The translations under genes were made by a program, and so were the position numbers. 56,040 nucleotides of DNA, taken from assembly GCA_025455065.1 (NCBI GenBank), contig JALONG010000044.1, forward strand, positions 1 to 56,040. Direction: 5' to 3'. Source of the DNA: Candidatus Kapaibacterium sp. Its GTDB lineage: Bacteria; Bacteroidota; Ignavibacteria; Kapaibacteriales; UBA4661. Below are positions 1-56,040 of this stretch, piece after piece. Position 1 is the first letter of the stretch. Each line of letters opens with the position of its first letter. The notes under the pieces were generated by a model. It saw only the letters and a program-made list of their open reading frames with translations. It was not told the DNA's origin and made no database searches.

Positions 1-261
1 GGAACGTTTTTGGCTTGGTTGAGAGCATTTGGTAGTTCATAGTACACAAATCTCGCACTTTACTCATGATTGACCAAACTAACTTTGATAATGTCTATTG
101 TTTACTGTGGTTGTGTGTGTTCCAATGCACAATTATTAACTCAAATCGGTATAAATCATCATGCTGAATCCTGAATTGGTTGTTAGAAGTAAGGTTCGCC
201 GCACTCTGCAAACTACGACTTTCCATGGTCTTATCGGTATCAGGTATATCACGTAGGATTC
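1..261. other. 5' flank, no gene recognised
   Basis: AT-rich sequence with stops in all frames and no recognisable domain, RNA gene or clear dyad. It precedes the kinase fragment that begins near 262. It may be decayed 5' sequence of that kinase, but nothing in it resembles an H-box or a sensor. Confidence 0.4.
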
Positions 262-450
262 AAATTTTGGATAACCTTCTTTCTAATGCCATTAAATACT
301 CGCCCTTTGGGACAACCGTCCGTGTTCGTGTGCTGTCAGTCAATGGCATGGTTCGCGTGGAAATTCAAGATGAAGGTCCGGGCATTTCCGCAGAGGATAT
401 GCAAAAACTGTTTGGAAAATTCGCCCGTCTTTCCGCCCAACCGACAGGCC
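262..450 (+). pseudogene. Histidine kinase HATPase fragment (remnant)
   Basis: The translated stretch shows the N-box of a kinase ATP-binding domain (DNLLSNAIKYSP), then EIQDEGPGISAEDMQKLFGK and FARLSAQPTG, and stops matching right after PTG. The H-box dimerisation domain upstream and the G2/G3 boxes downstream (GLGLSIVKK, VWCESELG) are missing, so it cannot be a working kinase. A 26-residue unrelated extension would start at a TTG at 180 and the frame ends at 476. Bases 351-450 are identical to 1789-1888 in the next kinase, which is cut at the same point. Best read as a decayed kinase or a recombination remnant. Confidence 0.75.
351..450 (+). repeat. 100-bp perfect direct repeat, copy 1
   Basis: Identical base for base to 1789-1888. 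It encodes the G1 box and ATP-lid part of the HATPase domain and ends in ...GACAGGCC, where both copies leave the kinase consensus. Confidence 0.9.
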
Positions 451-531
451 CTGTTGCGCAGAATCAGATTTCGTGAGTATATTGATACTTTACCTTTACG
501 GTTTACATTATTCTCAATAGATAGTATTTGA

Positions 532-3500
532 ATGAGTATCCTTTGGTCAATGCTGCTAGGCAAAAGCCTTGATGACATTCCTAACGAATTTCGTAAAGAA
601 TTTTGGCAGGAAGTTGTTTATGCCGATATGCGCCGACTGCGACTCCTTCTTATCATCAGCACCGTTGGCTATGTGTTTCTTATCTATTTTGTGAACGTGC
701 GAAATATCTTTCAGCTGACGACGGAAAATAACCAATCCGTATTTATCATGCATCTGACTATTTTGATTGTCAATGTTTGTTTTTTTCTTCTGATTTATCG
801 TACGATGCCTGTCAATCCTCATGCTACACACGGTCTTCAGTATCGTGTGTTATTAGTGGCATTTTGTGTGGTGATAGTCTGTTTCCATTTCTTTATCATA
901 ACGGTTTTAAAAACAGGCGGTTATCCCGTGTTTGCTTTTTTAGCGTTTTTGATGTGGGCATCTTCATTGCTTATTCCACCCAGATTGTTTGCCGTACTGG
1001 TGATTATTATGGTTGTATCGCTCTTGACGCTCATGGAAATTCATCCCCCGGAAGTGAATGCTGCCGGCATTACAAGAGAGGGGAAAGTAGTTGCTGTTCT
1101 CATTTCAATCCTACTTGTTGCTTCCAATGGATTATTCTTCAAAACATTTGCAGAAGCCTATCGGCAGCGCAAATACGTGGAACTTGAGCGTAATGTTATT
1201 GGTGAACTCCATAACGAAACCAACGTACTGAATGAGGAGTTGCAACGCCGTCAAGAGATCCTTGAGCGGCAGGCAGGTGAGATAGAAATCATCAACACAC
1301 AGCTCCAAGAGCAGAATCAAGAATTACAAATGATTAATGCCGAGAAAAATGAACTCATGGGCATTGTGGCACACGACTTGAAAAACCCTATTGGTGCGGT
1401 GCGCACCTTTGCGGAACTCATGCAAGAAGGCTTTATTCCGCCGAAGGATGTAGGCGAAACATCGGAAAAAATTGTCACCATATCGAACAGAATGTTGGAT
1501 TTGGTAACGAATCTTTTGGATGTAAACCGCTTAGAATCAGGTGCGGCGGAGTTTGCCATTGTGCCGATTGATGTAGAACCAGTGCTGCAATTGGTTATTG
1601 ATGGGTACCGCAGGCAAGCTGAAGCGAAAAATATCCTTCTGCATTATGCCTCAAATATTGCACAAACACGTGTTTTAGCTGATGAACAGGCAATAGTGCA
1701 GGTTATAGACAATTTGGTTTCCAATGCCGTCAAATACTCGCCGCACAGCAAAAACGTGTTCGTGCGTTTGAACGCCAACACCGAAGCAGTTCGCGTGGAA
1801 ATTCAAGATGAAGGTCCGGGCATTTCCGCAGAGGATATGCAAAAACTGTTTGGAAAATTCGCCCGTCTTTCCGCCCAACCGACAGGCCGGAATTGGGAAA
1901 GGGGGCGATGTTTATTGTGGAGTTGCCAAAGACTGATGAAAAACTTTCATTGTAATTTCTTTTTCAGGCGTATTGTTTTTATGGAAATACGTCATTGCAA
2001 TTTTTTCTCTCTTCTCATGATGTGCGTGATTCCAACATTTCACAAAGCAGCAATAGTGCTTTGTTTTGTACTCTGTCCATACTCTTTGTATGCAGTTTCC
2101 CCAATTGACAGTTTGAAGAGAGTACTAGTGTTGGCAAAGCATGATACTACTCGTGCGATGATTTTGAATGAAATTGGCTGGAAATATTGGTATGATAACC
2201 CCGACAGCGCCATTATCGCCCACAAAGAAGCAATCACTATCAGTACCCAAGCGGGATTCATTCGCGGCAGAATAAAAGCTCTTCAAGGCTATGGTTTTGC
2301 CCTGCAATTGCAAGGGAAGAATTATGAATCGTTACAAATTCTGCTGCAGGCATTGAGTGTTTCCGAAAGGCTTGATGACAGTTTGAGTTTAAGCGAGTCA
2401 TACAATATGATAGGAAACAATTATAGTGGGCAGGGAAAGCATAGTGAGTCCATTCAGTATTTTCGTAACGCTCTTGCTTACTCAAGTTCAAAAAAATTTA
2501 TTGCTCAGCTATTGGGTAATATCGGTATTTCCTACGAGGCATTAAATAGAGCCGACAGTGCATTGTGGTACATTGAACGCGCAAGAGATATTTATCAAGA
2601 ACTTGGTGAAAAAGGGTCGTTTGGGGTACTGGCGTTATTTCTCGGGCAGGTCTATCAACGTATAGGACAAAATGTTGTTGCGAGGCAGTACTTTGAAGAA
2701 TTCTTAGAGGGTCGAGACACTTTGATTTATCGCAAATTTGTTGGCATGGCATACTATCACCTTGGTATCTTGGATTTTCGTGCTGGTAGGTATAGACAGG
2801 CGTTGAGTCAAGGGCTACAAGCAGTTCACTTTCTTGAGCAAGGAAGTTTTCGCAAACAAGTTCTCGATTCATATCTTTTTGTGTCAGATGTGTACACGGC
2901 ATTACAGGATTTTGAGGCGGCATTGGTTTGGCATAAACGATACCATACTCTTGCGGATTCACTCAATTCATTGGAATCTCAATTACGAATTGAAGAAATT
3001 GAAGGGAAATATACAACCGAGAAAAAAGACCGCGAAATAGCTGTTTTGCAGGCAGAAGAGCGTGTTAATGCTTCTGTACGGAATGGGGCTATTTTGGGAG
3101 CTGTCTTTGCGGGACTCTTTGCAGTTGTGCTTTGGAATAGGTACAGAATCAAAAGAAATTCGGAAGCGGTCTTGCAGCAGAACAATGAAGCGCTCAATGA
3201 AGCCAATCAACAAATTGAGTATCAGCGTATATTACTCGCCGAGCGCAACGAAGAATTGTTGAAGAATAATCAACGTTTGGAGGAAGTAAATCTGGAAAAA
3301 AACGAGTTTTTGGCTATTGCAGCCCATGATTTGAAAAATCCCTTAGCATCTATTCGGTTGTATGCAGAATTTATGACCAATGAAAAAATTCCCGAGCACG
3401 AGCATCGGCATTTTATTCAGTCAATTCTAACGCTGTCCTCAAGAATGTTTTCCCTGATAGATAAACTTCTCAACGTAAACCGTATTGAAACACAAGGGAT

Positions 3501-4026
3501 TCTCGTACAACAGGGCGAGGTTTTTCTTCGTACTTTACTACGTTCTTGCCTTGAAGGCTATGAATCAAGTGCCGCGCAAAAAGGAATTTGTCTCATACTC
3601 GCGGCAGAAAAGGATTATCGTATTGTTTCTGATGAGAATCTTTTGCGGCAAGTAATTGACAATCTTATATCAAATTCTATCAAGTTTTCACCACGAGATA
3701 AAATGATAGAAGTACGAATTAAAAATAGTGAGCCGATAATAACGGAGAGCGAAACCTCATCCGCAATTTCTCACCCGCAATTTCCTTCTGCCGGGTTTAT
3801 TCGTATCGAAATTCAAGACGAAGGACCAGGCATTTCGGAAGAAGACATGAAAAAGCTCTTTGGTAAATTTGCCCGACTTTCAGCGCGACCGACAGGTGGC
3901 GAACATAGCACGGGACTAGGACTCAGCATTGTGAAAAAAATGGTGGAAGCGATGAACGGGCGCGTGTGGTGCGAAAGTGAACTGGGGGAAGGTGCGGTGT
4001 TTATTGTGGAATTGCCTTGTGCCTAA
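532..4026 (+). CDS. Double histidine kinase reading frame: truncated 6-TM kinase fused to TPR kinase
   Basis: One open frame holds two sensor kinases. Part A (residues 1-452) has about six membrane helices (38-205), a coiled coil, an H-box with phospho-acceptor His281 (VAHDLKNP), an N-box and the G1 region, but stops matching after LSAQPTG, so the G2 box is lost. Bases 1889-1936 still encode the kinase tail (GKGAMFIVELP then TGA), but in another frame: a deletion of roughly 80 bp shifted the frame and removed the stop. Part B begins at its own ATG (1981) with a signal peptide ending near SLYAVS, then TPR repeats, one TM helix (about 847-867), H-box His932 (AAHDLKNP) and a complete HATPase with GGEHSTGLGLSIVKK and the array-type tail. 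Part B may also be translated alone from 1981. Part A resembles the kinase at 50708. An assembly join across repeats could mimic the fusion. Confidence 0.8.
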   Translation: MSILWSMLLGKSLDDIPNEFRKEFWQEVVYADMRRLRLLLIISTVGYVFLIYFVNVRNIFQLTTENNQSVFIMHLTILIVNVCFFLLIYRTMPVNPHATHGLQYRVLLVAFCVVIVCFHFFIITVLKTGGYPVFAFLAFLMWASSLLIPPRLFAVLVIIMVVSLLTLMEIHPPEVNAAGITREGKVVAVLISILLVASNGLFFKTFAEAYRQRKYVELERNVIGELHNETNVLNEELQRRQEILERQAGEIEIINTQLQEQNQELQMINAEKNELMGIVAHDLKNPIGAVRTFAELMQEGFIPPKDVGETSEKIVTISNRMLDLVTNLLDVNRLESGAAEFAIVPIDVEPVLQLVIDGYRRQAEAKNILLHYASNIAQTRVLADEQAIVQVIDNLVSNAVKYSPHSKNVFVRLNANTEAVRVEIQDEGPGISAEDMQKLFGKFARLSAQPTGRNWERGRCLLWSCQRLMKNFHCNFFFRRIVFMEIRHCNFFSLLMMCVIPTFHKAAIVLCFVLCPYSLYAVSPIDSLKRVLVLAKHDTTRAMILNEIGWKYWYDNPDSAIIAHKEAITISTQAGFIRGRIKALQGYGFALQLQGKNYESLQILLQALSVSERLDDSLSLSESYNMIGNNYSGQGKHSESIQYFRNALAYSSSKKFIAQLLGNIGISYEALNRADSALWYIERARDIYQELGEKGSFGVLALFLGQVYQRIGQNVVARQYFEEFLEGRDTLIYRKFVGMAYYHLGILDFRAGRYRQALSQGLQAVHFLEQGSFRKQVLDSYLFVSDVYTALQDFEAALVWHKRYHTLADSLNSLESQLRIEEIEGKYTTEKKDREIAVLQAEERVNASVRNGAILGAVFAGLFAVVLWNRYRIKRNSEAVLQQNNEALNEANQQIEYQRILLAERNEELLKNNQRLEEVNLEKNEFLAIAAHDLKNPLASIRLYAEFMTNEKIPEHEHRHFIQSILTLSSRMFSLIDKLLNVNRIETQGILVQQGEVFLRTLLRSCLEGYESSAAQKGICLILAAEKDYRIVSDENLLRQVIDNLISNSIKFSPRDKMIEVRIKNSEPIITESETSSAISHPQFPSAGFIRIEIQDEGPGISEEDMKKLFGKFARLSARPTGGEHSTGLGLSIVKKMVEAMNGRVWCESELGEGAVFIVELPCA
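1789..1888 (+). repeat. 100-bp perfect direct repeat, copy 2
   Basis: Matches 351-450 exactly and lies inside kinase part A. Identity starts and ends abruptly, which fits recent gene conversion or duplication rather than slow divergence. Confidence 0.9.
1885..1980 (+). other. Deletion junction and frame shift between two kinases
   Basis: After the PTG codons the sequence jumps to the last ~45 bases of a kinase gene (GAATTGGGAAAGG... to the TGA at 1934-1936), skipping the G2 box. Compared with intact paralogues about 80 bases are missing, not a multiple of three, so the old stop is bypassed and the frame runs into the ATG at 1981 of the TPR kinase. Confidence 0.75.
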
Positions 4027-4178
4027 TGTTTGTTGTTGATAAAACGAGTAATCGTATATTTCTTGTAAAAGACTATCACGTAGTTTGAAAGAAGTGTGTA
4101 TATTATCAGCATACATTTCACCCTTCGTTAGAGTGAAGAACAAACAGATTCTTCCATTATTTCTCTGTTGTGCTGTCT

Positions 4179-5177
4179 ATGCATGATTACACTATAAGTC
4201 TTTATATTAGCACTATTGCGTTGATAATTGTTGTTATTGCTCTTCGTGAGCGCTGGCAGCGAAAACGGGATTACCGAGTGTATAGCCGCAGAGCAGAGGA
4301 ATTAGCGGATTTACACGAACAGGTACGGCTGGCACACTTCGATTTGGAGCAGCAGCACCGCGAATTGCGTTTAGCGAATATTGAAATTCAAACCCAAAAT
4401 GCGCAATTACAGGCGGTGAGCGAGGAGCGCTTGATGATATTGGGTATGGTCTCGCACGATTTGAAAAATCCACTGACCGCAATTCAAGGTCTTGCTGAGG
4501 CAATGACCGCTACGGAACTATCGGTCGAAGAATATCGGGAATACGCCGGAGTAATTCTTGATTCGAGTCATCGGATGAATAATTTAGTGAGAGGTTTTTT
4601 AGATCTAAGTCGTCTTGAATCAGGAACTGTGCGCTTAGGATCTGTCCATTTTAATGTTCTCGCTATTGTTCAATCATTTGTTGAACAATATCGGCATATT
4701 GCCGCTCAAAAGCGCATTACCATTCTCTTGGAGAGTGATGCAGAGGAAAATTGTATGGTTTGTGCCGATGAAGCTGCAACGCAACAGGTTATTGAAAATC
4801 TACTCTCCAATGCCATCAAATACTCGCCGCATAGCACGACGGTTCGAGTGCGGGTATTTGTTGAACAGAATTTGAATGCCGGTGCAGTTTTATTAAAAGA
4901 GGATCTAGAACGCCTAGACGAACTTACTGACGAAGCTCGGCACTTGTTTATTCGTCTGGAAGTGCGAGACGAGGGTCCGGGGCTTTCGACAGCCGATAAA
5001 CTCAAGCTCTTTGGGAAGTTTGCCCGATTATCTGCTCGCCCGACAGGAGGTGAGGAATCAACAGGGCTTGGTTTGGCAATAGTGAAAACACTCGTTGAGG
5101 CTATGCAAGGGCGTGTGTGGTGCGAATCAGAATTGGGTCATGGTGCGACGTTTATTGTAGAATTGCCAAAAGCCTAA
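4179..5177 (+). CDS. Single-TM sensor histidine kinase, no large sensor domain
   Basis: A compact membrane kinase (about 333 residues): one N-terminal TM helix (about 5-23), a coiled coil rich in Glu/Gln, the HisKA H-box with His93 (VSHDLKNPLTA), then HATPase with N-box ENLLSNAIKYSP, G1 (DEGPGLS), lid FARLSARPTGG and G2 STGLGLAIVK. It has no periplasmic domain, so input must come through the membrane or from a partner. The hairpin before the G1 box carries an extra ~25-residue charged insert, the same place where other kinases here carry palindromic inserts. A GTG at 4170 in frame is possible; the ATG at 4179 is preferred. A terminator follows at 5212. Confidence 0.88.
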   Translation: MHDYTISLYISTIALIIVVIALRERWQRKRDYRVYSRRAEELADLHEQVRLAHFDLEQQHRELRLANIEIQTQNAQLQAVSEERLMILGMVSHDLKNPLTAIQGLAEAMTATELSVEEYREYAGVILDSSHRMNNLVRGFLDLSRLESGTVRLGSVHFNVLAIVQSFVEQYRHIAAQKRITILLESDAEENCMVCADEAATQQVIENLLSNAIKYSPHSTTVRVRVFVEQNLNAGAVLLKEDLERLDELTDEARHLFIRLEVRDEGPGLSTADKLKLFGKFARLSARPTGGEESTGLGLAIVKTLVEAMQGRVWCESELGHGATFIVELPKA

Positions 5178-5211
5178 CCATCGCTCCAACATTCCAAAAA
5201 AATGAAAATCC

Positions 5212-5256
5212 AATGCCCTCCAAACCAGAATAAATCTGGATTGGGGGGCATTTTTG
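5212..5256 (+). terminator. Rho-independent terminator after first kinase group
   Basis: An 18-bp stem (AATGCCCTCCAAACCAGA with TCTGGATTGGGGGGCATT, two non-pairing positions), a 5-nt loop and a short T run. It closes the kinase group and isolates the TonB receptor downstream. Confidence 0.8.
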
Positions 5257-5348
5257 TTATGTTTATTGCACGGAACTTTCTATTTTTATGGTTTAGGATT
5301 GTTCAGGAAAAAAGACGTGTGTCACCATATTTTTCACCCATTTCTTTC

Positions 5349-5354
5349 AGGAGG
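5349..5354 (+). promoter_or_regulatory. Shine-Dalgarno of TonB receptor
   Basis: A perfect AGGAGG lies 5 nt before the ATG at 5360. Strong Shine-Dalgarno motifs are uncommon in many Bacteroidota, so this supports the start and is informative about the host. Confidence 0.8.
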
Positions 5355-5359
5355 CGACC

Positions 5360-8329
5360 ATGAAAGTTTTGATTCGTATTGCTGTGTTCTGTTTGCTCAT
5401 AAGTATTTCTCATCGTTTATATGCAGGTGAAGTGAAGGGAAAAGTTGTGGATGTTCTTTCCCAACAGGTACTTGCTGGGGTGAAAATCCAAGTGTTGAAT
5501 GACGATGGCAAACCTGTCGGCGGTACGGTGTCGAAAGCAAAAGGCGAATACCTTATACAAAATATCCCCGCAGGCTCATATACCCTCACTGCAAAGTATA
5601 TTGGCTATGAAGATTTTACTGCTAAAGTTGTTGTGAGTGAGAGCGAAACAACGTTGAATGATATCTCTCTTATTCAAGCCGATATTAGCTTGGAACAGCT
5701 TGTTGTGACCGCCTCGCGCAAGCAGGAAAAAGCACTCGACGCACCGGCAGCCATTTCGCTGGTGAGCGCAAAAACGCTGGAGCGCGATGCTGTCTTGTCG
5801 CCGGAACAATCCTTGAGGAATGTTGCCGGAGTGGATGTTATTTCGGTGGGTGTAAACAGGCAGCAAGTATCGGTGCGGGGTTTCAACCAGCCCTTTTTTG
5901 CATCGGCGTTTGCAATGGTAGATTTTCGCCAAGCATCGCTGCCCGCAACTGGCGTAAATGCGTTCCAGTTTATGCCAATTTCCCATTTGGACATTGACCA
6001 TATCGAAGTGGTGCGGGGTCCAAGTTCCGCGCTCTTTGGTTCCGGTGCTGATGTGGGCGTGATTCACTTCCTCACCAAAGACCCGTTTTTGCACCCCGGA
6101 ACGGCGGTATCGTTAGCAGCAGGGAATCAATCGCTTGTCGCGGTGAATTTGCGCCATGCGAACATCGTCAGCGATAATTTTGCCTACAAAATCAATGCAC
6201 AGTACAATCAAGCACAGGACTGGCTTCTCGATCCCAACGACCCCGCAAACGATTACGCCGACCGCCGCGAACTGAACCGGAACGCGCCACTCGACCCGCG
6301 TAATCCTGCGGCACGTGTACCGGGTGCGTCCGTGGTTGTCGGGCAGCGCGGCGATTCTATCCCGCTTTTGAATACATGGCAACGCGACCCAAATACGCGC
6401 AGTGCTTCACTGAACGCAATGGGAAAATACAAAGTCAGCGAAGAAACGGCATTGGTTGTTAATCTCGGTGTTGCGCAAGCCTCTTTCTCGGGGTTAGCAA
6501 ATACCGGCTCAATACAAATTCGAGATTTCACCAACTGGTTTGGTCAAATTCGCGCCGAATCGGGCGGTTTTTTTGGTCAGATTTCCTTTACCCAAAACAT
6601 TACGCCCGGAACAAGCTATAACTATGCCGACCCGCGTATTCAAGCCGCAAACGGTATTCGCTCTCTGCGTCCTGCGGGAAACACGACCGACCTTCCTGCG
6701 CCGATTGCCGACCAATCCATGATGGCGATTGCGCAAGCACAGCAAAGTTTTGATTTCCAAGACCTTGGGGTTAATCTCATTGTCGGATTGGATTCTCGCT
6801 GGACAAATCCTATCACCAATACTCCCACTGATACCGCATTCGGTGCTATCATCGGGCGCACACACGGACGCAACGAACTGAAAGACGAAGTGTTGGAACT
6901 TGGTGCTTACGTGCAAGCAGAGAAGCGCTTTGGTGAATGGCTGACCTTGAACGCATCGCTGCGGTATGATTATCACAACGTCTTGAAACAAAGCCAACTT
7001 TCACCGCGCCTTGCTGCTATTGTGAAAGTCACGCCGGAAACAAGTGTGCGCCTGTCCTACAACCGTGCATTTTCTGCACCACCGGTTACGCAGCTTTTTC
7101 TCGACATCAATGCAAATTCCAATGCATCGTTTGATATTCGCGGACGTGGCTCCATTGACGGCTTGCGTTTTGCACGAAATAGTGCGGGGCAGCGTGTAGC
7201 CGTTGGAACAGGACTTTTGCCGTCGGCGCTTGGTTTTCCGCGTCAGGGTGATACGGTTTCTACACAGCTTACGGTGCCGCTTGCAAGCTATTGGGCGACG
7301 ATTTTGGGAAGCCTTTCGGCAAACCCGCAAAATGCACCGATAGTGGCTGCTCTTCGCACCGTGGCTGCTCCCACAGGCAATTATACATCGGGATTGTCGG
7401 CGGCACAAGCCGAAACATTCCAAGATATTCCGCCACTCAAAGCAACAACGCAAGAGATGTTTGAACTTGGTTTTCAAACCTTGATTGCGAAAAAAGTTGT
7501 GTTTTCGGTGGATGGATATTTTGCCATTCGTGAGAATTTTATTGCGCCGCTTATTTTGGAAACGCCACTTCTTGCGCCCGGAGCGGGCTTGGTAGCAGCT
7601 CTCACCCCACAAGTCCAAGCCGCGCTAACAGCTTTGCAGAACAATCCTCAAGCCGTTGCCGCGCTTCAGCAGACAAATTTCCGTACTCCGCAGGGTTTTG
7701 TAGATGCGGTCTTGCGTCCGACGGTGAGTTCGATTGCCGGTGCGCCGTATGCGCTGATGCCGCTTTCTTCGCCTTCGGATGTGATTCCGAGTGGAAGCCG
7801 TTTGGGACGTGAATTAATGTTGGCATACCGCAATTATGGACGCTTGACATATTGGGGCTTTGAGGCAAGCGTTGATGCGCAGGATGTGGCAGTGGAGAAC
7901 TTGAATATGTTTGCGAATGTCGGATATATCAGCACGGATTTTTTCACGGCGCAAGATTTGGGATTAAGCGATAACCGCTTGTTTGTCTCGATGAATTCCC
8001 CGACGCTGAAAATACGCGGCGGTGTGAATTATGCTGCGCCGAAGGGCATTAGTGCTGGTATTGTAGCACGGTATCAAAATGCCTTTCCGGTTGCATCGGG
8101 CGTTTATACGTCTCCCATTACCAACCCCGCACGGCGCGAGGATTTGACGAGTTTTGTAAACGCAATGACGCTGGTGGATGTGAACGTCGGGTATGATTTT
8201 GACGCGCTGGTGAAGGGCTTGCGATTAGACGTAACGGTGCAAAATGCTCTCGACAATCGCCAACGGCAGTATATCGGCGCACCGGCTATCGGGCGCATGG
8301 TAATTGCGCGGGCGACGTTTACGTTTTAA
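5360..8329 (+). CDS. TonB-dependent outer-membrane receptor with CarbopepD-like N-terminal domain
   Basis: 989 residues. A signal peptide (about 1-22, cut near LYA-GE) is followed by a carboxypeptidase-regulatory-like beta domain (about 24-110: GKVVDVLSQQVLAGVKI, then PAGSYTL), a TonB-box/plug start (LEQLVVTASRKQEKALD), the plug domain (to about 240, with VRGFNQPF and IEVVRGPSSALFGSGA) and a C-terminal beta-barrel ending in ATFTF with the terminal Phe expected for outer-membrane insertion. It imports an unknown ligand using TonB energy; no substrate can be named from sequence. It stands alone between a terminator and a 7TMR-DISM kinase, with no SusD-like partner, which argues against a typical polysaccharide-utilisation pair. 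Confidence 0.92.
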   Translation: MKVLIRIAVFCLLISISHRLYAGEVKGKVVDVLSQQVLAGVKIQVLNDDGKPVGGTVSKAKGEYLIQNIPAGSYTLTAKYIGYEDFTAKVVVSESETTLNDISLIQADISLEQLVVTASRKQEKALDAPAAISLVSAKTLERDAVLSPEQSLRNVAGVDVISVGVNRQQVSVRGFNQPFFASAFAMVDFRQASLPATGVNAFQFMPISHLDIDHIEVVRGPSSALFGSGADVGVIHFLTKDPFLHPGTAVSLAAGNQSLVAVNLRHANIVSDNFAYKINAQYNQAQDWLLDPNDPANDYADRRELNRNAPLDPRNPAARVPGASVVVGQRGDSIPLLNTWQRDPNTRSASLNAMGKYKVSEETALVVNLGVAQASFSGLANTGSIQIRDFTNWFGQIRAESGGFFGQISFTQNITPGTSYNYADPRIQAANGIRSLRPAGNTTDLPAPIADQSMMAIAQAQQSFDFQDLGVNLIVGLDSRWTNPITNTPTDTAFGAIIGRTHGRNELKDEVLELGAYVQAEKRFGEWLTLNASLRYDYHNVLKQSQLSPRLAAIVKVTPETSVRLSYNRAFSAPPVTQLFLDINANSNASFDIRGRGSIDGLRFARNSAGQRVAVGTGLLPSALGFPRQGDTVSTQLTVPLASYWATILGSLSANPQNAPIVAALRTVAAPTGNYTSGLSAAQAETFQDIPPLKATTQEMFELGFQTLIAKKVVFSVDGYFAIRENFIAPLILETPLLAPGAGLVAALTPQVQAALTALQNNPQAVAALQQTNFRTPQGFVDAVLRPTVSSIAGAPYALMPLSSPSDVIPSGSRLGRELMLAYRNYGRLTYWGFEASVDAQDVAVENLNMFANVGYISTDFFTAQDLGLSDNRLFVSMNSPTLKIRGGVNYAAPKGISAGIVARYQNAFPVASGVYTSPITNPARREDLTSFVNAMTLVDVNVGYDFDALVKGLRLDVTVQNALDNRQRQYIGAPAIGRMVIARATFTF

Positions 8330-8330
8330 A

Positions 8331-8337
8331 AGGAGGT
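8331..8337 (+). promoter_or_regulatory. Orphan Shine-Dalgarno (AGGAGGT)
   Basis: A perfect AGGAGGT sits two bases after the receptor stop, but no ATG, GTG or TTG with an open frame follows at normal spacing. It may be left from a lost downstream gene. Confidence 0.5.
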
Positions 8338-8374
8338 ACCACGAACCGTAATTAGTCAGGTATTACAAAACAAT

Positions 8375-8483
8375 GTCCACGAATCACACGAATTGGCACG
8401 AATCCTTGTGGTGTAGAGTATTGTTTTTCCAAAAGAATATCGAACAAATTCTGTATTCGTGAAGATTTGTGCGATTCGTGGAC
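8375..8483. repeat. Imperfect inverted repeat, 29-nt arms
   Basis: Left arm 8375-8403 and right arm 8455-8483 (GTCCACGAATC... against ...GATTCGTGGAC) pair at 24 of 29 positions around a 51-nt centre. Words such as CACGAAT recur inside the arms. It looks like a dispersed palindromic element inserted between the receptor and the kinase. The right arm overlaps an in-frame GTG at 8469, which supports the later ATG at 8538 as the kinase start. Confidence 0.7.
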
Positions 8484-8537
8484 GATTCGCATATTGTCTT
8501 GTCGGCTTCGCTATTTTTCTGTCCAACCTTAGTATTT

Positions 8538-10859
8538 ATGCCATTATCACGCTTGGCTGCTTTCGTGCGCTTTTGTGCAATATCACGGAATATCGGTTTT
8601 TGCATCAACTTGTTCTTGTTGGTGCAAATTCCGTATTCTGCGCTTGTGCAGTCCGCATTTGCGCAGACCTCACTTCGTAACGCCGATATTATCAGGCTGC
8701 ACAATCAATCTAACCCAATTCCGATGATTGATTTTGTTGAGTATGCGATTGATTCCACGCGGAAGCGTTCTGTGGAGGGCATTGCGCAGCAGTGGCGCGA
8801 AAAGCAAGGTTTTATGCGCCCTCAGTCCAAGGGGTTGAGTTTTGGCATTAGCACAAATGTGTATTGGCTGACCTTTGCTGTGCAGATGTCAGATTCCATG
8901 CCGCTTGTGGAGCGTAATGCGTGGCTTTTGGAGATAGGGCATCCGGTCTTGGACACGGTGTATGTGTATTGGCAAGATAGTGCGGGAGCGTGGCAAAAGC
9001 AGAATTTTGGGGATGCGTTTCCCATTTCGACGCGCCCCATTTTTGACCGAAATTTTCTTCTGCCCTTGCGCCACGCGGACACTAGTGTGCATCGGTATTT
9101 TATCCGTATTGCGAGCGGTAGTTCGATACAAATTCCGCTCACGCTCTACAAAAGCGAAGTGTTTCGCCAGACAAGCATTTATGCTGCATTGGGGTTTGGA
9201 GTGTATTTTGGTGCAATGGTGATTTTAGCGGTGTATAATCTGTTTTTGGGGTTCGCACTTCGTCATCGCTCGTATTTCTACTATGCGGCATTTATTCTGG
9301 GGGTTGCCGTTTTTTTCGCCTACTTTTCCGGCTATCTTTCTCAATATGTTGTGGGCGAATATCCTTCGCTTTCGCATTCTATTGTGCCGTCCAGCATTAC
9401 TATTTCCATAATGTTGTTGATGTTCTTCTCGATGGAGTTTTTGCAAACTCGTGAGCGTTCCCGCTTGCTGCATAGCGCATTGCAAGGTATTTTGCTCCTT
9501 TCAGTGGTGTTGTTAGCAGTGTTTCAACTCCTATCTCCACAACTCAATACGCTTTGCTGTGTTGCTCTGACAACCATTGGACCGCTTGCAACATTTATTG
9601 CTTCTATTGTTTGCTGGCGCACGGGAAATCGTTCCGCGCCGTATCTACTCTTGGCGATGCTGATGTTTTTGTTGGGGAATTATTTGAACAATGTTATTTC
9701 GCTGGGCTTCACGTATCGGCACCCGCTGACGGGACATCTTGCGGAAATCGGTTCACTGTGCGAAGGGGTCTTGCTCTCGTTTGCACTTGCTGACCGTTAT
9801 CGCGCCTTGCGTCAAGAAAAAGAAGCCGCACAGTATGAGGCATTGCGGGTGCAAAAGGAAGCTACCGAACACTTGGAGGAAAAAGTCCACGAGCGCACAT
9901 TGGAATTGGAGGAAAGCAATAGTGAGATTCGGCGGCAAATGGAAATTTTGGACGACCAAGCTCACACTATCGAACTTTCCAACGTGTCGCTTCAAGAAAA
10001 AAATATGCTGTTGGAAAAGCATGACCACGAAAAAAATGAACTTATCAGCATCGTCGCACACGACCTCAAAAACCCGCTCACCAGCATCCGCATGAATGCT
10101 TCGATGATTCGCTCCTACCGTGAGCGGCTGACGAACGAAAAACTCTTGGAGACCGCAGAGCGCATCGAATCTACTTCCGAGCGGATGCACGGAATTATTA
10201 TGAGCCTCCTGGATTCACACGCGCTGGAAACAGGCGCAATGCAAATGACCATGACGCAATTTCCACTCGCCCCGCTTGTGGACGAGGTTGTGCAAGAATA
10301 CATCACGTCTGCGGCACAAAAAAACATTCGTCTTAGCTTTGAGGCAAGCATTGATGCAAGAATTAATGCGGTTTCTGCGTTGGTTCTTGCCGATAAAGCA
10401 AAATTGCGTGAAGTGATTGAAAATTTGGTCTCCAATGCGGTGAAATACTCGCCGAGGGGGAAGAATGTTTGGGTGCGGGTTGGTCATTCGTCATTAGCCA
10501 TTGGTCGGGGAGAAGGTCATTCGTCATTCGTCATTGGTCATTGGTCAAACGACAATCTTTCACGCAAGACCACTGCTGACGCAGCCCACACGCCTAATGA
10601 CCAATGGCTAATGACCAATGACTGTCTTCGTATCGAAGTTCAAGACGAAGGACCAGGCATTTCGGAAGAAGATATGAAAAAACTCTTTGGGAAATTTGCC
10701 CGCCTTTCCGCCCGTCCGACAGGCGGGGAACACAGTACGGGGCTGGGCTTGAGCATCGTCAAAAAAATGGTCGAAGCGATGAATGGTAAGGTTTGGTGTG
10801 AATCGGAATTGGGAAACGGTGCGACATTTATTGTGGAATTCTGGGCAGTTTCTTCGTAA
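8538..10859 (+). CDS. 7TMR-DISM sensor histidine kinase
   Basis: About 773 residues. From the ATG at 8538 there is a signal peptide ending near SAFA-QTS, a periplasmic 7TMR-DISMED2-like beta domain (about 45-205; NVYWLTF, GHPVLDTVYVYW), seven TM helices (about 210-425), a coiled coil, the H-box with His508 (VAHDLKNPLTS) and a full HATPase (N-box ENLVSNAVKYSP, DEGPGIS, FARLSARPTGG, GLGLSIVKK). DISMED2 domains are thought to bind carbohydrate or other small ligands. A ~47-residue insert encoded by a palindromic repeat (10483-10622) interrupts the hairpin before the G1 box without breaking the frame. The response regulator starts 42 nt downstream and is the likely partner. Confidence 0.92.
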   Translation: MPLSRLAAFVRFCAISRNIGFCINLFLLVQIPYSALVQSAFAQTSLRNADIIRLHNQSNPIPMIDFVEYAIDSTRKRSVEGIAQQWREKQGFMRPQSKGLSFGISTNVYWLTFAVQMSDSMPLVERNAWLLEIGHPVLDTVYVYWQDSAGAWQKQNFGDAFPISTRPIFDRNFLLPLRHADTSVHRYFIRIASGSSIQIPLTLYKSEVFRQTSIYAALGFGVYFGAMVILAVYNLFLGFALRHRSYFYYAAFILGVAVFFAYFSGYLSQYVVGEYPSLSHSIVPSSITISIMLLMFFSMEFLQTRERSRLLHSALQGILLLSVVLLAVFQLLSPQLNTLCCVALTTIGPLATFIASIVCWRTGNRSAPYLLLAMLMFLLGNYLNNVISLGFTYRHPLTGHLAEIGSLCEGVLLSFALADRYRALRQEKEAAQYEALRVQKEATEHLEEKVHERTLELEESNSEIRRQMEILDDQAHTIELSNVSLQEKNMLLEKHDHEKNELISIVAHDLKNPLTSIRMNASMIRSYRERLTNEKLLETAERIESTSERMHGIIMSLLDSHALETGAMQMTMTQFPLAPLVDEVVQEYITSAAQKNIRLSFEASIDARINAVSALVLADKAKLREVIENLVSNAVKYSPRGKNVWVRVGHSSLAIGRGEGHSSFVIGHWSNDNLSRKTTADAAHTPNDQWLMTNDCLRIEVQDEGPGISEEDMKKLFGKFARLSARPTGGEHSTGLGLSIVKKMVEAMNGKVWCESELGNGATFIVEFWAVSS
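10483..10622. repeat. Palindromic element in frame inside HATPase domain
   Basis: Arms 10483-10506 and 10599-10622 are reverse complements at 23 of 24 positions (GTCATTCGTCATTAGCC... / ...GGCTAATGACCAATGAC). The interior repeats GTCATTCGTCATTGGTC. The whole element is translated (HSSLAIG..., ...NDQWLMTND) between strand VWVRV and strand LRIEVQDEGPG. Confidence 0.88.
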
Positions 10860-10901
10860 ATTGTCATTTGTTCTCTCACCGCACCATCAAATTTCCTCGT
10901 T

Positions 10902-11576
10902 ATGGTTTCCCCTATTACGCCTTTGCGCGTCCTCGTTGCCGACGACCACGAGATAGCCCGTTTTGCACTCGTACAATGGTTACGCTTTGAGCAGGAGTCA
11001 AATGCTGGTACTATTGTCGAAATACTTGCCGTTGCCACCTGCCAAAAGGCGTTGGAGACGATTCGTGCCGCGCTTGGCAAGGACAATGCTGTTGATATGC
11101 TAATTATTGATTTAGACCTGCCCGATATGACGGGCTTGGAAGCAATACAAATTCTCCGCTCCGAAGGTTGGCAAAAGCCCATTTTGGTTATTTCCGGTTC
11201 GTACATCGGTACTGCCAAAGATGCACTGGCGGCGGGCGCGAACGGCTTTCTTTCCAAACAAGAAGCTCAAGATGTTTTTCTGGAAGGATTTCGTTTTATC
11301 GCTCAGAACCCTCATTCACAGTGGGTTAGTCCGCAGACGCACCGTCAAATCATGCTTTCCGAATCCATGCTTAAAAAAGCCGACCTCACGTCTGCCGAGC
11401 AGAACGTACTGCGCTATATCAAACGTTCCAACAAAGAAATTGCCGACGAACTCGGCATTACCGAAAGCACCGTCAAAAAACACCTGTGGAGTATTTTTCA
11501 AAAGCTGGGAATTTCCTCGCGCTATGATGCGATTGCTTTTGCTGTGGAAGCGGGGTTGATTGCGACACGGCACTAA
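10902..11576 (+). CDS. NarL/LuxR-family response regulator
   Basis: 224 residues. An N-terminal receiver has the acidic pair Asp14-Asp15 (VADDHE), phospho-acceptor Asp70 (LIIDLDLPD) and the conserved Lys in FLSKQEA. A C-terminal LuxR-type HTH (about 155-215) reads LTSAEQNVLRYI, NKEIADELGITESTVKKHL and IFQKLGISSR. Phosphorylation by a kinase should promote dimerisation and DNA binding. It lies 42 nt after the 7TMR-DISM kinase, probably co-transcribed, and is the only free-standing response regulator in the window, so it may also serve other kinases here (inference). Confidence 0.93.
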   Translation: MVSPITPLRVLVADDHEIARFALVQWLRFEQESNAGTIVEILAVATCQKALETIRAALGKDNAVDMLIIDLDLPDMTGLEAIQILRSEGWQKPILVISGSYIGTAKDALAAGANGFLSKQEAQDVFLEGFRFIAQNPHSQWVSPQTHRQIMLSESMLKKADLTSAEQNVLRYIKRSNKEIADELGITESTVKKHLWSIFQKLGISSRYDAIAFAVEAGLIATRH

Positions 11577-11600
11577 TTTTTACTAAAAAAATTTCACCAA

Positions 11601-11647
11601 AAAAATGGCGTTGTTCCTTTCTTTACGCAAAGAACAACGCCATTTTT
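11601..11647. terminator. Bidirectional terminator between convergent genes
   Basis: A 16-bp perfect stem (AAAAATGGCGTTGTTC / GAACAACGCCATTTTT) with a 15-nt loop, flanked by A and T runs. It serves the regulator on the plus strand and the protease on the minus strand. Confidence 0.9.
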
Positions 11648-11664
11648 TGTTATCACAAAGAGTT

Positions 11665-14600
11665 TTACCGCAGCACAGTAATTTTTTGGACAGCAATCGC
11701 ACTACCCACCTGCAAGCGGCACAAATACACACCCAACGGCAGATTAACCGTTGAAAGCGGCAGCGTGTGATTGCCCTGTGCCAACATTCCATCCGTCACC
11801 GTCAAACACTCCTGCCCAAGCGCGGTGAAGAGTTTCATCGTTACGCGGCTTGCAGACTGCGGCACAATAAATTGCACGGAAGCCTGTCCCGAAGCGGGGT
11901 TTGGAGTAATCGTCAAGCCCAGTAATGCCGCGTTTGCTGCACCGTCATCAAGAACACTGGTTGCAACGTCCAAGTTCGCCCAAAATGGACGATTCACCGT
12001 CGAATCCAGCGTAACAGATTGCAACTGCGCAGCACTACCAGCACGTGCAAAGGTGTACAAAAGTAAATTACGCGGGCTGCTTGGGCTAACCATTGCTAAT
12101 TGCGCATCATCAGGCGAAAAGGTTGCTTGGTCGGCATCGGTTACGGCTCGCCCGCCGAGCGTAAATCTTGGAATGTTCAAATATCCCGTGTCTTCGGCTT
12201 TATCGAAATTTGCGATGTACATATCGGTCGTACCATCCGAAGTTTCGCCAAAGGCAAGCGTGTTTGGATTGTTGCTGCTAAAGGTGGGAAAGCCCAAATC
12301 GTATCCGGGTTGTGGCGGAAAAACGTCGTTAATTGCAGGCGCAGACGGCGTTTGGAAGGATGCGTAATATAGTCCCCAGAACTGCACGGAATCTGTTCCC
12401 ACACGGAGCGACGACATTGCATCCAGCACCAATTCAGGGTTCTTGCTGTCCGGCGACCACGCAATGGCATCAGGAAAGCGAATGCCCGACACTTGTTTCC
12501 CTTCGGTTTTGCGCCCTTCGGCTGCCAAACGTTCAATCGAAACTCGCCGCACTGCCGAAGCTGTTCCTGTACCGGTTATGGTTGCAATATAAACGGCAGC
12601 GTCATTGTCGTACTGCGAAGTCATAGCAACGGTGCGCTCGTCGGGCGAAATAGCCGCGCTCAGAATATCTCCTGCTTGACGAAGTTGCAGATTTGCAAAC
12701 ACCGTAACACGCCCTTGCAAGAGGTCAAGAAACGCCAACCGACCTTGCGCATTGACAAAGTACAAACGGTTCGTATTGCCTGTGCGTGGCGCAGATAGGC
12801 GGCTGCGCCCTCCTTGCGTCCGCACGACTGCATCGTTGCCGGTGAAGTACGTCGCACGGCGTGTGGCTGGGTCATACAAGCCAATCCGCCCGCTTTGTGT
12901 GGAAAAGGCAATATTTGAGCGAACAGCTTGCGTTTGCGCCTGCTCTTTTCCCGCAAATACAATGCGACCAGAGGTTTCTGCGCCCGTTGTGAGCGTAATA
13001 CCTACGCGGTCGAAAGCAGCATTTACGTCGGCAAGAAGCGTGGTATTTGTTGGGAACAAATCTTGTGTGGATTGCACAATAGCGCGGCGGAACGCACCAA
13101 ATCTGGTGTCTTGGGTGATATAGTTGATGAGCGCACGGTGCCAAATCTGCGAAGTCGTGTCGCGCCCGTATTTGTTCACCACAAACCATGCAGCACGGTC
13201 AACAATAGGACCGTTATAGTGCGGGAATTGAAGTTTTCTTTCAATAGAACGTGGGTCGGTGCGTGGCAAGAAGTCGGTCATGGAGCGAGGGAGATTTTTA
13301 TTGGCATCGCCGCAGGAATCAGGTTCCGCGCTCATATGCCACGCCGCGCTGGAAGTAGGGGGCCACAACACAGGAAACACGAAAAATGACGAACTATTCA
13401 CCATCCAACCCCAGAAATTCGCCAAGTGTTCCTCGATTGCGCCGCCTTGGTCGTCGCCGTAATTCAGTCGTCCGGGAGTATTGTACGCATGACCAACTTC
13501 ATGACCAACGAGGTGCAGATCGCGCCAGCCCGCACCACCTTCGCCCGGGTCGCCCGGACCGTAGCCTTGCGCAATGAGTCCCGGATTCCACCATGCCTGA
13601 CCTGCCTGACCGCCGCCGATATTGATAATCGTCTGAATAAATGAACCTTTGTCGTCCCACGAAGTACGGTTAAACTTCAAGCGGAAATACCGAAGCACAG
13701 AATCCGTTTCGGCAAGTGCGCTCGTGATTTGCGGCGAAAACGGCTGCCCACTTGTCGTGGTGCGGACGGTCAGTTCTGTGTTGCCGAGGCTGTCTCCATT
13801 GACACCGTTTGCATCCAGCACAATATGTCCACCGTTGGGGCGGCGTGGCAAGCGGTCTGCGGGCGTATCACGGAAATTACTTTCGTTGCTGAGGGGAAAA
13901 ATTGTGCCATCGGCTGCCTGATAGCCTTGCACGGTACGGTCGCGTCCAAGCAAATCTTTTCCTGCTACATTCACAAACGAAACGGATTGTGTCTCTGCGC
14001 CTTTGGGCTTTTTATCGTTCATTATTTTGGGTGCGACTTCAGTTGCTTGATTGCCATTGCCCAAACTGCCCTTTCCAAGAGGTGTTTGGGTTGCTTTGGG
14101 GTCATCATTTTTCTCCGGTTTTTTCACAGAATACGCTCCCGCCAAGTAATCATCGTAGCGGTGGAGCTGCAAGCGGTATAAAGATTCGCCAGTTGTGGCA
14201 TCAATAAAGTACATCCACGATTCGGAAATCGTTGGGCAAACGGTTACGGCATACACTAAACGAAGCGCGTTTTTGTGCGGGTAGAGCAGGAGTTCCGTTG
14301 CCGGACCTTCGTAACCAAGCTGCTTTGCGAGTGCTTGGGGAATCTGATTCCACTCGCCAGCGTTCTTCAATGCTTGATTCGACGACTCTATTGCCGCATC
14401 GGGGGTAAGCACAGGCTTGGTCGCAACGTGCTTGGGTGTCGGCAGATAAGCACCGTGAACCGCATAAACATTGCCGTCATTTTTTGCATGGACGTAGAGG
14501 TCTTGCCCATAGATGCGAAGCCCTTTGTAGCGTTGCTCAAAACGAATATGTTGGTAGCCAATCGCATCGGCTTCGAGGCTGATGACGCGGAGTTCCTCGC

Positions 14601-15141
14601 TTGGCGATTGAATTTTTTCAACAAGCCCTGTTTCGGTGAGGAGGGAGAGAACTTCTTGCACAAGAGGTGTTTGTTGCTTTTGGATTTGCTCGCTTTCATC
14701 GGCTTCGCGCACGGCATTGCTGCGCTTGATGAAGGCTGTGGCAAAGGTATTGTCCGCACTGACGCGATTCCGTAATTTCCCTAGCGAACCCTCAACATAA
14801 GCAATCGTGCCGTTGCTGCGGTATTCTGCTGTGCCGCTTATTCCGCTTTTTAATCCCAGTTTTGCGGCATTTGCAGCAAGCTGTTTTTTGTTTGCCGGGG
14901 GCGTTGCTACGCTGATATTCTGTGCTGGAACGATCGTTGTTACGCGAGCCGACACGCCGCTTTCCTCTCTTGCAGAAGACGGCTCTTGCAAATACACCGA
15001 TGATGGTGCAACGCGCTCTGCGCCACGCTTCTTGTTCTGTTGGGCTGATAGTGCAAGGGGCAACATGAGAAGAACAAACGCGCTCATTGTAGCGTACGTT
15101 GCAAGGCTTCTTCTCGAACACAAAGAAAAAATTTGGAGCAT
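11665..15141 (-). CDS. Secreted M4-type (thermolysin-like) metalloprotease with beta-propeller and T9SS sorting tail
   Basis: About 1158 residues from the ATG at 15141; an upstream in-frame TTG at 15195 is less likely. A signal peptide (ending near LALSAQQ) precedes an FTP/PepSY propeptide region. The catalytic domain has the zinc site His547-Glu548-x-x-His551 (VGHEVGHAYN) and Glu571 exactly 20 residues after the second His, as in thermolysin, followed by PHYNGPIVDRAAWFV and the helical M4 C-lobe. The rest holds WD40/PD40-like propeller repeats (ISPDERTVAM, FSPDDAQLAMV) and a Por-type tail (ITPNPASG ... GVYLCRLQVG). It should be exported by Sec, moved across the outer membrane by type IX secretion and attached or released. 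The propeller insert between protease and tail is unusual for M4 enzymes. Confidence 0.9.
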   Translation of the reverse strand: MLQIFSLCSRRSLATYATMSAFVLLMLPLALSAQQNKKRGAERVAPSSVYLQEPSSAREESGVSARVTTIVPAQNISVATPPANKKQLAANAAKLGLKSGISGTAEYRSNGTIAYVEGSLGKLRNRVSADNTFATAFIKRSNAVREADESEQIQKQQTPLVQEVLSLLTETGLVEKIQSPSEELRVISLEADAIGYQHIRFEQRYKGLRIYGQDLYVHAKNDGNVYAVHGAYLPTPKHVATKPVLTPDAAIESSNQALKNAGEWNQIPQALAKQLGYEGPATELLLYPHKNALRLVYAVTVCPTISESWMYFIDATTGESLYRLQLHRYDDYLAGAYSVKKPEKNDDPKATQTPLGKGSLGNGNQATEVAPKIMNDKKPKGAETQSVSFVNVAGKDLLGRDRTVQGYQAADGTIFPLSNESNFRDTPADRLPRRPNGGHIVLDANGVNGDSLGNTELTVRTTTSGQPFSPQITSALAETDSVLRYFRLKFNRTSWDDKGSFIQTIINIGGGQAGQAWWNPGLIAQGYGPGDPGEGGAGWRDLHLVGHEVGHAYNTPGRLNYGDDQGGAIEEHLANFWGWMVNSSSFFVFPVLWPPTSSAAWHMSAEPDSCGDANKNLPRSMTDFLPRTDPRSIERKLQFPHYNGPIVDRAAWFVVNKYGRDTTSQIWHRALINYITQDTRFGAFRRAIVQSTQDLFPTNTTLLADVNAAFDRVGITLTTGAETSGRIVFAGKEQAQTQAVRSNIAFSTQSGRIGLYDPATRRATYFTGNDAVVRTQGGRSRLSAPRTGNTNRLYFVNAQGRLAFLDLLQGRVTVFANLQLRQAGDILSAAISPDERTVAMTSQYDNDAAVYIATITGTGTASAVRRVSIERLAAEGRKTEGKQVSGIRFPDAIAWSPDSKNPELVLDAMSSLRVGTDSVQFWGLYYASFQTPSAPAINDVFPPQPGYDLGFPTFSSNNPNTLAFGETSDGTTDMYIANFDKAEDTGYLNIPRFTLGGRAVTDADQATFSPDDAQLAMVSPSSPRNLLLYTFARAGSAAQLQSVTLDSTVNRPFWANLDVATSVLDDGAANAALLGLTITPNPASGQASVQFIVPQSASRVTMKLFTALGQECLTVTDGMLAQGNHTLPLSTVNLPLGVYLCRLQVGSAIAVQKITVLR

Positions 15142-15321
15142 ATTGCGAAAGGAGATGAGTTGAAGAAAGTGTGTATTTGTGCGGAGTGTAAACAACTAAA
15201 AAATATTTGTATCTGTTCAAATAATTCGTGTTGGAGAATTTAGGCTTACGAAAAACTAACGAGATTCAATTTGCACTCCGCAAATATAGCAACGAATACT
15301 ATTGTCAGACATTTAGTGGTC

Positions 15322-16053
15322 TTATTGTACGTTCAGATTTGCTGACGAAAGCCGTTGCAAAAAATCATTTATGGCAAGTTGATAAATGCGCGAGTCCGCA
15401 TATTCGTAAGCAGCAAAATCACGGTTTTCAGGCGCAAACGTATCTTTTGCGGGGGCTTTCGCAAAAATTTTATCCTGATAGACCACTTTGCCGGATTTTG
15501 TGCTGGTAAGTTGGATTTCGATTTCTATCGTGCCACCTGTCGGCATTTCTTTTGCCGCGCCGATGATTCCACGCCCTACATCGCCGACGAGCAAATCTGT
15601 TCCAAAGGACGTTGCATTTTCGTAATAGCCGTAGTAATGCTTAACGCGCCCCGTCATAACAAGGTCTGAAGGCAGTTTGACTATACCGGAACTGATGATT
15701 TTGAACGCCCCCGCAAAATTAAAATATTCGGTTGTCAATGTAAGGAGATCTTCCTTAAAGAGCGCATAATTCTCTCCGTAGCTGTAGAAATCTAATGTGT
15801 TGGCTGGGGCTGTTTTTGCTCGTTCGGAGCGTTTCATTTCTTCTGGTGGGCGTTCATCGGTGAATTCCTCCAAGCGAAGCGAATAGGGAAGCTGCTTGGG
15901 AATCACTTTTATTGTCCGAATGCTCGGACTACTGCCGGCAAGACTAACGGATGAGCCGCCTGTATCTCTCATCCGATATATTGCACAAGACTGAAGGAGA
16001 GTGCTTGCAAAAAGTACGAGCATAAAGAAACTAAACTTGCGATTGGAGTTCAT
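15322..16053 (-). CDS. Putative outer-membrane lipoprotein of unknown function
   Basis: 243 residues. A lipoprotein signal peptide has lipobox LLQS-C at Cys23. The mature part is soluble mixed alpha/beta with no enzyme motif. A central stretch (about 120-200; VMTGRVKHYYGYYE, GTIEIEIQLTSTKSGKVVY) resembles in style small lipoproteins that assist ABC or LPS transport, but the match is too weak to name. It lies between two secreted T9SS-tail proteins on the same strand (gaps 180 and 48 nt), so it may share their transcript. Confidence 0.75.
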   Translation of the reverse strand: MNSNRKFSFFMLVLFASTLLQSCAIYRMRDTGGSSVSLAGSSPSIRTIKVIPKQLPYSLRLEEFTDERPPEEMKRSERAKTAPANTLDFYSYGENYALFKEDLLTLTTEYFNFAGAFKIISSGIVKLPSDLVMTGRVKHYYGYYENATSFGTDLLVGDVGRGIIGAAKEMPTGGTIEIEIQLTSTKSGKVVYQDKIFAKAPAKDTFAPENRDFAAYEYADSRIYQLAINDFLQRLSSANLNVQ

Positions 16054-16101
16054 ATATGCGAACCTCGATTTTATGGAAAAATGGTTTTTTATAGGTCAAA
16101 T

Positions 16102-17283
16102 TTATCGCATGACGCTGACTGGAATATGTGCAATAGTATTGTCCACCTTCAAGCGGCAATAATACACGCCATTCGGGTATGTGTCAAGAGAAAGAGCGTG
16201 TTGATATTCTCCGGCAGATTGTGTACCAATATCCCACGTTTTGAGCGTTTGCCCAAGCATATTGACAATGCTCACGGACACCGTTGCCGCATTGGGCAAT
16301 TTGTACGAAAGCGTACTGCGCTCTTGAGCTGGATTCGGTGCAAGAGCAAGCGAAAATGCAGAAGCCTCAAGAGTGCGGACACTTGAAACAGTCGGGGGCG
16401 GAATACGAATAAAATCCAGTGTATTGCGACTAAAAATTGGCACGACAAGCGTGTCGGTAGCCGCATTAAAAAAGATGTCTGCGGGAGTTTCCAAACCGCT
16501 TGCAAAAACAGTTGGCGTGGTGAAATTGGAGTCATAGCGAGTAATGGTATTCGCATCCCAACTCGAAACGTAGTACCGACCTTGCTTATCGCGGGCAATA
16601 CCATCGAGTGAACCGCTTCCCATCGGTGTTGTGGCGAGAGTTTCAACTGTCGGCGGCGTGGCACTCAAATTTACAGCATGAATTTTTGCCGTGCCTTGTG
16701 CGAAAGAGACTACCACAAGGCGGTTTCGTGCGCGGTCGAAGGAAATACCATTGGGCGAGTTAATAACGTCCGGCGGAACAATCTGGGTGAATGTTGCTTG
16801 CCCTACGCCGCCTGACGACGACACACTTACCGAAGCCCGAAAAACGCCGACAGCAGGGTCAGAAATATAGAAAATGCCAGCAGTAGAGTCAGCCGCAACG
16901 TCGTTAATTTCAAAGGAATTTGGAACGAGAAACGCACCAAGCTCGGCTCCTGTGGCAAGATTGAAGGCTTTAAACGTTCTGTTGTCAGCTACCCACAGCG
17001 CATCTACGGCACCAAACTTTGCCACAACAATACCTTTCGATGTTGATAATCCGGCAGAGGCAAAAGGCGTTAATGTGCCATTCGCGCTGCGCCTGACGAT
17101 AGCACCGTTCAAGGCGCTTGAAACAAGGTAGGTGCGAGTATTCGCGTCCCATGCTACGCTTTCAGGAAAATTTAGCATAGGTTGAGCAACTGTTGGACGC
17201 TGGAAGGCGAGGAGGAGTCCACACGTAAGCACTACGCAACTAATAACTGCTCTTCCAAAACGTTTTGGTACAGAGATATTCAT
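16102..17283 (-). CDS. Secreted NHL/SMP-30-like beta-propeller protein with T9SS sorting tail
   Basis: About 393 residues from the ATG at 17283. The signal peptide ends near TVAQP. The body has repeating propeller blades of NHL/SMP-30 style (FPESVAWDANTRTYLVSS, VADNRTFKAF, SPNGISFDRARNRLVVVS, LDGIARDKQGRYYVSSWD, PADIFFNAATDTLVV) and no clear catalytic triad. The end is a type A Por sorting domain (LAPNPAQERSTLSY ... GVYYCRLKVDN), so it is probably an extracellular or surface binding protein. It is divergent from the TPR kinase at 17409 with 125 nt between the starts. Confidence 0.85.
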   Translation of the reverse strand: MNISVPKRFGRAVISCVVLTCGLLLAFQRPTVAQPMLNFPESVAWDANTRTYLVSSALNGAIVRRSANGTLTPFASAGLSTSKGIVVAKFGAVDALWVADNRTFKAFNLATGAELGAFLVPNSFEINDVAADSTAGIFYISDPAVGVFRASVSVSSSGGVGQATFTQIVPPDVINSPNGISFDRARNRLVVVSFAQGTAKIHAVNLSATPPTVETLATTPMGSGSLDGIARDKQGRYYVSSWDANTITRYDSNFTTPTVFASGLETPADIFFNAATDTLVVPIFSRNTLDFIRIPPPTVSSVRTLEASAFSLALAPNPAQERSTLSYKLPNAATVSVSIVNMLGQTLKTWDIGTQSAGEYQHALSLDTYPNGVYYCRLKVDNTIAHIPVSVMR

Positions 17284-17408
17284 TGGTAACTCCGATGAAG
17301 AAAATGAGAAAAAACATGAGTATATTAGCGTTTCATCACGCAAAATACATCTTTCTCTTTGGGTGTGTAACCCTCTTAAAGTTCTATTCGCCTACTACCA
17401 AAAGTTCT

Positions 17409-19475
17409 ATGACGATGTACTATGATTATTTTGTTCAGTATCGGTGGGCTTTGCTCAGGTTTTTGCTTGTTGTAGGATGTATCTTCTATACAAATGATGC
17501 GACATCGCAGCCAAGACAGCGCGATTCCCTTGACGCGCTTATTCGTGAGTGTGAGCGTCGCACCGACACAGCATCGGCACGAATACTGGCAGATATTGCT
17601 GATGAATATACCGAATATGACAGCAAATATGCACTTTCACTTGCTCACCGTGCTGAATATCTTGTTGCCAAAGGTGCTGTAACACCACTCCGTATTCACG
17701 TATTGAATATTCTTGCTGGCGCGTATCGCACTGATAATAACTATGCTGCTTCTGCCGAATGTTACGAACGTGCTTTAGCGATGGCGCAGAGCATCGAAGC
17801 GAACGGCGAAATTGCCGCAGCGCTTCTTGGACAGGGCTTAGTGCTGATCGAACAAGGAAAATTAGACCAAGCACTACACAAAAACCTGGAGGCGATGCAG
17901 TATGCAAATCTTGGAGACGACCACCGCTTAAAAGTGCTAGTATTGATGAGGCTTGCAGGTGTGTATCATTCCACCAAAAATTACGCTCGCTCAGATAGCC
18001 TCTATAACGCTGCGCAACGGCAATGCGTAGGCACGCGCGACGACGACCTCCTTGCCACATTATTCAATAACAGTGGTGTTCTCTACGAAGAAATGCGCCA
18101 GATGGAACGCGCCTTGCAAGCATATCGGCGTGGTTTGGCGATTGAACTTCGCTTGGGGCGTGAGCAAAGAATCGGGCGTTTGTACAATAATATTGGTGAA
18201 GTATTCATGCGACGGAATCAGTTCGATTCTGCGCTTATCTATCAAAAACGTGCACTACATCTGTACGAAAAAACCAAGTACAATGCTGGCTTGGCGAATC
18301 TACTCGGCACCATAGCTGCGACGGAAAATAAACAGGGGCACTTCTCGGAGGCAGTAACCTTGGCGCGGCGTGCCCTCGACTTTGCAGAGCCGGGCAATTT
18401 TACGCTCGAAAAACTCGTTGCCTATCAAGCATTGTCCGATGCCTTCGCCGGTATGGGTGATTATCGCTCGTCTTTGGCAATGTTCAAGCAGGTAGCGGCA
18501 TTGCAAGATTCGATGTATAGCATTGCCAGCGCACAAAAACTTGCCGAATTGGAAACAGCCCAAAAAGAGCAGGAAATCAAGCTCTTGCAAAGCAAACAAG
18601 CGCAAGAAAATATCATTCGCAATGCTCTCATAGCAGTCGCATTAGCACTCGCGGGCTTTGTGACATTGCTGATTCGGGGAAACAATCGCCGCAAGCGCGA
18701 TAATGCGCGACTCGCCGAACTCAACGACAAACTTTTCGATGCCAACGAGGAACTCAGTCTGCTGACCTCCGAAAAAGATGAAATCCTGAACATCGTAACG
18801 CATGGGCTGAAAAGCCAAATCTTTGGTGTACGCTCGCTTGCCGACAATATGACGACAGCGTTGGCTGGTGGTGCTGTTCCGCAGAATACCGCGCCACTTG
18901 CCGAAATGTCCGGCAGTATCAGCCGCTCGGCAACGCAGATGTTTTCGCTGGTAACGAATCTCCTGACCGTGAACACGGCAGAACAAGGCTTGCTGAAGCC
19001 AGTGCTTGCCAAGACGGATGTTGGCGAGGTTGTGCAGAGTGTTTGTGAGCAGTTCCGAGAATTTGCGGCAGTGAAAAACATCACACTCCGCCTTGATGCG
19101 CCGCAGAACGAAGCCATGTTTGCCCATGCTGATTCCCAAATGCTGCGGGAAGTCTTGGAAAATCTGCTCTCGAATGCGGTGAAGTATTCGCCACATGGCA
19201 AAAACGTCTTTGTGCGCCTGAAAGCCAGCAACGAAGCGGTTCGCGTGGAAGTGCAGGACGAAGGAGAGGGGATTTCGGCGGGCGATATGAAAAAACTCTT
19301 TGGAAAATTCGCCCGCCTTTCCGCTCGTCCGACAGGCGGCGAACACAGTACGGGTCTGGGCTTGAGTATTGTCAAAAAAATGGTCGAAGCGATGAATGGG
19401 CGTGTGTGGTGTGAAAGTGAGTTGGGCAACGGTGCGATGTTTATTATGGAATTGCCAAAAATTGCCGAGGCGTGA
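17409..19475 (+). CDS. TPR sensor histidine kinase with degenerate H-box
   Basis: About 689 residues from the ATG at 17409. A signal peptide or N-terminal anchor is followed by about six TPR units (30-400; YAASAECYERALAMAQ, GRLYNNIGEVFMRR), a TM helix (about 415-432), a coiled coil, then HisKA and HATPase. The H-box reads VTHGLKSQIFGV: His465 is kept, but the Asp next to it and the Asn-Pro of HDLKNP are replaced. In HisKA kinases the acidic residue after His acts in catalysis, so activity may be altered or lost. The HATPase is complete (N-box ENLLSNAVKYSP, GLGLSIVKK). It resembles the kinase at 30060 in its periplasmic half. No partner regulator is adjacent. Confidence 0.9.
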   Translation: MTMYYDYFVQYRWALLRFLLVVGCIFYTNDATSQPRQRDSLDALIRECERRTDTASARILADIADEYTEYDSKYALSLAHRAEYLVAKGAVTPLRIHVLNILAGAYRTDNNYAASAECYERALAMAQSIEANGEIAAALLGQGLVLIEQGKLDQALHKNLEAMQYANLGDDHRLKVLVLMRLAGVYHSTKNYARSDSLYNAAQRQCVGTRDDDLLATLFNNSGVLYEEMRQMERALQAYRRGLAIELRLGREQRIGRLYNNIGEVFMRRNQFDSALIYQKRALHLYEKTKYNAGLANLLGTIAATENKQGHFSEAVTLARRALDFAEPGNFTLEKLVAYQALSDAFAGMGDYRSSLAMFKQVAALQDSMYSIASAQKLAELETAQKEQEIKLLQSKQAQENIIRNALIAVALALAGFVTLLIRGNNRRKRDNARLAELNDKLFDANEELSLLTSEKDEILNIVTHGLKSQIFGVRSLADNMTTALAGGAVPQNTAPLAEMSGSISRSATQMFSLVTNLLTVNTAEQGLLKPVLAKTDVGEVVQSVCEQFREFAAVKNITLRLDAPQNEAMFAHADSQMLREVLENLLSNAVKYSPHGKNVFVRLKASNEAVRVEVQDEGEGISAGDMKKLFGKFARLSARPTGGEHSTGLGLSIVKKMVEAMNGRVWCESELGNGAMFIMELPKIAEA

Positions 19476-19817
19476 ATTGAAGGAACAAAGAGAACATGAA
19501 TTCGCGAAAATCGGTAAATCAAGATTGCAAAAGTAAACTTTCTATCGTAAGTTGAGGGCTGCTCAACGTAATTGTAGCAGATTATTGCAGAATAGATTCA
19601 AAATTAACGATGCCAACATCCTCCCTTTCAGTGAACGACGGTGTGCAAGAGCAAGGTGAAAAAAGAGAGGCGAGGTCACAAAAATAGTGAGGCGGTCAGT
19701 GAACCTAATGTGTGAGATAGAGCGCTCTTGGAAGGGGTGTTCTATCATAGTTGCCGCATCAAGCAATCATGTCAAATGCAATCAATCAATGATATTTCAT
19801 TCTTCCGAAAAATTGTT
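19476..19817 (+). other. Intergenic region, nothing firm seen
   Basis: 342 nt between the TPR kinase and the chosen start of the oxygenase gene. No terminator-like stem, tRNA or known motif was found. Alternative in-frame starts (ATG 19776, TTG 19728) lie at its end. Confidence 0.4.
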
Positions 19818-22160
19818 ATGGCTTCTTCACCAAGACCACTTGTTCAAGCGACCCGTGCATCCGTTGATGTGGAATTAACCGTCCACACAGGGGAAATACC
19901 GCAAGATTGGTACGGTTCGGTATTCATCAATTCGTCATGCGGAACGGTTAATAGTACGCTGCCTTTTGCACCCGGCGCACAGGAATATGATAGTTCCGTC
20001 ATGAACGGCGACGGCTATATGTGGCGCTTTGATTTGGCGCAATCCCGTGTGCAATGCACGGGGCGACTGCTCAAACCGCCTTGCTACTATGCCGATAGTG
20101 CGGCAGGCAAGTCTTGGTGGGGTTTTAAGAACATGGGGATTTCGCGGATGTCGTTTATCCTCGGTTTTCGTGATGAAGTCAGCACGGCAATTACTCCCTT
20201 CAAAATGCCGACGAAAGACGCAACAACCCCGAATCGTTTTCTTGCTTGTTATGATGCCGGGCGACCATGGGAATTCGACCCCGTATCGCTTCGTATCATT
20301 GCTCCGGCAGGCTCCAATACTGATTGGACTCCGGCAATACCAACCGTTCCTAACCCCAAAGACCACACCAAACAAGCCTATTTGTTCCCCTTTCAACTCG
20401 TACAAAGCACCGCTCACCCAAGCTATGACCCCTACACGGGTGAAATATTTTTGGTGAACTACACCAAATCGCTTGCTACCATGCTGCATGGGGAAGATTT
20501 ACTCAGCGATATTCTCAAACTCACCGAAGAAGGAATTGCGCTGCTGGACGGGCTTGCTGAAAAAATTCTGCAAGAACTCTACGCAGCCCTTCCCAAAGAC
20601 CAACTCGCAGCAAATCTTGAAGCGAACATTACTTTGGTACGTTCTTGGCTTGAAAGCCGCTTGGAAACTGCTGTTTCGGACGAAGAGCGAATCGTCGTGC
20701 GCTGGTTCCAATCTGTGGTGGCGCAGCATGATGCCCTTATCGCGCACCGCCAAGCCAAAGCCGCCGGAATACCTCTTCGAGAGTCGGGTATGGGCGATGA
20801 GGTTATTCTGAAGCGGTGGAACGGGAAGCACGGCGCGGAGTCCGTTATGGATTCTTGGCAGGTGGTGGATACTGAGGGGAATAATCTTCGGATATTTCAG
20901 TGTATGCACCAAACTTCGCTGTCGGAGCATTACCTCATTCTGTCCGATTCGACCTTCAAATTTTCGCTTGATTTGATGATGAATTTTAACAGTCCTTTCG
21001 GCTCTGCCGCCGTGAAGGAGTTCTGCCGTATTGTGCTTTCGGTGCCGCAAGAGCCGTATTTGGATGTGTACATCGTTCCGCGCCCGCCCTTGCGTTCACC
21101 CGACGACCATTCAGCGCCGATTCATGGAAAACTTGTGTGTTACCCGCTTAATCAGCCCATTCCCTTGGAGGCTGTTCACTATTCGGCGGATTACGACGAT
21201 TCCAACGATACTATTACGCTCCATCTTGCGCATAACAGCGCTGCCTGCCTTGCCGAATGGGTACGCACCTTCGACACCCTTGCTTACAATGCCCGCGAGC
21301 GGGTGCAGACAAATGTGATTGGGCTGCCTTCTGCGGGGGAAATGGACATAGGGCGTATCGGGAAATGCGTTATCACGGTTGATAAGCACGCTCAAACCGC
21401 AACGCAGAAAACGTTTACCGCCATTTGGGACGAAGGAAATCTGAAGGATATTCCAAACATCGGCATACACACGTGGGGCGTTGGGCTGTACACCTATCGC
21501 AATATCGTTGCTGCCGATGAAGCCGTGAAGACCATTCGCCATATTTATTGGTCGTGCTATGGCTTCGATCCGCGCTTGCAAACGACGTTTATCGAAGGGT
21601 TGTACTATTTTTACAAGAACCGTATTGTGGACGTTCAAACCGTTCAAGCGATTGCCAAAGAGGGCATCCCGTTTGTGCTGGTGCGGCAAAATACAGCAAC
21701 CATGAAACTCGACGATTATTACCAGTTTGCCAAAAATGTGATTTTGAAATCGGTGCAGTTCGTTCCGCGAAGCAAGGATGCACTCGCTCTGCCGGAAATT
21801 ACCGATGCGCAGATGGACGGGTATATTTTTACGACGGTGCTTGTTTGCACCAACGGCGATTATGCCACAGACTACGAGTGTCAAATCTGGATATTTCAAG
21901 CGTGGAATCTTGCTGCCGGACCCTGTTGTATTCTGACCAATCCGGAGCTTGATTACGCTTTTACGCTTCATTCGGCATGGGTGGACGATATTCAGCACCT
22001 CTACGACACGCCTACGGATGCGGGGTATTCGGTGGAAGATGATTACAATCCCATTGTTGAGAATCTCCTTTACGACGATATACCGCTTGTCGGAGAAGTT
22101 ATCGAATGGCGCATGAAGCACTTTTTCCGAAAGAATGTTTACAAGCCGTTTAATGCGTAA
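19818..22160 (+). CDS. Carotenoid-oxygenase (RPE65/CCD) family protein
   Basis: About 780 residues. The N-terminus follows the family pattern (VHTGEIPQDWYGSVFIN, then VMNGDGYMWRFDL). His200 in STAHPSYDPYTGE and a His in MHQTSLSEHYLIL fit two of the four iron-ligating histidines; later candidates are in GIHTWGVGLY and TLHSAWVDDIQH. Such enzymes cleave polyene double bonds with Fe(II) and O2; substrate unknown. It is longer than usual (about 450-550 residues), with a ~100-residue helical insert (about 225-335; LTEEGIALLDGLAEKI, DEERIVVRWFQSVV) after the first His. It precedes the giant multi-kinase by 106 nt on the same strand, so co-expression is possible. The start could also be the ATG at 19776. 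Confidence 0.82.
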   Translation: MASSPRPLVQATRASVDVELTVHTGEIPQDWYGSVFINSSCGTVNSTLPFAPGAQEYDSSVMNGDGYMWRFDLAQSRVQCTGRLLKPPCYYADSAAGKSWWGFKNMGISRMSFILGFRDEVSTAITPFKMPTKDATTPNRFLACYDAGRPWEFDPVSLRIIAPAGSNTDWTPAIPTVPNPKDHTKQAYLFPFQLVQSTAHPSYDPYTGEIFLVNYTKSLATMLHGEDLLSDILKLTEEGIALLDGLAEKILQELYAALPKDQLAANLEANITLVRSWLESRLETAVSDEERIVVRWFQSVVAQHDALIAHRQAKAAGIPLRESGMGDEVILKRWNGKHGAESVMDSWQVVDTEGNNLRIFQCMHQTSLSEHYLILSDSTFKFSLDLMMNFNSPFGSAAVKEFCRIVLSVPQEPYLDVYIVPRPPLRSPDDHSAPIHGKLVCYPLNQPIPLEAVHYSADYDDSNDTITLHLAHNSAACLAEWVRTFDTLAYNARERVQTNVIGLPSAGEMDIGRIGKCVITVDKHAQTATQKTFTAIWDEGNLKDIPNIGIHTWGVGLYTYRNIVAADEAVKTIRHIYWSCYGFDPRLQTTFIEGLYYFYKNRIVDVQTVQAIAKEGIPFVLVRQNTATMKLDDYYQFAKNVILKSVQFVPRSKDALALPEITDAQMDGYIFTTVLVCTNGDYATDYECQIWIFQAWNLAAGPCCILTNPELDYAFTLHSAWVDDIQHLYDTPTDAGYSVEDDYNPIVENLLYDDIPLVGEVIEWRMKHFFRKNVYKPFNA

Positions 22161-22266
22161 GCATTACCGAAATAACCTCTCGTTTTCAACCCTTGTTTTC
22201 TCACCTCTCGTTCTTTTTTTTTCACGAATTTCTCACCGATTCTCCTAGACAACAAGGAACGATACT

Positions 22267-25200
22267 ATGGCACAGCAAGACTATACCATACTTGAAACGC
22301 TGCACGAAAGTGATAAATCGCGCGTGTATTTGGCAAGTGCCGGGCAAACCGCAAACAAAGTTGTCCTCAAAACCCTCGCCGAAACCGGTGAGGATACATC
22401 GGCAGCGCTGGCATTGCAGAACGAATATGCAATGACGCAAAGCCTCAATAATAGGCTGAAGCCGCATGGACTGACCTACATGGATGCCTCGGTTGCTTTT
22501 GTGCGCGATTTTTTGGAGGGAACGACCTTGGCGGCGTGGATGAAGCAGCATCCACTGCCGCTTCGTCCGGCGTGGTTTGCAGAACAATCGTCGCTCACAA
22601 AGCGCTTGCAGATTGCTATTGCCATGACAAGGGAAATAGAAATCCTGCATAACCAGCGTATGATTCACAAAGACATCAATCCGTCAAACATCATCGTCAG
22701 CGAAAACGATGACAAAGTATTTGTGATTGACTACGAACTTTCCTCCAAACTCGACATCAAAGCGCATTTCCTCGGTAATCCCGAACGTTTGGAAGGAACA
22801 TTGGCGTATCTTTCACCGGAGCAGACCGGACGCATGAACCGCGTTGTGGATTACCGTTGCGACCTCTATGCACTCGGTGTGGTGCTGTACGAACTTTTCA
22901 CAGGGCAAAAGCCCTTTGTGTTCGAGGGCGCAAACAGTGCTTTGGAGTACATTCATGCGCATATTGCCCGTATTCCCGTGCATCCCGCGAAACTGACTGC
23001 TGCCCACGAATCTATCACTCACGAAGTTACTGCTCACGAACCCGCATCACAACAGGGGATTCCGCTGCCTGCGGTAATGGGTGATATTGTAATAAAATTA
23101 CTTGCCAAAAACGCCGAAGACCGCTATCAATCGGCATTCCGGTTGCGAAAAGACTTAGAGGAGTGTTTGCGTCTATGGTTGGAGCAGGGAGAAATTTCGT
23201 CCTTTCCCGTTGCTAAGCACGATATTCCGCTCAAATTCCAGATTCCTCAACGCCTTTACGGGCGTGAAGAGGAGCATCGGAAACTCATGGGGTGCTTTGC
23301 CAAAATTGCTGCGGGGCGCAAAATGCTGACCTTGGTAAGCGGATATTCCGGCATTGGAAAAACTGCCTTGGTCTATGATATTCATGTGCCGGTAACCGAG
23401 CGTAATGCGCTGTTCGTAAGTGGGAAATTTGAGCAGTTCCAGCGCAATATCCCGTTTTCTGCGTGGACAAAAGCCTTCACCGAGTTTGCTGAACTGTTGC
23501 TGACGGAAAACCCTGTATCGGTGAACCAGTGGAAAACCCGCATTCTGGATGCTCTCGGCGACCTTGCGGGCGTAATTACGCAGCTTGTTCCCGCGATGGA
23601 AAATGTTTTGGGCAAACAAGCGCCACCGCCGCTTATTCCCACCAATGAAACGCAAAACCGCTTCAATTATGTGTTGCGTACTTTCATCCGAGCTATCTGC
23701 ACCAAAGAACGCCCGCTCGTGGTCTTTATTGACGATTTTCAGTGGGCTGATGCAGCATCGCTGAATTTGCTGCGCGTGATAATGTCGGAGCCGGGATTGG
23801 GATATTTCCTCGTCATCGGGGCATATCGGGATAACGAAGTGGATGAAGCGCATCCTTTTTCACGCGCTGTGGATGATGTCCAAAAAGAATGGTCAGTCTT
23901 GAACACGATGGATACCAGCGACGCTCACGCACCTGATAATGTCTTGGTTGAGCGCATCATACTGCACAATTTGGAGGAGCAGCATATTACCACGCTGATT
24001 GCAGATACCTTGCAACAATCGCGGGAAAACGTTGCCGCACTTGCCCGTTTGGTGTTCGACAAAACAAGCGGGAATGCCTTCTTTGTGCATCGGTTTACTG
24101 AGTCTTTGCATGAACAGGGCTTTATCGAGCTGGTAACGCTGGACGGCGAACCGCAATGGCGTTACGATATGGGCGCACTACGCGACCTTGCCGCAACGGA
24201 CAATGTGATAAGTTTGCTCACACAAAAAATTATCAAACTGCCCCAGCCAACGCAGGAACTTCTGCGTATCGCGTCGGTCGGCGGGCGCTCGTTTTCACTT
24301 AGGATGTTGGCTATGCTTGCACAGCGTTCTGTTACTGATACCGAGTCCGATTTGTGGGCAGCAATCGAAGAAGGGCTGCTTGTTCCCGAAGATACTTCCT
24401 ACCGCTTTATCAAAGGGTTTGGTGAGAACAATGCCGCCAAAACCCGCTTCCGCTTTGCCCATGACCGCGTACGGCAGGCAGTCTATGAGAGCATTGCGGC
24501 AGAGGAGAAAGAGCGGATTCACAAGAAAGCGGCATTGCAACTGCTGGAGACGCTGGACGAACACGAAACCGAGCAGCAAATTTTTGAAATTGCCAATCAC
24601 CTGAACGCCGCTTCAGCGCTGGTGGATGATAAAGCCTTGCTTTGCCGCGTTAATTACCAAGCCGGCTCCCGCGCTAAACTTTCTACGGCGTATTCTACGG
24701 CGTTCAGCTATTTCGAGCGTGCGTTGCACAGTTTGGAACCGGGTGCGTGGGAGAAAAATTATTCATTCACGCTGAACCTTTACGACCAAACCTCCGAAAC
24801 GGCGTTTTTGAGCGGGAATTATGACGAGATGGAGCGGCTTGTGGCGGAGATTCTGGCACACGGGCAAACGGTGTTGGATAAAGTCAAAGCCTTGGAGATT
24901 CGCACTAATGCGCTATTTATGCGGCAGCAGATTGTCGCTTCGGTGCAGTCCGGGTTGGAGGCATTGGAAATGCTGGGCATGAAGCTCCCCAAAAAGCCAT
25001 CGCAACTGACCGTTATTCTCGAACTTCTCAAAGCCAAGCAAGCTCTCAAGCACACTTCGCCGCAGGAACTTCGCCATTTGCCGCTTATGGAAGACCGCAC
25101 GGAGTTAGCAAAAATGCGGATTATGGCGACGCTCGCGCCGGCGCTGTTTTTTACCGACCCGAATTTGTTTCCGATAATGCTCTTCCGCATGACCGTTCTG

Positions 25201-27684
25201 AGCGTTCAACACGGCATTGCATCGGCATCGGCGTATGCTTTTGCCAGCTTCGGGTTTGTGCTGTGCGGTGTAACGGGAGAAGTCCAGAAGGGCATCGAAT
25301 TTGGCGAATTGGCGTTGTACCTCATTGAACACCGACCCTTTAACGAATATCAAGCCCGTGCGCTCTTTGTGGTGCGGTATTTTATTGACCATTGGCACAA
25401 GCCGATGCACAACAACGTGGGGCAAATCAAAGAAGCATATCGGCATAGTCTCGAATCGGGCGAAGCAGATTTCACGGCGTTTCTGGGCAACGGGTATGTT
25501 GTGTATTTGATACTTTCCGGTACGCCGCTTACCGATGCGGAGCAAGAACTCATGCGGCAGTTGCAATACATCACCCAAAACAAGCTCTTTACGTCGCTGA
25601 CGTTTAATAATATGTATCATCAATTTGTCCTCTGCCTTTTGGGTAAAGCGGAAAACCCCGCACTGATGCAGGGCGAGCGGTATGATGTCATTGCGCAGGA
25701 AGAAGAATATATCAAAACCAATAACCAAAGCACGCTCTTTAACCAAAGCTATTTCCAAATGCAGCTTTCCTTGCTGATGGGCAAGATGCAAGACGGAATG
25801 CGCTTTGCCGAACACGCCGGCGCAACACGCAAAACGGTCGTCGGCACGTCCATTTCGCTTCAGGTGCTGTTTGTGGATGCGCTTTTGCGGTATCACAATG
25901 TGATGAACGGCTCAAGCACCAAGCGCCGAAAAGACGTTGGCGCTATTCGCTCGGCGCTGAAGCAACTCCGCAAAGTGGCGGTAACGATTCAACAGGACTT
26001 TGAGCATAAGGTATTGTGCGTGGAAGCGTGTTTGGCGGCACTTGAGGAAAAAACTGAAAAGGCTTCTGTGCTGATGGAGCAAGCCGTAAAGCGTGTTCGG
26101 GAGTGTGGAAATTTGTACGACCAATGTTTCATTGACTTGGAAGCATACCGTCTCAGCATCTATCTCAAACAGCAAGATTACGCTCTGGAAGCCTTGCAGC
26201 GTGTGTTGATTTCTCTGCAAGATTGGAATGCGTTTGCGGTCATAGAGCAGCTCAAATCCGAGCCGACGTATCGCATCTTGGCAGCCAGACAAGGCAGTAC
26301 CGGTGCTTCGGAGGCAGCATCGCGCCAACAGCAAGGGCAGGCAAAAGAAGGCAGCATTATTGGTAGCACCAAAAATGCTCTTAGTAACGACACTGTGGAT
26401 ATTTACAGCATTATCAAAGGTACACAGATAATCACCGGCGAACTCAATCTAAAAAATCTCATTGGGAAAATGTTGGCGGTGATGTCGGAAAATGCCGGCG
26501 CACAGCGTGGAGTCTTGATTTTGGAGCAGCAAGAAGGCATTTTTGCCGTGCAGGCGGAACTCCTCGATGACGGAACAATCAGCACACTTGAGCCGCCGAT
26601 GCGCTATGAACAGTTCGACCATGCGTGTTTGGCAATTATCAACTATGTGCTGCATTCCGGCGTGAATCTTGTTTTGGACAACGCTGCCGCCGACACACGG
26701 TTTATGAACGACCGCTACATCAAATCGGGGAATATCCGCTCGGTGTTGTGCAGCAAAATCATGGTCAAAAGCAAGGTTGTCGGTACGCTGTATCTGGAAA
26801 ATAACCTCGTTACCGGAGCCTTTACGCCGAGCAGAATTGAGGTGCTGAATATCTTGGGAGCGCAGGCTGCTATTGCTATTGAGAACGCCCGGTATTACAC
26901 CTACGTGGAAGAAATGAACCGCACTTTGGAACAGAAAGTACAAGAGCGCACATCGGAATTGGCGGAGAAAAACGGGCAGTTGATAGAATTGAACCGTGAG
27001 AAAAGTGAGTTGATGGGTATCGTGGCGCATGATTTGAAAAATCCGATTGGAGCGGTGCGGGGGCTTGCTGACCTCATATCTCAGCAAATTGTTGAGGGTG
27101 AGGCAGCTACAAAGGTATCCGAGCAGATTGTCAGCACGGCTGATAGAATGCTTGATTTGGTAACGAATATGCTGGAAATTAACCGCATTGAAGAGGGCAG
27201 TTTTGAACTAAAGCTCGCGAAGTTTGATATTTCTTCGCTTGTCGAGGTGAGTGTGATGCAATATCAATCACCTGCCGAAGCAAAGTCTATCGGGCTGCAC
27301 TACGAGATAAGCGGTGCAGATTTTGAAGTCTTCGCCGATGAGCAAGCACTGATGCAGGTTCTGGAGAATCTTATTTCCAATGCCGTGAAGTATTCCCCGT
27401 TTGAGAAAAACATTGTTGTTCGGCTCAAATCGCTGCCGCATACTGTGCGTGTGGAGGTAGCAGACGAAGGTCCGGGCATATCGGCGGAAGACAAGAAAAA
27501 ACTCTTTGGGAAGTTCACTCGCCTTTCTGCGCAACCGACCGGTGGGGAGAATAGTACCGGTTTGGGCTTGAGCATCGTCAAAAAACTGGTGGAAGCAATG
27601 CACGGGCGCGTTTGGTGTGAATCGGAATTAGGCAAAGGAGCGACATTTATTGTGGAGTTACTAACGCCGAAAAAGGATGTCTAA
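22267..27684 (+). CDS. Giant hybrid Ser/Thr kinase - AAA ATPase - GAF - histidine kinase
   Basis: 1805 residues, soluble. Order: a protein-kinase fold (1-300; Lys in KVVLKTL, catalytic loop HKDINPSN, VIDYELS in place of DFG, SPEQTGRMN); a predicted ATPase with Walker A GYSGIGKT (359-366) and Walker B VVFIDDFQWAD (about 484-494); a long alpha-helical TPR-like region (about 750-1360); a GAF domain (about 1390-1545); HisKA with His1588 (VAHDLKNPIGA); and HATPase (N-box ENLISNAVKYSP, GLGLSIVKK). This is the multi-sensor multi-kinase architecture known from cyanobacteria and other bacteria. The DYE in place of DFG keeps the metal-binding Asp but changes the Gly. No TM helix, so it acts in the cytoplasm. 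It starts 106 nt after the carotenoid-oxygenase-like gene. The HATPase tail matches the array. Confidence 0.92.
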   Translation: MAQQDYTILETLHESDKSRVYLASAGQTANKVVLKTLAETGEDTSAALALQNEYAMTQSLNNRLKPHGLTYMDASVAFVRDFLEGTTLAAWMKQHPLPLRPAWFAEQSSLTKRLQIAIAMTREIEILHNQRMIHKDINPSNIIVSENDDKVFVIDYELSSKLDIKAHFLGNPERLEGTLAYLSPEQTGRMNRVVDYRCDLYALGVVLYELFTGQKPFVFEGANSALEYIHAHIARIPVHPAKLTAAHESITHEVTAHEPASQQGIPLPAVMGDIVIKLLAKNAEDRYQSAFRLRKDLEECLRLWLEQGEISSFPVAKHDIPLKFQIPQRLYGREEEHRKLMGCFAKIAAGRKMLTLVSGYSGIGKTALVYDIHVPVTERNALFVSGKFEQFQRNIPFSAWTKAFTEFAELLLTENPVSVNQWKTRILDALGDLAGVITQLVPAMENVLGKQAPPPLIPTNETQNRFNYVLRTFIRAICTKERPLVVFIDDFQWADAASLNLLRVIMSEPGLGYFLVIGAYRDNEVDEAHPFSRAVDDVQKEWSVLNTMDTSDAHAPDNVLVERIILHNLEEQHITTLIADTLQQSRENVAALARLVFDKTSGNAFFVHRFTESLHEQGFIELVTLDGEPQWRYDMGALRDLAATDNVISLLTQKIIKLPQPTQELLRIASVGGRSFSLRMLAMLAQRSVTDTESDLWAAIEEGLLVPEDTSYRFIKGFGENNAAKTRFRFAHDRVRQAVYESIAAEEKERIHKKAALQLLETLDEHETEQQIFEIANHLNAASALVDDKALLCRVNYQAGSRAKLSTAYSTAFSYFERALHSLEPGAWEKNYSFTLNLYDQTSETAFLSGNYDEMERLVAEILAHGQTVLDKVKALEIRTNALFMRQQIVASVQSGLEALEMLGMKLPKKPSQLTVILELLKAKQALKHTSPQELRHLPLMEDRTELAKMRIMATLAPALFFTDPNLFPIMLFRMTVLSVQHGIASASAYAFASFGFVLCGVTGEVQKGIEFGELALYLIEHRPFNEYQARALFVVRYFIDHWHKPMHNNVGQIKEAYRHSLESGEADFTAFLGNGYVVYLILSGTPLTDAEQELMRQLQYITQNKLFTSLTFNNMYHQFVLCLLGKAENPALMQGERYDVIAQEEEYIKTNNQSTLFNQSYFQMQLSLLMGKMQDGMRFAEHAGATRKTVVGTSISLQVLFVDALLRYHNVMNGSSTKRRKDVGAIRSALKQLRKVAVTIQQDFEHKVLCVEACLAALEEKTEKASVLMEQAVKRVRECGNLYDQCFIDLEAYRLSIYLKQQDYALEALQRVLISLQDWNAFAVIEQLKSEPTYRILAARQGSTGASEAASRQQQGQAKEGSIIGSTKNALSNDTVDIYSIIKGTQIITGELNLKNLIGKMLAVMSENAGAQRGVLILEQQEGIFAVQAELLDDGTISTLEPPMRYEQFDHACLAIINYVLHSGVNLVLDNAAADTRFMNDRYIKSGNIRSVLCSKIMVKSKVVGTLYLENNLVTGAFTPSRIEVLNILGAQAAIAIENARYYTYVEEMNRTLEQKVQERTSELAEKNGQLIELNREKSELMGIVAHDLKNPIGAVRGLADLISQQIVEGEAATKVSEQIVSTADRMLDLVTNMLEINRIEEGSFELKLAKFDISSLVEVSVMQYQSPAEAKSIGLHYEISGADFEVFADEQALMQVLENLISNAVKYSPFEKNIVVRLKSLPHTVRVEVADEGPGISAEDKKKLFGKFTRLSAQPTGGENSTGLGLSIVKKLVEAMHGRVWCESELGKGATFIVELLTPKKDV

Positions 27685-27828
27685 ATAGACCATCTTTTCA
27701 GGGGTTTCCCACGTTCAATACATTTTCTTTACTGCGTTCGTCAAAAACACGTTGTTATCGAAACATTAAAAGGTATGATTGTGTTGGTTGATTTATCGTT
27801 CCAAGTAGCAAACTTGTCCGGAAGACTA

Positions 27829-30036
27829 ATGATGACAAAATTTACGAAAGGATTGGTACAGTTGGTGCTGCTGCTGGTGTTCGGCATTTGCATTTGTGCA
27901 AATATGCTTTCGGCTCAGACAAACGGAACTGTGGAGAGCGCCTCAGCACTCAATCAACGTGCTGAACGCCTCAGCACAATTTCGCCCGAAGTGGCGCTCA
28001 GAAGCGCCCGAGCAGCATTAGAGAAGGCAGGTCAAGAAAAAAATATCCGCGAACAAGCCCAGGCAAATGCGATTATCGGTGCGGTTCTCCGTTTTCAAGA
28101 CCAATACGATTCCGCACTGGTGTATCAAAAATTGGCGCTGGCTCTTTTCAGGGACATCCGCGACACGCTTGGAATAGCGGGGGCGCTCGTGAATATCGGT
28201 GGTGTGTACCAAAGCAGAGGTGATTACGCAAGCGCTATGGAGCATTATTTCCAAGCCTTGATTCTGTACGAATTGCGCGGCGATAAACGTGGTATTGCGA
28301 AAAGCCGTGCCAGTATTGGCGTTGCTTATACGCTCAAGGGTGAATTACCAGCCGCATTAGAAGCGCAACGCCAAGCACTTACCTTGAGAACTACACTGCA
28401 CGATGAGCAGGGAATCGCTCACTCGTTGAGAAATATCGGTCATGTACAAGAAAAAATGCATAATTTAGATTCCGCATTGTGGTTCTATGAGCAAGCATTA
28501 AAGCGCTTTGAGCGCATTGGTGATATGCAGGGCGTAGCGCTTTCATTGGGGAGTTTGGGAAATGTATTCGACCAACGCGGTGAAAACAACAACGCACGCG
28601 AATTTTACATCAAAGCAATCCCTCTGCATGAGCAATTAGGCGACAAGCGAGGGCTTGCGGTAGTGCATAACAACATTGCTGCGGGGTTTCTTCGTCAAAA
28701 TGATGCCCGTCAAGCATTACGCTTTGCCGAGCGTGCCTTGAGGATTGCCGAAGAAATCGGAGCCTGGGCGGAACAGCGCGATGCAAATAAACACCTTGCC
28801 GATGCTTATACCGCGCTTGGCAATGAAACCCTTGCTTTTGCAGCCTTTCGGAATTATGTGACGTTAAAAGATTCTATTCAAAACATCCAAAATTCCCAGC
28901 GTATAAGCGATTTGCAAACCCGCTATGACATCGCCGAAAAAGACCGCGCTCTTGCCGCTGCCGAACACGCTCGGAACGTGGAGCAAATGAATGCTCGCAA
29001 CGTGCGACTGACTCTGGTGATTGCGATTGTTGTTTTTGCAATCATTATCGGCTTGCTTGTGAATGGATACCGCATAAAACGGCACTCTGAGCGTACACTT
29101 CGCCGCCAAAATGAGGAAATTTTATACCAGCAAAAGTTATTGCAGGAACAAGCCGAAGAAATTGCTTTTACCAACAAAGAACTTTTGGCAACTAACTCGC
29201 TGTTGGAAGAAAAAAATGAGCTACTTTCCACCTTGAACACGGAAAAAAACGAATTTTTAGGCATTGCTGCACACGACTTGAAAAACCCCTTGGCAAACAT
29301 TCTGCTTACGGTGCAACTTATGGAAGAATACAAGCCGCAAGAAGGGGCGGAGAAATTTGTGGAATGGATACAAAGTGTCACGCGCAGCGCGGAGTATATG
29401 CTCAATATCATTCGGAATCTGTTGGATGTTAATAAAATCGAAGCCGGCAAGGTGGAAATGCACCTTGAGCCGATAGATGTCGCGCTGGTAGAACTCATCG
29501 CTGATGCCTATGCGTTTCGTGCAGAAGAAAAAGGAATACGGCTTGTCATTGAGCCTCCAAAGCAACGTTTCTTTGTGCTTGCCGACCACAGTGCGCTTCA
29601 GCAGGTCTTGGAAAACCTTATTTCCAATGCTATCAAATTTTCTCCGCATGGGAAAAGTATCTATGTCAAAATTCTTTCTTCGGAAGACGCTTCTTCGTCA
29701 TTAGCCAATGGTCATTTGTCGGGTGATAATGCCCATAAGCCCAATGCCGACGATACCCACACCCACAAGACGAATGACCAATTGCAAATGATCAATGGTT
29801 ATGTACGTCTTGAAATAGCCGACGAAGGTCCGGGAATTTCTGAGGAGGATATGAAAAAAATGTTTGGGAAATTCGCCCGACTTTCTGCCCGTCCGACAGG
29901 CGGCGAACACAGTACCGGTCTGGGCTTGAGTATTGTCAAAAAAATGGTCGAGGCGATGAATGGGCGCGTGTGGTGCGAATCGGAACTTGGCAAGGGCGCA
30001 ACATTCGTGGTGGAATTACCACGCACGAAACTCTGA
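27829..30036 (+). CDS. TPR sensor histidine kinase
   Basis: About 735 residues. From the ATG at 27829 (in-frame ATG at 27775 upstream) there is a signal peptide ending near NMLSAQ, then about seven TPR units (LGIAGALVNIGGVYQSRG, HNNIAAGFLRQNDARQA), a TM helix (about 388-408; LVIAIVVFAIIIGLLV), a long coiled coil, H-box His482 (AAHDLKNPLAN) and a complete HATPase. A palindromic insert of the GTCATT/ATTGGTC family sits in frame before the G1 box (29697-29792). The next TPR kinase starts 24 nt after its stop, so the two probably form one transcript. Periplasmic TPR domains usually sense through partner proteins; none is known here. Confidence 0.92.
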   Translation: MMTKFTKGLVQLVLLLVFGICICANMLSAQTNGTVESASALNQRAERLSTISPEVALRSARAALEKAGQEKNIREQAQANAIIGAVLRFQDQYDSALVYQKLALALFRDIRDTLGIAGALVNIGGVYQSRGDYASAMEHYFQALILYELRGDKRGIAKSRASIGVAYTLKGELPAALEAQRQALTLRTTLHDEQGIAHSLRNIGHVQEKMHNLDSALWFYEQALKRFERIGDMQGVALSLGSLGNVFDQRGENNNAREFYIKAIPLHEQLGDKRGLAVVHNNIAAGFLRQNDARQALRFAERALRIAEEIGAWAEQRDANKHLADAYTALGNETLAFAAFRNYVTLKDSIQNIQNSQRISDLQTRYDIAEKDRALAAAEHARNVEQMNARNVRLTLVIAIVVFAIIIGLLVNGYRIKRHSERTLRRQNEEILYQQKLLQEQAEEIAFTNKELLATNSLLEEKNELLSTLNTEKNEFLGIAAHDLKNPLANILLTVQLMEEYKPQEGAEKFVEWIQSVTRSAEYMLNIIRNLLDVNKIEAGKVEMHLEPIDVALVELIADAYAFRAEEKGIRLVIEPPKQRFFVLADHSALQQVLENLISNAIKFSPHGKSIYVKILSSEDASSSLANGHLSGDNAHKPNADDTHTHKTNDQLQMINGYVRLEIADEGPGISEEDMKKMFGKFARLSARPTGGEHSTGLGLSIVKKMVEAMNGRVWCESELGKGATFVVELPRTKL
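29697..29792. repeat. Palindromic element in frame inside HATPase domain (degenerate)
   Basis: Arms 29697-29720 (GTCATTAGCCAATGG...) and 29769-29792 (GACGAATGACCA...) are partly complementary, with several mismatches. Same family and same protein position as the element at 10483-10622, so probably an older copy. Confidence 0.75.
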
Positions 30037-30059
30037 TTCCTTTTGAGAACTATGGCTGA

Positions 30060-32204
30060 ATGCCCTTTATGGAACGTATAATCATGCGAAGCACAGGAAT
30101 CCAAAGCATAACAATGCAAAGCATAAAAAACATTGTGTTGATGCTACTTACGATACATTCTATCGTAACGGCGACGTTTGCACAAGACCGATTGCGAGAT
30201 TCGTTGGATACTGTACGGACACTATACGAACACCGTACTGATACTCTCGCGGCTCGTGTGTTAGCTGAGATTGCTGTGGAGTATGTTGAATTTGACAGCC
30301 GATTTGCCGTGAGCATTGCTCAACGAGCTGATTCTTTGGGGCTTGCCATGCCTGTATCATCGCAACGAGCCCGTATTCTCAACAATGTAGGCTATGTGTT
30401 TCGTGCAGACGGCAGATATACTGAGGCGTTGGAGTATTTTTCCCGTGCGCTCACAATAGCAAAAACTATCGGGGATAACGGAGAAACTGCCCAAGCATTA
30501 GTTGAGACAGGGGTTATTGAAGGGTATTTGGGGAAGGTTGATAAGGAGTTTGGCTATTTTGTTGAGGCAGTGCCATTCGCAGAGCGTTCGGGAAATCCTC
30601 GTTTACTGGCACTTGCGTTGTATCGTTTGGCTTCGGCAATGTACTACACCAAAAAAAATTATCATCGCGCCGACAGTCTTTATACGGAAGCCCTGCGGTT
30701 ATGCGGGGAAGGAAACGACGAGATACGGGCAAGAGTGCTGATGAGTCGGGCAAATTTCTCTAATTTTTTGAAGCAACCGGAACGCCAACTGAGGGATTAC
30801 CGCGAAGCATTAGCTATCAATAAAAACTTGGGTTATCTGCGGAGTGTTGGTCGCACGTGCAGCAATTTGGGATGGATGTTTACGCAACGCGGCGAATTAG
30901 ATTCGGCGCTTTTTTATATGAACGAATGTGTCCGGCTTTACGAAGAAACGAAGTATGCAGGCGGCTTGGCAAATGCTTTGACGACGCTTGCTTTAGTACA
31001 AAATAAACGTGGTCGTTACAACGAAGCAATAGCTTCGGCACAACGTGCCTTGTCGTATTCGATACCCTTGGGGGAACTGCCCGAACAGCTGACCGCATAC
31101 GAAAATTTGTCGGAATCGTATTCTGCATTAGGCAATTACCGCAATGCTTGGGACGCTGAAAAAAGTGCGAACGATTTGCAGAAAAAGATGTATAACGGTG
31201 CCGTAGCAAAGAATCTAGCGGAGTTGGAGCGATTACAAAAAGAGCAGCAAATCGAGTTGCTTCAGCGCGATAAAGCGCGTCAGGATATATTGCGGAACGG
31301 TCTGATACTTGTTCTGATACTTGTTTTGATGTATTCGGTAACGCTGGTGCGGAATAATCTCCGCAAAAACCGTGATAACGCTTACCTTCAAGAACTCAAC
31401 CATCGGCTTGAACGACAAAACACTGACCTGACGACCTACAATGCTGAGAAAAACGAGATTATGGGCATTGTTGCGCATGACCTAAAAAACCCTATTGCGG
31501 CAGTACGCGGTTTTGCAGACCTTATTCATACAGGTCTTGTAGAGAAACCGCAGACAGAGGAGATAGCAGGGGTTATTGTTGGTACAGCTGACAGAATGTT
31601 GGGCTTGGTCGAAAACTTGCTGGATGTTAATCGTTTGGAACAAGAAGGTGCTCATTTTACGCTTATTGCCTTCGATTGCACACCCATCATTGAAAGTGTG
31701 ATAGAGCAGTATCAACAAGCCGCCGCCGCAAAAGACATCTCACTGCATTATTCTTCCTTGACTTCACGAAATATCATCTTTGCCGACGAGCAAGCGCTCA
31801 TGCAGGTTCTGGATAATCTTGTTTCCAATGCCGTTAAGTATTCGCCGCATGGGAAAAACGTATTTGTGAGGATAAAGGATAATGGCAACGGGCAAAGGGT
31901 GAACAACAACACCGAACCTTCTTCGCTTGACTCTTCGTTCCTTATCCACCATCCCTCAGCCTTTATCCCTTGTCTTCGTATCGAAGTCGCTGACGAAGGT
32001 CCCGGCATTTCGCCTGAAGATATGAAAAAACTCTTCGGCAAATTCGCTCGTCTTTCCGCCCGCCCGACAGGTGGCGAACATAGTACCGGTCTTGGTTTGA
32101 GCATTGTCAAAAAAATGGTCGAGGCGATGAACGGTCGCGTCTGGTGTGAATCTGAACTGGGCAAAGGCGCAACGTTTATTGTAGAATTGCCGATGTTTCG
32201 ATAA
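30060..32204 (+). CDS. TPR sensor histidine kinase
   Basis: 714 residues from the ATG at 30060; in-frame ATGs at 30084 and 30114 would give a tidier signal peptide, which ends near TATFAQ. Periplasmic TPR units (about 60-390; ARILNNVGYVFRADGRY, GRTCSNLGWMFTQRGEL) are followed by a TM helix (about 418-436), coiled coil, H-box His473 (VAHDLKNPIAA), N-box DNLVSNAVKYSP and the array-type ATP-binding tail. The opening of the periplasmic region (RDSLD... then RTDT..AR.LA.IA.EY) parallels the kinase at 17409. A ~30-residue low-complexity insert, of a different repeat type, sits in the hairpin before the G1 box. Starts 24 nt after the preceding TPR kinase stop. Confidence 0.92.
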   Translation: MPFMERIIMRSTGIQSITMQSIKNIVLMLLTIHSIVTATFAQDRLRDSLDTVRTLYEHRTDTLAARVLAEIAVEYVEFDSRFAVSIAQRADSLGLAMPVSSQRARILNNVGYVFRADGRYTEALEYFSRALTIAKTIGDNGETAQALVETGVIEGYLGKVDKEFGYFVEAVPFAERSGNPRLLALALYRLASAMYYTKKNYHRADSLYTEALRLCGEGNDEIRARVLMSRANFSNFLKQPERQLRDYREALAINKNLGYLRSVGRTCSNLGWMFTQRGELDSALFYMNECVRLYEETKYAGGLANALTTLALVQNKRGRYNEAIASAQRALSYSIPLGELPEQLTAYENLSESYSALGNYRNAWDAEKSANDLQKKMYNGAVAKNLAELERLQKEQQIELLQRDKARQDILRNGLILVLILVLMYSVTLVRNNLRKNRDNAYLQELNHRLERQNTDLTTYNAEKNEIMGIVAHDLKNPIAAVRGFADLIHTGLVEKPQTEEIAGVIVGTADRMLGLVENLLDVNRLEQEGAHFTLIAFDCTPIIESVIEQYQQAAAAKDISLHYSSLTSRNIIFADEQALMQVLDNLVSNAVKYSPHGKNVFVRIKDNGNGQRVNNNTEPSSLDSSFLIHHPSAFIPCLRIEVADEGPGISPEDMKKLFGKFARLSARPTGGEHSTGLGLSIVKKMVEAMNGRVWCESELGKGATFIVELPMFR
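31869..31972. repeat. Insert of a second repeat type in the same HATPase loop
   Basis: Bases near the left end (AGGATAAAGGATAATGG) and right end (CCTTATCCACC, CCTTTATCCCTT) are partly complementary GGATAAAGG/CCTTTATCC words. The insert keeps the frame and lies where the other kinases carry GTCATT-type elements. Confidence 0.5.
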
Positions 32205-32337
32205 ATTACGAGAGACACCCAATCAGGCAAAACAACCTCTCCTGTACTGAAGATTTTTTGGCTGGCTGAACAGTGATTTTTATGCCGTTATTGCTTGTCG
32301 AAGGTTTTCCCTCTACCACTTTCCGCCCATCGTCGTA

Positions 32338-34524
32338 ATGCACAGAAAATATTTTCATTGTTCTTTTAGCATACATTTGTTATCCTATCATTTGCCCACG
32401 TTAAGCACAATGTTGGTGAGTGCGGTATTGCTATTCAGCATCTCCGCGTTTGATGGTTTGACGGCAATGGCGGCTACGTCAGCTCCTACAACAACGGCAA
32501 GCGATATGGGGGATGTCGGGAATTCTCCTGCAGTTATTGATGCTGCCGTGAAAAAAGTGTATCTGGGGCTTTCAACGGAATATTTATTGGATGCCTCACG
32601 AACACTGACTCTTGAGGATATTCTGAAGCCTTCCGTTGCCCAAGCATTTCGTAAACGTCCTGCCGAATCGTTTACCTTTGGTTGGACAGGGGAGGCTGTT
32701 TGGCTTAAAACCAGCCTGCGCACACAAAATCATGCTGATAAACTCTCGTGGGTGTTTAATGTTGGACCTTTGTCGCTGGATTCTGTTTCTTTGTTTATTC
32801 CTACGACAAATGGACAATGGAAAGAACTACGCTCAGGAACGAATGTTCCCTTGTCCAAGCGCGATGAACTCTACGCCAGAACGATGTTTCCGCTGACACT
32901 GCCGCCGAATGATTCTGCTATGACGGTGTATCTTCGCGTTGTCTCCGGCAACAGCATATATCTGGATATGGTTTTGGCAGAGCGTCGCTCAATAGCAAAC
33001 ACGCTGGAGAACCATAATGTGGTTATCATTCTGTTTTTGGGGATGATGATTTCAGCGTTGTTCTATAATACGGTTATATTCCTCACAATGCGGGATAAAC
33101 TCTATGGGTATTACGTCTTGTATGCGGCGAGCGTTGTGTGTTCATATAGCAGTATTCACGGGCTGGGCGTACAAACTCTCCTGCCCGGCGCAGTTCGGTA
33201 CTTGAACATCATTATCACTATTTCACTTTTTTTGACGTATGTCGGTGCATTGCTGTTCAGCAAAGAATTTCTGAAAACCAAACTGTACGCACCGCGATTT
33301 GAACGAGTAATAACAATCTTTGCATTTTTCATTGGCGGGTGTATGATTCCTGCCCTAGTCAAGCCGCTTTGGGGGAGTATTCTTCCGTGGGTCACTGGTC
33401 TTGGAAACGTATTCATGTGTGTTGCTGCGATATTGTCTGCACGGAAAGGGTATAAAGAAGCACGATTCTATATCGTTGCGTGGTTTACCTTTTTTTGTGG
33501 TGCGACGTATTTTGGGTTGGTTTCTTCCGGCTTGATTGTAGCAGATACTATGCCAGTGCTTACGGTATTAACTGCCAGCACTACCTTTGAACTTACCATG
33601 TTCTCGTTTATCTTAGCATACCGCTTCCGCCGTTTACGAGACGATGCGGAGACTGCCGAGCGTGAACGACGGTTTGCCGAAGAGCAACGTGAAGCAGAGC
33701 ATCAACAGAATCTGCTCTTATCGGAAGCCCAAGCACGCTTACAAGAATCATTTGCGCTCGCCGAAAAGGCAAATGCTGAGCTTCTCCAAGAAAAGACCAA
33801 AACGGAAATGCTGAACACCCAACTGTTCACAAGCAATGCTGAAAAAAGCGAAATTCTGGGTGTCGTCGCACACGACCTACAAAACCCACTCACGAGCATC
33901 ATTCTAAGCACCGAAATACTTTCCAATTTGGTGGCAGAAGAAAAATATGGTAATATTTCGCGTGTACTCGCCAATATGGTTGTTGTGGGGAACAGGATGT
34001 TAGAGATTGTCGGCAATTTATTAAAAATTGATGCGCTCGAATCAGAAACACTGCATCTCGAACTGAAACCGCTTGACATACGAACTGCTTTGCTTGCTGC
34101 CTTAGAACAACACAGTCCGATTGCAAACAATAAAAGTATTGTGCTGTACTGCGACTCAGGGGCAGAACCTGTCTTCGGTATTGCCGATAAGCAAGCCACA
34201 GAAAGTGTTCTTGACAACCTCCTTTCTAATGCTGTAAAATATTCCCCGCACGGCAAAACTATTTTCATTCGTTTGAAATCAACGTGCGAAGGTATTCGTG
34301 TGGAAATTCAGGACGAAGGTCCAGGGATTTCCGAAGAAGATATGAAAAAACTTTTTGGGAAATTTGCTCGTCTTTCTGCCCAACCGACAGGTGGGGAAAA
34401 CAGCACCGGTCTTGGCTTGAGCATTGTCAAGAAAATGGTCGATGCGATGAATGGCAGGGTTTGGTGCGAGTCAGAATTTGGGAAAGGTGCGACGTTTATT
34501 GTGGAATTACCGACAGCTGAGTGA
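32338..34524 (+). CDS. 7TMR-DISM sensor histidine kinase
   Basis: 728 residues. An N-terminal signal anchor with an apparent cut near LTAMAAT, a DISMED2-like beta domain (about 75-215; AVWLKTSLR, LDSVSLFIP), seven TM helices (about 222-430), a coiled coil, H-box His512 (VAHDLQNPLTS, with Gln for Lys), N-box DNLLSNAVKYSP and a full HATPase ending TFIVELP. The closest relative here is the kinase at 40372 (LL.DASR.LTL.D.L in both). It likely senses an extracellular small molecule; ligand unknown. No regulator is adjacent. It starts 133 nt after the preceding gene, so a promoter of its own is possible. Confidence 0.92.
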   Translation: MHRKYFHCSFSIHLLSYHLPTLSTMLVSAVLLFSISAFDGLTAMAATSAPTTTASDMGDVGNSPAVIDAAVKKVYLGLSTEYLLDASRTLTLEDILKPSVAQAFRKRPAESFTFGWTGEAVWLKTSLRTQNHADKLSWVFNVGPLSLDSVSLFIPTTNGQWKELRSGTNVPLSKRDELYARTMFPLTLPPNDSAMTVYLRVVSGNSIYLDMVLAERRSIANTLENHNVVIILFLGMMISALFYNTVIFLTMRDKLYGYYVLYAASVVCSYSSIHGLGVQTLLPGAVRYLNIIITISLFLTYVGALLFSKEFLKTKLYAPRFERVITIFAFFIGGCMIPALVKPLWGSILPWVTGLGNVFMCVAAILSARKGYKEARFYIVAWFTFFCGATYFGLVSSGLIVADTMPVLTVLTASTTFELTMFSFILAYRFRRLRDDAETAERERRFAEEQREAEHQQNLLLSEAQARLQESFALAEKANAELLQEKTKTEMLNTQLFTSNAEKSEILGVVAHDLQNPLTSIILSTEILSNLVAEEKYGNISRVLANMVVVGNRMLEIVGNLLKIDALESETLHLELKPLDIRTALLAALEQHSPIANNKSIVLYCDSGAEPVFGIADKQATESVLDNLLSNAVKYSPHGKTIFIRLKSTCEGIRVEIQDEGPGISEEDMKKLFGKFARLSAQPTGGENSTGLGLSIVKKMVDAMNGRVWCESEFGKGATFIVELPTAE

Positions 34525-34633
34525 GAATATCGCATTCTTCAAATGTTTTCATCGTTTTCTCTTTCGTGAAATTGTGTATTTTGAGCAAAAAGAACACCAG
34601 CAAATCTACGAATCATTTCTAACGTGTGCTACT

Positions 34634-36733
34634 ATGAATCGTTTCACTTCCTTGCTACTTCTTCTGCTTGGTCTGGCTGTTACGACTTTGTGGCTGCCGG
34701 CACAAACAATCATCCAAACACCCGCACAGGCAGACTCCCTGCGCCGCGTCATAGCCACCGCCAAACACGACACCACACGCGTGAGCGCAATGAATGAGTT
34801 GGCGTATTATCTTTGTGAGAAAAAAAGCCAATACGATTCAGCAACAGCACAGGCACGGGCAGCACTGGAAGCAGCAGAACGAATAGGCTTTCGTATGGGT
34901 GTTGCGTCCGCGTTACAGAATATTGGGGGTGTTTTGTATAGAAGGGGTAAGTACGCGGAGGCATTGGGGTATTTTTTCAAATCGCTGAAGTTGAAAGAAG
35001 AACTTGCCGACAGGGGCGGTATGTCGAAATCTCTCAATACTATTGCTTTAGTGTACTACACCCAAGGCAAAAACGCCGAAGCGTTGGAGAATTACTTCAA
35101 ATCGCTGCGGATACGAGAAGAAATCGGCGATAAATCGGGTATAGCCATGTCGCTGAACAACATTGCGAATGTGTACGGCGACCAAGGCAAAAACGCCGAA
35201 GCATTGGAGTATTTCTTCAAATCGCTGCGGATACAAGAAGAAATTGGTGATAAATCGGGGATAGCCTTATCACTGAATAACATTGCGATAGTGTACAGCG
35301 ACCAAGGCAAAAACGCCGAGGCATTGGAGAATTTCTTCAAATCGTTGCGGATACAAGAAGAAATTGGTAATAAATCGGGGATAGCCAACTCTTTGAACAA
35401 CATCGGCAACACCTATAAAATCATGGGTCAATTCAAACAAGCCCAACCCTATCTTTTTCGATCGCTTCAATTATGGAAAGATCTAGGTCGAATAGGAGAA
35501 TTATCCATGACGTTGAATAACCTCGCCATTTCCTATCGCGGTCAAAGCAAGTTCGACTCTGCAATGGTGTTTTCCCTTCGCTCGTTGGTTTTGGCTGATT
35601 CCATAGGAGTAAAACTACGTGTCAAAGAAGCATTGGAAGAACTTTCTATCATCATGGATTCGCTGGGGCGGCACAAGGAATCACTGGCGTACTTCAAACG
35701 CTCAACGACCGTCAAGGACTCGCTCGTCAATCTGGAAAATCTCAACAAAACCACGCAGATTAAAGAATTGTATGAAGCTGAAAAGCGCGAACAGCAGATT
35801 GCATCGCAAAAAACTGAGTTAGATAGTAAAAATATTATTCAACTCATTCTCATTGGCGTACTGATAATGGCTGTAATTTTCGCTTTTTGGTTTCGGTCGC
35901 TGTATCAAAATAAAAACCGAGCCAATGCTGAAATTCTCCGACAGCAACAAACCCTTGAAAATCAAGCTGTTGAAATTGAACTTGCCAATACCACACTCCA
36001 TGAGCGTAACCTCTTACTTGAAGAACTTGATCGAGAGAAAAATGAAGTCCTCGGTATTGCCGCTCACGACTTGAAAAATCCGCTTGCTCATATCATCTTG
36101 ACAACGGGAACGATAACTCGTTATTACGAGCGCATGACAGATACTGAACTTCAGAGGCAGATGAGCAGTATCAATGCAGTGGCAGTGAGAATGACGGAAA
36201 TTATTTCCAACCTATTAGATGTGAATGCTATTGAGCGTGGTGCTTTGACGCTGCACCCGACTCATTTCGATATAGTGCCAAAGGTAAACTCTCTTGTTGA
36301 GGAATACTCCGCCCAAGCCAACGAAAAAGGCATTTCGTTGCATGCCAACTTCCCGACAACACCAGCCATTGTTTTTGCAGACAAGTCTGCAACCAAACAG
36401 GTTCTCGACAATATTCTCTCCAATGCTGTAAAATACTCCCCGCTCGGCAAGAAGGTATTTATCCGCGTGAAAACGCTTACCGACGTGATTCGGGTGGAAG
36501 TGCAGGATGAAGGTGAGGGGATTTCACCCGGCGATATGACCAAACTTTTCGGTAAATTTGCCCGTCTTTCCGCTCGACCAACGGGCGGCGAACACAGCAC
36601 CGGTCTGGGCTTGAGCATTGTTAAAAAGATGGTGGAGGCTATGAATGGACGTGTGTGGTGTGAATCGGAATTAGGCAACGGTGCGACGTTTATTGTGGAA
36701 TTGCCGATCGTTCATTCTTCGTTGCAGATATGA
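34634..36733 (+). CDS. TPR sensor histidine kinase with near-identical tandem TPR units
   Basis: About 699 residues from the ATG at 34634, where a clean signal peptide begins (cut near LPAQT); the upstream open frame is read-through of the previous tail region. The periplasmic half holds TPR units of 40 residues, four of which (34969-35448) are near copies at DNA level (FFKSLRIQEEIGDKSGIA). Then come a TM helix (about 400-420), coiled coil, H-box His478 (AAHDLKNPLAH), N-box DNILSNAVKYSP and HATPase with DEGEGISPGDMTKLFGK. The stop overlaps the ATG of the propeller kinase by 4 nt (ATGA), so translation is probably coupled. Its last 152 coding bases are almost identical to those of that next gene. 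Confidence 0.92.
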   Translation: MNRFTSLLLLLLGLAVTTLWLPAQTIIQTPAQADSLRRVIATAKHDTTRVSAMNELAYYLCEKKSQYDSATAQARAALEAAERIGFRMGVASALQNIGGVLYRRGKYAEALGYFFKSLKLKEELADRGGMSKSLNTIALVYYTQGKNAEALENYFKSLRIREEIGDKSGIAMSLNNIANVYGDQGKNAEALEYFFKSLRIQEEIGDKSGIALSLNNIAIVYSDQGKNAEALENFFKSLRIQEEIGNKSGIANSLNNIGNTYKIMGQFKQAQPYLFRSLQLWKDLGRIGELSMTLNNLAISYRGQSKFDSAMVFSLRSLVLADSIGVKLRVKEALEELSIIMDSLGRHKESLAYFKRSTTVKDSLVNLENLNKTTQIKELYEAEKREQQIASQKTELDSKNIIQLILIGVLIMAVIFAFWFRSLYQNKNRANAEILRQQQTLENQAVEIELANTTLHERNLLLEELDREKNEVLGIAAHDLKNPLAHIILTTGTITRYYERMTDTELQRQMSSINAVAVRMTEIISNLLDVNAIERGALTLHPTHFDIVPKVNSLVEEYSAQANEKGISLHANFPTTPAIVFADKSATKQVLDNILSNAVKYSPLGKKVFIRVKTLTDVIRVEVQDEGEGISPGDMTKLFGKFARLSARPTGGEHSTGLGLSIVKKMVEAMNGRVWCESELGNGATFIVELPIVHSSLQI
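34969..35448 (+). repeat. 120-bp tandem repeat, four units (TPR)
   Basis: Units start at 34969, 35089, 35209 and 35329 with an exact 120-nt period. Units two and three are most alike; unit one and the end of unit four have diverged. Each encodes one 40-residue TPR, so gain or loss of a unit keeps the frame. Confidence 0.85.
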
Positions 36734-39700
36734 AAAAGTTCTCTTTCATCATTTTTCCTGTACTCTCCTGCGTTGTACTCTCCTGCGTTGTACTCTCCTG
36801 CGTTGTACTTCTCTGTGTTGCGCCATTGGTGATGGTACTCTTGCCCTCAGTGCTTTACGCGCAATTGCCGCAACCATCTGGCTTAGACCCATATAAAGAC
36901 CTCTCGCAATTTATTCACAAAGTTTGGCAAACCGAGCAAGGTTTGCCACAAAATTCCGCCTACACCCTCTGCCAAACCCGTGATGGATACTTGTGGATTG
37001 GTACTGCCGAGGGCTTGGCACGGTACGACGGTGTGCGTTTTACGGTATTCGACAAAACCACAACACCAGCGCTGACGAGCAACTGGATTTCCTCTCTGGC
37101 AGAAGGCAAGGACGGCAGGCTTTGGATTGGGACACGATTGGGAGTAGTTTGTCTCCACAAGGGCGTGTTTAGGAACTATTCGTCCGAAGGTATTTTCCCA
37201 AGCACTCTTGTTCGTGCGCTTTTGCTTGACCGCACTGGTGGGCTGTGGGTGGGAACAAACGGGAGCGGTCTGCATTATCTGGGTACAGAATCCCAAACTT
37301 CTGTACAACCTCAAACCTCCCAGGATAGTAGTATCAAGGCTTCCATCCGTCAAGGCGGCTTGGCTAATGGCGTGGTGCTATCGCTTACGCAAGGCGCGGA
37401 TGGGGCAATTTGGGCAGGTACGCAAACAAGCGGTTTGTATCGTTTGCAGAATGGCACGGTTACTCGTTACGGTTTGCAACAAGGTCTGCCGAATGTTGTC
37501 GTGCGTACTTTGCTCGCAGACCGTAATGGACGTACTATCTGGCTTGGCGCGAATGATGGTTTGTACTGTCTTCAGAACGATAGGGTTACGCGCTTTATTG
37601 GCAAAAATGCGCTTATAGGCAATACCAGCATTCAATGTTTGCTGCACGACCGCATGGGTACGCTATGGATTGGGCTTTATGGCGGTGGTGTGCAGCGTCT
37701 CCGTGATAGTGTGTTCACTGGGTTCACGGCGGCGCAGGGCTTGTCGAACGATATTGTGCAGAGTCTTTTGCAAGACCGCGAGGGGAGTTTGTGGATAGGT
37801 ACCTTTGGCGGTGGCTTGAATAGGCTTCACGACGGTGCATTGACAACATACACCCCGAAGCAAGGTCTTTCCAACAAACTTGTCAATGCTGTTCTGCGCG
37901 ATGAGCGTGGCGTACTCTGGGCTGCAACGAATGGGGGCGGTGTGAGCTGCATGAAATCTGGTACATTCACAACATACACCACAAAAAAAGGCTTGCTGAA
38001 CGACGTAACGGCATCACTGATGTCCCACAACGGCACGCTCTGGATTGGCACAGTCGAGGGCTTGAACCAGTTGCAGAATGGGCGGTTTACGCAGTACACC
38101 ACGCGAGAGGGGTTGTCGCATAATTCTGTTTGGACAATGCTCCACGATAGCGATACGAAAAACGGCGGAAGCGTGATTTGGTGCGGTACGCAGAACGGGC
38201 TAAATCGTTTTCATAACGGTATATTTACGCACTACACCACAGCAAATGGCTTATCGAACAACGTCGTGCTTTGTCTGAAAAAAGACCGCAACGAAGGTCG
38301 GAATCAGAACGCAACAGACAGTAGCGGTGCGCTCTGGATTGGCACACAAGACGGTTTGAATAAACTGCACAACGGCGTAATCACGCAATACACCATGCGG
38401 GATGGATTATCAAGTAATTTTATCTGGGCAATGCTGCAAGAAGCAGACGGCACACTCTGGCTGGGGACAAGTGCCGGGCTGAACCGCTTCAAGAACGGCG
38501 TGTTTACTGCCTTCACAACGAAAAATGGAATGTTCGATGACCTTGCCTTTTCGATTGTAGAGGATGATTTCGGATATTTCTGGATGTCGTGCAACAAAGG
38601 CATATACCGCGTTCGGAAGGCAGATTTGAACGCTTTTGCCGATGGCGGAAAACGGCAGCGAATTTCCTGTGAGGTCTTCGGTACTGCCGATGGTATGGCG
38701 AGTGCGGAGTGTAATGGCGGCTCCCCGTCGGCTTGGAAAGATAGCGACGGATGCTTGTGGTTTGCGACTATTGCGGGCGTTGCGATGGTTAATCCTCGTG
38801 ATTTGAAAACAAATCCCGTTCCGCCCACAGTGATTTTGGAGAGCATCAAAGCAGACAGTATCGAACTCAGTGTCCCGCAAATGAGCGTTGATACTGTACC
38901 GAATGAGGCAATATCTGACAAATCCGCTCAAAATGCTATCATTATCCCTCCGAACACAGAGAAATTTGAATTTCGCTATACCGCCACCAGCCTCGTCGTT
39001 CCGGAGCGAGTGCGTTTTCAGTATATGCTTGAAGGTTACGATAAAGACTGGACGGATGCGGGAAATCGCCGCGTGGCATATTACAACAATCTCCCGCGTG
39101 GTCGTGAGTACCGTTTTCGTGTAAGAGCCTGTAATAATAGTGGTGTTTGGAGTACCGGCTTCAGCGATGCAACAATGGCGTTTATGCTGGAATTATTTTA
39201 TTACGAAACGTGGTGGTTCCGATTCGCGTGTGCTGTGGTGGTGATTGCTGCTTGTGTCTGGGCGGTGCGTTCACGCCTAAACATTCTTCAACAACGTGCA
39301 GCAATGCTGGAAAGCGCTGTGCAAGAGCGTACCCGTGAACTCGCCGATACAAACCAAGCATTGTACGAAAAAAATCAACAACTGGAATTGCTCAACATTG
39401 AAAAGAATGAATTACTCGGCATTGTCTCGCATGACTTGAAAAACCCTATTGGAGCGGTGCGGGGGTTTGCGGAACTTTTGCAAAGTGGTTTTTTGAGCGA
39501 TGACCAAACATCGGCGGCAGCACACATTGTGTCTATTTCCGACCGAATGTTGGATTTAGTGAAAAACTTATTGGATATTAATCGCCTAGAATCGGGTGGA
39601 ATGCAATTTTGGATTATCAATTTTGATGTTGCAGCGATTATTGCTAGCGAAGTTTCTCTGCACCAACAAGGAGCATCGGAAAAAAATATCACCATACATT

Positions 39701-40074
39701 TCAGTAATGAAGCATCGGATAGCTCCATCTCTGCCGACGAACCAGCCATGATGCAGGTGCTGGACAATCTTCTCTCGAATGCTGTTAAATATTCTCCTTA
39801 CGGCAAAGATGTTTTTGTCCGACTCTCGAACAATGAGAATGCCGTGCGTATAGAAGTTCAGGACGAAGGCGAAGGAATTTCGCCTGAGGATATGAAAAAA
39901 CTCTTTGGCAAATTTGCCCGTCTTTCCGCTCGACCAACGGGCGGCGAACACAGTACCGGTCTGGGTTTAAGCATTGTCAAAAAGATGGTGGAGGCTATGA
40001 ATGGGCGTGTGTGGTGTGAATCGGAATTAGGCAACGGTGCGACGTTTATTGTGGAGTTGCCCAAAACCGACTGA
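36730..40074 (+). CDS. Reg_prop/Y_Y_Y propeller sensor histidine kinase
   Basis: 1114 residues. The signal peptide contains a 15-bp tandem repeat (VLSCV units) and ends near LYAQL. About twelve Reg_prop blades follow (DGYLWIGTAEGLARYDG, GTLWIGLYGGGVQRL, GALWIGTQDGLNKL), then a Y_Y_Y beta-sandwich (about 735-820; FEFRYTATSLVVPERV, LPRGREYRFRVRACNN), a TM helix (about 830-850), coiled coil, H-box His901 (VSHDLKNPIGA), N-box DNLLSNAVKYSP and array-type HATPase tail. This is the sensor half of the hybrid systems that Bacteroides uses for polysaccharides, but without the fused receiver and AraC domain. The ATG overlaps the previous stop (ATGA). Confidence 0.93.
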   Translation: MKKFSFIIFPVLSCVVLSCVVLSCVVLLCVAPLVMVLLPSVLYAQLPQPSGLDPYKDLSQFIHKVWQTEQGLPQNSAYTLCQTRDGYLWIGTAEGLARYDGVRFTVFDKTTTPALTSNWISSLAEGKDGRLWIGTRLGVVCLHKGVFRNYSSEGIFPSTLVRALLLDRTGGLWVGTNGSGLHYLGTESQTSVQPQTSQDSSIKASIRQGGLANGVVLSLTQGADGAIWAGTQTSGLYRLQNGTVTRYGLQQGLPNVVVRTLLADRNGRTIWLGANDGLYCLQNDRVTRFIGKNALIGNTSIQCLLHDRMGTLWIGLYGGGVQRLRDSVFTGFTAAQGLSNDIVQSLLQDREGSLWIGTFGGGLNRLHDGALTTYTPKQGLSNKLVNAVLRDERGVLWAATNGGGVSCMKSGTFTTYTTKKGLLNDVTASLMSHNGTLWIGTVEGLNQLQNGRFTQYTTREGLSHNSVWTMLHDSDTKNGGSVIWCGTQNGLNRFHNGIFTHYTTANGLSNNVVLCLKKDRNEGRNQNATDSSGALWIGTQDGLNKLHNGVITQYTMRDGLSSNFIWAMLQEADGTLWLGTSAGLNRFKNGVFTAFTTKNGMFDDLAFSIVEDDFGYFWMSCNKGIYRVRKADLNAFADGGKRQRISCEVFGTADGMASAECNGGSPSAWKDSDGCLWFATIAGVAMVNPRDLKTNPVPPTVILESIKADSIELSVPQMSVDTVPNEAISDKSAQNAIIIPPNTEKFEFRYTATSLVVPERVRFQYMLEGYDKDWTDAGNRRVAYYNNLPRGREYRFRVRACNNSGVWSTGFSDATMAFMLELFYYETWWFRFACAVVVIAACVWAVRSRLNILQQRAAMLESAVQERTRELADTNQALYEKNQQLELLNIEKNELLGIVSHDLKNPIGAVRGFAELLQSGFLSDDQTSAAAHIVSISDRMLDLVKNLLDINRLESGGMQFWIINFDVAAIIASEVSLHQQGASEKNITIHFSNEASDSSISADEPAMMQVLDNLLSNAVKYSPYGKDVFVRLSNNENAVRIEVQDEGEGISPEDMKKLFGKFARLSARPTGGEHSTGLGLSIVKKMVEAMNGRVWCESELGNGATFIVELPKTD
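36759..36818 (+). repeat. 15-bp tandem repeat in signal peptide
   Basis: Four units of TGTACTCTCCTGCGT; three are perfect and the fourth is diverged. Each adds five residues (VLSCV) to the hydrophobic core, so copy-number change keeps the frame. Confidence 0.88.
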
Positions 40075-40371
40075 ATGCTACACGGGGGATATGAATGATT
40101 TCATGGGGACTAACCTAAATGATATTTTGCCTAGCTTAACGAATCACATTTTGTCGGCATTAGAGTTTCCTGTATCTTTGTGTCGGTATTGTACGCATTT
40201 ACCCTCTTCTCACACTTCCGCATCAATGATTGCACCTACTACGGGGGACTTTCGGAATAAGTTCCCGACGCGCTTTGCGTTTCTCTTCCTGATATTGGGC
40301 GGAATGCCTTTTTATGCTCTCTCGCAGCCCTTAATACCAATTTACGTTGAGGATTGTGCATTATTTTTTCA
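40075..40371 (+). other. Intergenic/5' region with out-of-frame signal peptide
   Basis: From the ATG at 40226 a frame encodes a good signal peptide (FAFLFLILGGMPFYALSQ) and stops at 40396. It is one base out of phase with the 7TMR-DISM kinase that follows. The frames would join if the T run at 40364-40369 had one more T. Confidence 0.55.
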
Positions 40372-42402
40372 ATGCTTTTCTCTGGAAGCAGCATAAATAC
40401 TCGCACAGACAAGAATGTCTGTGCCACTGAAGAACCATCGGTCATTCGACTTGGCGATTCCATTGAGGTTTTGCGGGATGCTTCGCGTGAACTCACGTTG
40501 AACGATGTCCTACAACCCAAGTATTCATCTGCCTTTCAGCTAAATAAAGGCGGGGGATTAGGCTTCGGCTGGACGAATGATGCGGTGTGGTTGCGTTGCC
40601 GTGTTCGCGCCGGGGCGCTTGGTGTGGAGAAGCTTTCGTGGATACTCGAAGTTGGGTATATGGGCTTAGATTCGGTTGCACTGTTCATTCAAAACCCAAG
40701 CAACAACACGGGCTGGCGAGAAATGCGCTCCGGCGGTAGCGTGCCTTTTACCCAGCGCGAGGAAACGTTTCACGGTACAATGTTCCCTCTTGTGCTGCCG
40801 CGCGATTCTGCGCTGACGCTATATGTGCGCACGGTTGCCACGTGCGGTTTGTATATGGATATGCTTGTGGTGGAGCGGCACGTACAGGAAGACCGCATGG
40901 AATTGTACGATATGGTGCTGGGAATGCTCTTTGGCGTGATGGCGGCGGCAATTCTCTACAACCTGATAATTCTTCTTCTTATCCGTGATAAAATCTACGT
41001 GTATTACCTGTTTTACACGCTCAGTGCTTTCTGCGCACTAGCTACCATGCGGGGTATGTTGATTAAGCATTTTGTTCCTTTTGCCATGCCGTATATGGGC
41101 ATTATCATCAACGTAGCAACGCTGATGATGTATATTGGCGGGTTGGTTTTTTGTAAAGAATTTTTGCTGTTGCGCAAGCACTCTCCGCGTCTGGAGCGTT
41201 GGTTGGTCTGGGCTGCATGGGGATTTGGTGCGTGTATTCTGCCGACAATGTTGATGCCGCGTATTGGCTTGGTTGTTGGTATCAATGTCTTGCCGAATGC
41301 TCTTATGATTATTGCTGCACTCGCGGCACTGCGCAAGGACTATTGGCAAGCGCGTGTTTACTTGGTTGGGTGGCTGCCGCTTTTGGTATTTGCATCATAT
41401 TTTGGGCTTTCGTCGTATAGTGTTTTTATTGAAGAAGCGCCGCGTTCTTTCACGATGTTTACGGCGGCTGTTGCTTTGGAAGTAACGGTATTTTCCTTTG
41501 CGCTGGCGCATCGTTTTCGCCAAATGCGTGATGATGCGCGGTTTGCCGAGCAGGAAAAGGAAATTGAGCATTTGCGCAACGTCGAACTGACAAACGCGAA
41601 TGAACGCCTGAATAACGCTTTCCACGAATTAGAGACCTCGCACACGGCACTGATGGGGGAAAAAGCGAAAACGCAGCAGTTGAACGACGAACTCCGCGCC
41701 AGCAATCAGGAAAAATCGGAAATTCTGGGCATTGTTGCGCACGATTTGCAAAACCCCATTACCGTAGTGCGAGGATTGGCGGAGGTTTTGGCTGACAGCA
41801 GTATCTCTCGTGATTTGATTCCACCGATTGTGGAGCAGATTTCGCTTACCACCGATAGGATGCTCCGTCTTGTGAGCAATCTTTTGGAGAGTCAGCGACT
41901 TGAGACGGGCGCAATGGCGTTGATACTCAAGGACGTTGATATTGCACAGCTTGTGGAAAGTATCACGCTGTATTATTCATCGCAAGCAGCAGCCAAAGAA
42001 CTACGAATCCACTATGCCGCCGTCAAAGAGCCATTATACGCTTTTGCCGATGAGCAAGCCGTTATGCAGGTTCTGGACAATCTCATTTCCAATGCTGTGA
42101 AATACTCACCGCAGGGCAAAACCATTTTCATTTGCTTGAATGTACGTTCCAACGCTATTCGTGTTGAAATTCAGGACGAAGGCCCGGGAATTTCGCCAGA
42201 AGACATGAAAAAACTCTTTAGGAAATTTGCACGTCTCTCCGCCCGTCCGACAGGCGGCGAACAAAGTATAGGTCTGGGACTCAGCATTGTCAAAAAAATG
42301 GTCGAAGCGATGAATGGTGAAGTCTGGTGCGAAAGTGAGTTGGGAAAAGGTGCAACGTTTATTGTGGAACTACCACGTATAACCACAGGAATACCAATAT
42401 GA
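40372..42402 (+). CDS. 7TMR-DISM sensor histidine kinase (5' end probably frame-shifted)
   Basis: About 676 residues from the ATG at 40372, but this start leaves no signal peptide. Recognisable DISMED2 sequence begins near VIRLGDS (AVWLRCRVR, LDSVALFIQ), followed by seven TM helices (about 180-385), coiled coil, H-box His457 (VAHDLQNPITV), N-box DNLISNAVKYSP, G1 DEGPGISPEDMKKLF and lid RKFARLSARPTGG. The lid has Arg where all relatives have Gly (KLFRKF for KLFGKF), and G2 reads EQSIGLGLSIVKK in place of EHSTGLGL. These are departures from an otherwise fixed module. The export signal probably lies in the other frame at 40226. The stop overlaps the next ATG (ATGA). Confidence 0.85.
   Translation: MLFSGSSINTRTDKNVCATEEPSVIRLGDSIEVLRDASRELTLNDVLQPKYSSAFQLNKGGGLGFGWTNDAVWLRCRVRAGALGVEKLSWILEVGYMGLDSVALFIQNPSNNTGWREMRSGGSVPFTQREETFHGTMFPLVLPRDSALTLYVRTVATCGLYMDMLVVERHVQEDRMELYDMVLGMLFGVMAAAILYNLIILLLIRDKIYVYYLFYTLSAFCALATMRGMLIKHFVPFAMPYMGIIINVATLMMYIGGLVFCKEFLLLRKHSPRLERWLVWAAWGFGACILPTMLMPRIGLVVGINVLPNALMIIAALAALRKDYWQARVYLVGWLPLLVFASYFGLSSYSVFIEEAPRSFTMFTAAVALEVTVFSFALAHRFRQMRDDARFAEQEKEIEHLRNVELTNANERLNNAFHELETSHTALMGEKAKTQQLNDELRASNQEKSEILGIVAHDLQNPITVVRGLAEVLADSSISRDLIPPIVEQISLTTDRMLRLVSNLLESQRLETGAMALILKDVDIAQLVESITLYYSSQAAAKELRIHYAAVKEPLYAFADEQAVMQVLDNLISNAVKYSPQGKTIFICLNVRSNAIRVEIQDEGPGISPEDMKKLFRKFARLSARPTGGEQSIGLGLSIVKKMVEAMNGEVWCESELGKGATFIVELPRITTGIPI
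40403..40424. repeat. Short palindrome (GCACAGAC-AAGAAT-GTCTGTGC)
   Basis: A perfect 8-bp stem with a 6-nt loop, translated within the N-terminus of the 7TMR-DISM kinase (RTDKNVCA), a stretch without a counterpart in its relative at 32338. It may be a dispersed palindromic repeat. Confidence 0.6.
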
Positions 42403-43865
42403 TGCAACATACTATGATGCAACAACTATACACGTTCTTTACGCCCACGTCTATTGCCGATGACTTATCAAGCTGGGAATATAAACGAACGCAGTTGTTT
42501 ATTGTGTCCGTATTGGTCTTTGGAGGACTGTGTTTGCCTAGTGTACCAATCTATTACGCCCTTGGTGCAACAACGATGGGGCATATTTGCTTGGCTGGGA
42601 CACTTGTTTCCGGGCTTATTCTTTGGGTATTACGCCAGACACAATCACTTCGTCCGGCGGCTTTCTTGCTGATATTTTCTATCATGTTCACCGTTACCCT
42701 GCTTATTGCCGTGAGTGGTGGTATTCTCTCGCCACTTGTATCCGGGATGTATGCTCCGGTACTTTTCGGGCTTCTTTTCGTTTCGCGGAAATTTATGATA
42801 GTGATGTTCGGTACAAGTGTTGCGATTGTCCTCGTGTTTGCCGCTTGTTACGAGATGGGATTTTCGTTTCCACAGTTATTTGCTGAATCCTACAAAGGCA
42901 TCGTTCACACCATTATCGGTGTGTCGGTCTTGCTGGGTATTCTCACTTCAATTTCGTTCGTTGATAAAATTCGCACCGATGCGGTTAGCATCGTTGAAAA
43001 AGAGCGCGATTCGGTGCAAGAGAAAGTCCACATTGCCACGCGCACACTGGAGGAACAGCAAGAAAATATCAACGCCATCAATCAGCATCTTGCTCACCAA
43101 AATACGGCATTGCAAGAAGCAATCACCCAAGCGGAAGCGGCAAAAATGATGCAAGCAGAGTTCTTGCGGAATGTCGGACATGAAGTCCGAACGCCACTAT
43201 CGGTTGTTCTCGGTTTTTCGGAAATTCTCGCGGAATATCTTGCCAAAGACGATGCGCAGGGGCAGGGCTTTGTTCAGCAAATAGAGGGCGCTGGCAAAAA
43301 TTTGCTTGATATGTTCAATAATATTTTAACTCTTTCGCGGTTTGAATCGGCGGCAATAGAAGTGACATTCGAGCCAACACACCTTCCTTCGCTTCTTTTG
43401 GAACAAGAGCAAAATTTCCGTAGGCAAGCGGACGGAAAAGGATTGTTGCTCACGTGTGATTGGCAAGCAGAATGTGATGAATACGTGATGCTAGACATCA
43501 TTCATCTGCGCCAAGTGTTGAAATTTCTTATCTCCAATGCCATTAAATTTACCGATGAAGGCAGTGTACATTTGCGCTGTGAACTTGTGCCTACCGAAGA
43601 AGTAATGCCGCCTTCGATACACGTCATCGTGCGTGATACAGGGATTGGGATTTCACGAGAGTATCAGGACAAACTCTTCACACCATTTTATCAGCAGGAT
43701 GGTAGCACTAATCGGCACTACGGGGGGCTTGGTTTGGGATTGGCAATTACCAAACGTCTTGTTGATGCAATGAACGGGCGCGTATGGTGCGAATCCGAAC
43801 TTGGCAAGGGGGCGACGTTTATTGTGGAATTGCCTGCGTTGAGTAAGAAAAAGATTGACCGATAA
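42399..43865 (+). CDS. Six-TM sensor histidine kinase with chimeric HATPase tail
   Basis: 488 residues. About six N-terminal TM helices (30-195), a coiled coil, then an H-box of a different subfamily (His261 in FLRNVGHEVRTPLS) and an ArcB/BarA-like HATPase: N-box KFLISNAIKFTDEG, G1 VRDTGIGIS, F-box DKLFTPFYQQDGS, G2 GGLGLGLAITKRL. After that Gly-rich box it switches to the tail typical of this array (VWCESELGKGATFIVELP), which suggests a recombined 3' end. The H-box class HE[VL]RTP is usually linked to hybrid kinases, but no receiver domain is attached. The ATG overlaps the preceding stop (ATGA), so it is translated with the 7TMR-DISM kinase. Confidence 0.9.
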   Translation: MMQHTMMQQLYTFFTPTSIADDLSSWEYKRTQLFIVSVLVFGGLCLPSVPIYYALGATTMGHICLAGTLVSGLILWVLRQTQSLRPAAFLLIFSIMFTVTLLIAVSGGILSPLVSGMYAPVLFGLLFVSRKFMIVMFGTSVAIVLVFAACYEMGFSFPQLFAESYKGIVHTIIGVSVLLGILTSISFVDKIRTDAVSIVEKERDSVQEKVHIATRTLEEQQENINAINQHLAHQNTALQEAITQAEAAKMMQAEFLRNVGHEVRTPLSVVLGFSEILAEYLAKDDAQGQGFVQQIEGAGKNLLDMFNNILTLSRFESAAIEVTFEPTHLPSLLLEQEQNFRRQADGKGLLLTCDWQAECDEYVMLDIIHLRQVLKFLISNAIKFTDEGSVHLRCELVPTEEVMPPSIHVIVRDTGIGISREYQDKLFTPFYQQDGSTNRHYGGLGLGLAITKRLVDAMNGRVWCESELGKGATFIVELPALSKKKIDR

Positions 43866-43937
43866 CGTCATCGTGTGTTATGTATCGCTTTTGTCGTATT
43901 TTGGTTGTGCTATGCTATTGACAAAAAAAATCAAGCC

Positions 43938-44090
43938 GAAAATAAAGTTGTCCGTGTTAAAAATAAAGTTGTCCGTGTTAAAAATAAAGTTGTCCGTGTT
44001 AAAAATAAAGTTGTCCGTGTTAAAAATAAAGTTGTCCTTGTCCGTGTTAAAAATAAAGTTGTCCGTGTTAAAAATAAAGTTGTCGGTGGT
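43938..44090 (+). repeat. 21-bp minisatellite (AAAAATAAAGTTGTCCGTGTT)
   Basis: About seven head-to-tail copies, the first and last partial or diverged. One unit (44022-44048) is 27 nt through a 6-nt internal duplication. Unit lengths are multiples of three, so several frames stay open across it, giving heptad-like peptides such as KNKVVRV or IKLSVLK. No spacers, so not CRISPR. Confidence 0.92.
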
Positions 44091-44125
44091 TGTTCTTCTG
44101 TAGTATTCTTTCGCCGTTCGTCGTT

Positions 44126-45403
44126 ATGCTGAAAATCAAAAAATCTTCCGACCAAGCGCCCATGCAAGAATCATCGCCTTCCTCGCAGAAAGAGCGAAGG
44201 TTGCTGATTGTTGATGATGAAGCAGGAATTTTGCTCTTGCTTAACAGTTTATTTTCTCCATTCTACTCCGTCCGTACCGCCGAATCTGGCGCAGAAGCGC
44301 TTGCACTCTTACGTGAAGGATTTTCGCCGGAAGTAATTATCGCCGACCAACGGATGCCCGAAATGACGGGCGCGGAATTTCTGGGCGAAAGCCGTAAACT
44401 TCTTCCTAATGCTGTTCGTGTAACGCTCACAGGCTACACCGACATCAAGGAAATTGTCGCAAGCGTTAATAACGGCGCGATTTATCGCTTTATCGGCAAG
44501 CCGTGGGAAGATGCAGAGCTGTTGGAAACGATTCGTTTGTGTTTTGAGCAGTATGATTTTTCCACCAAACACGCAGAACTGGAAGCAGCATTAGAGCGAG
44601 TGCAGATGCTGAATCTGGAAAAAAATGAGATTATGGGCATTGTCTCGCATGACCTGAAAAACCCCATTAGTGCGGTTTTGGGCATGACGGAACTGATGAA
44701 ATCGGGCGGAGGTTTTGAATTATCACCGAGTGATTACCAGAAATTTTCCGGGATGATTCACCAAACAGCACTGAATATGTTGGAACTTGTTAAAGGATTG
44801 CTGGATGACCATTGGCTGGAATCCGGCTCTATGGTTCTCTCGCTTGTGGCGATAGATGCAAGTGTCCAAGCGAAATTTGTTGTGAGTGATTATCAGCAGC
44901 GAGCGATGGATAAAAACATTACAATCCATTGTGAAGCAAGTCCCAAAGCAATCGCTCTTGCCGATGAACGCCGATTACATCAGGTCTTGGATAACCTCGT
45001 TTCCAACGCGGTGAAATACTCACCAACGGGAACGCAAGTATTTGTGAGGGTGAAAGAAAGTCATTCGTCATTAGCCATTGGGCATTGGTCGGGCGACAAT
45101 GACCGAGCAACCACCTCTGATGGTGTGCCTAAGCCTAATGACCAAGAGCCAATGACCAATGATCGCTTTGTTCGCATCGAAATTCAAGACCAAGGTCCCG
45201 GACTAACCGATGACGATAAATCAAAACTGTTCGGAAAATTTGCCCGACTTTCTGCGCAGCCGACGGGCGGCGAACACAGTTCCGGTCTGGGACTCAGCAT
45301 TGTCAAAAAAATGGTGGATGCAATGAACGGCAAGGTTTGGTGCGAATCCGAATATGGACACGGAGCAACATTCATTGTAGAACTTCCTGCCGCGCAAGCA
45401 TAA
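44126..45403 (+). CDS. Receiver - histidine kinase (REC-HisKA-HATPase)
   Basis: About 426 residues, soluble. From the ATG at 44126 the N-terminal receiver shows the acidic pair in LLIVDDEAG, phospho-acceptor Asp74 (VIIADQRMPEMTG), the Thr/Gly switch in TLTGYTD and the Lys in FIGKPW. This receiver type is often seen on HD-GYP regulators. It is followed by H-box His175 (VSHDLKNPISA), N-box DNLVSNAVKYSP and HATPase with array tail. It could accept phosphate from other kinases here and pass the signal by modulating its own kinase activity. A palindromic insert interrupts the hairpin before the G1 box (45060-45163), where DQGPGLTDDD replaces the usual DEGPGIS. The stop shares a base with the next ATG (TAATG). 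Confidence 0.92.
   Translation: MLKIKKSSDQAPMQESSPSSQKERRLLIVDDEAGILLLLNSLFSPFYSVRTAESGAEALALLREGFSPEVIIADQRMPEMTGAEFLGESRKLLPNAVRVTLTGYTDIKEIVASVNNGAIYRFIGKPWEDAELLETIRLCFEQYDFSTKHAELEAALERVQMLNLEKNEIMGIVSHDLKNPISAVLGMTELMKSGGGFELSPSDYQKFSGMIHQTALNMLELVKGLLDDHWLESGSMVLSLVAIDASVQAKFVVSDYQQRAMDKNITIHCEASPKAIALADERRLHQVLDNLVSNAVKYSPTGTQVFVRVKESHSSLAIGHWSGDNDRATTSDGVPKPNDQEPMTNDRFVRIEIQDQGPGLTDDDKSKLFGKFARLSAQPTGGEHSSGLGLSIVKKMVDAMNGKVWCESEYGHGATFIVELPAAQA
45060..45163. repeat. Palindromic element in frame inside HATPase domain
   Basis: Starts GTCATTCGTCATTAGCCATT and ends in ...GAGCCAATGACCAATGAT, largely reverse complementary. It is translated (HSSLAIGHW ... NDQEPMTND) between VFVRVK and VRIEIQDQGPG, the same site as in the kinases at 8538, 27829 and 52318. 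Confidence 0.85.
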
Positions 45404-48400
45404 TGCACAGATATTTTGCCCATAGAACCATTCAGAAGTTATGCCAAATTGGGCGGTGCTGTAATCTGGTGTTTTATTTCAGTGGCATATTGTTGTTCTT
45501 TCTCACGGCGGAAGCATTTGCCCAAAACGGCGAAGAATACACCTTCCGTCGGATAAGCCGTTTGGACGGGCTTTCGAGCGATGAGGTACATTCTATCTAT
45601 CAAGATCGCCGAGGAGTGATGTGGTTCGGTACTTCCGACGGATTGAGTGCTTACAATGGCATAACTTTTACTGTTTATCGGCACCGTGCAGGCGATTCGA
45701 CCAGTTTGCCCCAAAACTTTATCTCGTGCGTTACCGAAGACAAAAGTGGCAACTTGTGGGTGGGAACAAAAGATTATATTTGCCGCTTTGTGCCACGCGG
45801 CGATAGCGGGGTGTTTGTGTCTCATCTTTTGCCAACACGCGTTGCGTTTCACTTTGTTCGTACCATTGTGGATGGTGGTGATAATCTGCTCTATATTCAA
45901 ATTGGAGCCGGTATGATGAGCTTCGATAAGCGAACATTTGTTGTGCGTAGTATTTTGGATGAACGCCTTTTGGGTGCAAATCCGCAATACTCTGCCACGA
46001 TTGCCGCCGATAAGCGCGGGAGGCTTTGGATGACAAGCGTTCAAGGGCTGTTTGTGTATGATACTCACACGACGCAACTGCGGCAAGTCATCAAGAATAC
46101 ACGGATAGCCGGAGCGATGCTGCGTTTTGACCGTGAAGGATTATTGTGGTATGCAGATGACAAGAATTTTTACGCCTTTGACCCTGAGCTTGGGCATATC
46201 GTCCGTACTTTTTCCAGACCTCATTTGCTGACAAAGCCAAGGGTTATTGAGAACTCGGAAATGTTATATCTTCTTGGGCAGTCGGCAGACGGTTTGATAT
46301 GGTTCCAATTTTGGCAAACTGTGTGGTCGCTCAATCCCACAACCGGTGCAATGGTTAATCATACTGCCGCAATTCAACGCATTCTCAAGAGCAGCACTAT
46401 TATTTCGGGCTGGACTGACAGGACGGGGGTATTGTGGTTGGGTGATGCAGCGCGAGGACTTGCCGTCTGGTCTCCGTACAATCCAAAGTTTCAATTGTGG
46501 AAGCATAATCCGTCGAGTTCGGAGAGTATCAGCGACGATTACATACGTGGGATATGGGACGACGAGCGCGGTACGGCATGGGTCTGTACGCAATATGGCG
46601 GACTGAACCGCATACAAATTTTCACAGGAGAAATCCAGCATTACCGTTCGGGGCGTTCATCGAAAAAAAATACTATCTCGCTCAATGACCACGAAGGTTT
46701 ACAAAGTGAGGATTTATGGGGTGTTGTGCCGGCTGCGGCAGACAATCAAGGGCAGCGTACAATCTGGGTGTACAAGCAGAGATTTTACTGCCAAGAACTC
46801 AATATCCGCACGGGGCGTTTTCGCTCCATTCCACTACGCCCGCTTATCACGATATTTCGAGACCGCGATGGTGATTTTTGGACATCAGATTCGCTGGAGG
46901 GCAAAACGTATCTTGGTTTGGTTGCCCCGAACGGCAAACGCTTTCTGCCAAAGAAAATCGTAGAACGAAGCGCAGGGCGCGTGGATGCTATGCTTCATGA
47001 CCGCCGGAATAGAATTTGGTTTGCGCTTTATCATCCGCTCATTGTTCGTTACGACAAAGCACAGCACACATGGGACACACTGCGCCTAACACCGATTCCG
47101 CAAAATGCCGATTATTTTTCTTCCATGATGCAAGACCGTGCGGGCAATCTGTGGATTGCTACAAAGGGCGATGGAATCTACATTTGCGACACTAATGACC
47201 GTGTGCGCACATTGACCGAAAAAGACGGATTGCCGAACAACAACATCTACGGCATATTCGAGGACGGGCAAGGCGATGTGTGGATGAGCTGCGACAAAGG
47301 CGTTGTGCGTTACAATCTCACAACAAAGCAATTCCGCCAATTCACGCCTGATGACGGTTTGCAAGGTTGGGAATTTAACCGCATGGCGATTTATCAGACT
47401 TCCGACGGGCATATCTACTTTGGTGGTACCAATGGGCTGAATCGCTTTCATCCCAACAATGTACGGGATAATCCGTACCCACCACCGGTGATTCTGACAT
47501 CGCTCAAAGTATTTGAAACCTCTCTCGCAAACAGTGTAGAAGCGCTCCGCTTGCCCTATACCGATAATACGCTGTCCTTCGAGTTTGCCGCGCTGGATTT
47601 TACTGCACCGCATCTAAACAAGTATTCATGGCGTTTGGAAGGATTTGATAGCGAATGGAGCGCAGTAACATCAAAACACGAGACCAAATATACCAATCTT
47701 CCGCCCGGCGAGTACGTGTTTCGCGTCCGCGCCTGCAATAGTGACGGGCTTTGGAATGAAGACGGTATTGCGCTGCCTATTGTCATCGAACCCGCATGGT
47801 ATCAAACGTGGTGGTTTCGTCTGTTGTGCGGACTTATTGTCATTGTCAGTGTTATGGCACTGGTACGCTGGCGTGTCAGGGTGGTGGAGGCTCGAAACCG
47901 TTTACTGGAGGTGGAAGTCCACAACCGAACAAAAGAACTCCGCCTTGCCAACAACGAGATTCAACGCCAGTTAGAGGTGCAGGACGAACAGGCAAAAGAA
48001 ATTGAATTACGCAACACCGAACTCAGTACGACGCTGCAAGACTTGAAAATTACGCAAAGCCAACTTGTGCAGTCGGAGCGCATGAATGCTATCGGAATGC
48101 TGACGGCGGGCGTAATGCACGAAATCAATAATCCGAATGCAATTACTTACACGGCAATTTCCCAAACGCGCAGCAAACTTCAGGGCATGACGGCGTATTT
48201 CTTGGGCTTGCTGGATGAGGAGAGCAGGAACACGCAAGAAGTTAAAAAATTTGAAGATATGAGTAAGGATGCGGCTTCGCACCTCGAACTTGCTGCCGAG
48301 GGAGCAAGGCGTATCCGTTCCATTGTAACGCAGTTGCAGGGATTCACAAAACATCAGGAAGCCGGCAGCAAAACAGGGAATCTGGCTACGGAAATCCGCT

Positions 48401-48807
48401 CAACGATTGACCTATTTCGGTTGCAGTTCAAAAATGTTCAGGTAACGATTGCAATGCCCGACGAAATCACGGTTGTCGGGAACTTTGGCGAGCTTAATCA
48501 AGTTTTTCTGAATCTCCTTGTCAATGCTGCTCAAGCAGATGCGGATGTGCTGAAGATTGAAGGAAATGTATCAACAGACCACGTGATAGTCAGTTTTTCC
48601 GATAATGGCGTAGGAATGAATGAGGCGGTGCGGAGAAGAATCTTCGAGCCGTTTTACAGCACGAAAGGCGAAGGAAATAGCGGTTTGGGCTTGAGTATCT
48701 CGAAGCAAATCGTGGAGCGGCATGGTGGTTCGCTGTCGTGTGAGAGCGAGATTGGGCGGGGTACGGACTTCATCGTTGCATTGCCAATTTTCGGGAAAAG
48801 TGAATAA
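45403..48807 (+). CDS. Reg_prop/Y_Y_Y propeller sensor histidine kinase, divergent kinase core
   Basis: About 1134 residues from the ATG at 45403, which overlaps the previous TAA by one base. The signal peptide ends near AEAFAQ. Reg_prop blades (GVMWFGTSDGLSAYNG, GNLWVGTKDYICRF, GNLWIATKGDGIYI) are followed by Y_Y_Y (about 720-800; LSFEFAALDFTAPHLN, LPPGEYVFRVRACNS), a TM helix, coiled coil, and an H-box of another class (His906 in GMLTAGVMHEINNPN). The HATPase lacks the array lid and tail: it has FLNLLVNAAQAD, DNGVGM, FEPFYSTKGEGNSGLGLSISK and ends GTDFIVALP. So the propeller is shared with two other genes while the kinase half is from a separate lineage. It is the one kinase here without any array-type tail. 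Confidence 0.92.
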   Translation: MHRYFAHRTIQKLCQIGRCCNLVFYFSGILLFFLTAEAFAQNGEEYTFRRISRLDGLSSDEVHSIYQDRRGVMWFGTSDGLSAYNGITFTVYRHRAGDSTSLPQNFISCVTEDKSGNLWVGTKDYICRFVPRGDSGVFVSHLLPTRVAFHFVRTIVDGGDNLLYIQIGAGMMSFDKRTFVVRSILDERLLGANPQYSATIAADKRGRLWMTSVQGLFVYDTHTTQLRQVIKNTRIAGAMLRFDREGLLWYADDKNFYAFDPELGHIVRTFSRPHLLTKPRVIENSEMLYLLGQSADGLIWFQFWQTVWSLNPTTGAMVNHTAAIQRILKSSTIISGWTDRTGVLWLGDAARGLAVWSPYNPKFQLWKHNPSSSESISDDYIRGIWDDERGTAWVCTQYGGLNRIQIFTGEIQHYRSGRSSKKNTISLNDHEGLQSEDLWGVVPAAADNQGQRTIWVYKQRFYCQELNIRTGRFRSIPLRPLITIFRDRDGDFWTSDSLEGKTYLGLVAPNGKRFLPKKIVERSAGRVDAMLHDRRNRIWFALYHPLIVRYDKAQHTWDTLRLTPIPQNADYFSSMMQDRAGNLWIATKGDGIYICDTNDRVRTLTEKDGLPNNNIYGIFEDGQGDVWMSCDKGVVRYNLTTKQFRQFTPDDGLQGWEFNRMAIYQTSDGHIYFGGTNGLNRFHPNNVRDNPYPPPVILTSLKVFETSLANSVEALRLPYTDNTLSFEFAALDFTAPHLNKYSWRLEGFDSEWSAVTSKHETKYTNLPPGEYVFRVRACNSDGLWNEDGIALPIVIEPAWYQTWWFRLLCGLIVIVSVMALVRWRVRVVEARNRLLEVEVHNRTKELRLANNEIQRQLEVQDEQAKEIELRNTELSTTLQDLKITQSQLVQSERMNAIGMLTAGVMHEINNPNAITYTAISQTRSKLQGMTAYFLGLLDEESRNTQEVKKFEDMSKDAASHLELAAEGARRIRSIVTQLQGFTKHQEAGSKTGNLATEIRSTIDLFRLQFKNVQVTIAMPDEITVVGNFGELNQVFLNLLVNAAQADADVLKIEGNVSTDHVIVSFSDNGVGMNEAVRRRIFEPFYSTKGEGNSGLGLSISKQIVERHGGSLSCESEIGRGTDFIVALPIFGKSE

Positions 48808-48969
48808 TTATGGGCGTTAGCAAGTATATCGTTGTTTTGATACTCAAACTTTAGTTTTATCTTTGTACCCTCCTGGCAAAGCCAGTCGCAGCATGAAGTG
48901 GATTCATTGATGACAGCATTGGAGTCTGCAAAGCCTGATACCAAGCGAAGAGACGGTTTTGCTTGAGTA

Positions 48970-49158
48970 GAATGCTTCGACGGGAGCAGATATTCGAGCC
49001 GTTTTTCACGACCAAAGGCGAGCGCAATAGCGGCTTGGGAATCAGTATCGTGAAAAAAAATGGTGGAGGCAATAGCCGAGAACGGGCGCGTGTGGTGTGA
49101 ATCTGAACTTGGCAAAGGCGCAACATTTATTGTGGAATTGCCGCTTCAATCTTTGTAG
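48970..49158 (+). pseudogene. Histidine kinase C-terminal remnant, chimeric and frame-shifted
   Basis: Translation shows REQIFEPFFTTKGERNSGLGIS IVKK in one frame, then after a run of eight A (49052-49059) the match continues in another frame as MVEA, NGRVWCESELGKGATFIVELP and stops at 49158. The first part is like the kinase class of the gene at 45403; the second is the array tail. There is no H-box or N-box upstream; 48808-48969 shows only weak, broken coding signal. It is a decayed gene end or recombination relic. Confidence 0.8.
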
Positions 49159-49186
49159 AATCAATCTTTGTAGAATCAATCTTTTA
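49146..49186 (+). repeat. 15-bp tandem repeat at remnant stop
   Basis: TCAATCTTTGTAGAA occurs twice in a row with a third partial copy. Each full copy carries an in-frame TAG, which multiplies the stop of the kinase remnant. Confidence 0.8.
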
Positions 49187-49319
49187 TGGGATTATTATGA
49201 AGAAATGCTCATCGAAAGCGAGTAATGTGGTATATTGAGTGAACCCTTGAGCGTACTGTCGAAATTATTATTACTTGCAAGAATAATTGCAAACCGCACC
49301 TGATTATCACCATTTTTCC

Positions 49320-50711
49320 ATGAGTTTGCCGCCTTACACCAGTGACTACGCCGAATGGCAGCCAAGCCGTGCTGAGGTTCTGCTTGAGAGCAATCGCATC
49401 AATTTTGGTCGCGTTCGCCTTTTTGCATCCATTCTTCTTGCGTTTCATTGCTTTTTGCTCCACCGAGACCTTACGGTTCTGAGGGCTGAAGGGTATTGGG
49501 AGCGTAATATCGGTTATCAACATTTGTACAAAATGCACGTGCTTTTCGTCGTCGCAATGGCGGTATTTCTTTTACTTTCGCCCCTTATCAAGCGACTTGG
49601 AGAGGAAAAAACGTGCGTGTTCTATCATGGTTTCAACATCGGATTTGCTATGACCGTACTACTGTGGTGCGCTGTGCTGGCGGGTTGGGTCAATCAGCAT
49701 GAACACGGGCTTATCACGGAATATATTATCGCCCTTTTTGGTATTTCTGCCGCTTTGTCCTTTCCGCCTGTGCAGACGTTGGTCATGTTTGCCTCCGCAC
49801 AAATCGTCTTTATGCTTGCCGTTGCTAGTATGCTTCCCGAACCAAACGTAAGCGGACACTATACAAACTCCATTATCATGGTTATTCTTGCATGGGTACT
49901 GGCGCGGTCGTCGTTTTTGCTGAATATCAATAACATTACCAAACAAAAAATTATTCAGAGCCAGACCGAGGCTCTTGCCGCTCGTAATGGTGAATTACAG
50001 CAAACAAATCTTCGTTTGGAGCAGCTTGATAACGAGAGAGTAGAACTTATGGGTATTGTGGCACATGACCTCAAAAATCCCCTGACTAATATTATGTTGG
50101 CAACAGAAGTGGGCGAGATGGCATTGACTGATGGTGATATGCGTAAAATAGCCCACGTGCAGACCGAAATCACAAAATCTGCCCGCAGAATGTTAGATTT
50201 GATACGGAATCTTTTGGATATGAATCGCATCGAATCTGGTGCTATTCGGTTTCAGATGAAGGTCTTGGACGTTGTGCCAGTCCTTGAAAGCCTTACCGAG
50301 CAGTATAGCGACATTGGTAGGGCGAAAAATATTACTCTCCACCTCGTTCTCAATGCGCCGCACATGATGGTGTCGGCTGATGAACAAATTTTGGTGCAGG
50401 TGTTGGACAATCTCATCTCGAATGCCGTTAAATATTCACCATATGACAAAAACATCTTTATTCGCTTGAAAGCAAGTAATGAAGCAGTGCGTGTGGAAGT
50501 ACAAGATGAAGGTCCGGGTATTTCCGAAGAAGATATGAAAAAGCTCTTCGGCAAATTTGCCCGCCTTTCTGCCCAACCGACAGGTGGCGAACACAGTACC
50601 GGCTTGGGGTTGAGTATTGTCAAAAAAATGGTGGAAGCAATGAATGGCAAGGTGTGGTGCGAGTCGGAGTTGGGCAAAGGTGCAACGTTTATTGTGGAGT
50701 TTCCGTTATGA
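49320..50711 (+). CDS. Six-TM sensor histidine kinase
   Basis: About 463 residues from the ATG at 49320. A cytoplasmic N-terminus (35 residues) precedes about six TM helices (40-205) without large loops, then a coiled coil, H-box His249 (VAHDLKNPLTN), N-box DNLISNAVKYSP, DEGPGISEEDMKKLFGK, FARLSAQPTGG and array tail ending TFIVEFPL. The membrane part fits no family I can name; such sensors often read membrane state or small hydrophobic signals. The stop overlaps the next kinase ATG by 4 nt (ATGA), so the two six-TM kinases are probably made together. Confidence 0.92.
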   Translation: MSLPPYTSDYAEWQPSRAEVLLESNRINFGRVRLFASILLAFHCFLLHRDLTVLRAEGYWERNIGYQHLYKMHVLFVVAMAVFLLLSPLIKRLGEEKTCVFYHGFNIGFAMTVLLWCAVLAGWVNQHEHGLITEYIIALFGISAALSFPPVQTLVMFASAQIVFMLAVASMLPEPNVSGHYTNSIIMVILAWVLARSSFLLNINNITKQKIIQSQTEALAARNGELQQTNLRLEQLDNERVELMGIVAHDLKNPLTNIMLATEVGEMALTDGDMRKIAHVQTEITKSARRMLDLIRNLLDMNRIESGAIRFQMKVLDVVPVLESLTEQYSDIGRAKNITLHLVLNAPHMMVSADEQILVQVLDNLISNAVKYSPYDKNIFIRLKASNEAVRVEVQDEGPGISEEDMKKLFGKFARLSAQPTGGEHSTGLGLSIVKKMVEAMNGKVWCESELGKGATFIVEFPL

Positions 50712-52270
50712 ACAAACTACCGGTGGCACTTCTGCAAAGCAGCATTAACACTATTCCCAAACAGCATATAGCAGAATTTTGGCAAGAGATTGCCTATGTG
50801 AACATACGGCGTGTTCGGGTTATGGTGATATTTGCTATTGCCGCTTGTTTGGGGTTACTTTACGTGATAAACGTTGTGAATATATTGCACCTTTCGGCAG
50901 AGAGTAACCGCATTGTGCTGATAATGCACGGAATCTTACTGCTGACTGTTCTTGTTTTTGGTGCGTGCATTGTTGTGCGTCCCGTGCGTACAGCCCACGA
51001 TATAAGCGCGTATCACTATGCTTTGTTGCGGGCGATGGTACCAACGATCATTATTGCGCCGCAAACCTTGATTCATGCTATCATCATTACCGAAGGTCAT
51101 CCTATTTTCTTTTTTCTGGCAGTTCTGCTTTGGTATTCTTCTCTCCTAACACCACCACACATTTCGGTAATTGTCTTCGGAGGAGTGTTGGCGGGATATT
51201 GGTTACAGATGATATTATTTACGCCTTCAGTAGCATCACCGTTTACATCACCATTTGCAGCGTCTCACCCATTGCCCGCTAACTCAAGTGGTGGTCAGTT
51301 TGGTGGCGAAGCGGTGGTTTTTTCTGTGCTTGTTCCGTTTGCACTATTCCTTTCCGGTACGTTTCTTTTTCGTAGTACGGTTGAAGCATTTCGTCAGCGT
51401 AAGGCTGTGGAAGAGGAGCGCAATCGTGTTGCCGAACTCCATGAAGAACTCCAAACAGCGTACGTAGAGACCGATGCAATGAATCAGGAACTCCGGCAGA
51501 AACAGGAAATATTGGAAGAGCAAGCAGTTGAAATTGAGATTTTCAATACGCAACTCCACGAGCAAAATGAGGTCTTGTTGGCGCTAAATGAAGAAAAAAA
51601 CGAGATACTCGGTATTGTCTCTCATGACCTCAAAAACCCAATTGCTGCTGTACGGGGTTTGGCAGAAATATTGCAAACCGAGAATGTTGGTACCGACGAA
51701 GCAAGCGAAATTGTTCACCATATTACCGTAAACGCGGAGCGTATGCTTGATTTGGTCGGAAACCTTTTGGATATGAACCGCCTAGAATCGGGTGTTTGGA
51801 CGTTTCAGGCTACCGCAGTAGATATGGTGGATATTTTGGCGAGTATTGTGAAGGAATATCACATTACTGCAAAAGCAAAAAATATTCATCTTCACTATTC
51901 ATCGGAGCAACCTTCGCTGATTATCCTCGCCGATGAGCAAGCATTGATGCAGGTTTTGGACAATCTCGTCTCCAATGCCGTGAAGTATTCGCCGCAAGGA
52001 AAAAACGTCGTTATTCGCTTGAAATCAATCACGAATGTTATTCGTGTGGAAATTCAGGACGAAGGTCCGGGCATTTCTTCGGAGGATATGAAAAAACTTT
52101 TTGGCAAATTTGCCCGACTTTCCGCTCGTCCAACAGGTGGGGAACACAGTACCGGTCTGGGCTTGAGTATTGTCAAAAAAATGGTGGAAGCGATGAATGG
52201 TAACGTATGGTGCGAAAGTGAGCTGGGCAAGGGTGCGACGTTTATTGTGGAATTGCCGATGATTCGGTAA
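50708..52270 (+). CDS. Six-TM sensor histidine kinase
   Basis: About 520 residues. From the ATG at 50708: an amphipathic N-terminus with EFWQEIAYVNIRR, about six TM helices (35-225), a long coiled coil (230-300), H-box His306 (VSHDLKNPIAA), N-box DNLVSNAVKYSP and a full HATPase with array tail. Its membrane half is a clear paralogue of part A of the fused reading frame at 532 (FW.E..Y...RR, similar helix spacing, EAFRQRK before the coil), so it shows what an intact version of that broken kinase looks like. The start is fixed by the 4-nt overlap with the previous stop. The propeller kinase begins 48 nt after its stop. Confidence 0.92.
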   Translation: MNKLPVALLQSSINTIPKQHIAEFWQEIAYVNIRRVRVMVIFAIAACLGLLYVINVVNILHLSAESNRIVLIMHGILLLTVLVFGACIVVRPVRTAHDISAYHYALLRAMVPTIIIAPQTLIHAIIITEGHPIFFFLAVLLWYSSLLTPPHISVIVFGGVLAGYWLQMILFTPSVASPFTSPFAASHPLPANSSGGQFGGEAVVFSVLVPFALFLSGTFLFRSTVEAFRQRKAVEEERNRVAELHEELQTAYVETDAMNQELRQKQEILEEQAVEIEIFNTQLHEQNEVLLALNEEKNEILGIVSHDLKNPIAAVRGLAEILQTENVGTDEASEIVHHITVNAERMLDLVGNLLDMNRLESGVWTFQATAVDMVDILASIVKEYHITAKAKNIHLHYSSEQPSLIILADEQALMQVLDNLVSNAVKYSPQGKNVVIRLKSITNVIRVEIQDEGPGISSEDMKKLFGKFARLSARPTGGEHSTGLGLSIVKKMVEAMNGNVWCESELGKGATFIVELPMIR

Positions 52271-52317
52271 ATTATGCCTGATAGTTTGAACATGCGTCCA
52301 TTGTTCTGCTCGCGTCT

Positions 52318-55300
52318 ATGAAATCCCTCTTTTTTGTTATTGCGCTCGTTTACTCGCCCCTTTTTGTACTGCCCAATCTTTTTGTGCAGCAGCAATTTCT
52401 CACTCCTTCATCACACATTGCACCTGCTACAAACCAGACACAGCAAGGTCTCAGGCAGTACATCATTCGTCAATGGAAACGTGAACACGGTATGGCGGAA
52501 AACAGCATTCTTTGTATTTGTCAAACGGAAGACGGCTATCTCTGGATGGGAACAGAGGAGTCAGGTTTGATACGATTCGACGGGCATCGCTTTCGCACCT
52601 TCACGCCCCAAAATTCCCCTCTACCCGATGCTGCTATTCGTTCGCTCACGGAAGACCGTTTGGGAACGTTGTGGATAGGCACTGCAAGCGGCGTGGCTAC
52701 CTTCAAAAACGGGAAGTGGCGGGTGTTCTCTCGTGCCGATTCAATGCCCGAAAACCGCACCTTCACGCTGCTCGCAGACCGTAAGGATGGTGTGTGGATA
52801 GGTTCTCTTGAGGGGGTTTTCTATCGGTCATCACACGGAACGGTGCATTATAGTAAGGATAACGGCAGTGGGCTTCGCAGTAACAATATTCGTGCCTTGG
52901 CTTTTGACAGTGCAGGAGTGCTACACATCGGCACATTTGGCGGAGGTATTTATCGCTTGGACTTAGGAAATGGGCATTGCATCGAAGAAAAAACGGAAGC
53001 AGGATATTCCACCATAAAAAACGTTCTTGCGCTCTGTACGCAGCCGGACGGCGCGATGTGGGCTGCTTCTCAAGAAGGATTGTATTACAAAGGACACTCC
53101 GCCGATAGTGTGTGGCGCATGGTGTATTCATCGGAGTGGCTTGGTGCAATCAATGTCAAACGCCTTGTCGTAGAGCGCACAAGTGGCGCACTTTGGATTG
53201 GTACGATGGGCGGAGGCTTATATCGTTTAGAGGGCAAACCTATATACGGAAAGCCTGAGCAAGGAAAACCCGGACAAGGAAAGTCTGCTGAAGGATGCCG
53301 TTTACAGCGATTTTCCACCGAAGAAGGTTTGGTAAATAATGGTATTGAGGCATTAGTATTTGACCACGAAGGTTCGCTTTGGGTGGGAACGGACGGTGGA
53401 CTCAATCAACTCCGTGAAGGTAGCGTAAAACCTTTGCTGGTGGGTGGAAAACCGTTTACAGAAATTACTAACAGCGTACTGCTCGACGCAGAACAAAGGC
53501 TATGGGTAGGAACGCTGCAAGGATTGTATATGCTCAGGGATTCGGGGTTTTTCGGGCAGGAACACCGCGATTTTACCCTCTTCACCAAAGAACACGGGCT
53601 GAAAAGCCTTATGATTACTGCGCTTTTTCAAGATCGCTTCGGGCGGCTTTGGGTGGGGACAAACACGGGCGGTTTGCATCTGCGCGAAGGTCGGCGCTTT
53701 CGGAGTTTCACGCCAGCAGAAGGATTTGCCGGAAATGTTGTGCGCATCGTTGTAGAGGATAGCACCGGAAATATCTGGGCGGGCACCGACGCTGGTGTAA
53801 GCAAACTCACGTTAGAGCGTGGCGTTTGGCGCGTTCAATCGTTTACCCCGCAAACAGGCTTGCGGCGCGGGGTATGTGCCAGCCTCGCCTATCACGCTCG
53901 CACGAAGACTATCTGGGTGGGGCAGATTGTCGGCGAGAAAAATGTTATACAAATTTTAGACACTAACGGAAACTTTGTCAAAGAAATTCCTCTACCTGTC
54001 GCAGGTACAAGCGTTGCTGCGATTACGACCAATTCCTCCGATGGGCAATTATGGATAAGTACCAACAAAGGGCTTGGAATCTATAATGACGAGAAATTCT
54101 CGTGGTTTACCACTAACGAAGGATTGCCCACCAATGTTATCGGGGCAATACTTCATGACGAAAAAAATGTGCAATGGATAGCTACGGGGCAAGGAATTAT
54201 GCGTGTGAGCATAACAAGTTTTGCTCGGAATGTTGCCAAAAACGGAACGGCGACCATTCCGCGCATTGACAATGATTCGTCGTACCGATTATTCATCAAT
54301 GCTGATGGGATGCTGGATCCGAGTTGTGCAAAAGATGAGGGCAGCTCTGTTTTTGCCGCACCGAACGGGCGCTTGTTCTTTGCCACAGATCGTGGTGTTT
54401 CCATGTTGAGAAGCAATGCGATATTGCACAATAACCAGCAGCCGAATGTTTGGGTGGAGGCAGTCAGAGCCGACGGTCGTTGTGTGCTGGACAATACCGA
54501 TTCCACAAGGTTTGATGCGTTGTTGCTGCCATACACTACAAATGCCTTGGAGATTGACTACACCGCCTTGAGTCTTGAAGTGCCAGAGGCGGTGCGATTC
54601 GAGTATCTGCTTGAAGGCTACGACAAACACTGGACGCAAGCAGGAGCGAGGCGCACGGCGTATTACACCAATCTTCCCTTCGGAGCATCATACCGTTTTC
54701 GTGTTCGGGCGTGTAACAATCACGGCGTGTGGAGCGAGACGCGGGAGCCGTTGGTGTTTGCGGTCAAAGCGCCGTGGTGGGCTTCATGGTGGGCGTATTG
54801 TCTGTATGCGACTTTAGGGGCGGTTTTGGTGAGAATTAGCTTGCAGCGCCGTGACCACTCTCAACGCAAAAAAATTCTGGAGGAGCAGCGTGAACGCGAG
54901 GCAGAAATTGTGCGCAGGAAAAATGCCGAACTTGCTGAGGCAAATACTGAACTTGCCGATGCTAACGAAGAATTACAACTCTTAAACGCAGAAAAAAATG
55001 AGTTGTTTGGCATTGTTGCGCACGATTTGAAAAATCCGCTTGGAGCAATTATGCTTAGTGCGGAGCTTGTACAGATGCGCTCTGCCGGTAATATCAATGT
55101 GCTGGAATATGCCGATAATATTTTGCGCAGTTCGGAGCGGATGATGGAACTCATCAAAAATTTACTGGATGTCAATGCCATTGAGCGCGGAGGAATGAGT
55201 TTTTCGCCAGTTCATGTTGATATAGGAATGGTGCTTGTGGGCATCGTGGAGCATTACTACGCATCGGCAGCCATAAAAAATATCCGCATACACTATGACT

Positions 55301-55779
55301 TTAAGCCCAATATGATTGCGTATGCCGATGAACTCGCAAGCATACAAATCATGGACAATCTTATTTCTAATGCGGTGAAGTATTCGCCGCATGACAAGAA
55401 TGTTTGGGTACGAATTAGTCATTCGTTCTTAGGCATTGGTCATGGGGCAGGTGACAATGGCGCAAGCCATTCGTCTTTAGCCATTGGTCATTTGTCAAAC
55501 GATAACAGCTCTCGACCAATGACCAATGACCAAGTAACCAATGACTATCTTCGCATCGAAGTCGCCGACGAAGGCCCCGGTATTTCTGCGGAAGATATGA
55601 AAAAACTTTTTGGCAAATTTGCCCGACTTTCTGCTCGTCCGACAGGTGGTGAACACAGTACCGGACTGGGCTTGAGTATTGCCAAAAAAATGGTGGAAGC
55701 GATGAACGGGCGTGTATGGTGCGAGTCGGAATTGGGGAAAGGTGCGACGTTTATTGTGGAATTGCCAAGCACTGCGTAA
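52318..55779 (+). CDS. Reg_prop/Y_Y_Y propeller sensor histidine kinase
   Basis: 1153 residues. A signal peptide or anchor (about 1-22) is followed by Reg_prop blades (DGYLWMGTEESGLIRFDG, GTLWIGTASGVATF, GRLWVGTNTGGLHL), a Y_Y_Y domain (about 740-820; LEIDYTALSLEVPEAV, LPFGASYRFRVRACNN), a TM helix, a charged coiled coil, H-box His902 (VAHDLKNPLGA), N-box DNLISNAVKYSP and HATPase with array tail (G2 reads GLGLSIAKK). It is the closest relative of the gene at 36730 in its sensor. No receiver or AraC domain is fused. A palindromic insert (55418-55545) interrupts the hairpin before the G1 box in frame. It is last in the co-directional series. Confidence 0.93.
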   Translation: MKSLFFVIALVYSPLFVLPNLFVQQQFLTPSSHIAPATNQTQQGLRQYIIRQWKREHGMAENSILCICQTEDGYLWMGTEESGLIRFDGHRFRTFTPQNSPLPDAAIRSLTEDRLGTLWIGTASGVATFKNGKWRVFSRADSMPENRTFTLLADRKDGVWIGSLEGVFYRSSHGTVHYSKDNGSGLRSNNIRALAFDSAGVLHIGTFGGGIYRLDLGNGHCIEEKTEAGYSTIKNVLALCTQPDGAMWAASQEGLYYKGHSADSVWRMVYSSEWLGAINVKRLVVERTSGALWIGTMGGGLYRLEGKPIYGKPEQGKPGQGKSAEGCRLQRFSTEEGLVNNGIEALVFDHEGSLWVGTDGGLNQLREGSVKPLLVGGKPFTEITNSVLLDAEQRLWVGTLQGLYMLRDSGFFGQEHRDFTLFTKEHGLKSLMITALFQDRFGRLWVGTNTGGLHLREGRRFRSFTPAEGFAGNVVRIVVEDSTGNIWAGTDAGVSKLTLERGVWRVQSFTPQTGLRRGVCASLAYHARTKTIWVGQIVGEKNVIQILDTNGNFVKEIPLPVAGTSVAAITTNSSDGQLWISTNKGLGIYNDEKFSWFTTNEGLPTNVIGAILHDEKNVQWIATGQGIMRVSITSFARNVAKNGTATIPRIDNDSSYRLFINADGMLDPSCAKDEGSSVFAAPNGRLFFATDRGVSMLRSNAILHNNQQPNVWVEAVRADGRCVLDNTDSTRFDALLLPYTTNALEIDYTALSLEVPEAVRFEYLLEGYDKHWTQAGARRTAYYTNLPFGASYRFRVRACNNHGVWSETREPLVFAVKAPWWASWWAYCLYATLGAVLVRISLQRRDHSQRKKILEEQREREAEIVRRKNAELAEANTELADANEELQLLNAEKNELFGIVAHDLKNPLGAIMLSAELVQMRSAGNINVLEYADNILRSSERMMELIKNLLDVNAIERGGMSFSPVHVDIGMVLVGIVEHYYASAAIKNIRIHYDFKPNMIAYADELASIQIMDNLISNAVKYSPHDKNVWVRISHSFLGIGHGAGDNGASHSSLAIGHLSNDNSSRPMTNDQVTNDYLRIEVADEGPGISAEDMKKLFGKFARLSARPTGGEHSTGLGLSIAKKMVEAMNGRVWCESELGKGATFIVELPSTA
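55418..55545. repeat. Palindromic element in frame inside HATPase domain
   Basis: Left words GTCATTCGTTCTTAGGCATT and CATTCGTCTTTAGCCATTGG face right words GACCAATGACCAATGACC and AACCAATGAC. Translated as SHSFLGIGH ... MTNDQVTND between VWVRI and LRIEVADEGPG. It seems to hold two left half-elements. Confidence 0.82.
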
Positions 55780-56040
55780 ATTACAGGGTAATTCAGTGAT
55801 GTGTATCTTTATTTTTGAGCCATTATGCTTTTGCCAAAGCATTCCGCATTAGATTCTCGGCAAACAGCGTTCCATGTTGCAAATAAGCAACGTCCTTCGC
55901 TTGGCGAAGGATGTGTTTTGTTATTGGTTCTTCTCCTTATCGGCTAGTCTTTGCACACAAGTCCTGGGAGCGCGGTTTGAAGCGGTGTAGAAAAAGAGTT
56001 CTTTGAAAATATGTCCATGAGAGGGAAATTGCAGGATGTT
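55780..56040 (+). other. 3' flank without recognised gene
   Basis: 261 nt with no convincing open frame. It holds the hairpin at 55893-55911 and ends in AAAAAGAGTTCTTTGAAAA, a phrase resembling leaders seen before rRNA operons in some Bacteroidota; no rRNA lies within the window. Confidence 0.35.
55893..55911 (+). terminator. Possible terminator hairpin
   Basis: A perfect 8-bp stem TCCTTCGC/GCGAAGGA with a 3-nt loop, followed after a few bases by TTTTG. It lies 114 nt after the last kinase stop; the T tract is weak. Confidence 0.4.

Follow-up and report, generated by a model that had tools for sequence, protein, structure and literature searches.

A dispersed palindromic DNA element lies in frame in one HATPase hairpin of many kinases and in unrelated genes of a Kapaibacteria-like genome

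Four kinases encoded in the window, the whole 56,040-nt stretch of DNA analysed here, carry a palindromic DNA element in frame in the same hairpin loop of the HATPase domain, and the element is dispersed through the genome, both between genes and inside unrelated ones. These inserts are quite probably copies of the element that entered tolerated protein turns repeatedly and independently.

Palindromic inserts in the HATPase hairpin

3691..3816, + strand: another insert in the same hairpin loop, in kinase 532-4026 (fold z -0.74, not significant)
8469..10859, + strand: host gene, 7TMR-DISM sensor histidine kinase (HisKA, HATPase_c)
10483..10622, + strand: palindromic element in its long form, the left arm being doubled, within the HATPase hairpin of ORF 8469-10859; a first arm from 10483 is followed by a full-length model match at 10516-10620
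10483..10506, + strand: outer left arm, 24 nt, inverted repeat 96% complementary to 10599-10622
10599..10622, + strand: outer right arm, 24 nt, inverted-repeat partner of 10483-10506
27775..30036, + strand: host gene, TPR sensor histidine kinase (HisKA, HATPase_c)
29697..29792, + strand: palindromic element, long-centre form, inside ORF 27775-30036
31845..31991, + strand: different insert (SSLDSSFLIHHPSAFIP) in the same hairpin loop, in kinase 30060-32204 (fold z -1.16, not significant)
44090..45403, + strand: host gene, response-regulator receiver with HisKA and HATPase_c
45060..45163, + strand: palindromic element, long-centre form, inside ORF 44090-45403
52318..55779, + strand: host gene, two-component propeller / Y_Y_Y sensor histidine kinase (HisKA, HATPase_c)
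55418..55545, + strand: palindromic element in ORF 52318-55779; a partial copy (model match 55418-55462) is followed by a short-centre copy at 55467-55543

All four elements are stop-free in the host ORF and are flanked by a V.V(R/K)(V/I) strand and an R(I/L)E(V/I).D(E/Q)GPG strand, and ten other HATPase loops of the window have a plain loop of 22 amino acids. Folded as DNA, the elements at 10483, 29697, 45060 and 55418 gave z scores of -5.16, -3.46, -3.70 and -4.67, with 0 of 200 shuffles as good in each case, compared with -1.30, +1.26, -2.16 and -1.44 for equal-length control stretches of the same four genes, where 6 to 183 of 200 shuffles were as good. Across seven element inserts z ranged from -3.46 to -8.25, again with 0/200 shuffles as good for each. 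With z of -3.46 to -5.16 and open ORFs, these results confirm, at the positions given there, the four in-frame inserts in one HATPase loop that were reported in the initial annotation, together with their hairpins at the DNA level. For the kinase loop at 31845 a second palindromic family had been suspected by eye, but the fold test gave it no support (z -1.16).

Architecture, dispersal and host genes

The element is about 70-140 nt long. GTCATTN heptamers make up its left arm, the right arm is complementary, and the centre between them is either short or long. Both arms are heptamer arrays, the right arms often containing 15-nt tandem units (5 amino acids, TNDQV-like), and the long form has the centre AATACTGAAGC...CACAAGAC. 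A consensus of 22 copies starts with GTCATT and spans about 100 columns, short-centre copies being nearer 75 nt. The gappy alignment A1 yielded no consensus RNA structure, and the search model R1 is therefore sequence-only. This model had matches in the element's own genome and in five of the six genomes from the same genus, among the matches listed from 150 candidates scored per genome; all genomes compared are assemblies. A genome-wide word search reached beyond the four kinases, GTCATTNGTCATTNGNC occurring 58 times in the 5.61-Mb genome versus 0 for a reversed-pattern control, and CYAATGACCAA 144 times versus 3 for its control. The inserts do align with one another, and their words are present at many other loci and missing from many paralogues and some orthologues. 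Many intergenic copies directly precede start codons and share one orientation.

The same element was detected in six non-kinase genes of the genome, namely those for leucyl-tRNA synthetase (LeuRS), KdpB, MutS, TrmO and a type ISP restriction enzyme and a cyclase-like gene, and further in-frame copies are found in other genes of relatives. This rules out a kinase-only element and leaves the proposal that it is targeted to one protein site unsupported. Orientation and frame (HSSLAIGH...TNDQ) are identical across kinase and non-kinase hosts. Of 29 places compared in the genome, a set that omits some R1 places, weaker ones among them (for example C114:154163, C119, C89:4929 and C112:7866), 16 lie within genes (10 kinase, 6 other), where "inside a gene" denotes a stop-to-stop frame of at least 200 codons with a match to the kinase alignment or to a protein family, C15:16602 being ambiguous. 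All 16 embedded copies are open in the frame of the gene, and for 11 it is the only open frame; at the 13 places not clearly embedded, 10 copies have no open frame at all on that strand.

The insert sites are hairpin turns in the kinase HATPase domain, in KdpB and in the editing domain of LeuRS, and a linker at the C-terminus of MutS. LeuRS has 35 amino acids at the insert site versus 5 in the solved structure 1h3n, and KdpB has 41 versus 3 in 6hra. The KdpB site is empty in all four relatives with a clear match (G001, G006, G007 and G009), and in G006 and G009 the tblastn pieces adjoin to the base, with query residues 76-109 absent. The LeuRS site is empty in five of eight relatives (G001, G003, G004, G006 and G007), the match pieces directly adjoining in G001, G004, G006 and G007, while in G005 a different palindromic repeat (z -3.0) occupies the same hairpin. 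Right-arm-like residues are present at the MutS site in G004 and G006 (TTNDH, SNQATTN), and this insert may be old and common to relatives.

Origin of the kinase inserts

Among 83 loops read, at least 11 kinases carry the element in this HATPase hairpin; the numbers of carriers are minimum values because the stretches were chosen around matches, and the kinases of relatives were taken from the best 30 loci. The carrier kinases are polyphyletic. In a tree of 105 kinases retained from 161 by a motif filter, which dropped one carrier of the genome itself (C70:14502), the 15 rows with the element require 12 changes (14.1 on average in shuffles, range 11-15), and a single clade of all carriers is rejected (p-AU 3e-52). 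Carriers with empty-loop sisters include C131:29644, grouped with L173 (support 100), and C70:25587, grouped with two kinases (96). Two carrier pairs are common by descent, C66:8538 with L137 (support 98) and L293 with L150 (support 100). Short-centre and long-centre forms are both found in the kinase loop.

Left arms are 0.83 identical between kinases and 0.82 identical between kinases and other genes, with less similarity of kinase left arms to intergenic copies (0.67). For the centre, identity is 0.70 between kinases versus 0.64 to other copies, and for the right arm 0.81 versus 0.73-0.78. At fourfold third positions the inserts, which are repetitive DNA, agree at 0.60 (204/339), versus 0.40-0.42 in the flanks of carrier pairs (0.40 upstream; 0.42 and 0.40 downstream). 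As silent sites agree better in the inserts than in the flanks, the inserts seem to postdate the splits between paralogues. The initial annotation had offered two origins, a loop that accepts independent insertions or one insertion spread by gene conversion, and the former is favoured by the polyphyletic carriers, the fourfold sites of inserts and flanks, and the arm identities.

Under independent insertion, the element would move as DNA, and its copies would spread through the genome and land between and inside genes. A genic copy would survive only if the frame were kept, the stop-free frame HSSLAIGH...TNDQ were the one read, and a surface turn were hit. The host proteins are presumably still functional, and the site would be picked by tolerance, not by active targeting. 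Repeated entry into the kinase hairpin could be explained by a very large paralogous family (85 such loops read), a loop that tolerates length, and redundancy that softens the cost. Neither a transposition event nor a target-site duplication nor a mobilising enzyme was observed.

Under the second origin, a single kinase insertion would have reached the paralogues through gene conversion that covered the loop together with the HATPase domain's C-terminal half. In line with this, nucleotide identity among the carriers of the genome is 0.55-0.64 upstream versus 0.67-0.89 downstream of the insert, nearest neighbours change between upstream and downstream trees, and fourfold sites of the local paralogues of C131, C66 and C70 rise from 0.36 upstream to 0.44 downstream. 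In addition, a clade of C66:10951, C66:18637 and C131:29644 is disfavoured in the upstream half (p-AU 0.037) and not in the downstream half (0.975). However, empty-loop partners show an equal downstream rise (0.89 for C66:14268 and 0.85 for C131:39796, both to C66:10951), and the fourfold sites of carrier pairs are flat, so the rise is mostly amino-acid conservation. The presence of both centre forms in the loop and the equally close left arms in unrelated genes also argue against conversion. As the sole cause it is unlikely, but it may account for the movement of a few copies, as the downstream similarity of the trio suggests.

A MITE or REP moved in trans by a transposase, with its target chosen at the DNA level and not by protein tolerance, would likewise produce dispersed palindromic DNA. 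By eye, GAAG, GAAA, GATA(G) or GAGG immediately precedes the left arm in 7 of the 16 embedded copies, and GGAA(G) does so in 2 of the 13 others, but this purine tract is absent from most copies. No enzyme could be linked to the element in a search that covered Y1 transposases; the two PF01797 matches, one of them 180 bases from a contig end, had no element cluster in the flanks examined. We consider this origin improbable. Slippage, in which heptamer or 15-nt microsatellites grew in place in freely varying loops, would account for the heptamer-array arms, the tandem units of the right arms and the similar heptamer words in Nostoc, Scytonema, Rhizobium and other plasmids, and the variable length of the right arm is probably due to it. 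As an origin of the inserts it is very unlikely in view of the two-arm palindrome, the common non-repetitive centre of the long form, the fixed orientation in genes, and the element's occurrence in unrelated genes whose orthologues have empty sites. An ancestral kinase-family insertion, inherited via duplication and lost many times, would explain the two carrier pairs that group, but it is strongly disfavoured and barely credible given 12 changes for 15 carriers, the rejected single clade, the empty-loop sisters and the better agreement of silent sites in inserts than in flanks.

Comparison with known repeats

TAACTGA heptamer direct repeats are described in PMC4679880 from Beggiatoaceae, Cyanobacteria and some Bacteroidetes, mostly in intergenic regions with few sets in ORFs. 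As far as that description goes, they share with the element heptamer arrays, many directly upstream of start codons and in one orientation, but the heptamer is another one and the element is palindromic. Its two arms, and the common centre of the long form, also separate it from tandem heptamer repeats in general (STRR-like, TAACTGA-like). GTCATT-type arrays in Nostoc, Scytonema, Rhizobium and other plasmids match the heptamer-rich part at 79-94% over about 30-65 nt; no plasmid match covered 80% of the 140-nt element, none of the 16 plasmid matches is a Rickettsia record, and an approximate query of the kinase-type insert peptide (one residue wrong) had no plasmid match.

REP sequences with RAYT are outlined in PMC3733652 as 20-40 bp palindromes tagged GTAG or CGTC at one end, whereas the element starts with GTCATT and spans about 100 columns, and neither Y1 transposase match had a cluster of copies in the flanks examined. 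The ERIC/RU elements of enterobacteria, portrayed in PMC2759123 as small mobile repeats that contain an open frame and occur within genes, are set apart by that description in size and hosts. In Nematomorpha mitochondria, according to the account in PMC6649704, coding inverted repeats lie in functional genes and their arms encode conserved host sequence; the arms found here are instead added sequence, absent from some orthologues.

Rickettsia palindromic elements are about 150 bp long and dispersed, many of them in frame in unrelated genes and encoding a conserved peptide (Ogata et al. 2000, 2002; as summarised in PMC10969869 and PMC6649704), and those summaries report a high frequency of in-frame coding palindromes for Rickettsia. 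The likeness to these elements suggested in the initial annotation holds as an analogy, since both are dispersed palindromes, in frame in unrelated genes, with a peptide conserved in one frame and empty sites in orthologues. Compared by description, the present element differs in its GTCATTN heptamers and in its repeated entry into one protein loop across paralogues. The host lineage is not Rickettsia, its nearest named relatives being Kapaibacterium/Ignavibacteria MAGs, and no description of in-frame palindromes in Kapabacteria, Ignavibacteria or Bacteroidetes was found among the titles and abstract openings listed from literature that includes few subscription journals.

The balance stands about even on whether this is a new lineage of protein-invading palindromes in uncultured bacteria outside Rickettsia, for which specific beta-hairpin turns are recurrent landing pads. 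The refilling of the same kinase turn, and the unrelated repeat in the LeuRS turn of the sister genome G005, would make repeat DNA a standing source of new loops, in which case essential proteins and signalling kinases gain loops from it. The very large kinase family offers natural replicates, since a single genome holds the loop in both filled and empty versions, and this makes it testable how repeat DNA finds tolerated protein sites and whether the loops gain function. By analogy, the element behaves as Rickettsia palindromic elements do, though in a different phylum, with a different architecture and with several entries at a single site, and if it is an independent family in so distant a lineage, coding palindromes are not a Rickettsia quirk.

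Palindromic inserts in the kinases of the window

The initial annotation had placed four palindromic elements in the HATPase loop of four kinases (positions 10483-10622, 29697-29792, 45060-45163 and 55418-55545). These inserts are real: the hosts are four sensor histidine kinases, each reading through its element without a break, and each element folds as DNA into a hairpin that none of 200 dinucleotide shuffles equalled (z of -3.46 to -5.16, against -2.16 to +1.26 for four control stretches from the same genes). Genome-wide searches for the shared words gave 58 matches versus 0 for the reversed control with one word, and 144 versus 3 with another. The window, C131, is one complete contig (56,040 bases) of a 5.61-Mb assembly in 131 contigs, and it holds 18 HATPase loops between the N-box and G1. 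HATPase-segment matches number 184 across its own genome, certain genes being split into two matches, and 91-208 in same-genus relatives. The nearest named relatives of one C131 kinase come from MAGs that bear the name Ignavibacteria bacterium or Candidatus Kapaibacterium. The window also contains a 21-nt tandem repeat, TTGTCCGTGTTAAAAATAAAG, at 43927-44109, running from upstream into the first part of kinase ORF 44090-45403, and 15-nt tandem repeats, TGTACTCTCCTGCGT, at 36744-36818, at the start of ORF 36730-40074.

Alignment of 22 copies yields a consensus of GTCATTnGTCATTAGCCATTGGTCATTnGTCAGGCGACAAT, a variable centre and CACAnGACnAATGACCAATGnCnAATGAC, and three forms were told apart by eye.

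Forms of the element and their locations
Short centre: KdpB, TrmO, MutS, and kinases 55463 (window) and C66:8597 (contig C66)
Long centre containing AATACTGAAGC..CACAAGAC: the majority of kinase copies and, between genes, for example C38:73422 and C95:85983
Doubled left arm, linked through purines resembling GGGGAGAAG: kinase 10483 and the type ISP enzyme of C53; in relatives, a cyclase (G002, G004) and a kinase (G002)

The leucyl-tRNA synthetase (LeuRS) copy is similar to the doubled-left-arm form, and right arms are often lengthened by 15-nt units encoding five TNDQV-like residues. Because tandem forms sit at contig ends (C72:5-149, C58:63614-63697, C78:2-101, C86:50981-51124 and C123:5-156), the repeat may have broken the assembly.

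Distribution across genes and relatives

The range of the element is wider than first claimed, and targeting of one protein site was not borne out, as the element also lies in frame in six non-kinase genes.

Non-kinase genes with the element in frame
Leucyl-tRNA synthetase, contig C39
KdpB, contig C57
MutS, contig C88
TrmO, contig C60
Type ISP restriction-modification enzyme, contig C53
Cyclase-like gene truncated by the contig end, contig C123

These embedded copies are uniform in orientation and frame, with HSSLAIGH leading and TNDQ closing; PBP1C (C51) and DnaE (C81) have right-arm-like TNDQ or SNQ stretches. Among 29 places compared, all 16 embedded ones are open in the gene frame, which is the sole open frame of six in 11 of them, and in 10 of the 13 others every frame on that strand is interrupted. 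Of 85 N-box-to-G1 loops read, 30 are plain 22-residue loops; 83 passed a length filter and 11 of these carry the element, a lower bound for the genome with stretches taken around matches. The TrmO loop (L119 4023-4267) holds a second repeat-like stretch, EGKGQKDKGN, and two relatives' TrmO loops (L371, L372) hold SNQAT-type stretches.

In relatives, the element recurs in the same frame in kinases of G001, G002, G004, G007 and G009, in MutS2 and the cyclase of G004 (those of G002 being assigned by matching flanks), in a TamB-domain protein of G006 (G005 likewise assigned by flanks) and in a GAF-domain protein of G005. It was absent from the kinase loci read in G003, G005 and G006 (best 30 per genome). 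The 13-letter word AATGACCAATGAC is present in 11 of 61 genomes (own genome 40 occurrences, G009 48, G004 13, G002 8, and at most 4 in each of the other seven), and three other genomes together hold 6 occurrences of its reversed control. R1, a sequence-only model of the element, matched 107 times in the own genome, counting both strands so that the places are fewer, and 5-25 times in five of six same-genus genomes, with no match in G003 or in three other-family genomes (150 candidates scored per genome).

Comparison with orthologues revealed empty sites for KdpB and LeuRS. KdpB tblastn matches in G006 and G009 split precisely at the element (query 76-109) with abutting subject coordinates, the empty hairpin of G006 reading LVVAEMQDGSVTVLGVIHLKD; KdpB of G001 and G007 also lacks it, and tblastn gave no clear KdpB match in four other relatives' genomes. 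LeuRS pieces similarly abut in G001, G004, G006 and G007, and the sequence of G003 shows an empty site (FPLVGHDDGITVYTT); G009, matched only as far as the site, was left out of this count. In the same hairpin, LeuRS of G005 has a different insert, LLPEGEGQ..PSPSGRGQGEG (L343 1894-1983), itself palindromic (z -3.00, 2/200 shuffles, versus -0.57 and 59/200 for a control stretch), and G002 has yet another. Against the solved structures 1h3n and 6hra, T. thermophilus and E. coli proteins, LeuRS has 35 residues against 5 and KdpB 41 against 3. Alignments with known families and general knowledge of these folds suggest that the insertion sites are hairpin tips. The own genome, G001, G002 and G005 have the element in MutS, all in the same frame, and the five other MutS linkers have no recognisable left arm; because right-arm-like residues (TTNDH, SNQATTN) persist in those of G004 and G006, a single older, decaying insertion is possible there.

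One insertion or many

The initial annotation weighed one insertion spread by gene conversion against independent insertions. With the loop interior excluded, 105 kinase cores (44 from the own genome and 61 from relatives) were placed in a tree; a single clade of carriers was rejected (p-AU 3e-52), and the 15 element rows need 12 changes, with shuffled labels averaging 14.1 (11-15). The carrier C131:29644 is sister to a relative's empty-loop kinase (support 100) and C70:25587 groups with two empty-loop kinases (support 96); some copies were inherited, since two carrier pairs are sisters. In the left arm, kinase copies match those in unrelated genes (0.82) about as well as they match each other (0.83), and match intergenic copies less well (0.67). 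Agreement at fourfold third positions is 0.60 (204/339) inside the inserts versus 0.40-0.42 in flanks of carrier pairs, which makes the inserts appear younger than their host gene copies; the former figure is only indicative, coming from 11 carriers and a loose alignment of repetitive DNA.

Conversion may nonetheless account for a few kinase copies. Three carriers, two on C66 and one on C131, may share a converted downstream half. Between carrier paralogues on C131, C66 and C70, nucleotide identity rises from ~0.6 before the loop to 0.67-0.89 after it, and fourfold sites of the local paralogues rise slightly (0.36 to 0.44). However, comparisons with empty-loop kinases show the rise in identity equally, and silent sites of carrier pairs stay level from one side of the junction to the other; conversion by itself therefore does not account for the pattern. 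The element is best explained as a dispersed palindrome, like the Rickettsia palindromic elements, that has repeatedly inserted into tolerated turns, and the kinase loops offer good natural replicates for testing. No mobilising enzyme came to light among Y1 transposases, whose two matches have no cluster of the element in the flanks read, and neither a target duplication nor a transposition event was observed.

Relation to known repeat systems

Many intergenic copies lie directly upstream of start codons (examples at L249, L251, L255, L267, L273, L104 and L112), and in this position they are like the TAACTGA repeats as an excerpt of PMC4679880 presents them. Among 40 clusters outside long frames, 20 AATGAC/CCAA-oriented versus 7 GTCATT-oriented ends lie within 80 nt of an ATG, counting uncurated ORFs of at least 100 codons and up to two ends per cluster. 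Among the literature matches listed, none reports in-frame palindromes in this lineage. Rickettsia palindromic elements are described, in an excerpt of PMC10969869, as ~150-bp repeats, almost half of them within ORFs. We do not class the present element among them, as the host differs and the likeness is one of description rather than of compared sequences; as a manner of working, the likeness first proposed holds, with a dispersed palindrome entering unrelated genes in frame.
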